From the NCBI GenBank assembly GCA_030280995.1, contig JASXTE010000001.1:5978501-6042500 (forward strand): a stretch of 64,000 nt of DNA, given 5' to 3'. Under the pieces are notes generated by a model. It was given only the letters and a program-made list of their open reading frames with translations, made no database searches and had not been told where the DNA came from. This stretch comes from Hemileia vastatrix (lineage: Eukaryota; Basidiomycota; Pucciniomycetes; Pucciniales; Zaghouaniaceae). Below, in pieces: positions 1 through 64,000 of the stretch. Both the position numbers and the translations under genes were made by a program. Each line of letters starts with the position of its first letter. The stretch's first letter is position 1.

Positions 1-336
1 TCAACCTATATCTCCAATTTTTATCATCACCCTTTGAACTTTGCTACAATTAAACTCTCATCAATCCCTTTTCATTTTCTTCTCAAAAAAATCTCTTGGT
101 TTCTATGAGCTATAACAGGCATAAAGGTCTGGGGAAGTGATAAATAGGGATGGAAAGAAAAGGAAAGGGGTAGGGATGCTTTTAAAGGGTCAGAGAGCAT
201 TTGATAGCAGAAGACAGGGTTTAAAATCATGGAAAAAATTGTCTTCAGAGAAAAGAAAACAAATTTATAACAAGGGAATAATATTATAGATAATTATTTA
301 TGTAAGAGAGAATGTAGGGATGGAGAGGTAATTAAT

Positions 337-1543
337 TATTGGCGAGTCATCTAGAAGAAGCATGAAAAGAAGGACAAAAGAAGAAAGTAGGATAGGAAAT
401 AAAGAGTAAGTGGTAAATAGGATTTTGAGAAATGAAGGTTGATTGAATTTATGGAGAGTAATACAACAATACTTTATGAGAAATAACACAATAGTAGTTT
501 CAAATGATATTAAATATGTTGATTTTAGTAAATTATATTTCAATGTGCGGCAATCAAGTAATATTATTAATAGACTTATGGCCACCATAATATTATATAA
601 AATTTAAATTAGAATTGTAGTACTAATAAAAATAATAATAATTGTTTTATAGTTAAGATATGATAAAATATGAGTGTAAATAAGTGATGATTACTAGAGA
701 GGTTTCCAAGGCTATTTTATAGGCAAGAAGATCTTCCCAAGCGTCTCAATTTTAGCTACATGGAATATAGTAATATGAAAAAAACAGGTATTTTAATTTA
801 ATTGAAACATACAAAACAAGAAGAAAAATTACCCCAATAAATTGTACCTGTGAATAAGAAATAACTATTCCCACCATACAGTCCCAAAACAAATATAATG
901 AACGACTACGTGAATATGAAAACTAAGAACCATGGGAAAGGAAATCTAAAAAAGGTAATACAAATAGCTGAAAAGGTTTAATTAAAACAAAAGGAATTAT
1001 TTTCACACCTTTTAATTCAGTATAAAGAAAATTAAATTAATCATTTTAACCATTTCAAGTAATTAAATTATTAATTTAGTTGAAAAAACTAATTAAATTA
1101 ATAAAATAACCTATTTAGAATGAGAAAAACAATTTTTCATATTAAATAAGTATTTTACTTAATTTAGTAATTTTAATGACACAATTAAGGGTCAAGGAAG
1201 CACCCAATATTTGTGGATAATATTTAATGATAAGTTGTATTTTAGTTTATATAAATTTTATTATTCAATTTGTAATTACATTATAAGTTGTCTTTTATAC
1301 TTATAATATAACCTTAAATAATTAATTTATTTATTTAGAATACATACAAAATGTGCCATGATATTATAGAATATAATATTTTATATGTAATAAAAAGTTT
1401 CTTAATATAAAACTATTTTACTTAAAAAATATAATTTTATTCAATAAGATTTTTTAATGTAAAAATGTATAGCATTATTCCCTTAAATTATTCCAGTAAT
1501 TTTTAATATAATTTACTGGGCTCCTGAGATAGCCTGGCTGACA
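337..1543 (-). repeat. Solo LTR of gypsy-A family, degenerate
   Basis: This stretch is a diverged reverse-orientation match to the whole gypsy-A LTR (5238-6466 and 40091-41346). Its right end (1512-1543) is the reverse complement of the LTR start with the TGTCAGCCAGGCTG motif. Its left end (about 341-360) matches the purine-rich complement of the LTR end, including TCATCTAGAAGAAG. The length, about 1.2 kb, equals a full LTR. A 5-bp duplication TTAAT lies at 332-336 and 1544-1548, as expected for a gypsy insertion later reduced by LTR-LTR recombination. The open frame on the minus strand in it (298-588) is not a gene. Bases 1-331 hold no recognisable feature. Confidence 0.75.
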
Positions 1544-2261
1544 TTAATAGTGTTCTACAAAATATAATAATAATAAAACATGAGAAATATTTTATATAAT
1601 ATAAAAACATGAATGGAATCAATTCAAAAAAATAGAAATCAAATAAACCATTTTTATACTATTCATTCCAATAAATTTTCATTTTATGTCTCTCTTTTTT
1701 CATATTTTGAAGATTAAGGGTTAATATATTTTAAAAAATACTATTACATGCATATCCTTTTATTTATTGAATATAAAACAGAATTGATATCTATATTTTC
1801 ACTTAATTTTATCACCAAAATATTATTACATTCATTTTTATAAGAGTTTTACATTTTTCAGAAATTTTAAATATTAGTAATTTTTAGTAAATTCATTTTG
1901 AATAATTAAAATTAAATTTTTGTTTAAAATCCTTACTTAAGAAATTAAATGGAAGATATTAATTCTCAAAATATTTTTCTTGAATGATTTACTTTTGTTC
2001 CTTATAATTTCACTATATATTAAAATTAAGTAAACTTATTTGAACATTAAAGATCAAATTTTTTTGATTTGAATTTGGGTGTGTCTAGTTTTACATGCAA
2101 CAAAGTATAAAATTATTTTAAACATTTTGTAGCTTTCCAGACTGGCTTAGCTATGGGAAGGGCTGATTTTAATATACCATTACAAAATTGTGTTTTTAAT
2201 TCTTAAAAATTGTTTAAAAAAATTTTCACATATACTTCAATAAATAATCAATCTAGTGTAA

Positions 2262-2394
2262 TCAGGGTTTCAATGTATTTTCACAATTTATTCCTTATTA
2301 TTTCATCACTACCTCAATGTGTGCTCAATAAGATATGAATTTAGGTTCAAGGTTGAAGACTTTCTAGAAAGTCTGCCGCCCATATTGCATGGTG
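2262..2394. mobile_element. Right end of a CACTA-like element, relic
   Basis: The terminal 45 bases resemble the right ends of the MITEs at 22701-22961 and 43294-43542: a diverged palindrome (ACTTTCTAGAAAGT), a GC-rich block, then CATATTGCATGGTG. The subterminal part is about 80% identical, in reverse orientation, to the left end of the element starting at 4440. It cuts into the old gypsy-B LTR, which resumes at 2395. Its left end was not found; it is probably outside the window or too decayed. The interval 1549-2261 is A+T-rich and may be its interior; nothing else is visible there. Confidence 0.6.
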
Positions 2395-2701
2395 TATTGG
2401 GCTCTTATTTTTTACTTACTTTTCTTAATAATCAATTTTAAATGAGTTATAAATTCTTTAAATCATTTCCCTTGATTATTACATTTTCAACTCTTTTTGA
2501 GGTTACCAAGAATAATAGTTTACCATAAATACATATTGATATTCCCCTAGAACATATATAGAAACAGGCGTTATTTATTTGAAATATCTTGGAACCACTT
2601 CTTTAAGGTATTCCTTTGTGCCTTAAAATTTTTTGACTCTCCTTTGAAATCTCATTTACTTAGGAACACCATTTACCGTTTTTGTAGCTTTTCTGGTGAC
2701 A
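2395..2701 (+). repeat. Old gypsy-B 5' LTR, 3' part only
   Basis: Ends in GGTGACA followed by GTATAATTTAATTCTC, the same LTR/leader junction as the young copies at 48771 and 56418. It is closer to the decayed 3' LTR at 61540-61966 than to the young LTRs. The upstream part is missing because the CACTA-like end at 2394 interrupts it. CpG sites of the young LTRs are mostly TpG or CpA here. Confidence 0.7.
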
Positions 2702-4436
2702 GTATAATTTAATTCTCTGTAGTTCTTATTTTTTGTACTAATATGTATTTTTCAGGTGCTAAATCTAAATTAAACCTTCTGAATGCACTACTCCTGTGGG
2801 TGCTAATACTAGGGCTTGTGCTAGAGGTAGGCTTCCATCTATAAAACCTGTTTGCAGGACCCACTTTCTTGAACCTCTCAATATAAGGGAAAGGAAACAC
2901 TCAATACAATCTGTGGAGGATATTCCTCAGGTTTTAAAAGATTCCAGTGAAGATGAAGAAGGTAAGGATACTATTCATGAGGCACAATTGGCCCCTGCTA
3001 TCAACCCTTTAGACCAACCTTTAGTTCCTGGGCCATCTGCTTTATTGGAAGCGCTCATTAAACTCTTCATGAAAAGAATATCTAATACTTTCTCCTCTGG
3101 GGGACCTAAATTCAAAACTTCTTTAATGAAATACCCTAATAAGTTCAATGGAAAACACACAGACAGATTTCAATCCTCCTTGCAGCCCTGTAAGTTATTG
3201 TTACATAACAACCCTTGAGCCTTTAACACCGACTGCTCCAACATTATTTATGCTTCTTCATTTTTAGATGGAAAAGCATCAAGATGGTTTGAACCTTATC
3301 TTCTAATTCTATCTTTGAGAAAAACAAACTTATCAATAATTGTGAAGCGCTTGAGAGCCAACTCTTTACATTGTTGGTGACACAATCGAAACTGAAAATT
3401 TTGAAATCAAACTTCACTTCCTTGGAATGAAAAATAACGGCCAAGCTTCTGAATATTTCTCAAAATTTCAAAGCTTTTCAAACTCAAGTATGTTAAAATG
3501 CTTCAGCTTTAAAGTATAATTTCTAAAAGGGAATCCCCTCAAGGATTCTAGATCAACTGAATCTTCATGATCAAAAAATAACTACATTGGTGGATTTGAA
3601 TGATTAAACCCTTGAGCTTGATGGTTCTTTTCAAGTAAAAATCCAACATTGATTCCACACCCATAATTACACTCACGGCTCTAATTTTAAATTGTGGTCT
3701 TCTTCAAATCACCCTTGAATAAATCCAAAAACAATCTAAAGGGTATGGATAAATCTCAACCCCCAGAAATATCAGTAAGGTATTGGACACAAAAGGGAAG
3801 CTAAAGGAAGATGAATAGTAGAGAAGAACAGATAATTGTTTGTGTATGTATTGTGGTTGTAAGTACAACTTAATAGATTGTGCTAAGTTTAAGGATGAAA
3901 AGGTATTAGTTCCAAGCCAAAAAACTAGTGAATAGTTTACTTGTGTGCAAAGCAAAAATTTTTTATCTCCACAGTGAACAGAGCCTCCATGCTTTAAGAA
4001 CATGAGTTTCTCCAAAACATTTGAAATTTATTCTGTTTAAGGAGGATGTTCCATTCAGTTCTCTTATTGACTATAGAGCTTCAATTTCATTTATCAGTTT
4101 ATCTTTTCCCAAAAGATTTAAAAATACATCTTTAGAAATTTACCAAATTCCAATTTATCTTTTCAAATCAGAGGAGCCCAAGTATTGGGTTAGGAAAAAA
4201 GTTTTATGGGTATTTATATTCCAAATTTTCCCTCCTTTAAGTGGAAATTAACAGTTTTAAATGCCCCAAGGATGGATGACAACATTATTGGCCATGACTT
4301 TTTAAGGTATTGAAATGCAGTGATAGATTGTTCACAGGGAGTGATTGCCCCTTTTTCTAAGTATATTTCTGATTCATCAATGCAGTTCAATAGGGAGTTA
4401 AACAGCCCACCTTATCAAGTACTTCTAGAGGACACT
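2702..4436 (+). pseudogene. Old gypsy-B gag and protease region, decayed
   Basis: This is a co-linear, decayed copy of the young gypsy-B gag (48843-50030) and pol start (50045-50540). The gag N-terminus is readable at 2796-3218 and shares the SVEDIPQ and PGPS segments of the young copies, then stops at 3218. Later frames carry many stops and small indels. A zinc-knuckle remnant and the gag/pol junction can be followed at 3840-3960. The protease active-site DSGA has become DYRA at about 4069-4080. The sequence stops at a CACTA-like insertion (4440) and resumes exactly co-linear at 45611. It cannot make a functional product. Confidence 0.8.
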
Positions 4437-5237
4437 TCTCACCACGCAATACAGGGGGCGGATTTGCTAGCAAGTCCATAACATTGAGCCCAAATTCATA
4501 TATAATTGAGCACATAATGAGGCAGTGATGAAACAACCAACAGTCAATCTTGAAACCTCTCTAAAATAAAATCAAAGACAAGTTGAATACTTATTTAAGC
4601 ACAGTTGATCATTATTGCAAAAAGTATGGTAATCTCATTTGCTCTAATTATAAAAGGAATATTAATATGAGTGAGGTCCATAACATTAACAGACTGGAAA
4701 ATGCATAATATTTTAAAAATAATGTGCTTCTGCCTTATGAATTCATATGTAATAGTAAATTTCTCATGTAAATCAAAGAAAAATCTTTTTTACCTCTTCA
4801 CATAATTTTGTGGAGCTATCAATATATAGAAAAATTACTTAATATCATAAGAGGTTTTTGAAGAGAAAATATGTAGTTAACTGATATTTTTCATTGGATT
4901 TCATCATTAAAAGTTTTTTAAATATATATATTTATTCTAATATTATGCTCAGGAATTATCAATTTTTTCAAGCTTTAACATATTTTTGAAAGTTAAAAAT
5001 TTCTTTCAAATATAATTAAAATAAATTAATTTGGAGGTATCATTTATATAATTAGTACATATCATTTTTTTCAATCAAGTGAAAAAATGATATGGTCACT
5101 ATTATTTTTAAATAATAAATTTCCTTCTTCTTCAATAAATCAAAATATTAAGGGTTGAATTTTATGATGATGAGCCATATGTCTAATAATTAGTACACTA
5201 TAATTTGGGGTTTTTTTTTTGGTATCAAGATATAACC

Positions 5238-6466
5238 TGTCAGCCAGGCTGTCCCAGGAGCCAAGTAATAAACATACAATTTTATTGGAGTTAATAAATG
5301 ACATAATAATTGCAGCTTATGTATATACATTAAATTTATATTACATAATAAATTATATTAAAATATTATTTTATAATTAAAATAAATTTTATAATAATTT
5401 TATTATCATATAAATTAAGTATACATTAAAATAATTATTATATTCCATATAAAGAGGTGTTATATGTATTTAATGAGAAATTAATTAATTACATGTTTAT
5501 AATATAATTATATCTTATTAAATTATCTTATATTGTAATTAAATTAATTTTTAAATTTAAATATATAATTGAACCCTTTTCATATTTAAAATTATCCATA
5601 ACTATTGACGTTGTTTTTGACCCTTATTTGTAATGAATATTAAATGCATTATAATAATTATTATAATAAATTTAAATTCTAAATTTGGTTCAGTAGAAAA
5701 ATTAATTACTTGTTTCAACTAGTTATTACATAGTCAAAACAATTTATTAATTTTCTACAGACTAACACTAAAATTGATTACAATATTTTGTTGCGTCAAA
5801 ACATTCCATTTGCTTCACTTAAAAAATCTATAAAAAATATTGTTATACTTAATTTGATTACTTTTTCACATGGTTCTCATGTCTCAGAGTTGTTTAATTA
5901 CTCACTATATTACTTAAATGATTTGGGAAATGGTGGTGTGAAAATTGGTTTCTTAATTGGGATTTTAATTACTTGTTTCATCTTTTTCTCTCCATTGTTA
6001 TGTTTCAATTATTTTCTTTTATCTTTTTGTTTCATCCTATTATTACTTTGTATATACTCAGTGGTAGCGCCTCATTGGTCCCTTTGCCTATAAAAGGCCT
6101 TGTGTTATTTGATTTATGATCATCACTTATTATACACTCAAACTTGAATATATTTTTAATATAAATACGTTTATTATTATTTTTATTAGTATTACAATTC
6201 TAATTCAAATTTTATATAAATAACTACAGGTTGCAATAAGTCTAATAGTAATAACAGTGTTTGCCGTGCAGAAAACGGAATCCTTATTTTAAATAAATAT
6301 ATTATAATTAAAAAAAAACCTCACTGTTGTATCAAATCACAAGGAATCTTGTCGACTCTCTCTATCTCAGAATAATTATATTTTTATTATCCTTTTCCCT
6401 ATATTTCCTCCTCTTCTTCTTTACCTTTCCTCTTTTCCTCACCTTCTTCTAGACGACCGGTAGACA
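5238..6466 (+). repeat. gypsy-A 5' LTR
   Basis: 1229 bp, TGTC...GACA ends, nearly identical to the 3' LTR (40091-41346) apart from scattered substitutions and a short ATT-rich length difference. Pol II promoter signals are expected here; the GCCTATAAAAGGCC-like box at about 6086-6099 is a good TATA candidate, so transcription probably starts near 6120. The short ORF found in both LTRs (5788-6093, 40641-40943) lies across this promoter and is not counted as a gene. Confidence 0.92.
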
Positions 6467-7128
6467 AGTGGGAGCCTTTCCAAACCGACAATGATGATCA
6501 ATACCTGCAACAAACGACATAGCGCACAGACCACCCAGCAAAAAAGAAACTTTTGCCACGACCGTGTTTCAAACTTGGGTTTGATCTATTAGGTTTATAT
6601 TAAATTAATTCATCTATTATTTTGAAGTGATTTTCTGATCACTATAGTAAGTTAACCTTTGCACCCCTCACTCATATTACTATATTTTTACTGCAATAAC
6701 AGTGTTTGTGGCTTAAATGCTGATTCACTGAGTGTAAGTGTTCATTATTTTTAATTTTTTTTCCTAGTTGACCTTAATAGAGTAAACCTCTTAGTCCTGG
6801 AAGACAATTAATAATTAATAAATTAATTTTATTATTATTTTTTGTATATTGGTTGACCATAATAGTACTCAGTACTTAGTCCCAATTTTACCATCATATA
6901 AATTTTTGGTATTAATTATTTTGGTTGACTTATAAAAACCTTTATTGGTTTGTCCCATTTTAATTACTGATTATTTCTTGATAAATAATTGTAATTACAT
7001 TTGTTTGTATTACCTTTTTGTTAATTAATTGATTTTTGATAAAAATTAAATTTTTTTAAAATTCAATAAATTTTATTTTGAAATAACAAATTGAATCATT
7101 AATTTTTTTTTTGATTTTAACAGTTTAA
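6467..7128 (+). other. gypsy-A leader with probable primer binding site
   Basis: The first bases after the LTR contain TGGGAGCCTTTCCAAACC at 6469-6486. It starts two bases after the LTR with TGG, as expected for a tRNA primer binding site. I did not identify the tRNA. The rest of the leader is A+T-rich with no coding region. Confidence 0.55.
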
Positions 7129-7771
7129 ATGTCCAATAGTTTGGCTAGCAGCATGGATAACTTACATGTGGATGAGATTGAAGTGGATAATGACGCTGAA
7201 TATGTAGGTTCTTCTAAATTAACTTACAGAAATGATTCAGCTGACAAAAAACCTTCAGGACGTGGAAATGGCAGGAGAAGTGGTAAAACCCCCTCACCAA
7301 ACACCTCTGAAAGAAGTAAAACCTCTAATAAATCAGGACAATCAACTCAAAGGTATAAAAATAAAAAAGATACCTCTAACCCCACAAGTTAAAAATCTGT
7401 CCAGTCACATCAAAGAACTGAAAGCAGAAAGCATGAAGTACAAGGCAAGGGTAGACACACTTTGGCAGCAAATGCAGGAATTTTTACATCCCAAACAGGC
7501 TCAAACTCCTCATTTCCCAGCCTCTCAGCCTCAGCCTCAACCTCAGCCCAATCAGTTACCCAGCTCCTTCACGCAAAATAAAAGCACTCTGCAAGTGGAA
7601 CAGTGGAAATGGGACTACTTGATGAGCCATTACCAGCAGAATGCTCAACAACCAGCTCAACACCCTGGCCCATCCAGGACACAAACCTACCATCCATCTC
7701 CTCAGCCCTATCCTTATCAGGGAGGCAGAAGAAAGAAGGCACAGGGGAAGTTTCCTTCCTTACCATGGTAA
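7129..7771 (+). pseudogene. gypsy-A ORF1 (gag-like N-terminal protein), frame-broken
   Basis: An acidic start (MSNSLASSMDNLHVDE) opens in one frame at 7129 and hits a stop at 7390-7392. The convincing continuation is in the next frame: a helical segment (KELKAESMKYKARVDTLWQQ) followed by a Gln/Pro-rich tail with PQPQPQP, ending at 7769-7771. The switch lies near the A-rich run at about 7355-7370, so one base has probably been gained or lost. No enzyme motif is present. By position it may be an extra structural protein. Its stop overlaps the next start as ATGGTAA (7765-7771). Confidence 0.5.
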
Positions 7772-8511
7772 GTAAATTGTTTGATAAACATGTTGGCATG
7801 TATAATAAAAAAGCTTCTTCAGGTAATCCTGTGGATTCTGGTGAAAGAACAGTTAAACCTTTAAAAAGACAACTTCCTTTAATGAGTAGCCCCAATGATG
7901 TAATTAGAAAATTATCATTTGATGAACCTTTACATTTGACTTCTACTTCTTTAATTAATGCTTCTCTTGCAATTAAGAATGATTCTGTTTCCCCTGAAGT
8001 CTATACCTTAATTGAGAGAACTTCTGAAGAAATATTGAAAGATACCCTTGATTTTAATGTTGTAAAAGACAAACATTTGAGAGATGTGTTAATCCATGAG
8101 AGTGATAGATTAAATAATTTTCACTTGCATTGTAAATTAAGTTCTTCTGTACAGGATACAACTTATTTTAAAATCAAAGAAACCTTGAATATTGTTCTTA
8201 GCCAACAAAAACAAATAAGGAGTGACAATAGAGCTATCTCAGATAAAAATATCAATCTACATAAAACCTTGAGTGAATTGAAACCCCTTATTGAGGAAAA
8301 TTATTCATTAAAAAGTGAAATAAAATCTCTACAAAATGAGTTTAAAAAGCTAAAGAATGATTTCCATGCACTAAGTGCCAAACACACAGTTTCTGAGGAC
8401 AGAAATGTTTTATCTCTTGCAAAAGTAAATGACCAGATGTCTGAAATTCCAATGATAAGAAACTATGTGTCTGACCTGCAAGAAAAATTTTCAACCTTAA
8501 CCATCAATAAT
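7765..8511 (+). CDS. gypsy-A ORF2, 5' segment (gag N-terminus), split by insertion
   Basis: Opens at ATG 7765-7767 and runs about 249 codons with no stop to the target site of the 27.1-kb element. The second half is a predicted coiled coil (SLKSEIKSLQNEFKKLKNDF), fitting a structural gag region. The genomic frame runs into the inserted TIR and stops at 8544. Skipping the insert and one AAT repeat, the same frame continues at 35658. The start is chosen because it overlaps the ORF1 stop and the preceding frame-1 sequence is closed. Confidence 0.75.
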
Positions 8512-8555
8512 CACCACAGAAAATTTGGGGGGGGGTATTGCTAGCAATACCCCTC
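8512..8555 (+). repeat. Left TIR with embedded palindrome
   Basis: CACCACAG, an A/T run, nine G residues, then a perfect 22-bp palindrome at 8532-8553 with core TATTGCTAGCAATA. It is the partner of the right TIR at 35613-35654. Inside it, 8556-9408 is gene-free A+T-rich DNA with a few short repeats (GCTGTTGG at about 8586-8601); I see nothing else there. Confidence 0.85.
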
Positions 8556-9408
8556 ATTTAAAAATGTTGGGAAGTGGTTGGAAAGCTGTTGGAAGGCTGT
8601 TGGGAGTTCATTGTGAAACCAGATTTAAATTAATTGGACAAAGATTTGGTAATCAGTTAGACCTACGTTCAACCAAACTCAATCACAGGTTTCTTGGAGC
8701 TTGGTGATTACTTTGATTTTGAGCTGAGCACAGATTGAGCAAAGCTTGAACATATCACTTAACATATCATAATATTCACTTTCCCATCTTGTGGAAAGCA
8801 AAATTTGATATTCGTTCTAAGAATATCTACATATATTTTCTTGCCAAGTTGGTAACAGAAGGTTAAACTGTAGTATCTCAATTATTACACTAGACTACAT
8901 AGATATTTGATAAAACATACAATTCAAATCAATTTTAATATTATTGAGATCACCATAAGTGTCTTTCCAAAGACTTACAAAAAGTATGTTAGTATCAAGA
9001 TATCGTTCTAGGTAGTAGTTTCAATTTGGATTTTGAACTGACATCTAAAGCATTTTACTATTAGACAGAAACATAAATAAGTGTAATAAGAGTGAAATTA
9101 TTCTATTTTGTGATTATAATGTAACAATAATGCACATTTTTATTGAGAAAATTTTTCTTCCTCCACAAACCAAAATTTACTGTATAGGCTCAAGATTTAT
9201 TTTTAAGACATATTATTCATTTCAGTTATCATTGATTTACTTCCAATATTTATTAAAAAGATAATAATAATACATGTGAAAGAATTATGAGCTTAGCATA
9301 GCATATGCTAAAAAGTTATTTTGTCGTTTTATTCAAAACTGATTCTTCATTTTTTGCTTCAATTCATCTTTTAACAACCACTATCTTCAGATACTATTCT
9401 TACTTAAT

Positions 9409-11836
9409 ATGTCAAGTCTCAGATGTGTTGGACAGTTCTCAATAACAATCGATCAAATTTATATGAATGTAATTTCAAGATTTCAAAACTCACCGACCCC
9501 CACAATTTTACAGCGAGGCCATTCGAATGTTCATATTTTTGGACTATTTGAAGAAAGAAAACCAACCCTTGTTGGTAATCTTTCTCAAGTGCAGAGTCAG
9601 CACATTGGACCACTATTGGGTGACATTGGCTCTGGATCTCACCATTTAAACCAAAGAAGTGCCTTGAATCCTATGAAGCCTTTCTATTTTCATGCTTACT
9701 TGGTTCCAGTTTTTGGTAATCAGTATCAACTTTGGGGATGCCTCTTTTCTTCAAGTACACTAATCAGTCTTGCTAAAGAAGCATTTTCTTCTGCAAAAAT
9801 CGATTTATGTCCAATCCTGAACTACGACTCCACTATCTTTTTAATATCCCGCATGTAATTTTTGAAGGCTCTTTCCAAATATCTCAGAGTACTCAAGATT
9901 GGAAAGCTGATCAACTTATCCAAGGAATCAAAACAGTTCTCAAAACACATCAACTTCAAGCAATAAATTTTATGATTGACAATGAACAAATGTTAAAGGA
10001 AAAGTTGGATATCATGTGGAGGCACCAGGACAACCATTGGCTTAGAACTGGATTCGATGACTATAAAGATCAGTTTCCTAACAATCAATTGCCGCCTGAA
10101 GGAAACAGGTCAATACTTGCTGATGATATGGGTTTGGGAAAGACACTTTCAACTCTTTCTCTTATAAGTGCAACTCAAGGTGAAGCAAGACAATTCCAGG
10201 TATCAGAAAATCAAGAAGGTATTAATTGGAGTTCAGCCACACTGATTATATGCCCCCTGGCAACACTATCGAATTGGATCAATGAAATAAGTGTGCACTT
10301 TGAAGATAATGCACTTCCTTTCAAGGTTCTTTATGGGAAGGATTGTCAAAGTACTAATGTCAATGAGCTACAGGACACTGCTATTGTTTTAACGACCTAT
10401 GAAATAGCTAGCCCAACGATGTCAAAAAATCAAAGCCAAAAAAAGATACCAGTGACTCAAATGCTCTTTTGGTATAGAGTTGTTTTAGATGAAGCTCAGT
10501 TAGTGCCCATTTCTATATCTAAAACTTAAAACTTAATTTTTATAATCAATTTTTATAAATATTCTTTTAGTTACATTAAAAATCCTTACTCGCAGAGGGC
10601 TCAAACAATATTTGACTTGGAATCCCAACACCGACTATGCTTGACTGGAACTCCACTTCAGAACAGGCCCACTGACCTTCAAAGTCTAATATTTTTTCTT
10701 AGAATCGAAAAGTGGCAAGAAGACTGGTTATGGAAGAATTTCCTTTTTCCAGGTTTGCAAAAAGGAAAGGCTAATTCTATTAAATCAATCAATCACTTAA
10801 TGAAAGTCATAAGCCTACGTAGAACAAAGGATGCAATTTTGTCTCTTCCAAAAAAGATTCAAAGGGGGATATCAGTTCAATTAGCAGATCCATGGAGGTC
10901 TAAACTTGATGTGCTTCAAGAAGGATTCACTGAGCGATATGGGCCCTCCAGAAGCACTGACTTCCCTTGGGACTCATCTGAGTTTCTAAGAGAGCTGATG
11001 ATTTTAAGAAAATTCTGCAACCATCCAATCTACAAAAATCTGGATGAAACTCCAACTTTTGATTTCACCTGGCAGCATTCCGCAAAGATTTGTCATCTTA
11101 TAGGCCACTTAAAAAACTTTTTGTCTGGTGAAAGGGATATAAATTTTCCAAAAGCTGTTATATTCTCCAACTTTGCAGACTTTTTGCAGATGTAAGTGAT
11201 TCTATAATGAATTGTTTTACAAAATTTTGTTGGCTTATTAAAAACAATTTTCTAATATTTCAAAATAGAATAAAAATGGCTTTAGATGACCACAATATTA
11301 GGTATACCCAGCTTATGGGTGAACTCAGCCGGACAAAGCGAGACAAAAATATGCATGAATTCCATTTTAATGAAAATTGCCAAGTTTTGGTTGGAACGAT
11401 TCAGGCTGCAGGAGTGGGTATAGATCTCAGGTGTGCTCAAAATGTATATATAATGGTGAGCTCAATGTCTTTTATTTCATATTAAGAACAAAAATATTAA
11501 ATTTTTTATATGTTCAATGTTGAAATAGGAGCCAAATTTGAATCCAGCAGTTGAGCAACAGGCTGTTGATCGGCTGTATAGAATGGGGCAGCAAAATGAA
11601 GTAAATGTTTTGAATTATTTTGTACAAGAAAGTATAGAATTCAGCATGTATAAGATTCAAAGGAAAAAAATGGAGCTAACAATGTAAGCCAAATTTCATT
11701 TCTATAAATTTTAATGATAATAGTAATCATTAAAATTATGTTTTTGTTTTCAAGGCTAAGTGTCCCAAACAGTGGAAATGAGGAGTATGAGTGTGCAAAC
11801 CTATTATTAAGGGAGTTTGTCAATCACTCACATTAG
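9409..11836 (+). CDS. SNF2-family ATPase, RAD5/HLTF-like
   Basis: ATP-dependent DNA translocase of the SNF2 superfamily, presumably nuclear, acting on chromatin or damaged DNA. All helicase motifs are visible: I (DDMGLGKT, about 10117-10143), Ia (ICPLATLSNW), II (DEAQ, about 10488-10499), III (LTGTPLQN, about 10638-10661), IV (KAVIFSNF), V (GTIQAAGVGIDL) and VI (QAVDRLYRMGQ, about 11557-11590). Supported introns are 11192-11268, 11456-11528 and 11684-11754; a further one lies within about 10500-10596 with unclear ends. The product would be about 700 aa. The first 150 residues were not assigned to a domain, and no RING finger is seen between the lobes. A frame change between about 9770 and 9830 separates the N-terminal region from the ATPase core: frameshift or missed intron. 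The last codons overlap the convergent gene at 11820. SNF2 genes are expanded in rusts; a role in transposition is inference. Confidence 0.8.
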
Positions 11837-12940
11837 AGGAAGAAAGAATTTCAAGGAGAGCAGGTAAATTTATGGGATTTTGAGGATTTAAAAGTCTGAG
11901 TTGTTGAGGATTTAGAGATGCAAGATATAAGGGAGAATAACAGTCATTCGGCAAACCCCGGGGGACATGAGAAGGATTAAGGTTAGGGGATAATGTTGAA
12001 ACCAAACTGATTCTTTTGTACAAGGCCAAGTCCTTTAGCACACTGCCAGAGTAGGTTGAATTATCTCGAATATCAAAGTGTTGTTGGTCAAGATATTGTG
12101 CAACTTTAGAAAAATCTTCAGACCTCCATTGCATTAAGATACGTCTTAACGATCCATCATTATCAATTTCGGTGTCTGAACAACATTTGATGTTTGTGAA
12201 AAGGTTGTGATAAGTTTCACAATGTGGAAGTTGTTTAAGAAGTTTAGTTCGGTTAACTGAATTCTAAGAATCTTTGTTATTTGAAATAAAGGTCATAAAT
12301 AAAAACGGTTGAAAAAAAAGGGATTTTCATACTTTTTTTTTATTCTATATTTATGCTTTCTCACTTTGATTATTTCTTGAGAGCTATGAGAATCCTTCCC
12401 AAGTCTTAATCTATCAGCATGACCTAAAAACCAACGGTGAAGAACTCCTATTTGATTTGAGAAGCTAATTTGAGTTGAGTCAATTGGATATGCAATCAAA
12501 TTATTGGTTTTTAAGGCATTTTCCCAGTGTTTAATGAGAATATTTGCCAAGACCTGATTCCATTTGTCAAACCAATCTAGGTTCCAAGGGAAAGTTGATC
12601 CTGGGAAACCACACATGCGAAGGTGCTCAATAAAAGATTCACGGAAAATTGGTGGAAACTTTTCTGAAACCGCTGAATTTGATTCTGGATGAGGTAGTTC
12701 AAAGGCAATGTTGCAAGAATTCATGTCGAATGATGAAAATCTGTCTAATTGCTCTTCAGTAGGGTTTTGTTTCCATCCATTTGATTCTGGTGACATATCC
12801 AAAAGTGAACGACGAAAATTGTGTATAGATCTACAAAAGTGAGAATTGAATGGAGGCAAAGTCTCATTAAAAATTCTATTAAGTGTTCTTGTGTTTGTGG
12901 GCAGGTTTCCATGAGGAAAGTAAGAGCTACTAGGGTTCAT
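11820..12940 (-). CDS. Unknown protein, two exons, convergent with SNF2 gene
   Basis: Not recognised. Exon 1 (12940-12365) and exon 2 (12263-11820) are joined by an intron at 12264-12364 with a GTGAGA donor and TTCTTAG acceptor. The phase-0 junction gives one frame of about 339 aa. The protein is soluble-looking, rich in Ser, Asn and Pro, with a Trp/Phe-rich middle (FPWNLDWFDKWNQ, WENALK, HRWFLGHADRLRLG) that suggests a folded core. No signal peptide, membrane segment or metal site is seen. Its stop (11820-11822) lies inside the SNF2 coding end, so the two genes overlap tail-to-tail by 17 bp. The A+T-rich interval 12941-14014 between its start and the Tnp2 start could be a divergent promoter region; no other feature is seen in it. 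Confidence 0.6.
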
Positions 12941-14014
12941 AAATAATTAGATTAAGAAAGTGTTCAATTAAATTAAACAAAGAGGAAGGATAAATTGTTG
13001 AGCTCCAAAACTTTATGATCAAAGTTGATTTAAGGAGAAATATCACAAAAATTAAGAATAAGAAATATTTCGACTTTATGGAATTATAATATGCATAAAT
13101 TATATTTTTATATGCAACTTGAACTAAAAAGGAATGGTATAAAATAAAGAGAATGATTATGTGATAAAAGCAGACTCATTTAAGAAACGGATTTTTTTTC
13201 TTTTCAAAAAATTCTTCCACAAAAATAATTTGTTAAATGTGAGGCTATGTTCATTTTTTGATTACCAAAAAATTATTTTTGGTCCAATATGATAGTAATA
13301 CATATTCTTTTGAGTAATTTTTTTCAACCTGAATAAATAGACTAGAGTGTCACTTCATCACATTTATGTATGAAAAGTTATACAAGGTTTCAGCTTTTAT
13401 GTAATTCTTTAAGGTTTACACTTTTGTAGCATCTATTATTTGAGTATTTTTGATTTTTTCTTTATAGAAAATTCTACCTAGTACAGACCAATTTTCAAAT
13501 TGAAAGAAATATGTTTGTAATTGTTTTTTACAAAATATTAAACTTATTTTTGGGTTTAACTTTGATTTTTGGGGTAATTTTTTAAATAATTATGTTAAAA
13601 ATATGGATTACTTTTCTTATAGTCCATAACTAAGAATTTTTATCAAAATCAAATAATTATAGGGTAGTTAGATATAACTCAGAAGGCATTTGATAGAAAA
13701 ATAATTAAGATGCTTGTGCGTACAACAGAATTTTTTCTATGATAGAAAATATTCTGATAAACATGCATGCATTGTTGTACAAATGCAGAGAGTATACAGA
13801 ATACAAATAAAGTAGACTGCATAACTTTAAATTAATATATAATTTATCCGATTAAAAATTAAACATTTAAACTTAAATAATTTCAACACGTATTCCATCA
13901 TATTCTTTTGATAAAAAAATGTAGCTTATATTAGCTAGTGCCTTTCAAAAAAAGGAATACCTTCAATCGGTAACTTCGAATAGCTAACTTATTCCTACAA
14001 TTATCACAATTACA

Positions 14015-17000
14015 ATGCCTCCATTTTTTCATGTATGTCAATGTCAAGATCTTGGATGTGTCAATAGAAAGTATCAAACTTCTTCTGGGTCCTTTGAAGT
14101 TGGTATGGCTTTCAAAAGCTCTAATTCTTATGCAAAACATCAAGAGGAAAGAAATAGGAAGGCCCAGATGGTTATTTCTTCCAACAATCCACTTAACATT
14201 GGAAGTTCCCGCTCCACAGAAACAGTAAGCTGTATATCTATAGTTCAATGTGAGAATTAAAGTCTTTATGATGTTTCAATGATTTATTACATAGGGGAAG
14301 TTGCTATTGGGGGCAGAAGTATCTTCAACAGTCTCTAGAAACTCAAATCTTGGGGAACGGTATAGCCAAATAATTATGTGGCAGGCAGCAAAGCTTTCTC
14401 TGATTCATCATTTGAGCAAAGAAGGTTGTACCCAATTTTTGGATGAAGAAATTAAGAAGCTCAAACTTCTAGGTGATAGTGGAATACTGGATTCTGATAG
14501 CATTGTCCGCCTGGTCCCACGCTCGATAGATACAGTTTTTAGTCGATTAAAGCTCAATCAATCATTTTTCACTAAAACATGCTGTCCTAAATGCTTTGCT
14601 CTTTATGAGTATAACTCTGAATCTCAAACATCTATACTATGTTGCAATCAACCGTTTCTTTCATCATCAAAGCGCTATTTAAAAATGTTTGGAGCAGGAC
14701 AAATTGCAGTTAAATGTGATGAAAGGCTGTATTTGATGGAGGAACATCAAGAACATGTAAAATACTTATCTCTTAAAACATTTCATCACCATTCTTTTAT
14801 CGACTGGCTTAAGGAAAAGATCAAACTGTTCAAATTTGAGCTTCTGATTGAGAAGAAAACCCCTGTGGCAGAACATGTAGAGTGTGATTTGATGAAGGAT
14901 GTTTGTGATGGTTCAATTTGGAAAAACTTTCCCATAACCACTCCAGCTCTGGATAGCAATGATGATGAATATACGATAACTTCAGGCAACTTAATGTTTA
15001 CTTTATATGTCGACTGGTTTAGGCCTGGTGGCAATAGGATTGGAGGTCATCAGAAGTCTGTAGGCAATATTATGATGGTGTGTATGAACCTACCTCAAGA
15101 AGATAGATACAAAATGGAAAATCTTTTTTTGTATTCTATTATACCCGGACCAACAGAACCCACAAGTGAACAGCTTAATCACCTTCTAAAACCACTGGTT
15201 AATGATCTACAAACTCTATGGGATGGTATATTGATTGAAAAGACACATCTTTATCCACGAGGCCGGAAATTAAGAGTTGCATTGTTCTCTTTGATAGGTG
15301 ACATTCCTGCAATACGAAAATTGGCTGGCTTTTCGAGTCACTCTGCAAAAATGTTCTGCTCTTTCTGTAATATCTCTAAAGATGAAATTAGTGAAAAGAA
15401 TGTGGGAAATTTTTCATTACGGAATCATGAGGATCATATGTGCTGGGCAACAAAGTGGAAAAATTCTAAGTCACATTGGGAGCGTGTATCAATTGTTCAA
15501 AATCATGGGGTACGATGGAGTGAGCTGAATAACCTTGAATATTGGCGCCCAACTGAATATTGCTCAATTGATGTTATGCATTCACATATGCTTGGCAACC
15601 TAAAAGATCACAGTCTAAGCTATTTTCAAATCCAAAATGCAGCAAAAGATCTAGAAAGAAAGCTGGAAAAGGATAAAAATTGGCATGTAAGAGAAGAATA
15701 TGATGATTTCTTTTCTGATACTTCACTGCACAAACATTCGAAAAAACGTAGAAGTAGCTTAAGCACCACGAATAATGATGATGATGATACAGGACACACG
15801 AGACAGCACAAGCAGCAAAGACGTACGAGTTCAAGACAGTCATCAAGTCATCATGGACTAGATAATGAAGGATTGGGAACAAATCGATCAAGAAGCCAGA
15901 GTAGGTCATCCAGCTCCAAATTTATTCCTCCATATAGCGATGTGGCCTCAATACAGTCTCACAGCAGTGACAGTAGGAATTCATTGTATAACTTAAGGCA
16001 AAGAAGCATTAGCATATCAAAGAGTGAAGGATCTCACTCATCAAATGAGACAGCTAGAGATGAAGAAAATAAAAGGAAAGGTAAGGAGAAAGAAAATGAA
16101 GGTAGTAGTAATCCACGAATCACAGCAGCAGAGCTACAGGTTGTATGGAAGATGATTGATCAAGTAAGAAGACCTTCCTGGCTAACACGAGTTCCAAAAT
16201 CAGTAGGATCTAAAAAGGCTGGATCCCTCAAGGCAGCAGAATGGCACATGCTGTATACTCTCTACTTCCCTTTGTCACTTATACCCCTTTGGTTTGAAAA
16301 ATTTAAAGAATCTGAATCTTCAGCTTCCTCAGCTGATAAACCAAGAGAATATTATCTTCTCAAGTCACTTGTAACATTATGCTCGATCACCAATTTTTTG
16401 ACATTAAAAAATATACAGACTAATGAGCTTAAAGATCTAGATCAATTTCTGTTAGAGTATCGTGAGTACCTTGAAGAGGGTTGGAAGAATATTAATGCAA
16501 AGCCAAATCTGCATATCACTCAACATTATCCTGAAATGATAAAGCGTCTTGGTCCACCATCAGGTACAGCTACTTGGTCTGGAGAGCAGGTGAATCATAT
16601 ATTATCTGAAATTCCAAACAATCACCATCCACGTATGTAATGTTTGTAAGCAATGATTTAAAAACTCAGCTGTGCTAATTTATTAATATTTACCACAGGA
16701 GAGATACCGCTAACAATGCTCAAACATTGGTATCGGAAGTCTAGGGTATTAGATCTTGGTGAAGCTGAAGATAATGATCAATGTGAGACTAAAAAAATCC
16801 ATATTGATCTCGATAAACAAAACAAATGGATCCATCTAAGTATGGCATTATTTACTAAATGGGTAAGGGCACGAATGGGAAAAGAAACTTCAAGACGGGC
16901 TTTGACACCATCGGAGAAAAGTGGGGATCGGGTAGTTGAAAATGTAGCAAGCATATTGATACATGGAAAGAGGTTTACTAGTTACCATCGACACATTGCT

Positions 17001-17403
17001 AATTCAACAATTGAATTCTACTATGGAAAAGATAGCCAGTTTGGGCAAATTGATGATCTTTTCAGATCAAAGGAAGAGATTGATCAAATATATTTAATAG
17101 TAAGTCCTTTCAAAGAGCTCCGTCCAGAAGAAACATCAAAGGATCCCTATGAGCTTTTCCCACAAGTGCATTGTCGGTTAGGAAGAGTAGCCAAAGCAAC
17201 TCAAATTGTGATTAAGAAAGATGCAATAATTGGACATGCAGCTACTGTCGAGCACAAAAAAGGAATGTTTGGAATCAAAGACGAGGTTGTCACTGCCATT
17301 GGACTGCAGACAGTAGTGAGTGAAAAAATTAATCAAATTTATTTTCTGTTGACTAACATCTTTGTGTTAATTTGGGATTGGGGAAATTTGTAGGATTGGT
17401 GAT
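14015..17403 (+). CDS. tnp2: Tnp2-family transposase (CACTA/EnSpm type)
   Basis: Likely the transposase for the element. Exons 14015-14224, 14295-16632 and 16699-17315 are joined by introns with GTAAGC/ATAG and GTATGT/CACAG borders. A small last exon at about 17395-17403 ends at TGA. Joined exons stay in frame for about 1057 aa. The N-terminus has a Cys/His-rich segment (HVCQCQDLGC). The core has landmarks typical of the Tnp2 family: LYVDWFRPGGNRIGG, NLFLYSIIPGPTEP, SAKMFCSFC and GVRWSELNNLEYW followed by CSIDVMHS, in which acidic residues of the catalytic site are expected. A Ser/Arg/His-rich low-complexity insert lies at about residues 518-675 (15640-16110). The C-terminal part resumes with ITAAELQVVWKMIDQVRRPSW. 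TIR and 3-bp TSD agree with this family. The last exon is the least certain part. Confidence 0.85.
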
Positions 17404-17819
17404 ATTTGTAAATGGTGAAAGAAATAATTCAATGCTCGATTAAAAAATGCAATGCATCCAACTTACCTTATCATAAACCAGTGAACAATTACTTTGGTTG
17501 CTTTTATTGCGAGAGAACCCATGCTTTCAATGAGTCATTTTTATCTTAAATGTAAGAATAAAAGAAATAAAATCATGATAATGAGAAATATGATAAAATT
17601 TTTACTTAATGAATGATCTTCTTGCTCATTCATCTACTATAAATAGTTTGACCTTCCAACTTTAGCTGATAGCTATATATTATTCACTTTATTTTTTGAC
17701 AAGAGAACATACACGTTTACAAGACTATATACATAGTATCTTTTTTTACTTTAGCTTTGATAGGTATAAATTTTAACAACTGATTATTTTTATTTTATTT
17801 TATTTTATTACAGTTCATT

Positions 17820-19469
17820 ATGGATGATAATTTTGAAGGGATGTCTGTTGACCCAACCAATTCTGATTGTTTTCCCCCTCAACATACTAATACTGGAAAT
17901 ACTCCTCCACCACCCTCTGCTGATCCACCTCCAGATGCATCTCAATCTGTACCACCTAATCCTAACCCACCACCTAATCCCAATCCAGGCCAAGAGTCTC
18001 ATTCAGAACCGAGAAATTTTAATCCCAATCATCCTTCTGCTTCTGAAAGTGCTGATCAGCTAGGAAGAGATTGGGCTAGTGAAGTATTGAGGGAATTTTT
18101 CGGAGACCAATCATCATCTGCTCAGCCTAACCAAGGAGCAAGCACAAGTGGAGCAGGTAAGTCAAATTTGTAGTGTATTCTTTTATTGAAAAATAACCAA
18201 TTTAATTAACTTATTTGAATTGTTAGTGAATCCCTCAATCATTATGGGTATCAGTGATTACCACAGACTCAATTCAGCAGAGTCTCATGAGCGAGAACAG
18301 GGGTTAAGGGCTGTAAGAGGCTTAGTTAGAAGGAATGATGTTCCCAGGAGCTCAGACAGTCTAAATAGAAATATTTACCACTTTCTGAAGTATTGTCTTG
18401 GGTAACCAACACAAATAGCAAAATATCCTGCGAGCCCAACACCTTTGGAGATTGAAAATTGGAAAGATTGGAGCCAATTCAAACTGTCCTAACCCAAGTC
18501 CAATCTTCTAACCGTGCCAATTCTGCAGCTGATCGACGATTTCTGATAACCAATTCTATAGCCTTCTTGCGATCCAAAATTCGACTACCCGAATTTTTTC
18601 CAGCACCTGAGCCTCGAGGACTAAAAGGAGGAGCACCGATCCCACTTTCTGTCAAAAGAAACTTAGAGCGTGAATTGCAAGAAAAAGGTTTTCGGAAATT
18701 CGCGTTTGATTGGACTTGCCCTAATTTTTCAGAATCAACTTGGAATCAAGTCATGGGAAGCATAGTATGCGACCACTGTACCAGATGGCTCACCACCTTG
18801 AATACAATCGATCAGTCAAAGCTTCAGTTCACTCAATGTGTTATTGAGAAATGGGTAGTTAATAAGGGGAAGGAGATGATAAGGTTGTTTGGGCAAGAAG
18901 AGGAAAGGGTAGCAAGAGAAAAGATTGAAAAGAGGGCAAGGGCACAAGTAAAACGTTATCGGACCAAGGTAAGTTTCTTATTTTACTTTGCTTTTTGTTA
19001 TTATGAAGCTGATTTAGTTGGAATTCAGATTGTTAGTGCACGCTACAAGTTAGCAAGAGATCTCTGCAGTGATGTGCCAGGTTTTGTTGTGCTTTTTCAT
19101 GATACTAGGTGCATCTCTGATATCGAGGAAGGCCCAGCACCAGCCCCAACTGCACCTATCCGAGCTATTCCTGGATGGCGAAATCCTGAACTCAATGATT
19201 TGTTTAAAAAAATGGATAAGATGACAAAGGACTTAGCCCATACACCAGCTCAAAAAAAATCAGCATTAAAAACATATTCACGGTCATCAGAAAGGACAGT
19301 TGCACAAAATGGTATATTCAATGTTCCCAAATACCTCCCCAAGAATTGCTATTCAGCAACATTTTTGAAAGGATTATCTGTGAATGAACGTGAGTCACTT
19401 GGGGTTGGAGCTGATATTGATCTGGTAAAGATTCGGGAATCAATTAATAGAGCATCAACATCATCATAA
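17820..19469 (+). CDS. Second transposon gene, possible TnpA-like partner; frame-broken
   Basis: Follows tnp2 by 0.4 kb on the same strand; the interval is A+T-rich and presumably holds its promoter. Exon 1 (17820-18156) encodes an acidic, Pro/Asn-rich N-terminus with NPNPPPNPNPG. An intron 18157-18226 (GTAAGT/TTAG) joins in frame to exon 2. A TAA at 18403-18405 interrupts what still reads as coding (EIENWKDWSQF). A one-base shift near 18475 is then needed to reach the main frame (QTVLTQVQSSNRANSAADRR). An intron at 18969-19028 (60 nt) follows a basic Glu/Arg/Lys helix (EEERVAREKIEKRARAQVKR). The C-terminus reads AIPGWRNPELNDLF. No known domain was recognised; a DNA-binding accessory role like TnpA of En/Spm is suggested by position only. 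It may be a pseudogene unless the two breaks are assembly errors. Confidence 0.55.
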
Positions 19470-19683
19470 CTTAGGTATAACGGTGATCTTCTGTGTAATA
19501 TAGCTATCTTATATTGAATTTTATGTATTCTGTTTTTTTCAAAGCAGCTTGGTAAATGTTATAAAGTGATATTGAGAGAGAGTAACATTTTATTTAAGAA
19601 AAACAAATAATGTATGAGATATAAAAATGTATTTTCAACAAATTGATGGTCCATACCTCTTTATGTCACATTTATGTATCCAT

Positions 19684-21621
19684 ATTAATTTCAATCGAAC
19701 TTAATGTTGACCAATACATAGTGAATACACGCTATGCCACTTATACTTGCCAGGCATTGCTACCATTAAATATGCCAGTATCAAAAATTAATTTCGATCG
19801 AAATTAATGAGCATGATAATCATGAATTTCTGGAGTCAACTGCTTATTTTTATGCATGGTGCCTTGCCAACATTAATTTCGATCGAAATTACTTTTGATA
19901 CTGGCATATTGCATGGTGTCTATTCCTGGAAAGTGTAAGTGGCATATTGTGTATTCATAATGTATTGGTCAACATTAATTTCAATAGAATTTAATATTGA
20001 CATTTTCATATTGAACCCAAACCAGCAAACGACCCAAAAAATTCTTCATAAAACTGCTCATTAATTTCGATCGAAATTAGTGAGCACCATATACATATTG
20101 AATGGTAGTTATATCTGGTGTGTGTAAGTTGTAAAGCTTGTGTTCAATGTTTATTGGTCAACATTAATTTTGATTGAAATTAATATTAATGTGTAAATGA
20201 TATTTACATGCTCAATATGCATTGTAATGTGTTTACTTAACAATAGAGTGCCCTACTTTTCATCTTACATAAAAATGCTTGGTAGCATGTCAAATTCAAT
20301 TTTTATTAAAATTAATGTTGACATGTTACCATGCATAACAGTAAGCAACTGACTGAATAAATTGATGATAATCATGAACCTTAATTTCGATCGAAATTAA
20401 TGTTGCCAAGTGCAGATTGAAAAAAAGCTATGCCACTTACACTAGCCAGGCATATTTACTATTTATTATGTATTGGTCAACATTAATTTTTATAGAAATT
20501 AATATGGATATGTAAATTTTATATTTACCCTCAACATGTATAGTAAATTTCAATACTTAAAAATACTTGCCGTCCTTTACATGTCATGCAAAAAAGCATT
20601 ATATCATTTCAACATTAATTTTGATCAAAATTAATGTTGGAATGCCATTATGCATTGAAACAACTAACTGACTGAAAAAGTTCATGATCGAAATGCTCAT
20701 TAATTTTGATCAAAATTAATGTTGACCAATACATATTGAATATAAGTAATCTCCACTTACTCAGACCAGATATAACTACCATTCAATATGTATATGGTCA
20801 GCCTTAATTTCGATCGAAATTAATGGGAAGTTTTATGAAGAATCTTCTGGGTTGTTTTCTGGCTTGGGTTCAATATGCAAATGTCAACATTAAATTCGAT
20901 CGAAATTAATGTTGACCAATACATTATGAATACACACTATGCCACTTACACTTTCCAGGCATATATACATGCAATATGCCAGTATCAAAAGTAATTTCGA
21001 TTGAAATTAATGTTGGCAAGGCACCATGCATAAAAATAAGCAGTTGACTCCAGAAATTCATGATTATCATGCTCATTAATTTCGATCGAAATTAATTTTT
21101 GATACTGGCATATTTAATGGTAGCTATGCCTGGCAAGTGTAAGTGGCATAGCATGTATTCATTATGTATTAGTCAACATTAATTTCGATTGAAATTAATA
21201 TGGACATGGACTATGCATAAAATTCCTATAAGTATAGGTAAGCTAAGCAGTTAGATAAACTGGTTTGATCAAGTACACCATATAAAAATTGATGTTTTAA
21301 TGCCTTGGTTAATTTCGATCAAAATTAATTTTAAGCCATGCATGTTGAATTTTATCTATGTCTGTGTAGTCCATGTGAAATGGCTTGTATTCAATATGCA
21401 GGGGTCTATATTAATTTCGATCGAAATTATGAGGTTCATTGCCTCATAAATTTGATGGTTTCTGTCAGTGTTTCATGCATGGTGCCATCTGATACTTGTT
21501 GATTCCTATCAAAATTAATTTCAACACCAATATATTGAATACAAACCATGGCACTTACAGTACTTGGTCATAGCTAAAATTCAATATGCTAGTCTCAAAA
21601 TTAATTTCGATAGAAATTAAT
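19684..21621. repeat. Array of 20 palindromes with three spacing classes
   Basis: Twenty copies of a 22-bp palindrome (core ATTTCGATCGAAAT, flanked by TTA/TAA) are centred at about 19694, 19797, 19882, 19984, 20070, 20173, 20305, 20390, 20492, 20624, 20709, 20813, 20899, 21000, 21085, 21188, 21318, 21420, 21508 and 21610. Centre-to-centre distances are 103, 85, 102, 86, 103, 132, 85, 102, 132, 85, 104, 86, 101, 85, 103, 130, 102, 88 and 102. Spacers fall into families occurring in both orientations: the one at 20911-20989 returns reversed at 19892-19973, and the one at 21012-21074 returns reversed at 19809-19871. The outer parts form a large imperfect inverted repeat about position 20441. There is no ORF and no match to a known satellite. 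A protein-binding or replication/transposition control region is possible. Confidence 0.9.
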
Positions 21622-22654
21622 CAGGATCCATGAAGTTTATCAATAGTGTATGAGTTAAGTTTCAAGTCATATGTTTCATCATTTTCTTGCACCCATTTCT
21701 AGGTTATCTCAACAATTTTTTTCAAGTTTTATTATATTAATCAAAACTGTGGTAAGTTGTGAAAAATTAGCTAATCCAAATCTCAAATTGAATATTAATA
21801 TTTTAATAATTTTGAATGTTGCTTAAGGTATTTCATTGGGTGATTCATAATAATAATTTATCAACTTAGTAGTCCTATAACTTTTGAAAAGTAACAATTT
21901 TGGTATAGTTAGGGACAACAATGCAATATCTTGTGCAGACTAAGATATATTGCAAAATAAAACTATTCAATTTTTTTTTCCCTTAGTTGTATCCAAGTTT
22001 ATCAAAGGTTTGGTCACAGTGCCCACACCCTAGCCTGACACTCCTCCTGTCACTTAAAAAACAAATTCTTATCTTAAATTCTAATGTTACCAATTTTATA
22101 TTTATAATTCATTTCTTGTTTGATGAGGCATATCAGTATATATGTGAATCTCGCATTGTCATCTGAAATTAAATTTAACAAATATTCATAAAGGATTATC
22201 CTTTTTTTTCATATAATATACTAATTAAGTGTATCTCCATTGTTTAGGAGTAAATTCTAATTTAAAAAATTTTGTATTTACCCGTGGCAATTTGAATATG
22301 GGATATAAATTTGTTATTATTTGTTTTTCACACTAAAAGTCCCCAAAGAATTACTAGTATTTTCTGTTAGCTACATCAAATTTTGCTTCAATATAAACAG
22401 ATTGTGATTTAGCATGTTACTCAGTTTACCCCACTATGAATAATACATGTTAAAAAAAGCTCAAATAATATAAAATCCCCCTCTTTATGTTTTCTGTTTC
22501 TTTCATCCTCACTTTAATTTTAATCTTATTCAATTTTTTATCCTATTAAAATATCAACTTCAATTTTCTAGAATAGAGTTTCTTATAATTATTCATCATA
22601 TTACATCATAATTTTTTGATATCGAATACTTTTTTTTAATATTCATTAATCAAT
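21622..22654. other. A+T-rich spacer
   Basis: Non-coding; no repeat, palindrome or gene is seen. The 3' part (about 22500-22654) is pyrimidine-rich and lies directly upstream of the next gene's first exon, so it may contain that promoter. Confidence 0.5.
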
Positions 22655-25347
22655 ATGTCTAGTATACAAAATCCTACACCTCCACTTTGTATGTATATCA
22701 CACTACGCAATATAGGGGGTGGACTTGCTAGCAAGTCCTCAACCTGAACTCAGATGGAACTCAGATGGAACTCAGACTGAACTCATACTGAACCCATACT
22801 GAACTCTACTTGAACACCCACCTAAAACTGTTCTGCTGAGTGGTGTTCATCCCTGATTGAATGGTTCCTTTATCAATAGCTCAATGTGTGTTCAATCTAT
22901 GGTGAGTTTGGGTCCAAGGTTTCAGACTTGCTAGCAAGTCCGCCCCCCATATTGTGTGGTGTCATGTTCCTCTCTCTTAATTTATATATTTCACTTATGT
23001 TCTATATCTTTTTTTTTCAAAAATTTGATTTTCCAGCACCCAAATGTGTTTCATCCCACTCTCTGATTGATACTCGCTTTGAAGCTTTTGAGCTTGCACC
23101 ATGTCTGCCACATGGCATGGCACCTAACCCTCCTGTACTTAGCAATGAGAGGCAGGAAATAACAAGAGTTCAGTATCGCAATTTACTTGAATTGGCTAGA
23201 GATAAAACAGAAGAGCTTGTCAAGATCCTTAAAAATAATCCTTCTCCTTCATATTTATCTAACCCTTGTAATGAATTACTCCAATATGTGAAAAGCCTTG
23301 AAAAATGTATGTTCATCACCTTTTTTGTCTCCTTTTAAATTAGTAGATAAGATTATTAATATTTTTTTTTCTTCATATATATTTGTAGCTTATGAGGAGG
23401 GTATGATTCCTCCTGATGAAGTCATTGTCATTAGGGATGATGATGAGACAGATGAACCATCAGCTTCAACTCATGCTTCAACTTCTAAGGAAAATCTTGA
23501 AACACCTGTTATCCGCTCCAAGAAAAAGAGATTATCCCAAGGCTCCTCTTTTGTTCGACGTATTAAACCGGCTTCTGCTAATGAATTTTCTGATGTATCA
23601 AATAATAAATCTCAAAAAAAAGCAAAGGTTTTGATAATGAGTATATTCTTGTTTCCTTTTTTTTATTGTTATTCTTTTATCTTTAAAATTCAATCATACA
23701 TCTCTTTTATTGCTTACATATTGTACTTTTTATCTTTCTTTTGATATTTTGTACCAGAAACTCACCTGCTGTAGATTGTTCCATCCATAAACGCCCTCTC
23801 CCTGATGAAGATGATGAAAAGAGCAATGAAAATAGCGATGATCAACTATCAGAATATGAAGCTATGCTTGTTCATCAAAAAAAGCAAAGTTTAAAATCTT
23901 CTTCAAGACATGTTGATATGTTTGATAAAGATGATGATTCAAACAGCTCATCACCAAATTCCTTCATTTCTAAGAAGCAATACCCATCACCTCCTAAATT
24001 ACCTACTTTGACCTCTTTGAAAGCTTCTCTACCAATGAAATCAACTCCAATCAAGATATCAAAAAAACCTCTAACTTATTCACCCTCAGTTCTAAAAGAA
24101 TCTGATTTGCAGGAGGAATTCTGTAAAATTCATAATTTTTATAAAGGTAGAATCAGCACGGCAAAGGTCCTCAGGTCGTGGTTGGAAATTTTTACTCTCC
24201 TCGAATTACGCTCTTCTACTTCTTCCCAAGAACCCATGTCAAATATTCCAATGTTTACTTTTCATTGGGAAAAATCTTGTGGAGAAGATTGGCTTTCAAA
24301 ACTTACTGAGTTATGTAAGTTACCATAATTTTTAGTCTTGACTTTTGTTCTTTTACTTATTTTTTTTTTCCTTTTGTAGCAAATATTTTTTTAGAGATTG
24401 ATAGCTCACAGCTATGGGTACTCGATAATATTGATTTCAAAAAAATGGAAGATTTATGTGATCCTGATGGTTTAAATACTGAAATTCTTTCCTCAACAAA
24501 GAAAACGGATCACCCTGAATCCAATCTTATCCAAATGCTCATGAGATTAATGATCCCAAGTGACCACTGCCGTTCTTCATGGGTATCTCTTATATCATCT
24601 TCACTTTATCTGACCGCACATGAATTCAGCTAGCTTCCATCACATCAAAACATTAACTCAGATTGTCCAATTGAACGTGGTCTTCAGCTTCTAGCTCACC
24701 TTTCAAATCTGAAGAGTCCGATTTCTGATGGCTTAGAAGTTGGTCCCACTGCACTTCAAACCCGTGATATATCAATGTCAACTCTTCTTCAAATCAGCAA
24801 TATTATCATTGATATAATTATGTCAATTATCATTCTTAAATCAAAATATTGTGCTGCAACAATATCAAGTGGCAAGACTAGTGAAGCTCAACAATCAAGT
24901 GAGAAAAACGAAAATACTGAACTGACTATAATGAGAGAGAAACAAAAGGCTGCACTAAACAAAATAAATTCTGAATACTCCCACCACCGATATCAATCTT
25001 TCACATTCTATATAATCGATGGTGTCCGTGGTTTATTTCTGAGCTCTCAAGATCATAGATTGGCTTCAGCAGCTGATTGCTTGGAGGTAATATCAGAAGT
25101 TAAGTTTCTTAATTTACATGAAAAAAAAAATCATTTGATGGAAGAAATAATTTAGAAAAATTTAAATAACTATATTTTAACATTAATAAAACCTTTTATA
25201 GGCAAGTGTGATCCATTTCCTTTAAAATTTGATACCCCAAGTCCTCCGGGAATTGCTAGGGCTATTTCTGCAGATTTTCTTAATCACTGGAGCTCCATTC
25301 AGCCAGTATCACCTTTTTTTGCTAAACATAGCCTTTCAATAAATTAA
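22655..25347 (+). CDS. Unknown multi-exon gene with MITE in intron 1
   Basis: Not recognised. Proposed exons: 22655-22688, 23037-23306, 23389-23627, 23758-24314, 24380-25086 and about 25202-25347, with GT/AG borders (GTATGT, GTATGT, GTTTTG, GTAAGT, GTAATA donors). Exon 1 (MSSIQNPTPPL) joins exon 2 in frame across 348 nt of intron, 264 nt of which are a MITE plus its duplication. The protein is about 630 aa, hydrophilic, with Ser/Asp/Glu-rich low complexity, a basic patch (RSKKKRLS) that could be a nuclear signal, and short hydrophobic helices near 24790-24850. Lesions: the 23627/23758 junction needs one base fewer in an A-run at about 23614-23621; a TAG at 24631-24633 interrupts continuing coding sequence; the last junction is one base out of phase. 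It may be decayed, or residual indels may be present. Confidence 0.55.
22701..22961 (+). mobile_element. 261-bp CACTA-like MITE, copy 1 (level 4)
   Basis: Starts CACTACGCAATATAGGGGGT and ends in the imperfect reverse (CCCCCCATATTGTGTGGTG). Each end carries the 18-bp palindrome GGACTTGCTAGCAAGTCC or nearly so. The 3-bp duplication TCA lies at 22698-22700 and 22962-22964. Subterminal repeats of the type GAACTCAGACT (about 22745-22805) resemble TnpA-site clusters of CACTA elements. It has no coding capacity and lies wholly inside an intron. Its ends resemble those of the 27.1-kb host element but the palindrome differs. Confidence 0.9.
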
Positions 25348-26146
25348 TATTCCAACATGTAAATAGATAAAGTTCTGTCTATATGATATATCTTGTATAA
25401 TTCAAGTTATTTTCCTTCAAATACGTCAAATATGTGACCATCTTTGAAATTTATTAAGTAACCTTTGACATGATTTTCTAAATTAATTATTAAAAAAAAT
25501 TATTGTAAGTCCAGCAATAACAAAGATTTTAAAATCTACTTATATGATTTCAAATACTTGTATTAAATTCTTAAATATTTTATTGTTTATATAAAAATAT
25601 GATAACTGCTCTAGTTTTGTTACTTTACCTTTAATATTATATAATCTATTAATTATTACAAATATTTTCGTTGATTGTAAAATTTTTAATCAGAAGTAGA
25701 ACAATTTAAATAATTAAATGAGTACATTCTTAAAAAAATACAATTTAATCTATTATTGATTCAAAATTCTTTCTTCAACTCTTTATTATTAACTTTTTTA
25801 TTAATAAGCCTGTTTGACCTAAAATACTATACAGTTAATTTGGTAGCATTAAAAGCACATTTTTATGGCTAATATATTTCAAATTCTTTATTATAGTTTT
25901 TTTTATTTTAGAACCTTTGCTACCAATTTAATAAAAATGACATTTAAAGATTTCACAACTTATATATTTCCTCAAAAGTAAATCAAATTTTCTTATAATA
26001 TTATGAAAAAAAATTATTTTATTTCACAAATAAAAAAAATAGATAATACTATAATTATCAAAACTGAAAATGTTACAGCTACTCCCAGTATTTATCATGT
26101 TTAAATTTGCATTAAGTTGTGTATATATAATATAAATTTTTAATAT
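25348..26146. other. A+T-rich spacer between convergent genes
   Basis: No coding sequence or repeat is seen. The upstream gene and the TET/JBP-like gene both end toward this interval, so it probably holds their 3' ends. Confidence 0.5.
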
Positions 26147-27355
26147 TTATATATCTAGATTTTTTAGATTTGTCTTAACATTAGATAAATAATACTTTGC
26201 TGATTCTATTTCTTCCTCTATTAAGTCATCTCTTTTCAAAAAAACTCTCAAAACACTAATCAAATATTCTAACCTAAATTTTTCTTTTTTAATTTCTAAG
26301 TATTCTGAAATATCAATATCAAAAACATTAAGCTTTTCTATAGCATGAAAAAGTCTAGTGCTGATTTGAATAGAAGAACCTATCCTAGTGAAGCCAGGAA
26401 TTTCATGACATCTTGAGGTAAAATGCCTTAGTTGATTGGCAGGCCATAATGTCACTGTTATTCCATTAGTTGCTTCAAAGTTGATTTTACTTCGAATTTC
26501 GGGAAACATAAGTTCTCCACCTATTTGTCGTGGTTGGGTCTTATCATACTTCATATGAATGGTGTTTTTTTCTGTATCTTTAGGAAAAAATATTCCTAAA
26601 GTATACTCACTTGCATCCTTATCGAGATGAACCACATTAGAGAACCCATTACCATTCCCTCCAGATGTCCAAGTTAAATTACTAGCAAACGGTACACCCT
26701 CTTCTTCACTAGAAACTTTTGAAAATCCAGGAATACCAAGTTTTGCGCAAAGATTAGTTGCCTCATTGTACTTTACATATGATATTTTTTTAAAAAAATA
26801 TTCAAAGTACATTGCAATCCTCTTCATTCGTTTTTTATATTCATCCGTTTTTACAATATCATCAGTGTATTCATCTGCAAGGAAAAGCATTCAAAAATTC
26901 AGTATTTAAATTAAAAAAAGTGATACTTACGAATATGTAAAGATTTCTTTCTATCTAAAATAAAGCCACCACCAAACATTTTTCCAAAACCACCAGCTCT
27001 TTGATGATAACCATTATTTTTAATTTCATGTTCGCAGTAAGAAAGATCCTTAATGCATCGCACCGTAGCTTCTAACATATCTAGTTCTTTGAGCTCATGA
27101 ATTTCAAAAGTCTGCACAAGAACATTAGGTATTAAGACACCTTTTGGTTTATAAATACTACATCCAGGAAAAAAATTGTAATAATTATTGCAATCTGTCA
27201 TATTCTTTGCATAAGATCGTGCATAGAAATGTGGCTTCTTCCCGTTTGTATCCATTCCAAGAGCGTTTACAAGTTTCATTCCAGTAGCAATGTCTTTCGC
27301 CCACCTATTGTTAGAGTTCTTCCCTGGCCGTTTTTTTTTTCAAATCTTTACTCAT
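26147..27355 (-). CDS. TET/JBP-like 2-oxoglutarate Fe(II) dioxygenase
   Basis: Probably oxidises modified bases in DNA (5-methylcytosine or thymine in known TET/JBP enzymes). Two exons: 27355-26931 and 26874-26147, with an intron at 26875-26930 (GTAAGT/TTGCAG) joining in frame. The iron site is visible as HLD (His codon 26627-26629) followed by EYTLGIFFP, then GGELMFPE, and a distal His in LRHFTSRC (26423-26425). An Arg in FTRIGSSIQI is the likely 2-oxoglutarate ligand. The layout HxD...H...R and the spacing fit the fungal TET/JBP (2OG-FeII_Oxy) group, which is expanded in basidiomycetes and linked to DNA transposons there. The N-terminal region has a Gly-rich GGFGKMFGGGF segment. The start ATG at 27353-27355 is separated from the rest by a run of ten A's (plus strand 27331-27340) where nine keep the frame. 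The exact substrate is unknown. Confidence 0.72.
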
Positions 27356-27604
27356 TGATGGTTCAATCCTAAGAGAATTCAATTTTGATTTAAAATAGAA
27401 AAAAATCAAAAATTAGAAAATAGTAACATAATTTCAATTATCAGTCAATGATACCTTTAACTTTATCATATCTTCAATATTAGAAATACAAAAGTTAGCA
27501 TATCTACATATTAGTAAATTTATATACTTTTTCTTTATTTCAAATATTAAGAAAGCGTTTCAAAGGTATACTTTATTAAATTATACATATAAAGAGTATA
27601 GCTT
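27356..27604. promoter_or_regulatory. Putative upstream region of the TET/JBP-like gene
   Basis: A+T-rich, without coding sequence, between the probable start of the dioxygenase gene and the three direct repeats. Promoter function is inferred only from position. Confidence 0.3.
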
Positions 27605-27948
27605 TATCCTGTATGCATTCAGCAAGTACGAGATTTGGCTCTACACTTAATATTAATAATATAATGAAAGTATAACTCCAATACACTAGTAATATTAAAA
27701 AATTTACGGAATTATGATATCCACATATATAAAATGAAAAATCTTGCTCTGATCAATATATTGACTTAGAAAGTTATACTTCAATAAATTATTAATTTTT
27801 AAATTGTAGCATTGTCCTGTATGCTTTCAGCAAGTACGAGACTTTGAAACAACTTAAAAATCAATAAATTAAAGGTAAAGTACAAACAATCTAATTATTA
27901 TTATGAAAAGCAAAACATTATCCTGTATGCTTTCAGCAAGTACGAGAT
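27605..27948. repeat. Three direct repeats upstream of the TET/JBP-like gene
   Basis: The motif TCCTGTATGCTTTCAGCAAG, followed by TACGAGA, occurs at about 27607-27633, 27815-27841 and 27921-27947, spaced about 208 and 106 bp. The first copy has one substitution (GCATTC). Flanks also resemble one another (ATTAATAATATAATG at about 27648 and 27964). The motif is much less A+T-rich than its surroundings, so its conservation stands out. It lies 250-600 bp upstream of the minus-strand dioxygenase start and could be a regulatory or protein-binding site. From 27949 to about 29100 the sequence is A+T-rich with no gene seen. Confidence 0.75.
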
Positions 27949-29101
27949 GATGTTTTACTTTTCATATTAATAATATAATGGTTGAGAAAGTATTAAAGAA
28001 ATATAGAAAAATGATAAGCAAAACATGAACTTACATGTCTATAAAATCTTCTTCCATTTGTAGCTGATTGATCAAAATTAATTATAAAGTTTATTTTATA
28101 ATCACTGTTTTAAAAAATAAATGGTTTGATAAATAAATTGAACATTTTTGATAAGGAATAAAGAAAAGTAAATTGACAAACAAATAAAAAAACTTTAAGT
28201 TAACTGAAAAAGAATTATTTTATAATGAATCGAAAGGGTACAGTAAAAGATACCATAAAAATAAATTCAGAATTAGAATCATTAGATTAACTTGTCAAAA
28301 GTGTAAAAAAGTGTAACAAACCAAAATGATATGAAATGCAATAGCAAGAAAAATTTGCTTACCGGTAATCAGATAAGGTCAAGAAAATAGTACCAATAAT
28401 TCAAAATGATAAAGCAAAAATATGATTGATAATTTTTGAAAAAGGTAAGTGAGGAAGAGAAAGGAAAAATAAATTGGGTGGCAAACAGATGTATATATCA
28501 TGAATTTTCACTGATCACATTTTCAAAAAAATGCAGCTCTCCAAGTCATATGATAAACTTCATCTAAATTCCAAGAATGATGTTGCCAAGGCACTGTACA
28601 CAGCATGATCATTTTTTCCTATGCATATACTAATTCCAGCTAGAATTTACTTGGCTGCATGTTGTACAGATGCACATTTGTGGAACACTGAATTTCACAT
28701 CTAAAAAAAATTGACGCCACATAATTCTAGCTACCATGTTTCACGTAGCTAAAAAACATACACTCATCACATTTAAATTTACATTGCGCCAAAATTAATT
28801 CATTTTTGAATTTTTTTAAAGGAAACTATAATGTGCACCACCTATTTCTAAAATATGAACCTCCGCACCATATTAAATTGGGAGACTTTTAATTATGCAA
28901 TTTTTTTGCCGTGACCTTTTTCCTGATCTTACTTGGTTCAAAATATTGAAACATGGCCAATGTTGATGAAAGAAACATTTGATTTTGTTTCTATGTGTAA
29001 CAATGGAAGGCTGTTTCTTACTGGCTGAAGAGTGTTGTATATTTTATTTGAACAAATTTTTATTTTTTTATGTATTTTATTTAAAAAATTTACTTTTTAT
29101 T

Positions 29102-29784
29102 GCAGCCAGATTTATACTGGCTGCTTTTTAGAAACCTTAATTTATGACCCAAGCCTTTGAAATTGGCTTGGGTCCCTTACATTGCAATTTAGTACTTCCA
29201 GCCAGGTTTCCCCTGGCTGGAAGTGTCTCTTTCAAGCAATCGAAGTCGCTAAAAGCGACTTTGATTGCTTGCTGTAATGTTTGCCACCCTCCCAGCTAAT
29301 TTACTATGCTGGGAGGTGGCCAAAGCAGTGTGCAACGCGCGTTGCTGCTGCAAGTAATGCGCGTTGCACAATCGCTACCATATTTCATGCAGCTGATATC
29401 AAGTCAGCTGCATGAGATATGCGCAGCATGTGCAATGCGCATTACTTGCAGCAGCAATGCGTGTTGCATGTGCTGCATGCAGTGCATTGCACAGCCAGTT
29501 TTTTTCTGGCTGTGCAATGCACACTGAGAAACCAAAGTCCCTGCAAGGGACTTTGGTCTCTAAGATGGAAGCGACTTTCCCTACCAGGTGCAATCTGGTG
29601 GGAAAGTGAGAGAAACGTTAGACCGAAGTTGTTTGAAAGCAACTTCGGTCTTAAAAACATTAAAAATCATAAAAAAAAAATGAGAAATGTAGAAAAAAAA
29701 AAAATTAAAAATTAAAATGTGAGTATAAGAAAAAAAATAAGTTCTAGTGATACCAAAAATCCAAGCCAATTTCATTTGGCTTGG
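29102..29784. repeat. Island of about eleven successive hairpins
   Basis: A G+C-rich, CpG-containing island in A+T-rich DNA, made of consecutive inverted repeats with short loops. Stems: 29102-29109/29117-29124 (8 bp); 29146-29155/29165-29174 (10); 29194-29206/29212-29224 (13); 29233-29250/29254-29271 (18, one mismatch); about 29282-29295/29308-29320 (one bulge); 29331-29370/29429-29468 (40, three mismatches) with an inner stem 29386-29396/29404-29414 (11); 29482-29498/29506-29522 (17 perfect, T7 loop); about 29527-29542/29546-29561 (one mismatch); about 29573-29586/29594-29606 (one bulge); a 12-bp stem within 29621-29653; 29761-29769/29776-29784 (9). The three mismatches of the 40-bp stem all sit at CpG sites. 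ORFs here are by-products of the symmetry. A structured RNA, small-RNA precursor or DNA cruciform region is possible. Confidence 0.9.
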
Positions 29785-31940
29785 TTATTTAATAATTATT
29801 TTTTAATACATTAAATTTAAAATTCAAACACCATAAAATATATGAATTTTTTTTATGTGAATATTATAAATTTAATCTACCTCTTTCTCATAATTATATT
29901 TATAATTTTGTTTTTTTGATTTTTGACATTTAAGTTTATTTTTTGGAAATACAAAATTAAATTTTCAACTAAATTTTTTAGTAAGGTAAAATAAATTATA
30001 AATTTGACATTTTGTAATTGAATAATGAAAAAAATTTTAAATTTATTTAAAAAATATTTTTGTTAGAAGAATACAAATATTTTTAGGGTAGAAATATGGT
30101 GCAAATTGTAAGTAAAAAAAATTATCTTTTTTTTTGTGAGGGGTTATTTCTATTTTTAAAAATATTTTTCAAAAACATTCATTAAATACTGAATTAAATT
30201 ACTTTGAAACTCAAATTTTTTGTAAAATAATTAAAAATGAAATAATAATATTGTTGTATTTGATATAAAATTTGAATTGGTAATATTAATGTCTCTTTAA
30301 GTAAATTTGAAAATCATTTAAAAAGACCATGTTGATAAGTACTTCATTTTTGATATACAATGGTTATATATATATCTTATATATATTTCTTGAGTGTTAT
30401 TTTTATATACATTCAATAAAATTTGTAATATAAAATGCCATTTAATAATTAATTAATGTTCAACTTAGTTATAACAACTTCATATTTAATACCAGCCACT
30501 AGTATTTACTTTTTAATTTAAAACTCCAATATAATATGAGAGTATCCTTATTTTGTCTGTATGTAATGAACAACAATAACAGACCATAAATGAGTGGGTA
30601 GTTAATTACAATAAATAGTTGAAGAATAACCTATAAGAAATGATAAGTTTATCAAAAAGAGTACATTAAAAAATATACTTTTGAATTTTTTTTGATATAA
30701 TTTGGGTAGTTAAATGAAAATTTAAATTATCAGACATCAAAATGGATAAATTCTAAAAGTAGTGTTTATATAATAAGCCTCATATAAAAAAAGGATAAAA
30801 AATCTACTATGTAACTAAATTATTAAATATTAAGGTATTATTAAAATTATTGAAAAACTTATTTTACAGTTATAATGAAATCTAAATGTGAAAATAATGG
30901 TGGGATAATAGTAAGACTATGTGGAAACACTTTAATTTATACATACTTTCAACTATGTTCAGATAAAAAAATTGTTAAAATTGTATAATAACATCTAGTT
31001 AATAGTGATGCAATTTTATTTAGATCAAGAATAAATTTTTCTGAGGAAAAACTAATTAAATTGAGATATGGCCATCTCCTTTCAAGAGATAGAATAATAA
31101 TAAAAATTTAAAAAATTATAATAAGTATTCTTAATCACCATTTTTGAAAAGTCTCTAGTAAAATTCATTATAATATATCATTCATTGATTACATTATATG
31201 GAGTTTCATCTTGAAGTAGTGATGTGCAGCTTTGAACTTATGTTATGAAAAACAAAAAAGTTAAAAAATATATAGTTATACTAATGAAAAAGCCAAAAAT
31301 AAAAATAATATTATAAATTAAAAAAATAAAACTACATAAATTTTATTCTGCTCTAATGATGGAAGGGTACTATGTATGAATTTCCACATGTTAAATCCAA
31401 ACCTGCTTTAAGGCTAGTTTACAGGTAGAGCTATTAAGTTTCCTTAAATTCTAAAAATAACTTATGCATTTTACTAATTATTTTTTTCTTGTTTCTTTCC
31501 AAAGTTGTTAGAGTTGCTTAATTAATACTGTTATCTTGATTGTAAGATATATAATTTTTTTTGAATACATGATTTATTGTTTCAAAAATTATATTATAAA
31601 TTTAAATCATTTATTTCATTTTCTAAAGCTTCATTGTCAAAGACACAACTCCATTTTCTATTACTTAACAAATATATAAAATGTGATAGTAAAATTTGAG
31701 GAATTTTCTTTTTGAGAGGGTCAAACTATATTGTGAAGATTTTTATCTAGAAATTCTTGTACTCTAAAACCAAATAATTTTCTCCCTTAAGTAAGCCATT
31801 TCAAAAATATGAGAATATAAACAAGAATATTAACTTATCTTATTTTTATTTTTTTTACTGAAAGTTTTAGTTCAATCCCTTTTTTTATATGACATTAGTA
31901 TAAAAACATGGTTAAATGCTACTATATAATTAATTTTTAT

Positions 31941-31972
<32 letters not shown>

Positions 31973-33679
31973 TTAGAACGTCATCCTTTTTTATTTACTT
32001 GAATAAATGGCTCAATTATAATACCCAACACTTATTAATGTTTCCCAAACTCAATAACAAATTTCTCATATGAAATATTAGCTTCTAATATAAGAAGTTT
32101 ATCTATAGATGATATTCAACATGTGATTTTACTTTTTAGATTCAGCTAAAATTAAACAAAAGGAGAAATCATGCATATGTGTATAAATGGTAACCATATG
32201 TTACTTAGAGGATTGTGAAATTCACTCATCAGAATGGTTTAAGTATTAAAATAAATTGAGGTCATTATTTTCTAGTATTTGAAACTAATTAGGAAATTAT
32301 TCTAAAAATATATTTTAATGTGTATCATGTTTAAAAAGTTGGAAATATGATTTTTGAAAATTGTGAGTTTCTTATGAGATACCAAGCTTTAGTTTACATT
32401 GTTTCAAGTAGAATAGAATTTTAGTATTAGAAATTGAAAGCAATGTACCATTATCAGATTTTAACTGTGTTCTACTTATAGAATGATTACATAACATTAA
32501 ACATTATTTAAATCAAAAAGATTTAAAAGATATTTAGAATTTTACCAAATTTCACCATTTATTAATCTTTGATTTGAAAACAAACTATGATGTACACTCA
32601 CTAGAAATAAGCAATCCCAATTTTAACATAATTTATCAATCCAAAAATAATGAGTCAATTAACATGAAAATATATATTATTTCAAAACCAATTCTCTAGA
32701 TTTAAAATATGATGCTTTAATGAAAAATTATTACAAAACTTTAATGCAATGAAGTCTCTTAAAAAATTCAAAAATAGAATATCAAAACAAGTAATTTCTG
32801 CAAAAAAAACTACTAACTATTGTAGATAAAGCATAAAAATAAGTCATATTTTTTAAAAAAATGATCTAACAATATTTATTTTTGTTAAAAAAATCAAAAC
32901 ATTGTTAAGTTTGCTTGTTATAATAATGTTAAAATCCACTAAACATTATCTAAAGGTGGTAAAATATGTTAAAAATAAGTTGAATTTTATGAGATAAAAT
33001 CAACAATTTTGTATCATTTCCTGTTGTGCTATGACTTTATTCCACCCTTTTTATCTGATTCTTCCAGTATTACTTTGCTATGATCACTAGTTTTCAAGTT
33101 AAAATTTACAAATGTTCATTATACTTGATAATATGAAAAATAACTCAAACTTTTATAACTACAAAATAAGATTTTGTAACTCCTTCTTTCAATCAATATT
33201 TGAAGAAATTTTAGTTTATTTGAGTAATGATTTTAAGAATAACAAAAAATTTGAAATTCACAAGGAATTATTTCCAGAGACTATAATTATTTACTTGTGT
33301 AATGCATGAGCTACTTATCAATGATGTAAAACATCAGAAAAGTAAGTTATAGTTATAAATCTACAGATTATACTGTTTCTGGTATATATATCTTCAATAA
33401 ATCTTTTAAACTTATCTTAGCCTACATACCACACAATAGAAAATCATTATATTAAAAATGGAAAAAATTCTATGATAATATCATAAAGAATGATAACCAT
33501 GGATTAATATTCCATAAAAATGGTTAATAATATTTTAAGAGAACCTAAATCAGTATTCTTTCATCAAAATATATCCTTTTTGTCTTTGTAATTTATTCCA
33601 AACAAATTTTTTGAAAGTTGAATCTATATATCTAATGCCAAAACCACTATTAAGTTCCCTCTTAGACTTTTTAAGAAAT

Positions 33680-33710
<31 letters not shown>

Positions 33711-35612
33711 TATTTATCAAAAATTGAAATAAAGAATAAAAACATAATTTTATTTACCTTTAATTATTTAAATATAGAGTATTTTCAGAATGCATTGTGG
33801 TTACTTGTGAAGGTTAGAAGATTTGAAGTTGGATTTATGAGTTTTTAGAAGGGCAAATATTGTAAAATTCTTTCATAAATATTTATTTCATAGTTTCAAA
33901 TGTTGAAATCTACAAACTAATGGGATTTAAAATTATATTGAGATTTAAAATCTGTTTTCTACTCAAGTAAAATAAAATAAAATGATGATATCAAAATTGA
34001 AATTAAGTTTAAACTTTTGATATGCTCTATCTTCAATTTTATTGATAGTGCATCAAAAATTTAATAATATTTTTTTCCTTCATCACTTTTTACATAAAAG
34101 ATAGTTTTATCATTTTATGAATTAAAGATTGCTTATATAAATTTAACATCTATGTCAACTGTTTATGACTATTAATCTATATAATAAATTTTTTAGAAGA
34201 AAAAATAACATCAGTATATACTGACTTTGAAATTATTCAATTTAAAATAGTTTACAGGTAGATAATGAAGGGTGATTTCATTTTTGAATATGAACTATAG
34301 AAGTCTTATTTTATCAATTTAAATTCTTTTTGAGCTCAAATGTATCCACCGCAACTTAAGTAAGAATAAAAATTATTTTTATTGAAATTTACATGAGAAA
34401 GTATGCCAATTATTCAAAATCAAACTTGCTCTAATGGTGTTTTTCAATCATTATTTCCATTCATAACAATAAAAAACATTTCAATTTGCTGATGTTTTAG
34501 TTTTTGATATCCCCAAGTTTATATCTCAGGTGTACTATTCACAAAATTATTAAAAATATAATTTTCGAAATACATGATAAACTTGAAAGTGAGGGGGCAT
34601 TAAATTTTTAAAAATGAATTCTAAATTCAGGATGGATAGTATTTTTCTATTTTCACAAATGAACAATTTTTTGTTTCAATTAATCCAGAAAGAAAATTTT
34701 GTTGTAAGCATATTATATTATATTTATTATGATTTTAAATACTATATTTTCAAGATTTGTGTTTAATATTTCCTGTGAAAGTTAATGTTAATGTGAATTT
34801 AAAGTAAGCTTGAAGAAATTTAATCAATAGGCATATTGGATATTTAAAATAATATTTTGCTCCAATCTTGAATCATCCTGGGCTAAAAAATATCCCAAAT
34901 AAGGTTTTTGTGGGTCAATTTGGATTTAAGTAGGATTAAGTGAGGTTTAATAAAGGACAGATAAAAGGCTAAATTCATTACTAGTGACTTTTTTCTCAAA
35001 ATAGTTATAAAATATGTATCATTCTGGAATCAAGCTTCAATAAAGTTGAATTGAAACAGAGATAATTTCTAGCAGCACAACACCATATTTACAAAGGTGT
35101 AAAATACCTCAAATATTACTCATAATATAGGAAGGCAAGGAATCTACAAAATTCACATTTCAAACAAGGATTTATATTTTGAATTTGAAATTGAGAAATG
35201 GAATATTATTTTCCAATTTAAATATCTATTAGTCATTTTAACAAAAGTTTTCAGTAATCAGATTGAATTTTGATGGTATTTTGTTGTAGATTAATCATTT
35301 TGATGAGACATTTACTCAAAATTACTGGTTTCGTTTCTAATATTCCATGTGAAATTCATTACGAATCTTTTTGAAAGTGAATAGTTGACATATTGGATAT
35401 GCAAAAGCTTATGTTAGATCAAAGTGAGATCAAAGGGAGCTTAACTGATGATCAAATTAGGATTTTACAAGATCAAATGGTGATCAATGTAGGTTCATCT
35501 TGAGCTCAATTTGTGACAAATCTCTGACTAAATAAAAGGCCAAACAATTTCCTACATGGTGATGATGTGTGCATAATTCAAGCATAGATTTGTGGCTCAA
35601 CTGAGCTCAAGC
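29785..35612. other. 5.8-kb gene-free right arm of the 27.1-kb element
   Basis: Very A+T-rich with several (TA)n runs (about 31941-31965, 33677-33710) and no credible coding region on either strand; the 65-codon frame at 33112 is not supported by anything else. The last 200 bases are less A+T-rich and contain several GATCAAA-type repeats (about 35417-35486), a plausible subterminal binding-site cluster as in CACTA elements. Confidence 0.6.
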
Positions 35613-35654
35613 AAGGGGTATTGCTAGCAATACCCCCCCATTTTTTCTGTGGTG
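35613..35654 (-). repeat. Right TIR with embedded palindrome
   Basis: Mirror of 8512-8555: the 22-bp palindrome at 35615-35636, a C run, then ATTTTTTCTGTGGTG. It ends at 35654 and is followed by the AAT duplication. Confidence 0.85.
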
Positions 35655-35657
35655 AAT

Positions 35658-38600
35658 TATGGTATAAATGAGAATGCTGCCCATAAGCTGCATAAAAATA
35701 AAGAAAAAGAACCTGAGCAGAGTTCCTCCTTTCTTCCTCATATTTCAGCCATTAAACAAACTGACAATGAGTCTGTAAAATCTTTTGCTACTAGTAAAAA
35801 ATCTGGTGAAGGTCATGTACCACCTGTTTCTGTAAATAATGAAATTTCTGAACACCTGGCTAAACTTCAGGAATTATTAATGATGAATAATTCAAACCAA
35901 AAAATGAACCATCCCATTAGTCAGAAAAATTGGCCTAAATTGGACCAATATCCTACCTTTGATGGTGATTCTTCTTCTGATTGGCAACACTTTATCCAAA
36001 TAATTGATAATTTAAAGAGATCTTATAAACTACCTGATGAGGAAATTGTTTCTAAGCTAATTTTATTATTTTCCAATGTAGCCTTGATGTGGTATGAATA
36101 TGTCCTTTTAGATAACAATCATTATACATGGGATGATTGGAAATCCTTGATTGAAAATCAGTTTGGTGGCTCAAAATTCAGGTTAGCTCAGCAAAGACTA
36201 TATGAAAATACTAGATATGTATCCTCCTCTGTTGAAAAACCCATTGTTTTTCTTATTAAAGTAACAAAAATCCTGAGAGCAATTGATCCAAAGATGGATT
36301 ATGATATTTGGAGAGATAAAATCTTGTATAAATTACCAAATTCTCTTAGAGATTTAATTGTAGCTAGAACTGAGCATGTAAGGGAACATTCTTCTTTCAT
36401 TAATATCTGTAATGAGGTACTACTCAACCATAGATATGAACCAAAGAATAACCTTGGTAAATCTTATCATGATCAAAATAAACCCTCTACAAAGCCCCCA
36501 GAAAAATCTGGTAAACCCTCTGCCCCAGTTGCACCTAAAAAATATGCAACAAATACTTGTTATAAATGTAACAAACCATGGCAGAAGGGTCATGTTTGTG
36601 ACAAGAAAATTCATCTTGTTGAAAAAAATGAAGACACTGATGAAGCTGAAATTGATGTAAATAACTCTTCTAGTGACTGTGAAAGTAATATCTCCTATGG
36701 CAATGACTCTGTTAAAGATGTTTTAATGTTAGAACAGGATGTCCATTATTTAGATAATATATCTGAAGAATGTGTATTGGATTTATCTTCAGTAGAAAAT
36801 GTTGAAATAATTAAAGATATTACTAACAATTCTATAGCCATGTCCCCTTTGAAAGCACCTGTTATCATTAATGGTAAAAATGTTGATGTAGTTCTTGACT
36901 CTGGTGCTGGAGGAAGTGTAGTGTCTGAAAAAGCTTTAGCTTCAGTAGATAAGGATTATTTGAGTAAATTATTACTTATAACTTCTGAAAAATGGAGAGG
37001 GTATGGTTCTACCTTAATTCCTATTGGCAAATACAAAACCTCTGTATTCTTCAAATATAATGGTGGTTTTGTCAGAGCTATTTGTGAATTTGTTGTCATG
37101 AAAAATGATAATTTAAGCAATTGGTTTATTATGGGTAATTATATTTTAACCATGTTTGGTGTGAAATTGGACCCAGAAAATAAGTGCTTCACCTTGGGAT
37201 TGAATGGCAAAAGGAAACTTAAAATTTCCTCCTCTAAAAAACCTTCTGGGCATCTGTTAAAGTCTTGTAACTCACTAATCCAGTGTAAAGGCAGAACAAA
37301 AATTGAAATGGATGATTTATTAAATGAAATAAATACTGCTTCTTTTGGTAATCAGTTAACTAGTGAAAAAAAGGATTCTATTATTGCTTCAATTACCTCT
37401 TTCCTTATGGCTTTTGCTCATAGTTCTCGTGTCTTAGGAAGTGTTCAGGAAGAAATGAAAATTACCTTATCCTGTAACTTGAGTGATATTCCTCCTAGTC
37501 TTAAGAAAAAACCATATCCTGCTTCTCCAACAAAAAGAAAGGATATTGAAGATAATATTGCCACATTATTAAAAATGAATATCATTGAGAAAGTAGATGT
37601 CACCCCCAAATATTGTGTCATCTCCCCAGTCTTGATTTCTTATGAAAAAGATAAGGCTAGATTATGTGTTAATTACAGAGCATTAAACACTTATACTGTT
37701 GATGATATTTATCCTTTACCCAGAATTAATTCAATACATGCTACCTTTCAAGGTGCAAAATTTATTTATTGTCTGGATGGTAATAAAGGGTATCATCAAG
37801 TTCCAGTTGAGAAAAATTCTCAAACTTTTTTGCTTATTGCTACTCATATGGGAATATATAAGTATGTTAGAATGCCATTTGGCCCTAAAAATGCACCTTC
37901 AGTTTTTCAAAAAGTCATGGATAATACTTTCCATCAGGAAATAAATGAGGGATGGCTTATGGTCTATATTGATGATATCATAGTTTTTTCTAAAACTTTT
38001 GATGAACATATGGTTCATTTGAATAGAGTTTTCCAAAAAATGAATGAAATCAATATGACTTTGTCCTTGAAAAAGTGTAAATTCGGTTTTCAATCTTTGA
38101 AAGTCCTTGGCCATGTTGTGTCAGGCCTACAAATTTGTGTAGACCAAAACAAAGTTGCTGTGATTCAAAATGTGAAAGCACCAACTTCTGTAAGAGAAAT
38201 CCAAAGTTTTTTGGGTATGTGTGGCTATTATAGACAATATATGCAAAATTATCAATTCATAGCCTTGCCTCTTACCAAACTAACTAGGAAAGATGTTGCA
38301 TTCATCTGGAATATTGACTGTCAAAAAGCTTTTGATACATTAAAATTTAGCTTGATGACAGCCCCTATCTTAGCTCTTCCAGATTCTAACAAACCATTTG
38401 TCCTGTATACAGATGCTAGCTTTCTTGGTATGGGTGCTGCCCTTCACCAGAAACAAATTATAAATGATAAATCCTCAGAGGTTGTAATTTTTTATATTTC
38501 AAGAACCTTGAGAAATAGTGAATTGAAATATGGTGCCACTCAATTAGAGTGCTTAGCAGTTGTTTGGGCTCTTAAGAAGCTTCATTACTATCTAGATGAC

Positions 38601-39377
38601 CAAAAGTTTGAATTGGTAACTGACTGTAGTGCTTTGAAGTCCCTCTTAAACCTGAAAACACCTAATAGACATATGTTCAGGTGGCAACTTGCTGTTCAAG
38701 AATACAGAGGACGGATGACAATTATCCATAGGGCTGGAAATGTTCACCCCAATGTTGATATGCTGTCCAAGTTGCCTCTGCCAAATAATGACTCAAATAC
38801 TGCTTATGTACCTGAAGATGATACTGTTCATATCCATGGTATATTTATAGTTGATATGGAAGAGGAGTTATTACAATTAATTCTGGATTCATATGATAAA
38901 GATTCTGATTTGAATAAATTAGTTACTATCTTAAATGATCCTAAAAATGCTTCTATTCAAGAATTGATTAAGACTCTTCCTGCTAAATATCAGAATGCTT
39001 TAATTAAGGGAAAGTTTTCTATTGAAGATGGATATATTTATTATAGAAGAAAGCTTACTAATGTAATTGTAATTTCTCCTTCTATGAAAGAAATTATCCT
39101 TAAACTTTGTCATGATGACGTATTAGCTGGTCATTTTGATCTTGAGAAAACACTGATTAGACTCAAGAACACTGCTTGGTGGGCTAATATGTCTGAAGAT
39201 GCAAAATTATATGTTGAATCTTGTGATTCATGCCAGAAATACAAAATATTGACTGGTAAGAGAGCAGGGTTATTACAGCAAATTGAAGCACCTGATGCTC
39301 CTGGCAAATCATTAATATGGATTTTGTCACTGGTCTTCCTATTGCAGGTAAAGAAAATTATAATTCTTGTTGGGTAA
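35658..39377 (+). CDS. gypsy-A ORF2, main segment: gag, protease, RT, RNase H, integrase start
   Basis: Continues the frame left at 8511. Domains in order: gag capsid-like region (about 35900-36450), zinc knuckle (CYKCNKPWQKGHVC, about 36559-36600), aspartic protease (VVLDSGAGGS, about 36890-36920), reverse transcriptase (LCVNYRALN; catalytic YIDD at about 37965-37976), RNase H (VLYTDASFLGMG, about 38402-38440; TDCSAL), then the integrase zinc-binding region (H...H and CDSCQK, about 39110-39240). This frame ends at 39377 after losing the integrase frame near 39310. The genomic start near 35649 is only apparent, because it lies in the inserted TIR. Confidence 0.88.
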   Translation, partial: YGINENAAHKLHKNKEKEPEQSSSFLPHISAIKQTDNESVKSFATSKKSGEGHVPPVSVNNEISEHLAKLQELLMMNNSNQKMNHPISQKNWPKLDQYPTFDGDSSSDWQHFIQIIDNLKRSYKLPDEEIVSKLILLFSNVALMWYEYVLLDNNHYTWDDWKSLIENQFGGSKFRLAQQRLYENTRYVSSSVEKPIVFLIKVTKILRAIDPKMDYDIWRDKILYKLPNSLRDLIVARTEHVREHSSFINICNEVLLNHRYEPKNNLGKSYHDQNKPSTKPPEKSGKPSAPVAPKKYATNTCYKCNKPWQKGHVCDKKIHLVEKNEDTDEAEIDVNNSSSDCESNISYGNDSVKDVLMLEQDVHYLDNISEECVLDLSSVENVEIIKDITNNSIAMSPLKAPVIINGKNVDVVLDSGAGGSVVSEKALASVDKDYLSKLLLITSEKWRGYGSTLIPIGKYKTSVFFKYNGGFVRAICEFVVMKNDNLSNWFIMGNYILTMFGVKLDPENKCFTLGLNGKRKLKISSSKKPSGHLLKSCNSLIQCKGRTKIEMDDLLNEINTASFGNQLTSEKKDSIIASITSFLMAFAHSSRVLGSVQEEMKITLSCNLSDIPPSLKKKPYPASPTKRKDIEDNIATLLKMNIIEKVDVTPKYCVISPVLISYEKDKARLCVNYRALNTYTVDDIYPLPRINSIHATFQGAKFIYCLDGNKGYHQVPVEKNSQTFLLIATHMGIYKYVRMPFGPKNAPSVFQKVMDNTFHQEINEGWLMVYIDDIIVFSKTFDEHMVHLNRVFQKMNEINMTLSLKKCKFGFQSLKVLGHVVSGLQICVDQNKVAVIQNVKAPTSVREIQSFLGMCGYYRQYMQNYQFIALPLTKLTRKDVAFIWNIDCQKAFDTLKFSLMTAPILALPDSNKPFVLYTDASFLGMGAALHQKQIINDKSSEVVIFYISRTLRNSELKYGATQLECLAVVWALKKLHYYLDDQKFELVTDCSALKSLLNLKTPNRHMFRWQLAVQEYRGRMTIIHRAGNVHPNVDMLSKLPLPNNDSNTAYVPEDDTVHIHGIFIVDMEEELLQLILDSYDKDSDLNKLVTILNDPKNASIQELIKTLPAKYQNALIKGKFSIEDGYIYYRRKLTNVIVISPSMKEIILKLCHDDVLAGHFDLEKTLIRLKNTAWWANMSEDAKLYVESCDSCQKYKILTGKRAGLLQQIEAPDAPGKSLIWILSLVFLLQVKKIIILVG

Positions 39378-40058
39378 TAGTGGATAGATTTACTAAAATG
39401 TGCAAATTTATTCCCACCCATAAGGATGTCTCCACCAAAGACTTGGCTTTCTTATGGTGGTGTAATATTTTCAATATAGTTGGATTCCCTAAAGCCATTA
39501 TATCTGACAGAGATCCAAAATTTACATCTGAATTCTGGATGTCTCTAATGGATATATGTGGTTGTGAATTAAAATTATCTACTGCTCACCATCCCCAAAC
39601 TGATGGTCTAGCTGAAAGAATGATTCAAACTCTAGAGGATATGATTAGAAGGTATTGTGCTTTGGATTGGAATATAAATAACAACAAATTAAAAGATCCT
39701 TTTGTGGGCCCTTTTGTTGTGAAAAAAATTATTGGAGATAATGCAGTTGAAGTTGTGTTATACTCTCCATATGATAGAAAACATCCTGTTTTCCCCATTT
39801 CCCTGTTAAAACCTTATACTTCCAACAGTGACTTATTTCCAAAAAGAAATGGGCAGACCTAAGAAAAACCCTCAGGAAGTCACAGAAACTGCAGAAATTG
39901 ATAAAATTCTCAATGATAGAATTATCACTTCTGAAAGAGGTACTGAGTATTTATTGAGATTTAAAAATAAGTCATCTGAATATGATGCATGGATACCTGG
40001 TAAAGAAATTTCAAACCTTCCTACTCTATTAAAAAAGTATAAAAAGAAAAAATCATAG
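39317..40058 (+). pseudogene. gypsy-A integrase core and chromodomain-like tail, broken
   Basis: The integrase core continues one frame over (MDFVTGLPIAG) with DDE-type landmarks VDRFTKM, SDRDPKF and a Glu in GLAERM. After about 39671 (LDW) the frame jumps to the GPY/F region (DPFVGPFVV, HPVFPISLLKPY). About 100 residues normally found between them are missing. A second frame change near 39845 leads to a C-terminal chromodomain-like segment (IDKILNDRI ... YLLRF) ending at 40058. The integrase cannot be complete. Confidence 0.8.
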
Positions 40059-40078
40059 CATTTTTTTATTGTTTTTTT

Positions 40079-40090
40079 AGAGTGAGGGAG
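40079..40090 (+). other. gypsy-A polypurine tract
   Basis: AGAGTGAGGGAG directly before the 3' LTR start at 40091, the expected position for plus-strand priming. Confidence 0.7.
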
Positions 40091-41346
40091 TGTCAGCCAG
40101 GCTGTCCCAGGAGCCAAGTAATAAACATACAATTTTATTGGAGTTAATAAATGACATAATGATTGCAGCTTATGTATATACATTAAATTTATATTACATA
40201 ATAAATTATATTAAAATATTTTTTTATAATTAAAATAAATTTTATAATAATTTTATTATCATATAAATTAAGTATACATTAAAATAATTATTATATTCCA
40301 TATAAAGAGGTGTTATATGTATTTAATGAATAATTAATTAATTACATGTTGATAATATAATTATATCTCATTAAATTATCTTATATTGTAATTAAATTAA
40401 TTTTTAAATTTAAATATATAATTGAACCCTTTTCATATTCAAAATTATCCATAATTATTGATGTTGTTTTTGACCCTTATTTGTAATGAATATTAAATGC
40501 ATTGTAATAATTATTATAATAAATTTAAATTCTAAATTTGGTTCAGTAGAAAAATTAATTACTTGTTTTAACTAGATATTACATAGTCAAAACAATTTAT
40601 TAATTTTCTACAGACTAACACTAAAATTGATTACAATATTTTGTTGCGTCAAAACATTCCATTTGCTTCACTTAAAAAATCTATAAAAAATATTGTTATA
40701 CTTAATTTGATTACTTTTTCACATGGTTCTCATGTCTCAGAGTTGTTTAATTACTCACTATATTACTTAATTGATTTGGGAAATGGTGGTGTGAAAATTG
40801 GTTTCTTAATTGGGATTTTAATTACTTGTTTCATCTTTTTCTCTCCATTGTTATGTTTCAATTATTTTCTTTTATCTTTTTGTTTCATCCTATTATTACT
40901 TTGTATATACTCAGTGGTAGCGCCTCATTGGTCCCTTTTCTGATAAAAGGCCTTGTGTTATTTCATTTATGATTATCACTTATTATACACTCAAACTTGA
41001 ATATATTTTTAATATAAATACGTTTATTATTATTTTTATTAGTATTACAATTCTAATTCAAATTTTATATAAATAACTACAGGTTGCAATAAGTCTAATA
41101 GTAATAACAGTGTTTTCCGCGCAGAAAAAGTAATCCTTATTTTAAATAAATATATTATAATTTTAAAAAAACCTCACCGTTGTATCAAATCACAAGGAAT
41201 CTTGTCGCCTCTCTCTATCTCAGAATAATTATATTATTATTATTATTTTTATTTCTTTATTATTTATTATCCTTTTCCCTATATTTCCTCCTCTTCTTCT
41301 TTACCTTTCCTCTTTTCCTCACCTTCTTCAAGACGACCGGCCGACA
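40091..41346 (+). repeat. gypsy-A 3' LTR
   Basis: 1256 bp, matching the 5' LTR at 5238-6466 apart from scattered substitutions and an ATT-rich length difference at about 41232-41270. It ends GGCCGACA, followed by the TAACC duplication. The high LTR similarity means gypsy-A is younger than gypsy-B old. Confidence 0.92.
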
Positions 41347-41351
41347 TAACC

Positions 41352-43293
41352 AGTTCCTATTCCTTGATATGTTATATATATATATTATTTACTTTCTTTT
41401 GAAATTCTCCTTCCATATTTTTTCCTTCAATTTCTGGACAATATCATGTTCTTCCCCTGTTAAATTTCCCCCTTATTCTCATTTCAATTCTCTCTTACCT
41501 GTTATATTTCATCTTCACACTTTGCAGTTGTCTCTCCACACCTCTCCATCCCACCACCATTGAACTCACTCCTTTCACTCCCTTCTCCACCCCCTTTTAC
41601 TCCCTTTAGTGTGAAAGAGGTAAGGTAGAACGTAAAAGGTAGGAGTTGGAAAGTGTGGGAGGTGGATTGTATTGAAGAACAATAGAGTTAGAGTGAGAAG
41701 AAAAGAGGTGGGGAGGATAGAAAAAGAGGTGGTGGGGGATAAAAAGGGTTAGCAAGGGGGTGGAAGTGGTAGTGAGTGGGGTATAGTGGTGTGGACTGGG
41801 AGCCCAAAAGGTGTGGTGGGGTAATGAGGCAATCAAAAGGGGTGGGGTGGGGTAGAAAGAGGAAAAAAAAGAGTTAGAAGGGTCATGATTGGAGATAAAG
41901 AGGTGAAATGGGCTGAAAAGTGAAAGGGAAGAGGATGGGGTGGGAGCAAAATAGGTGAGGAAGGGTGAGAAGAGTAAAAGTTCAGGTTTGAAGGCATCAA
42001 AAGTGAAACAAATTTAAAAGGATGATGAGCAAATGGAAAGGGGAGGGAATAGAAATGAAACAGGTGAAGAGTCAGAAAATTATGTACAAAGGGGTTGAGT
42101 GAGTATCAAAAAAGGTGGTGAAAAACAGAAGATGAACTCTATCTTTCAGCCGAAGGATAGAGTCCACCCTGCAATAATATGATAATTTGCTTCCACTTAT
42201 AAAAACAATATTTAAAACTGTTGTATGGCTATTTTACATCCTTAATCAATTCAAAATACACATATATTGGCTGTTTGCAATAAATACTTGTATTTGAAGT
42301 AGAAGAATTATAAAAATATAAAAACTAGCCATAAAGACCTAGTACATTTTATAAAAAATAATTTAATGTAATAATTGTGAAAGTTATACATAAGATAAAA
42401 ATTGAATTTTACAGGTAAATTTTAGATAAAACTGAAAAATGGAAAAAGTGCCCATGATATTAAAAATAAAAATCTCTTTTCTGTACTATGAGGTGAAATT
42501 ATTTATCCTTTAATTTAATATTAAATGCTGTTGGTGAGATGAAAAATAGCTATGTCTATCCTTATAGAGTGCAGATGAGACTTGAACAAGAAATAATTGC
42601 TTTGTTTTACCTTTTATATTTTTATTGTTTGTTCTATCATTAATATAAATATCTGAATAATTATAATAAATAAATGAAAATTTAAGAAAATTAAATAATA
42701 AAGATGTTCAAATATATTTAATTATATTGATTTAGTAAAATAATAAGCCCCTTGAGCCCTTCTCATTGCTTAACTTTTTTCACACAAAGAATTATATACA
42801 ATTTTATAAACATAAAAATCTTAGTTGTGATGGGACTTGGATTGAGCTCCCAATGAGATTCTGTTCCTGATCACTGTTCAATATAAGTTAATCTGTGAGA
42901 ATTTTATATAAAATTTGATTGTAAATTCTTTAATGCATGTCCATGCTTATCTTTTTATTGAAAAGATTTATACCAAATACTAGGAAATTCTGAACATAAA
43001 TAAAAATTTTGAATTATAATGATTTTTGTTTTAATAATAAAATCTTTAAGTTTCTTCTTGATTATTATAATGTAAATTTTCTCATATGATAGATTAAAAA
43101 AGCTTGTAAACTTTATTGTTTTTATCTAGAATGCACATGAAAAGACAGAGCTTCTTATTTTTTTATTTAAACTAAATTTGAGGAATATTATTTTTATATT
43201 TATTAAACATTATTTAGCTCGTTTTGATTATCAAAACCTTTCTTCTTAGATTTTTACTTCAAATTTTATGACACCTCAAGTTATGAATTCAGA
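41352..43293. other. Interior of level-1 CACTA-like element, with strand-asymmetric tract
   Basis: No gene is seen. 41400-41605 is pyrimidine-rich and 41606-42130 is strongly purine-rich (long GGTGGGG/GAAAAG runs) on the plus strand. The remainder is A+T-rich. ORFs in the tract have low-complexity His/Pro/Ser composition and are rejected. Confidence 0.6.
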
Positions 43294-43542
43294 CACTAAG
43301 AAATATAGGGGTTGGACTTGCTAGCAAGTCCCCAACCTGAACTGAGATAGAACTCAGACTGAACTCATACTGAACCCATACTGAACTCTACTCGAACACC
43401 CACCTAAAACTGCCCTTTTAGTGGTGTTCATCCCTGATTGTATGGTTCCTTTGTCAATAGCTCAATGTGTGTTCAATCTGTGGTGAGTTTGGGTCCAAGT
43501 TTGCAGATTTGCTAGCAAGTCCACTCCCCATATTGTGTGGTG
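43294..43542 (+). mobile_element. 249-bp CACTA-like MITE, copy 2
   Basis: Closely similar to the MITE at 22701-22961 over its full length. Left end CACTAAGAAATATAGGGG, right end CCCATATTGTGTGGTG, palindrome GGACTTGCTAGCAAGTCC near the left end and a diverged one near the right. Duplication AGA at 43291-43293 and 43543-43545. It has a few small deletions relative to copy 1. Confidence 0.9.
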
Positions 43543-43767
43543 AGATAGTTTAAAAATTTGAAAAAAAATATTTTTCATCAATTTGAGCTTGAAGATGATT
43601 TCAACTTACAGCCTTAAATTGTTATTTTAAAATTAAATGAAAATTTCAAAACCTATTCCATTAAAATTCATTTTTATAAAAATGAATTTATTTAAGTATA
43701 TATTATCAATAAGTAAGATAACTTAGAAGATGCATGAATTTTTACTTTTCAATAAAATCTCAAATTA

Positions 43768-43965
43768 GGGGGTATCAAAGCTAGAAACTTGTAATTATTT
43801 AAAAGGTATTTCACAACGCAAAAAGAGAGCCACAAACTTGACATTAATTCTTAGTAAAAAGATGTTTTTGAGGCACAATATAGAATATTTTAAAAAATAA
43901 TCATGGTTGATTTGGTGGAAAAAAGAGGTATTTTGAAATAGAAAATTTCTAACTTTGATACCCCC
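43768..43965. mobile_element. 198-bp MITE, possibly Tc1/mariner-like
   Basis: Inverted ends GGGGGTATCAAAG at 43768-43780 and CTTTGATACCCCC at 43953-43965, with TA on each side (43766-43767, 43966-43967), the duplication typical of Tc1/mariner elements. Similarity continues a few bases inward (CTAGAAACTT versus AATTTCTAAC). No coding capacity. Surrounding 43546-45483 is A+T-rich with nothing else recognised. Confidence 0.55.
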
Positions 43966-45483
43966 TATTATTTTTATTTTTTATATTTGCTAATAAAGAA
44001 CATATTTTTAATTTTTTTGAATATTGGTGTTAAATTCATATTACTAACAAAGAATCAATAAATTATTAATCTGTATTTTTTAACTTGACTATAATGTTTG
44101 CATTTTGTATGGTAAATTAACATGGTCAATACTCTTGTTCTTGAAGAAAAGAAGGTATTTCTGCACTACTATACTCAATTTAAAGGACAAAAAGGAAAAA
44201 TTGTAATATTTTATGCTTCTATTTGAAATATTTTCTTAAATTTTGATTAATAAAAACTCAATTATTCTTATATTAGCCTTTTATATAAGTATCCCTATAG
44301 ATATATAATTTTTCTCATTTCAAAATATACTCTCATATGTTGATTCTTCTGAAAATATAATCATGCATTGATACATAAAAAATCATATAATAAATAATAT
44401 AGAGTCTGTGAAAAATAGTAGAACTTGATATTCAAATTCAAAAACTCTCATAGTGCATGATAGAAATCTGTTTAGTTTGTTCTGTGTATTCACAGGTGAA
44501 AAATATTAATATATTAAAGTATTGAATCTAAGAAAAATAAAGCATTCAGCTTACATTTCTAAAGAATATTTGGTGATTTATATTAATTTTCCTATTGATA
44601 TATTGTATTCCTTTTAATTAAATGATTTTAAGAGCAAAATTTCACTGAGTAGAAGTTTATTTTTGTGACTTGTTCAAATTAATTTAAAGAATGAAAAATG
44701 ACCTAAAGAATATTTATGGATTTGATAAAAATTGCTTCATTATTATGAAAATTATTGGATTTACTAAAAATCTAACATAAAATGCTTTTTAATTTAAGCA
44801 CATTTTATCCTAAAAAAGACCAAATTTACTTTACTTACTGTTTGTATAATTTTCTTGCATTTTTGAATTTTATAAAAAAATATTAGATTTACCACTTTAA
44901 GAGTTTTTTGTTTGTTTGACATATATAATCTCATTCTTCAATTTTTATTTATTTGAAGAAAGTATAAATGAGGATGCTTCATCATGTCTATCTTTTGAAA
45001 ATAAAATCTTACTGCATTTAATTTTTATAATTTTGTGTCTTTTATACAGAACTTTAGAATATAATATTGGATAGGAATTATGGCTTAATTTTTTAGTTAT
45101 ATAATTAATTTTTTAAAAAAATGTATTGCATAAGATTAAAATTCTGAAAAAAAATTGAAAATAATTCAGTTTACATGGTCTCTATAAAAAAATGAAAGAT
45201 TTGTATCATGAAAAAAATGATGTTTTCCACATTAAGAAGTCATGAAATACTTTTTAAATTTTTTTAAAAATATGTAGTATATTTCTTAGAATGAATAAAA
45301 TTTATACTTAAGGTAAAAGAATGTAATTTCATGTATTTTTATTCATAAATTTTCATTCAAAAAGATTATCTGATTACATTTCATCAAAAAGTATTGTTTA
45401 TTGAGAAGATTTCAAAAGCTTTTATATTCTTATTTCCATTCAGATTTGAATGGTTTTTCATAATTCTTTCAATAAAAAATCAC

Positions 45484-45607
45484 CCATTTTTTGTGAATAT
45501 TTCAAGCTTATTTCAGGAAGATTTCAGTCTGAATTCAGTGTGATTTCATTCTGATTTCCATCTGAGTTCCATTTGATTTCAAGTTGGGGACTTGCTTTTG
45601 CATTGTG
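45484..45607 (-). repeat. Right subterminal region and end of level-1 element
   Basis: Repeats of the type TGAGTTCCATTTGATTTC mirror the subterminal repeats of the MITE left ends in reverse. They are followed by GGGGACTTGC and CATTGTG. The terminal palindrome is partly deleted compared with 4440-4480. Confidence 0.65.
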
Positions 45608-45610
45608 TCT

Positions 45611-47997
45611 CTGCCAGATTTATTGCAAGAATCTGATTTTTATTTAAATAAGCAAATGAATAATGTTTCTAGCATGATTACTTTACTTGAAGAAGATTTA
45701 AATAGCCTCAAAATAGCCAACAATTTCTCTATAAACTCAGGTATATCCTTAACACATTTCTTTGAAGATCAAGAGGATGACCAAATAAAAAATGAATCTG
45801 TTAGATCAACTCTTTAGGAAATCTACCATTTTTTCCTCTATGTTTTCTCAATCTATAAGAACAAAAATTTACCACCTCATTGACCTTGAAATAATCAGAT
45901 AGATGTAATAGGCCCAGCACATTTCTCAGGTCCTGTATATTCTTTGTCAAAGGACAAATATTAAATTCTTCAAAACCACATTATATAGAATGTAGCAAAA
46001 TGTTTCATTCAAGACAGTGAATTTCCAACCAGCTCTCAAGCTCTTTTTGTCAAGAAAAAAGATGGAAGTCTTAGGTTGTTTATTTATTATAGAACACTAT
46101 ATACAATGACTAAAAAGAGCACTTATCCAGCTCCTCCTATATCATTACTTCTTTTTTTATTCACTGGTGCTAATTATTTTTCTAAAATTGATCTCAGAGG
46201 TGCTTATAATTTTATATGTATTTTAGAAGTCCATGGACTTTTAACTGAAGTGAGCACCAGATTTAGTAGTTTTGAATAATTAGTTATGCCCTTTGGATTA
46301 TTTAATCCACTATTGACTTTTAAAAATTTCTTAATGGCATCTTTTATGATGTCATCAAAAAGTTTGTTGTGGTCTATGTAGATGACATTTTAATTTTCTT
46401 GAAGAACCTCAACAAACATATTCAACATTTCTAACAGGTTCTAAATAAACTTTGAGGGCATTTTCTATTGTTCAAGCACACTAATTGTGAGTTCCACCTA
46501 AAATCTATTGAATTCTTGGGCTTTAAATTTTCCACTGATGGTCTAGTCATGGATAATAAAAATTTCTAAAAAGTCTGGGAATGGCCTGAGCTAAAAACTC
46601 TAAAAATGCTTACAAGGATTTCTTGATTTTTCAAAATTTCTATAGAAGATTTATTAAAGACTACTCTAAAACTATTAAAAATATTACTTCTCTTCTTATA
46701 AAAGATATTCCTTTTGTATTTACCAGTACAGAAAAAATGAATTCAAAGCATTGAAAACTGTGTTCACCAAAGCTCCAATTCTTTGAAATTTTGATCCAAC
46801 AGCTTTGATGATAGTCAAGAAAGATTCTAGAAATTTTTTTATATAAGGGGTCATATCTTAGCTTCATCCTGAAAAAAAGTTGTTTCACCCTGTTGCTATT
46901 TAGTCACACAAACTCATCACAGTAGAATTAAACTACAAAATCCATGATAAGGAATTATTAGCTATTGTTCATTGTTTTAAAAAATAGCTTTCTTTTCTTC
47001 TCAGTCTTAGTAGATCTTTCCAAATCCTAACTTATCACAATGCTATGAGATCCTTCATGACTTCCAAAGTACTAGCTAGACTTCAGGCTAGGTGGGCTAA
47101 ATTCTTATCTGAATTCAGTTTTACTATTACTATCACCAAGATAAAAGCTGTGTGGTTCTTGATATTTTGTCATTTTGGGAAGAAATTTACCCAAGGAAAG
47201 GGGAGGCATTTGAAGACAAAAATCCAGCAAATGTAAAATTAATTTTAGATGATTCAAAGTTAATGAATTATCAACTTAATTCATGAAAACTCAATTCATA
47301 ATTCAGTATCTAGCATCCTAGAAGCTCAGTAAAAGGATGATTATTTCTTGAGGTTAAAGGACCAATACTCTTAAAGAAAGTTGCCAATAGATTCAGTATA
47401 TAATCATGTCTATTAGTCTTTGAAGTTAGAGTAGTCATACCCAACAATAAGGATATAAATTTATGTTATTCAATAGTCAAGATGATTCACCATTAACTGG
47501 TTATTTTGGGGTTGATAAAACCTACCAGCTCATTGTGAGGGAGTTCTTCTGCCCAGGTATAATCAGAGAAATCAAGGCCTATATTAAAGCCTTTTATGAA
47601 TGTAATAGAAACAAGGTACCTTCACATAGGAAGTATGTGTTACTTTAGCCACTACCGATTCACTCTAAACTTGGGAATCAATTTTGATATATTTCATTTC
47701 TTAATTACCTCCATCAGATAAATTCAATGCTATATTAGTCTTAGTTGATAGATTCTCTAAAGTTTATATTTTTATAAAAACTAATACTACTGCTACAGTG
47801 GAAAATTAGCTAAATTTTTTCTGGAATATAGATTTTCAAAACATGGAGTACTGCCTGATATTATTTCTGACAGAGGTACTGTGTTTTTCTCTACCTTCTT
47901 GACTCAACTTTGTTGAAAACTCAATATTAAAAGGAATATTTCTACAGCCTATCATCCTGAAACAGACAATCAAATCCTCAAATAATATCTTTGAATG
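45611..47997 (+). pseudogene. Old gypsy-B pol, RT to integrase, decayed
   Basis: Co-linear with young pol 50553-52936. Readable remnants include FSKIDLRGAYN (about 46180-46210), a YVDD polymerase site (about 46374-46385), the RNase H region and the integrase zinc-binding region (YFGVDKTYQLI, about 47500-47535). Numerous stops and indels are present. TCGA and other CpG sites of the young copy are mostly TTGA or TCAA. It ends abruptly at the young gypsy-B LTR. Confidence 0.85.
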
Positions 47998-48771
47998 TTT
48001 CACACGCCACGTGACACTCGAGGCAAAATTAACTCAATAAATCAATAATATCGAGTCCTAAATCTATACTCGAAGCGCAGAAAGCAATTCTCCATAGCAA
48101 CTGCGATTTTCCTTTGTGTACTTACTATTTAACTGCACTAGCCTAAACTCTAAATCTAAATTAGTCAATCTCCCAATAGGGTACCTTAGTCCTTTTCAAT
48201 AAGCGACGCACAGCGCTAGGATCAACGAAATAGTATAGTAGTAGTTTTTTCATTAAAGTTTTGTTAATTAATTAAAAGGGGTAAATTGAGCATGGACGGA
48301 TATTTAGTGGAGAGGGTCTAAGTGTATGTTAGTAATGGTCAATGGAATGGGAATGCTGCGATGGAAGGGAGGTCAATGCGAGGAGGAACAAAGGATATAA
48401 AAGGAGTTGGGTATTTGGTTCGATATTCCTTAGAATTAAATTATAATATCGTATTTACATTAATAGTGGTAAATCCTTAAAAGTTAAATCATTGTTATTG
48501 TATCTTTCTTTTACCTTCTCAATATTCATTTCTAAATCCTAAATCTTTGATTATTGAGTTTCCAACCATTCGTGAGATTTTAAGAATTATTATTACCTTG
48601 GAACTAGTTTATAATTCTTCTCAAACGAACCTCGAACCTATAGCTATTACTTCGAGTGACCTTCGAATCATTTCCTCAAATCATTCCTCTGTGCTTCAAA
48701 GAAGTTTCTAAAAATACCTCATCTCACTTACAGGAACATCATCGACCTTGTGCATAGGTCATCCGGTGACA
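47998..48771 (+). repeat. Young gypsy-B LTR 1
   Basis: 774 bp, nearly identical to 55644-56418 and, reversed, 59302-60076. Contains ATATAAAAGG (about 48394-48403), a likely TATA box. The 71-bp leader to the gag start has no evident TGG-type primer site. Confidence 0.88.
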
Positions 48772-48842
48772 GTATAATTTAATTCTCCGTAGTTCTCATT
48801 CTTTGCACTACTACGTCCTTTTAGGTGTTTCTAAAATTTTAA

Positions 48843-50030
48843 ATGGCACCTGTTCAACGCACTCCTCCTACGGGCGCTACTACTAGAGCTCGAGCTAGAG
48901 GCAGGCCAACAGCCACAAAGTCTGTTTCTCGCACTCACTCTTTGGAACCACTCGACCTTAGGGAACGGCAACATTCAGTTCAATCTGTAGAAGACATTCC
49001 ACAAGATTTTGAGGATTCTAGTGATGAAGAAGAAGGAGAGGATACAATGCATGAGGCACCATCCGCCCCTGCCAATCACCCTTCTGGCCAATCCTCAGAA
49101 CCGGGACCATCTAACTCTCTGGAAGATTTCATGAGACTTTTTATGAAAACCCTTTCAAATCCAACGTCTTCAGAGGGATCTAAGTTCAAAACTCCTTCCA
49201 TGAAATCTCCTGACAAATTCGACGGAGATCACCCCGACAGATTGCGACCCTTCTTGCAAACCTGCAAGCTACTGTTCCATAATGACCCTCAAACCTTTAA
49301 CAGCGACCGATCAAAGGTTGTTTACGCTTCTTCATTCCTAGCCGGAAAAGCAGCAAGATGGTTCGAACCTTATCTACTCATGCTTTCTTCAACAGAAACC
49401 CACTTACTTATCAATAATTGGGAAAAATTTGAGGACCAACTTTTTACGTTGTTTGGGGACCCTAATGAAACGGACAACATGGAAATTGAACTTGATTTTC
49501 TTCGCATGAGTGATAATGGTAAAGCTTCTGAATATATCTCGAACTTCAGAGCACTTCAAACTCCAGTAGGTTGGAATGATGCTGCCCTTAAGTATCATTT
49601 CAAGAAAGGACTTCCTTCGAGGATTCTGGATCAATTAAATCTTCACGGTCAGAAGATGACTACTTTAACGGATTTAATGGATCTAACCCTCGAACTTGAT
49701 GGTGTTTATCAAGGACAACTTCAACATCGTCGATATTCCAACAAATCTCAAGGCCTAAATTTTAAATCGGGACCTTCTTCACACCCACGACCAAATCAAT
49801 CCTCCTCGACTCAATCCAAACCCAATAAGGGAAAGGATAAACCTCGACCAAAAGGCTCGACCCCAGGCGATATCAGCAAAGTACTGGATCCTAAAGGGGA
49901 ACTTAAAGAAGCTGAGAGGAAGAGAAGAGCAGATAATGGGTTATGTATGTATTGTGGGGGTAAGCACAAGTTGGAAGACTGTGTAAAGTTGAAGGAAAGA
50001 GAAGGTACTAGTTCGAAGTCAAAGAACTAG
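48843..50030 (+). CDS. gypsy-B gag (copy 1)
   Basis: 395 aa structural protein. The N-terminus is basic (RARARGRP) then acidic (DSSDEEEGEDT). A capsid-like region lies at about residues 110-270 (KFDGDHPDRLRPFL, FLAGKAARWFEPYL). A Ser/Lys/Pro-rich linker and a zinc knuckle (CMYCGGKHKLEDC) follow near the C-terminus. The start follows the LTR by 71 bp. The stop TAG at 50028-50030 overlaps the -1 frame of pol, which is open from 50012. The frame is intact, so the copy may be recent. Confidence 0.9.
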   Translation: MAPVQRTPPTGATTRARARGRPTATKSVSRTHSLEPLDLRERQHSVQSVEDIPQDFEDSSDEEEGEDTMHEAPSAPANHPSGQSSEPGPSNSLEDFMRLFMKTLSNPTSSEGSKFKTPSMKSPDKFDGDHPDRLRPFLQTCKLLFHNDPQTFNSDRSKVVYASSFLAGKAARWFEPYLLMLSSTETHLLINNWEKFEDQLFTLFGDPNETDNMEIELDFLRMSDNGKASEYISNFRALQTPVGWNDAALKYHFKKGLPSRILDQLNLHGQKMTTLTDLMDLTLELDGVYQGQLQHRRYSNKSQGLNFKSGPSSHPRPNQSSSTQSKPNKGKDKPRPKGSTPGDISKVLDPKGELKEAERKRRADNGLCMYCGGKHKLEDCVKLKEREGTSSKSKN

Positions 50031-53000
50031 TAGATAGTTTACTTGTGTGCAAAGCAAACTATCTTATCTCTCCCAGTGCACAAAACCTCCATGTCTTAAG
50101 GACTGGAGTTGCCTTAAACCGCTTGAGATTCATTCTTTTTAAGGAGGATATCCCCTTTAGTTGTCTTATAGACTCTGGAGCTTCAATTTCTTTTTTTAGT
50201 TTATCTTTTGCCAAGAAGCTTCAACTAACATTTACAGATATCGATCAAACTCCCATCTATTTGGTCGAATCAGAGGAACCCAAATATTGGGTAAGTAAGA
50301 AAGTTTTATGGGTTTTCAACTTTCCGAATTTTCCCCCCTTCGAGTGGGAATTATCAGTCTTGGACGCCCCAAGGATGGACGATACCATTCTTGGCCATGA
50401 CTTTTTAACGCATTGGAATCCCGAAATTGATTGGACTAGGGGATTGATCACCCCACGCTCTAAGTATATTTCTGATTCTTTAATGCAGGTCAATAGGGAG
50501 TTAAACAACCCGCCTGACAACGTCCTGCTAGAGGACAAATCTCTGCCAGATGACTTGCAAGCATCTGTACCTTCTTTAAATGAGCAATTGGATAACCCTT
50601 CTAGCTCGATGACTTCACTCGAAGAAGATTTAAATTGCCTCAAAGTAATCGAATTATGCTCTCTCAATACAGGTATCACCTCGACAGATTCTCTCGAAGA
50701 TGAAGAGGACGATCAAATAAACGTTGAAGCCATCAAATCAACTCTAGCGGAAATCTACCACCATTTCCTCGATGTTTTCTCAATCCGCAAGGCCGATAAG
50801 TTACCACCTCATCGACCCTACGACCATCAAATAGAGTTAATAGGCCCAGTACCTCCGGCAGGTCCTGTCTATTCTTTATCAAAGGAGGAATCTCAAGTTC
50901 TTCGAGACTACATTGCAGAGAATGTAGCCAAAGGTTTCATCAGAGCCAGTAAATCTCCAACTGGCTCTCCTGTCCTTTTTGTAAAAAAGAAGGACGGTAG
51001 TCTTAGGTTGTGTGTTGACTATAGAAAGCTCAACACAGTCACGAAGAAGAATGCATATCCTGTTCCTCCTATGTCATTACTTCTTACCCTTTTCAATGGT
51101 GCTAATTTCTTTTCTAAAATTGATCTTAGAGGCGCTTACAATCTTATTCGCATTGCGGAAGGTCATGAACCACTGACTGCAATGCGCACTAGATTTGGTA
51201 GTTTTGAATATTTAGTTATGCCTTTTGGATTATGTAACGCACCTTCAACTTTTCAAACTTTTGTTAATGATATCTTTCAGGATTTTGTTGAACAATTTGT
51301 AGTCGTCTATTTAGATGATATTCTAATATTCTCGAAAACACTGAATGAACATATTCATCATGTTCGACAGGTCCTAAATTGTCTTCGAGATCATGGTCTC
51401 TACGCCAAGCATAATAAATGCGAATTCCACCTCAAATCAATTGATTTTTTGGGTTTTAAGTTGTCCACTGACGGTTTAGTCATGGATGATAAAAAAATGC
51501 AGAAAATCCTGGAATGGCCTGAGCCCAAAAACATTAAATCACTCCAAGGATTTTTGGGTTTTGCAAACTTCTATAGAAGATTTATTAAAGATTACTCTAA
51601 AACTATTTCCAATCTTACTTCTCTTCTTAGAAAAGATATTCCTTTTGTTTTTACTTCTACAGCACAAAAGGAATTCGAAGCACTAAAAACGGCGTTCACC
51701 ACAGCCCCAATTCTTCGGCATTTTGATCCTTCTGCCTCGACAATAGTTGAGACAGATGCGAGCGATTATGCTATTGCAGGGGTCATCTCCCAATTAAATC
51801 CTGAAACAAATTTGTTTCATCTTGTTGCTTTTGAGTCACGCAAACTCATAGCCGCGGAATTAAATTATGAAATTCATGACAAAGAGCTTTTAGCTATTAT
51901 CCATTGTCTTAAAAAATGGCGTTCTTTTCTTCTCAGCCTAGATAGTCCTTTTCAAATTTTAACAGATCATAATGCTTTGAAATACTTCATGTCTTCTAAA
52001 GTGTTAACCAGGCGTCAAGCCAGGTGGGCTGAATTTTTGTCTGAATTTTCTTTCTCTATTTCCTATCGCCCAGGAAAAAACTGCATTGTCCCAGATATCT
52101 TGTCACGTCAGGACGACGCATTTGCTGACAAGAACCCAGCAAATGTGCAATAAATCTTCAACGAATCAATGTTAACGACTCATCAACTTAATTCGATGAA
52201 AATTCAATCTTTTCGAAATCCACTATCCAACATCCTCGAAGCTCAGTCAAAGGACGATTATTGTTTAGGGTTAAAAGACAAAATACTCTCGAAGCAAGGG
52301 GCCAAAAGATTTAGTATTGAATCAGGTCTATTAGTCTTCAAAGGTAGAGTAGTCATACCCGACAACAATGAGATAAAATTATGTATTTTCAACAGTCAAC
52401 ATGATTCTCCGTTAGCTGGTCATTTTGGGGTTGATAAAACCTACCAGTTAATAGCGAGGGATTTCTTCTGGCCAGGTATGACCAAGGAAATCAAGGCCTA
52501 TATAAAAGCTTGTTACAAATGTAATAGGAATAAGGCTCCCTGTCACCGGAAGCATGGGTTGCTTCAACCACTTCCTATTCCCTCTAAACCTTGGGAATCT
52601 TTATCGATGGATTTCATTTCTCAACTTCCTATTTCTAATGATTTTGATGCTATATTAGTAATAGTGGATAGATTTTCAAAAATGTCTATTTTTATTAAAA
52701 CCACTACTACTGCTACAGCAGAAGATTTGTCAAAATTGTTTCTAGAATATGTATTTTCTAAACACGGCTTACCAAATGATATTATTTCAGATAGAGGCTC
52801 ATTGTTTGTATCCACATTCTGGACCCAACTGTGTCAACAACTCAATATCACGAGGAATCTCTCCACGGCCTATCACCCTGAAACCAATGGTCAAACAGAA
52901 AGAGTTAACCAAATCCTCGAACAATATCTTCGAATGTATGTTAGTTACCAACAAGACAATTGGACCACATGGCTACCATTGGCCGAATTTGCTTATAATA

Positions 53001-53656
53001 ACTCAACTCATTCTTCGACACGACAATCTCCCTTTGAAACCATTTATGGAGGACATCCTCGATTCAACTCAATTCATGTAGGAACTAATCATCCTGTGGA
53101 ACATTATCTTCGAACTATATCACGACTCCAAGAAGAACTTAAAACAAATTTGGAATCAGCGATTCGAAGATACAAGGAACAGGCCGACAAACATAGACAA
53201 TCTGCTCCTTCCTTTAAACCAGGGGACAAAGTATGGCTTGACGCACGAAACATTCGAACAACAAGACCATCAAAGAAACTGGCTGAAAAGCACTTGGGAC
53301 CATTCGAAATTGACTCTGAAGTCTCTAAAACTGAATTTCGACTCAAGTTACCTCCTAAATGGCAGGCGATTCACCCTGTTTTCCATGTATCTCTCCTGGA
53401 ACTGGCTCGAGAAATATACCCGGGCAAGAACCAACCCCCTCCGGAACCGGTCGAAGTAGAAGATCATCTAGAGTGGGAAGTAAGTCATATCCTTGATTCA
53501 AGAATACGCAAGGGGAAACTTCAATACCTCGTGGAATGGGAAGGCTTCCTCAATGACTCAGACAAAACATCCTGGGAACCAGCCATCAATGTTTCTAACG
53601 CTCCTGAACTCCTAAAATCTTTTCATTCGAAATATCCTTTAAAAGCAAAACCTTAA
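50012..53656 (+). CDS. gypsy-B pol with chromodomain (copy 1), one in-frame stop
   Basis: Pol lies in the -1 frame relative to gag and overlaps it by 19 nt, with no ATG at its start, suggesting frameshifting. Domains: protease (CLIDSGAS, about 50164-50187), RT (YRKLNTV; catalytic YLDD at about 51308-51319), RNase H (VETDASDYAIAG, about 51747-51785), integrase zinc-binding region (H...H, CYKCNRNKAPC), DDE core (MDFISQLP, SDRGSLF, ETNGQTERVN), GPY/F region (LGPFEI ... HPVFHVSLLE) and a C-terminal chromodomain (QYLVEWEGF ... TSWEP, about 53520-53580). One TAA at 52151-53 splits it; the old copy has a Leu codon (TTA) there, so the stop is a lesion of this copy. The chromodomain keeps aromatic residues expected for methyl-lysine binding. 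Confidence 0.9.
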
Positions 53657-54789
53657 AATTTCTTTATTTAAAATTTTCTTTTCTTTTCTTTCTTTCTTTA
53701 AAATCTAAAACATCTCTTAAATTTCTTAGCCTTGTTTTCTTTTTTCTCTCTTCTTTTTCTTTCTTCTCCTTCTATAAAGTTTCCTCCAAAACCAACTAAA
53801 ATTAAAATCAAAATTAAAATTAAATAAAATAAAATAAAATTAAATTAAATAAAATAAAATAAAATAAAATAAAATAGAATAAACATAAATAATAAAATAA
53901 AAAACTCATAAATCTCTCTAAATATTTTCCTTCTTTTCTTTTTCAATTCTTTAAATACATTATTTTCTTAAATTTAAAATTCTCTTCAAAAAACTTCTCT
54001 TCCAAAAAAATTTTTTTCTCTCTTTTAAAAACTTTTTTTCCTTCGAATCATCAAATCTTGTACGACACGACCATTTCCTCGAACTTAACTTCAACCTCTA
54101 AAATCTCCCTATAATAATTCTTCGAAACAAATAATTCTTCTTTCAAACTCTCTTAAATTCTAAATTCTGTTTTCTTTCTTTTCTTTCTTCTTCCTCTCTT
54201 TTCAACTAAAATTTCTTAAAAAAAAAAAAAAAAAATTCAAAATCCTCAATTTAACAAATTCATCTCAATCACAAAACCGTTTCTTTTTTTTTTCTCCCTC
54301 TTTTCTTACATAAAAATTTTCCTTTTTAAAAACACTAAAACCTCCTTCAATTAAAACAACCTTTCTTTTTCTTTCTTTAAAATTCCTCTTTCAAATTCTA
54401 AAAATTTTTTTATTTAAAACTTCTTTTTTCTTTTTTTCTTTTTCTCTCTCTCTCAAATCTTATAAAATTAACAACATTCACCTACAATAAAAAAAAAATA
54501 ATACTAATAATAAATAAAATAAAAATAAAATAAAATTAAAATACAATTTTTTTTCTCTACTTCTTTACATCTCCTTTTCTTTTCAAATCTTTTCTTTTAA
54601 CTTCTCTCGAACCAATCTTTTCATTTTCTCCAAAACTACCCTTATTTCCTTCCTGCATTTCTCAAATACCTCCTCCTCTCCTACCGGAACCACCTCTCCC
54701 ATCTCCAATAGCTCCTCTGCCACGTCGAAGGAAGAAGCGTCAATAATAGCGTTGACCTCCCCACATAGTTCTTCCGCGAACCTTACTCG
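53657..54789. other. Pyrimidine-biased spacer of gypsy-B
   Basis: Low-complexity CT-rich and AAAAT-rich sequence ((AAAAT)n at about 53815-53885) with no gene. It separates the 3' end of pol from the antisense gene. Confidence 0.6.
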
Positions 54790-55579
54790 TCAACCTTGAC
54801 GAGGTTTCTTCGACCACACCTGGTCCAGGGTGTCTTCGGGCTCTTCAACTACTTCCGTGGCTGGAGGGTTTGCCTCAGTTGGTATAACCGGCGCAGGCTC
54901 CGCAATCAGCTCTTCAAGGTTATTCGATGTCTAAAACAAAACTCATCAGTAACTTAATCCTTAAAATAAAACAATTAAAACTTACCTCAAAGATGGGGTC
55001 AGGCTCTAGAAATAACCTGGGCGCCACTTCGACCTCTACCTCTCTCTCTTCCTCATCGTCCTCGATGACCACCCGTCGTTTCTTGGGTGCCTGCCCTGGA
55101 ACAGGGACTTCATCTTCATCCTCCTCCACCAATTCTTCGACCTCTTCCTCGACACCTCGCTTCGAACTCGTGGCCTGGGTTACCCAGGTTGAGATCTCGT
55201 TGTTCAACTCCTTATCATTTTCCCCCACTGATTGTTCATCTTCGATCGAGACATCCCAAATGTCTTCGACCACCTCTTTGGTCTTCGGAACTACCCAAAA
55301 CTTAGTTTTTGTAAATCGTTTTTCGATTTCCGCGTTCTTCGTCAACGCATTGCACGCCACTCGCCGCCAACGGCAAAACTCGCATTTCTGGCGAGGGCCT
55401 CGAGTCGCCGTACTTTTGACACAGAAATATTCCATGCTTTCACAAGCCGTGCAAGTCTGTGAAAACTGTCGTGTGATTATTCCCCCATCCGCTTTAGGGT
55501 GTGGAGGCGTGGGTGTGGGAGTAGGGCAGTTCATTATAAAATAAATAATTAAGAGGTGAGGGAAAAAAGTATTAGACAA
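54790..55579 (-). CDS. Antisense gene inside gypsy-B, Cys-rich acidic protein
   Basis: Runs opposite to gag-pol, between pol and the 3' LTR. Exon 1 is 55579-54986 (an alternative start lies at 55534) and exon 2 is 54930-54790. The intron 54931-54985 has GTAAGT and TTTTAG borders, and splicing keeps the frame (about 244 aa). The N-terminal half has two CxxC pairs in a Cys cluster (CTACESMEYFC, CEFCRWRRVAC), a likely zinc-binding module with a basic patch reminiscent of fungal DNA-binding clusters. The rest is highly acidic (EEEVEELVEEDEDE) with a basic PKKRRV signal-like motif. A decayed counterpart lies at about 61140-61440 in the old copy, so the gene belongs to the family. Function unknown; regulation of the element is a guess. 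Confidence 0.65.
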
Positions 55580-55643
55580 GGGAAATTAGTGTGGGAAGAT
55601 GGCTCAAGCTCAACGGAGTTCGCGTTTTTTATACCCGGGCATC

Positions 55644-56418
55644 TGTCACGCGCCACGTGACACTCGAGGCAAAATTAACTCAATAAATCAATAATATCGA
55701 GTCCTAAATCTATACTTGAAGCGCAGAAAGCAATTCTCCATAGCAACTGCGATTTTCCTTTGTGTACTTACTATTTAACTGCGCTAGCCTAAACTCTAAA
55801 TCTAAATTAGTCAATCTCCCAATAGGGTACCTTAGTCCTTTTCAATAAGCGACGCACAGCGCTAGGATCAACGAAATAGTATAGTAGTAGTTTTTTTTCA
55901 TTAAAGTTTTGTTAATTAATTAAAAGGGGTAAATTGAGCATGGACGGATATTTAGTGGAGAGGGTCTAAGTGTATGTTAGTACTGGTCAATGGAATGGGA
56001 ATGCTGCGATGGAAGGGAGGTCAATGCGAGGAGGAACAAAGGATATAAAAGGAGTTGGGTATTTGGTTCGATATTCCTTAGAATTAAATTATAATATCGT
56101 ATTTACATTAATAGTGGTAAATCCTTAAAAGTTAAATCATTGTTATTGTATCTTTCTTTTACCTTCTCAATATTCATTTCTAAATCCTAAATCTTTGATT
56201 ATTGAGTTGCCAACCCTTCGTGAGATTTTAAGAATTATTATTACCTTGGAACTAGTTTATAATTCTTCTCGATCGAACCTCGAACATATAGCTATTACTT
56301 CGAGTGACCTTCAAATCATTTCCTCGAATCATTCCTCTGTGCTTTGAAGAAGTTTCTAAAATCCCTCATCTCACTTACAGGAACATCCTCGACCTTGTGC
56401 ATAGGTCGTCCGGTGACA
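55644..56418 (+). repeat. Young gypsy-B LTR 2 (shared)
   Basis: Intact TGTCACGCGCC...GGTGACA ends. It serves as 3' LTR of the full-length copy and as 5' LTR of the truncated copy that follows. Confidence 0.9.
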
Positions 56419-56489
56419 GTATAATTTAATTCTCCGTAGTTCTCATTCTTTGCACTACTACGTCTTTTTAGGTGCTTCTAAAATTTTAA

Positions 56490-57674
56490 ATGGCACCTGT
56501 TCAACGCACTCCTCCTACGGGCGCTATTACTAGAGCTCGCACTAGAGGCAGGCCAACAGCCACAAGGTCTGTTTCTCGCACTCACTCTTTGGAACCACTC
56601 AACCTTAGGGAACGGCAACATTCAGTTCAATCTGTAGAAGACATTCCACAAGATTTTGAGGATTCTAGTGATGAAGAAGGAGAGGATACAATGCATGAGG
56701 CACCATCCGCCCCTGCCAATCACCCTTCTGGCCAATCCTCAGAACCGGGACCATCTAACTCTCTGGAAGATTTCATGAGACTTTTTATGAAAACCCTTTC
56801 AAATCCAACGTCTTCAGAGGGATCTAAGTTCAAAACTCCTTCTATGAAATCTCCTGACAAATTCGACGGAGATCACCCCGACAGATTGCGACCCTTCTTG
56901 CAAACCTGCAAGCTACTGTTCCATAATGACCCTCGAACCTTTAACAGCGACCGATCAAAGGTTGTTTACGCTTCTTCATTCCTAGCCGGGAAAGCAGCAA
57001 GATGGTTCGAACCTTATCTACTCATGCTTTCTTCGACAGAAACCCACTTACTTATCAATAATTGGGAAAAGTTTGAAGACCAACTTTTTACGTTGTTTGG
57101 GGACCCTAATGAAACGGACAACGCAGAAATTGAACTTGATTTTCTTCGCATGAGTGATAATGGTAAAGCCTCTGAATGTATCTCGAACTTCAGAGCACTT
57201 CAAACTCAAGTAGGTTGGAATGATGCTGCCCTTAAGTATCATTTCAAGAAAGGACTTCCTTCGAGGATTCTGGATCAATTAAATCTTCACGGTCAGAAGA
57301 TGACTACTTTAACGGATTTAATGGATCGAACCCTCGAACTTTACGGCGTTTATCAAGGACGACTTCAACATTGTCGATATGCCAACAAATCTCAAGGCCT
57401 AAATTTTAAATCGGGACCTTCTTCACACCCACGACCAAATCAATCCTCCTCGACTCAATCCAAACCCAATAAGGGAAAGGATAAACCTCGACCAAAAGGC
57501 TCGACCCCAGGCGATATCAGCAAAGTACTGGATCCTAAAGGGGAACTTAAAGAAGCTGAGAGGAAGAGAAGAGCAGATAATGGGTTATGTATGTATTGTG
57601 GGGGTAAGCACAAGTTGGAAGACTGTGTAAAGTTGAAGGAAAGAGAAGGTACTAGTTCGAAGTCAAAGAACTAG
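56490..57674 (+). CDS. gypsy-B gag (copy 2)
   Basis: 394 aa, nearly identical to copy 1 (48843-50030) with one Glu fewer in the acidic run and scattered changes. Zinc knuckle CMYCGGKHKLEDC retained. Intact frame. The same 71-bp leader and the same gag/pol overlap are present. Confidence 0.9.
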   Translation: MAPVQRTPPTGAITRARTRGRPTATRSVSRTHSLEPLNLRERQHSVQSVEDIPQDFEDSSDEEGEDTMHEAPSAPANHPSGQSSEPGPSNSLEDFMRLFMKTLSNPTSSEGSKFKTPSMKSPDKFDGDHPDRLRPFLQTCKLLFHNDPRTFNSDRSKVVYASSFLAGKAARWFEPYLLMLSSTETHLLINNWEKFEDQLFTLFGDPNETDNAEIELDFLRMSDNGKASECISNFRALQTQVGWNDAALKYHFKKGLPSRILDQLNLHGQKMTTLTDLMDRTLELYGVYQGRLQHCRYANKSQGLNFKSGPSSHPRPNQSSSTQSKPNKGKDKPRPKGSTPGDISKVLDPKGELKEAERKRRADNGLCMYCGGKHKLEDCVKLKEREGTSSKSKN

Positions 57675-58480
57675 TAGATAGTTTACTTGTGTGCAAAGCA
57701 AACTATCTTATCTCTCCCAGTGCACAAAACCTCCATGTCTTAAGGACTGGAGTTGCCTTAAACCGCTTGAGATTCATTCTTTTTAAGGAGGATATCCCCT
57801 TTAGTTGTCTTATAGACTCTGGAGCTTCAATTTCTTTTGTTAGTTTATCTTTTGCCAAGAAGCTTCAACTAACATTTACAGATATCGATCAAACTCCCAT
57901 CTATTTGGTCGAATCAGAGGAACCCAAATATTGGGTAAGTAAGAAAGTTTTATGGGTTTTCAACTTTCCGAATTTTCCCCCCTTCGAGTGGGAATTATCA
58001 GTCTTGGACGCCCCAAGGATGGACGATACCATTCTTGGCCATGACTTTTTAACGCATTGGAATCCCGAAATTGATTGGACTAGGGGATTGATCACCCCAC
58101 GCTCTAAGTATATTTCTGATTCTTTAATGCAGGTCAATAGGGAGTTAAACAACCCGCCTGACAACGTCCTGCTAGAGGACAAATCTCTGCCAGATGACTT
58201 GCAAGCATCTGTACCTTCTTTAAATGAGCAATTGGATAACCCTTCTAGCTCGATGACTTCACTCGAAGAAGATTTAAATTGCCTCAAAGTAATCGAATTA
58301 TGCTCTCTCAATACAGGTATCACCTCGACAGATTCTCTCGAAGATGAAGAGGACGATCAAATAAACGTTGAAGCCATCAAATCAACTCTAGCGGAAATCT
58401 ACCACCATTTCCTCGATGTTTTCTCAATCCGCAAGGCCGATAAGTTACCACCTCATCGACCCTACGACCATCAAATAAAT
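57656..58480 (+). pseudogene. gypsy-B pol (copy 2), truncated after the protease region
   Basis: Matches copy 1 from the gag/pol overlap to about 50830 (protease DSGAS retained). It then breaks off at 58480, where the sequence changes to an inverted gag copy. The frame reads a few codons past the junction and stops at 58489. RT, RNase H and integrase are absent. Confidence 0.88.
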
Positions 58481-59230
58481 GATACTTAAGGGCAGCATCA
58501 TTCCAACCTACTTGAGTTTGAAGTGCTCTGAAGTTCGAGATATATTCAGAGGCTTTACCATTATCACTCATTTGAAGAAAATCAAGTTCAATTTCTGCGT
58601 TGTCCGTTTCATTAGGGTCCCCAAACAACGTAAAAAGTTGGTCTTCAAACTTTTCCCAATTATTGATAAGTAAGTGGTTTCTGTCGAAGAAAGCATGAGT
58701 AGATAAGGTTCGAACCATCTTGCTGCTTTCCCGGCTAGGAATGAAGAAGCGTAAACAACCTTTGATTGGTCGCTGTTAAAGGTTCGAGGGTCATTATGGA
58801 ACAGTAGCTTGCAGGTTTGCAAGAAGGGTCGCAATCTGTCGGGGTGATCTCCGTCGAATTTGTCAGGAGACTTCATAGAAGGAGTTTTGAACTTAGATCC
58901 CTCTGAAGACTTTGGATTTGAAAGGGTTTTCATAAAAAGTCTCATGAAATCTTCCAGAGAGTTAGATGGTCCCGGTTCTGAGGATTGGCCAGAAGGGTGA
59001 TTGGCAGGGGCGGATGGTGCCTCATGCATTGTATCCTCTCCTTCTTCATCACTAGAATCCTCAAAATCTTGTGGAATGTCTTCTACAGATTGAACTGAAT
59101 GTTGCCGTTCCCTAAGGTCGAGTGGTTCCAAAGAGTGAGTGCGAGAAACAGACCTTGTGGCTGTTGGACTGCCTCTAGCGCGAGCTCTAGTAATAGCGCC
59201 CGTAGGAGGAGTGCGTTGAACAGGTGCCAT
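58481..59230 (-). pseudogene. gypsy-B gag (copy 3), inverted and truncated
   Basis: Reverse-orientation gag from its start at 59230 to the junction at 58481 (corresponding to about 57243 in copy 2). One G is missing near 58678-58680 relative to copies 1 and 2, which shifts the frame; the rest reads in another frame to 58481. The capsid C-terminal part and zinc knuckle are absent. Confidence 0.88.
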
Positions 59231-59301
59231 TTAAAATTTTAGAAGCACCTAAAAAGACATAGTAGTGCAAAGAATGAGAACTACGGAGAATTAAATTATA
59301 C

Positions 59302-60076
59302 TGTCACTGGACAACCTATGCACAAGGTCGAGGATGTTCCTGTAAGTGAGATGAGGGATTTTAGAAGCTTCTTCGAAGCACAGAGGAATGATTCAAGGAA
59401 ATGATTTGAAGGTCACTCGAAGTAATAGCTATAGGTTCGAGGTTCGATCGAGAAGAATTATAAACTAGTTCCAAGGTAATAATAATTCTTAAAATCTCAC
59501 GAAGGGTTGGCAACTCAATAATCAAAGATTTAGGATTTAGAAATGAATATTGAGAAGGTAAAAGAAAGATACAATAACAATGATTTAACTTTTAAGGATT
59601 TACCACTAATAATGTAAATACAATATTATAATATAATTCTAAGGAATATCGAACAAAATACCCAACACCTTTTATATCCTTTGTTCCTCCTCGCATTGAC
59701 CTCCCTTCCATCACAGCATTCCCATTCCATTGACCATTACTAACATACACTTAGACCCTCTCCACTAAATATCCGTCCATGCTCAATTTACCCCTTTTAA
59801 TTAATTAACAAAACTTTAATGAAAAAAAACTACTACTATACTATTTCGTTGATCCTAGCGCTGTGCGTCGCTTATTGAAAAGGACTAAGGTACCCTATTG
59901 GGAGATTGACTAATTTAGATTTAGAGTTTAGGCTAGCGCAGTTAAATAGTAAGTACACAAAGGAAAATCGCAGTTGCTATGGAGAATTGCTTTCTGCGCT
60001 TCGAGTATAGATTTAGGACTCGATATTATTGATTTATTGAGTTAATTTCGCTTTGAGTGTCACGTGGCGCGTGACA
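59302..60076 (-). repeat. Young gypsy-B LTR 3, inverted
   Basis: 775 bp, reverse complement of LTR 2 with few differences. Its outer end at 60076 abuts the decayed old gypsy-B pol. Confidence 0.9.
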
Positions 60077-61539
60077 TCTTCATCTATCTCTCTTGGAACT
60101 ATCATGAGAAATATACCCAGGCAAGAACCAGACTCCTCCAGAACTTGTGAAAGTAGAGGATCATCTAGAGTTTAAAGTAAGCCAGATTCCTTATTCAAAA
60201 AGGGACAAGGGGAAACTTCAATATCTTGTGGAATTGGAAGTTTAACTAAATGACTTGAATAAAACATCCTCAGAACCAGCTTTAATGTTTCCAATTCTCC
60301 TGAACTTACAAATATATTCATTTGAAATATATTTCTAAATCTAAACCTTTAAACTCATTTTTATTTTTATAAATTTAAAATTTATTTTGTAAATTCAAAA
60401 TTTTTCACTTTTAAATTTTGTTTTTTTATTTCTTATTTATGTATTCCTTAAAATATAAAGTAAAACTTAAAATTAAAATAGACCAAACCAAAATTAAATT
60501 AAAATAAAATCTAAAACAAAATAATTAAAATTAAAATTCTTTTTCTTAAATATTTTAGAATCAATTTACATTCTTTTCTTCTCTTCTTTTAATACTTTAT
60601 TCTTCAAAAAACCTTTTAATATAAATTAACTCAATTTTGAATCTTCAAAGAAAAATTCTTTATTTTCTCTTTCTATTTTAAAAGAACCCAAAAAATCTAA
60701 AATTTCACAAAACAGCCAAACACAAATTCTCTCTCAACTATAAATTATATTTGAACTAATTTGTCTTTTGTTTTTAATTATTTAAAAATAAATTTCCTTC
60801 TTTTTCTTAAAAAAATAAAATAAAAATTAAATTAAATTAAAAGTATGATAGATTTAAACAAAATTTTATTTTCTCCTGCAAAATCATCTTTTCTCAAAAT
60901 TATATCAATTATTTCTTTCTCTCAAAAAATATTTTTTACAAAAATTCTTCCTATTTGTTTTAAAAATACTACAAGCAAAATAATAATAAAAAAAACAAAG
61001 TTAAACTAATTATACAAGATAAACTACATAAAATTTCTCCACTTTTCCCTTGTTTTTTTTTATTTTTTTTCCTTTATTTTCTTCTGAATCAAATCTTTCA
61101 TATTATTCAAATACTCAAAAAATTTATTTTTGAACTTTCTAAAAAATCTCTTCCTCCCCAACTGGAAGAGCTTCTCTAATTTCATGTAATTCTTTGGCTA
61201 CATCATATGAAGCCCTATCAAGAATTATGTTGACATTATCATGTAAATTCTGGAAAAAGGTATTTTGACAAGTTCAACTGGGTCTTCTAGACCAAACATG
61301 GTTCAGGTCTTCTTAATCCAATGTGGAGGTACCAATGGGTTCAGGATTCTTATTCCTTGAAGGACCAGCTTCAATAGGTTGTTTTTCATCAATTTAAACT
61401 TTAATGAAAGTATCCTTTTCCACTTTGAAAGGTGGTTCCCCAAATATCCTATATTCTGAAATCGGGGAGAATTGATGAGTAATACTGTGAGTAAGAGCAG
61501 GTGGTAATTTTAGAAGGTCTGTGATATTGTAATGATGTT
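60077..61539 (+). pseudogene. Old gypsy-B pol end, spacer and antisense-gene relic
   Basis: 60077-60350 matches the chromodomain end of young pol (from about 53376), with many changes. 60350-61130 is the A+T-rich spacer. 61140-61440 matches the antisense gene region (54660-55000) in decayed form. Relative to the left flank (47997, equal to about 52936 in young pol) about 440 bp are missing at the young insertion. Confidence 0.75.
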
Positions 61540-61966
61540 TACTAAAAGGCTCAAATAAAGGTAGATTTCTCTATATAAATGGTATTGGATTTCATTTGAA
61601 ATTACTTAGAATAAAATTATAATATCATTTTGATAGTAGCTTATATTATAGCAATAGATATTGGGCTATTACTGCTTACTTAATTCTCTTAATAATCAAT
61701 TTAAAATAAATTCTAAATTCCTTAAAAATTTCACTTGATTATAAAGTTTCAAAGCCTCTTTGATATTCCCTAGAATATTAGTATCACCTAAAATACATAT
61801 TAATATTTCCCTCAAACATATCTCAAAACAGGATAAGTTCCTATGACATATCTTCAAACCACTTCTTAAAGGTGTTGCTTTGTTCCTCAAAGCATTTTCA
61901 ACTCTCCTTCTCAATATCACTTACTCAGGAGCACTCTTGACCTTGTCAGTAGGTTGTCAGGTGAGA
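61540..61966 (+). repeat. Old gypsy-B 3' LTR, partial
   Basis: Matches the last part of the LTR, ending GTGAGA at 61966 (GTGACA in young LTRs), then unrelated flanking sequence. Very similar to the 2395-2701 relic, with shared decay. Its 5' part is not clearly readable. Confidence 0.7.
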
Positions 61967-62627
61967 GACTTGCATCAACCATGGATGTTATTGCTTAATC
62001 TATAATGCTATGTCCAATTTAGAAACCACTTTAGCTTATATTTTTATTCTTTCCAAAAATTGTTACATCAACCAAAGGGGGCCAAATCTTCTTCATGATA
62101 CCAGGTACAATCTTTACTCACTCACTTGGAATGGTAATTTTCTGTTTTGTATATTTACTTTGATTTTAAATTTTTTGTTAAATTCTCATTGTTTTCCTTC
62201 ATCAACTTGACATGAAATCACATATTTCTGAAATTGCATAACTTTTCAGTCATTATTTTTTTCTTTCATCACTTATATCCATTTGCTCCTCTCCTCTTGC
62301 ATCCCTCAAATAATTTGAAGTCAATTCTTTTCTCAACTCATCTCTCCAGGTAAGTCTTTTTTTCATTTTGACTAGTATCTTTTCTAATTAGATTTTTTTT
62401 AATTTTTTAATTTTAATTTTATTCTTTTTTGTATCTAAATTTTTTTTGTAAGTAGTATTTTTCATTTTAAATTTAAAATTAACTTTTTTTTCTCCCTCTA
62501 TTCTTTCTTTTTATCTTTCCATAATCCTGCTCTTCATCCCTCCTTTGAATGGTCATCATCTTCCTTTTCCCCTTTTTCAATTTTTTTTGGTTTCATGTTA
62601 TTGAAACACATAAATTACAAATTCATT

Positions 62628-62712
62628 ATGAATTTCATTTTCTCCATATTCAATTTCCCCCAAATTCAAACTTCACTCTCTCTCACTCTTTTTTTCATGA
62701 CTTTCATTCAAG
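62628..62712 (+). CDS. Possible first exon of a secreted-protein gene (weak)
   Basis: A 28-codon segment starting ATG at 62628 has a hydrophobic core (SLSLTLFFMTFIQ) like a signal peptide and ends at a consensus donor AG|GTAAGT. A candidate acceptor TTTCAG at 63701-63706 would continue in frame with a short hydrophilic stretch (DTSKVNPKNEQGKK), but the intron would be about 1 kb, unusually long here. A second AGGTAAGT lies at about 62350. No homology recognised; it may be chance. Confidence 0.15.
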
Positions 62713-62869
62713 GTAAGTTTCATCGCTTTTTTCATGTCTATATTTCATCTCTTTCCTTCTATGAAAAATTTATACTTATATATATATAGGACTCTTATCT
62801 GGATAAAGGTTTACTAATTAAAATCTTCATATTGTCATTTTTATTAACACTTTTTCAGTTTTTAAGCAA

Positions 62870-63520
62870 TTTTTATTAAATAAAAGTTGGAATTAGAGTT
62901 AGTTTTATTCAAATCTAATGAACATTTTACAGAAGATTTTACTGAAGCCCTTTCTTTAATTTCACACAAAAGGATTTGAATTTGGTTCAATTGTTGCTAA
63001 GATATTGACCTTTAAAGTTGAGCCTATTTTTCTTAATTTCACTTTTTTTATTTCATGCTTTTATATAAAAAATTATAATTAGGTTTATATAAATCACATA
63101 TCTTTTTACATGAAGATTCTCCTGAAGCCTATATTTTAATTTCCTACAAATATTTTTGAATTTGGTTCAGTGATTTCTTAGATACTGACCATAAATTTCA
63201 GCCTTTTTTCCAAATTCCACTTTTTTATCTAATGTCTTTATGTTGCATAATTAGGGAATAATGCTTCTGAAACTATTACTGATGATTATATAGGCTTTTA
63301 GCTGCTTTTTGTTGAGTTTTTCATCATCACTATTGAAGTTTTTGTGCAATTTTGAAAATAGGAGTCAGGATAGAGTTAGGTTTATTAAAATATGATTTTC
63401 TTATCAAAAAGATTCTTCTGAAGTCTGCCTTTTATCTACCACAAATGGGTTTGAATTTGCTTTGGTGGTTGATGAGATACTAAACTTTAAATATGAGCCT
63501 TTTTTTCCTGATTACACTTT
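62870..63520. repeat. Three diverged tandem-like repeats
   Basis: The segment AAGATT...CTGAAG, followed by a stretch ending TTGAATTTG(G/C) and then GATACTGACC-like sequence, recurs at about 62935, 63112 and 63408 (spacing about 177 and 296 bp), preceded by AGTTAGGTTTAT-like sequence. Copies are roughly two-thirds alike over about 130 bp. The rest of 61967-64000 is A+T-rich with nothing recognised. Confidence 0.5.
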
Positions 63521-64000
63521 TATTTGTTTCATAATGCCTTTCATAATTCATATCATAATGCTTACATCATGAATTTAGCCTTCCAAATTCCTCTTACTAC
63601 CTTTTTCTACAATTATTATTCTTTGCCTTCATCAAGTTGTATTTTATTATTTTTCTTACCATTTTCATATCTCTAACCCTTCATTCATTTTGGATTCTCT
63701 TTTCAGATACGTCAAAAGTTAATCCAAAAAATGAACAGGGTAAAAAAAGAAGGTAAAAGTAATAAATTTAAAAAAACTTAATGTATATCAAAAAAGTATG
63801 GGGATTTGTAAAGTCATCAAATATTTATTATTATTTCTTAAATTATTAATAAAAAAACCTGATATTTTGATTTACTAAAAGAAAGTAATAGACCAAAAAA
63901 CTTTGTGTTGTATAAACAGTAATAATAACAACATTAATTATTTTCATGGGGTTTTCCTAGCCTACACCTGTGGAAAGTTTTAAAGTTAGTTTCTAGAATT

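What the first reader, a model, noticed from the sequence alone, without database searches (positions are those of the whole stretch)
8512..35654. A 27-kb CACTA-like transposon combining Tnp2 transposase, SNF2 ATPase and TET/JBP-like dioxygenase
Inverted ends, a 3-bp duplication and in-frame restoration of the interrupted gypsy-A ORF show directly that everything between 8512 and 35654 entered as one unit. TET/JBP genes in fungi are known to associate with KDZ-type transposons. Here the transposase has Tnp2 landmarks, so a CACTA-type carrier with both a chromatin remodeller and a DNA-oxidation enzyme would be an unusual combination. A self-protecting or methylation-erasing transposon is inferred.
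Basis: partly seen in the sequence, partly recalled or inferred. Interest (0 to 1): 0.93.

Follow-up and report, generated by a model that had tools for sequence, protein, structure and literature searches.

The report
Giant rust transposon carrying epigenetic enzymes
A 27-kb jumping gene, present in many near-identical copies in what looks like a rust-fungus genome, carries a chromatin remodeller and a DNA-demethylase-like enzyme besides its own transposase, which suggests that it may bring tools to resist being silenced.

Summary
Window 8512-35654 is one DNA transposon: 41-43-bp terminal inverted repeats (CACCACAG...CTGTGGTG), a 3-bp target duplication, and flanks that rejoin in frame in a gypsy ORF. 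The host genome (747.6 Mb) holds many copies. Six fetched copies are collinear over the stretch fetched (98.6-99.3%) with all six genes, and 9 of 9 copies read at both ends have matching 3-bp duplications. Separate nested capture of the cargo is therefore rejected; only a 264-bp CACTA-like insert (22698-22961) is private to the window copy. The transposase is Tnp2/CACTA (EnSpm), not KDZ. Genes: SNF2 ATPase (frameshifted in this copy), Tnp2 transposase, TET/JBP-like dioxygenase, three unknowns, plus a 20-copy palindrome array. TET-bearing CACTA elements in rusts are already published (Kojima 2025). The SNF2 companion I met in no listed paper. It belongs to a rust-only SNF2 clade and also lies upstream of the transposase in 3 of 3 fetched copies of a second Tnp2 family (35% identical transposase) in this genome. 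A SNF2-assisted, TET-based anti-silencing role is plausible but untested. Among five copies, CpGs mutate C>T 27 times more per site than other cytosines, so any protection is incomplete.

The parts
8509..8511 (.). target-site duplication AAT, left
   Evidence: 9 of 9 copies read at both ends have a matching 3-bp TSD
8512..8554 (+). left terminal inverted repeat, CACCACAGAAAA..., with internal palindrome
9409..11687 (+). gene 1: SNF2 ATPase, Rad5-like, 4 exons by the 11-copy comparison; frameshifted in this copy; majority frame of 11 copies open over 685 codons
   Evidence: Pfam; models; rust-only clade; nearest solved chain RAD5
11820..12940 (-). gene 2: unknown, about 340 aa; similar ORFs lie between SNF2 and transposase in two of three fetched copies of a second Tnp2 family
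14015..17402 (+). gene 3: Tnp2 (CACTA/EnSpm) transposase, about 1057 aa, with CxxC and conserved H residues
   Evidence: PF02992; alignment; model
17820..19469 (+). gene 4: unknown, about 484 aa
19684..21621 (.). noncoding array, 20 copies of a 22-bp palindrome ATTAATTTCGATCGAAATTAAT (up to 6 mismatches), about 85-130 bp apart, two CpGs in the full core
   Evidence: the region is aligned in all six fetched copies
22698..22961 (.). 264-bp CACTA-like insert (CACTACGCAATAT...ATATTGTGTGGTG, TSD TCA), private to this copy; not part of the family
23037..25347 (+). gene 5: unknown, about 620 aa, several exons; this copy has a 1-base length difference in one exon
26147..27279 (-). gene 6: TET/JBP-like 2OG-Fe(II) dioxygenase, 2 exons in the model, HxD...H triad present, no stop or frameshift in this copy
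   Evidence: PF20515
29700..35600 (.). gene-poor right part, GC 22%, CpG o/e 0.07; part of the element in all five copies read end to end
35614..35654 (-). right terminal inverted repeat, ...CTGTGGTG
35655..35657 (.). target-site duplication AAT, right

Best explanation
Shown: a CACTA/EnSpm DNA transposon family, about 27 kb long, in many near-identical copies, that inserts as one unit with a 3-bp TSD; every copy read over its genes (the window's and six others) carries the Tnp2 transposase, SNF2, a TET/JBP-like dioxygenase and three unknown genes. From knowledge of CACTA elements: the transposase moves it by cut and paste. Inferred: the dioxygenase oxidises methylcytosine (or another base) on the element's DNA, which hinders its silencing. 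The SNF2 ATPase, seemingly an older partner of this transposase lineage, opens or moves nucleosomal DNA so that the transposase and the dioxygenase can reach it. The palindrome array may be the cis site to which the element's own proteins are recruited. Single copies decay by CpG mutation, so the family would live on a minority of intact young copies.
For: Unit and copies. TET gene and metal-binding residues. SNF2 also upstream of Tnp2 in 3 of 3 fetched copies of a second family with 34.6% identical transposase, so the pair is not a one-off capture. SNF2 is in a rust-only clade (26 rows, 100/100). PF20515 genes are at 150 of 150 scored places and probably many more in this genome (10,849 loose candidates), in Harbinger elements in the two cases fetched. 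Methylation-type decay of the copies (C>T at CpG 0.052 per site against 0.0019 elsewhere, highest at TCG 0.073) shows a pressure to resist. Precedents: JBP2 of trypanosomatids joins SWI2/SNF2 and a TET/JBP domain in one protein and needs the SNF2 part for de novo base J (PMC10057400, passages); Kojima proposes anti-silencing for TET+ transposons (PMC12730594).
Against: No activity, expression or methylation data. Changes among five copies show no clear purifying selection: non-synonymous to synonymous ratios, with the ratio expected by sites, are TET 2.29 (2.77), SNF2 3.8 (2.75), gene 2 4.0 (2.63), transposase 4.0 (2.69), gene 5 4.83 (2.67), gene 4 13.0 (2.49); that is what decaying copies would show, but it is no support for function. 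SNF2 is broken in 8 of 11 copies. The TET has no hit in a word-limited search of 5.8 billion proteins nor a meaningful one among solved structures, and its substrate is unknown. The copies lose CpGs fast, so protection, if any, is partial. The second family showed no TET of its own in the stretches fetched.
Confidence: 0.5

Rival explanations
1. A CACTA element with passively captured genes: the cargo rides along and does nothing for the transposon.
For: No clear purifying selection in any gene among copies; SNF2 broken in 8 of 11 copies; TET genes pass between transposon superfamilies in rusts (Kojima 2025) and the 150 PF20515 places scored here all score above this element's TET exon, so they may mostly be other families (only two were fetched).
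Against: 6 of 6 fetched copies keep all six genes; the majority SNF2 frame is open over 685 codons and 3 of 11 copies are undamaged; SNF2 accompanies a second, distant Tnp2 family. Loose first-look counts for cargo are of the same order as for the ends (1346 left, 1552 right, 1492 TET, 1478 gene 4, 1912 SNF2).
Confidence: 0.2
2. SNF2 serves transposition itself (Rad5-like repair or replication bypass at excision or insertion sites, or access for the transposase), and only TET has to do with silencing, or acts on transcription through oxidised bases.
For: SNF2's best solved match is the repair ATPase RAD5 (6l8n, 1.2e-44) and many of its database neighbours outside rusts are named RAD5 or HLTF. 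SNF2 occurs with Tnp2 in a second family without a TET of its own seen, so the pair does not seem to depend on TET.
Against: Family resemblance of SNF2 ATPases predicts function poorly; no RING or HIRAN domain was found in the exons scanned, while the RAD5/HLTF rows carry such accessions (domain names of those accessions recalled).
Confidence: 0.25
3. A composite of nested insertions: the cargo genes arrived later in this copy alone.
For: The window copy does hold one nested insert (22698-22961), and two other copies hold nested elements of 4.6 and 9.2 kb.
Against: The six genes are collinear at 98.6-99.3% in 6 of 6 other copies, and the four of these read to both ends have flanks and TSDs of their own.
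Confidence: 0.01
4. A KDZ (Kyakuja-Dileera-Zisupton) or Plavaka element rather than CACTA/EnSpm.
For: Kojima writes that rust EnSpm transposases resemble Plavaka. Of the seven database hits of the transposase, six carry PF02992 and the only one named to species is from a basidiomycete, Earliella scabrosa; none is named as a rust EnSpm.
Against: 3-bp, not 7-8-bp, TSD; ends CACCA..TGGTG, not CATCA..TGATG or TGT..ACA (features of KDZ and Plavaka as given by Kojima); PF02992 hit and no KDZ family hit at E up to 1 (that Pfam holds a KDZ family is recalled).
Confidence: 0.04

Closest known systems
TET+ EnSpm/CACTA families of rusts (Kojima 2025, PMC12730594; parts 1-5 of 7 of the text and the figure legends read, supplements not readable)
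   Same: CAC..GTG ends, 3-bp TSD, transposase related to EnSpm and Plavaka, TET/JBP-like gene inside the element, rust host (here inferred).
   Different: SNF2 is not mentioned in the main text, and I saw no mention of a palindrome array or of three further genes in the parts read; sizes and gene lists are in supplements that I could not open.
TET+ PHISTA (PIF/Harbinger) elements, in this same genome (L053, L054)
   Same: PF20515 dioxygenase 30-32% identical to this one with the HxD...H residues shared; in an element with a transposase.
   Different: DDE_Tnp_4 transposase and a third protein, weakly SANT-like in L053; no SNF2 among the ORFs of 120 aa or more scanned in the 9 kb read of each; ends not determined.
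JBP2 of trypanosomatids (PMC10057400, passages read)
   Same: Couples a SWI2/SNF2 ATPase with a TET/JBP dioxygenase acting on nuclear DNA.
   Different: One fused host protein that makes base J; here two separate genes in a transposon, substrate unknown.
VANDAL/VANC anti-silencing transposons of Arabidopsis (PMC10398659, abstract and outline read)
   Same: Element-encoded protein lifts silencing; its targets are noncoding tandem repeats within the element.
   Different: VANC is no dioxygenase and VANDAL are Mutator-like (recalled); whether the array here is a target is a guess.
Second Tnp2 family of this genome (L055-L059)
   Same: SNF2 - (gene-2-like ORF) - Tnp2 order; SNF2 in 3 of 3 copies, gene-2-like ORFs in 2 of 3.
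   Different: Transposase 34.6% identical over 463 aa; gene-2-like ORF on the same strand as the others, not opposite; no TET of its own seen in the stretches fetched; ends not determined.

Membership tests
CACTA/EnSpm | termini CAC..GTG | tested here: met
CACTA/EnSpm | 3-bp target-site duplication | tested here: met
   9 of 9 copies with both ends read; 8 further fetched copies not testable (right end not in the stretch fetched)
CACTA/EnSpm | Tnp2 transposase, PF02992 | tested here: met
   2.3e-15, 56.8 bits, cut-off 28.6
CACTA/EnSpm | C(2)C and H(3-4)H between second D and last E | tested here: inconclusive
   D336, C355, C358, H429, H439 invariant in 8 sequences; exact H spacing and the last E not resolved
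CACTA/EnSpm | placement in the transposase tree | not tested
   no EnSpm reference set at hand; no protein named as rust EnSpm appeared
KDZ | 7-8-bp TSD and KDZ transposase | tested here: not met
   3-bp TSD; no KDZ family hit at E up to 1
PlavakaB | termini CATCA..TGATG | tested here: not met
   CACCA..TGGTG
TET/JBP-like dioxygenase | 2OG-Fe(II) domain of the Tet-like superfamily | tested here: met
   PF20515, 79.4 bits, cut-off 27
TET/JBP-like dioxygenase | HxD...H metal triad | tested here: met
   H88, D90, H156 shared with two Harbinger-borne TETs
TET/JBP-like dioxygenase | oxidation of 5mC or T in DNA | not testable with these tools
   no assay; AlphaFold model useless (mean pLDDT 33)
SNF2 ATPase | SNF2 N domain and helicase C domain | tested here: met
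   PF00176 and PF00271; 26-row rust clade
autonomous transposon | intact transposase within intact ends | tested here: inconclusive
   transposase free of stops and frameshifts in 2 of 5 aligned copies, the window copy included; transposition not tested

The most novel reading that the evidence does not exclude
A two-enzyme anti-silencing cassette: a rust CACTA lineage in which a Rad5-like SNF2 ATPase is an old core gene and a TET-like oxygenase was added later, so that remodelling and base oxidation are recruited together, in the manner of a split JBP2, to a CpG-bearing palindrome array inside the element, which let a 27-kb transposon rise to perhaps over a thousand copies in a heavily CpG-mutating genome.
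Probability: 0.3. Interest if true: 0.85.

Novelty: new variant of a known kind. Interest (0 to 1): 0.62.

Why it matters
Transposon-borne TET/JBP genes are known in fungi, but their function is not experimentally validated (Kojima 2025). This family is very large, young and multi-copy (at least 40 scored copies, perhaps over a thousand), and carries a second chromatin enzyme that also accompanies a distant sister family. It offers many natural replicates, with TET and SNF2 intact or broken copy by copy, on which the anti-silencing idea could be tested from 5mC calls alone.

Tried and rejected
KDZ or Plavaka assignment: rejected on ends, TSD and Pfam. Nested assembly of cargo: rejected by copies. 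Chance ends: rejected by 9 of 9 TSDs. DNMT5-type SNF2 (a fungal SNF2-methyltransferase, PMC13297926, passages): not supported; the best solved chain is RAD5 and no chain named DNMT5 is among the 60 of 74 shown.

Led nowhere: protein search with the TET model (no hit) and against solved structures (two chance-level hits); viral contigs and genome-contig scans (no relatives); AlphaFold of the TET exon without relatives (mean pLDDT 33); first SNF2 tree, whose query row, read from copy C579, was out of frame, so I rebuilt it with the window model. In one search one Puccinia protein, P0091, grouped with the non-rust rows; I left it, and P0090, out. Proteins under 480 aa were dropped from both trees. 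An exact count of the ends by a TIR pattern was not obtained.

Dropped rows: copies c2 and c5 were left out of the alignment because the fetched stretch ends before their right end. Sister-family sampling is three copies only. The 16 other copies fetched whole or at their ends were all chosen by a near-identical left end, so they lean towards young copies and cannot show copies that lack that end.

Species: not named by any tool. 'Rust' is inferred from the Puccinia-only nearest SNF2 neighbours, PF20515 abundance and TCG-biased decay.
Full report
The element. The left end at 8512 and the right end at 35654 are inverted repeats of 43 and 41 bp with 39 matching positions; they begin CACCACAGAAAA and hold a perfect 22-bp palindrome. 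AAT flanks both ends. Taking out the element and one AAT leaves the gypsy reading frame open for 1549 codons and one stop. A related gypsy element, itself nested in another copy of this transposon, reads across the same position.

Genes. A simple codon and splice-site predictor written here, with Pfam scans, gives six genes: SNF2 (+, 9409-11687), an unknown (-, 11820-12940), Tnp2 transposase (+, 14015-17402), an unknown (+, 17820-19469), an unknown (+, about 23037-25347) and a TET-like dioxygenase (-, 26147-27279). The models are approximate. The three unknowns have no Pfam match above a cut-off. Between genes 4 and 5 lie 20 copies of a 22-bp palindrome whose full core has two CpGs; many copies differ at those CpGs. 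The right-hand 6 kb is gene-poor, 22% GC, CpG o/e 0.07, while the genes have 0.30-0.55, the gypsy-A stretches 0.04-0.07 and two other gypsy stretches 0.73-0.79.

Copies in the host genome. The genome has 747,610,610 bases in 791 contigs. Forty places, the most that are scored, match the left 600 bases at about 100% and forty match the right 600 bases at 99-100%. First-look candidate numbers, which are loose and not verified, are 1346 for the left end, 1552 for the right end, 1492 for TET, 1478 for gene 4 and 1912 for SNF2. I fetched six other copies, chosen by their left ends, over 28.8 kb each: 6 of 6 are collinear with the window copy at 98.6-99.3% over what was fetched and include all six genes. 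Four could be read to both ends, with TSDs TAT, TCT, AGT, TTT. Ten more copies, also chosen by their left ends, were sampled at both expected ends: 4 have the right end where expected, all with matching TSDs (ACT, TAT, ATT, AAT), and the other 6 are still inside the element there at 99.2-99.8%, so they hold extra, presumably nested, sequence. Among 40 left and 40 right places, 6 pair at 26.4-27.2 kb, the window's own included. Among 40 TET places, 10 have a listed left end and 5 a listed right end within 45 kb on the same strand, the window's own included in both; since the lists are capped at 40, the unpaired ones say nothing. Six of those ten left pairs share an offset of about 18.2-18.3 kb instead of 17.4, which suggests a subfamily that multiplied with about 0.8-0.9 kb more.

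State of the genes. Against the majority of five aligned copies, gene 2 is undamaged in 5 of 5, TET in 3 of 5, gene 5 in 3 of 5, transposase in 2 of 5 and SNF2 in 0 of 5. Gene 4 has a stop in 3 of 5, and the other two, the window copy among them, differ by 16 bp in one predicted exon, which may be a fault of the model. With six more copies SNF2 is undamaged in 3 of 11. The window copy has transposase, gene 2 and TET without stop or frameshift, and a frameshift in SNF2 and a 1-base difference in gene 5. None of the five copies is undamaged in all genes.

Silencing pressure. Among five copies, single-copy changes from C to T are 27 times more frequent per site at CpG (120 changes over 464 sites and five copies) than at other cytosines, and highest at TCG. 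Kojima 2025 cites TCG hypermutation for Pucciniomycotina, and a paper on the rust Austropuccinia psidii reports CpG depletion and hypermethylated TEs (PMC12774611, passages). The TET-bearing family is thus not exempt. No gene shows clear purifying selection among copies: only TET lies below the ratio expected by sites (2.29 against 2.77), on 23 changes.

SNF2. In the database search the first 33 rows, and 37 of the 120 shown, are Puccinia proteins, 30-46% identical; the other rows are RAD5/HLTF-like or other SNF2 proteins. A tree of 39 rows puts the element's SNF2 in a clade of Puccinia proteins only (26 rows with the query, 100/100; 13-row subclade 98/97). One Puccinia protein, P0091, fell with the non-rust rows in an earlier tree and was left out of the second. 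In the wheat-rust genome comparison PF00176 appears in a domain table with the values 2.56 and 5.77E-12, which I read as enrichment (PMC5295586, passages without the column heads). A second Tnp2 family was found with PF02992; three copies fetched have SNF2 upstream of the transposase on the same strand in 3 of 3, and gene-2-like ORFs in 2 of 3. The TET match near one of them lies beside a Harbinger-type ORF like that of L053 and probably belongs to it. So SNF2, and perhaps gene 2, look like core genes of this CACTA lineage and TET like an addition; this is an inference from three copies.

TET. PF20515 gives 150 scored places, all over the cut-off, among 10,849 first-look candidates, and none in 14 control genomes. 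The two places fetched have DDE_Tnp_4, TET and a third protein, like the PIF/Harbinger (PHISTA) elements that Kojima describes. Their TETs are 30-32% identical to this one and share H-x-D and the distal H. The element's TET had no hit in the protein database, whose search needs shared short words, so it looks like a divergent member.

Literature. Kojima 2025 already has TET+ EnSpm with these ends in a rust. JBP2 shows that a SWI2/SNF2 part and a TET/JBP part can work together on chromatin (PMC10057400, passages). VANC proteins lift silencing at tandem repeats of their own transposons (PMC10398659, abstract).

Verdict. A real, coherent, young and abundant CACTA family. Its TET cargo is a known kind of thing; its SNF2 partner, recurrent in a sister family, is the new part. 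The anti-silencing mechanism is the best guess, not a result.

Noticed in passing
L055-L059 (G000 C338, C42, C348): A second Tnp2 family with SNF2 upstream of the transposase in 3 of 3 fetched copies; its ends and full gene list were not determined.
   Followed up: partly
host genome G000, for example L053 and L054: PF20515 Tet-like genes give 10,849 loose first-look candidates and 150 of 150 scored places over the cut-off; the two fetched lie beside DDE_Tnp_4 transposase ORFs, and the third protein of L053 weakly resembles a Myb/SANT domain (E 0.002, below the cut-off).
   Followed up: partly
window 7129-8508 and 35658-39377: The interrupted gypsy-A has almost no CpG (o/e 0.04-0.07) yet long open frames, unlike gypsy stretches at 48-60 kb (0.73-0.79): a retrotransposon that seems to have become CpG-poor without losing its frames.
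   Followed up: no
window 4440, 22698-22961, 43318-43518: Short CACTA-like elements or fragments; those at 4440 and 22698-22961 have ends CACYACGCAATA or the like, and all hold the palindrome core TTGCTAGCAA shared with the big element (7 exact cores in the window, 0.03 expected). A 4.6-kb relative is nested in one copy.
   Followed up: partly
window 19684-21621: Palindrome array whose copies often differ at the two core CpGs; spacings recur at about 85, 102 and 132 bp within a unit of about 319 bp.
   Followed up: partly
window 29100-29700: GC-rich (44%) stretch with inverted repeats; length differs among copies (gaps of 22 to 93 bp).
   Followed up: no
window 47992-60082: gypsy-type stretches in inverted arrangement, arms of 1.4 kb at 98% complementarity.
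   Followed up: no
G000 copies on C338, C26, C2, C348: 6 of 10 left-end/TET pairs share an offset of about 18.2-18.3 kb, a likely subfamily with about 0.8-0.9 kb extra.
   Followed up: partly
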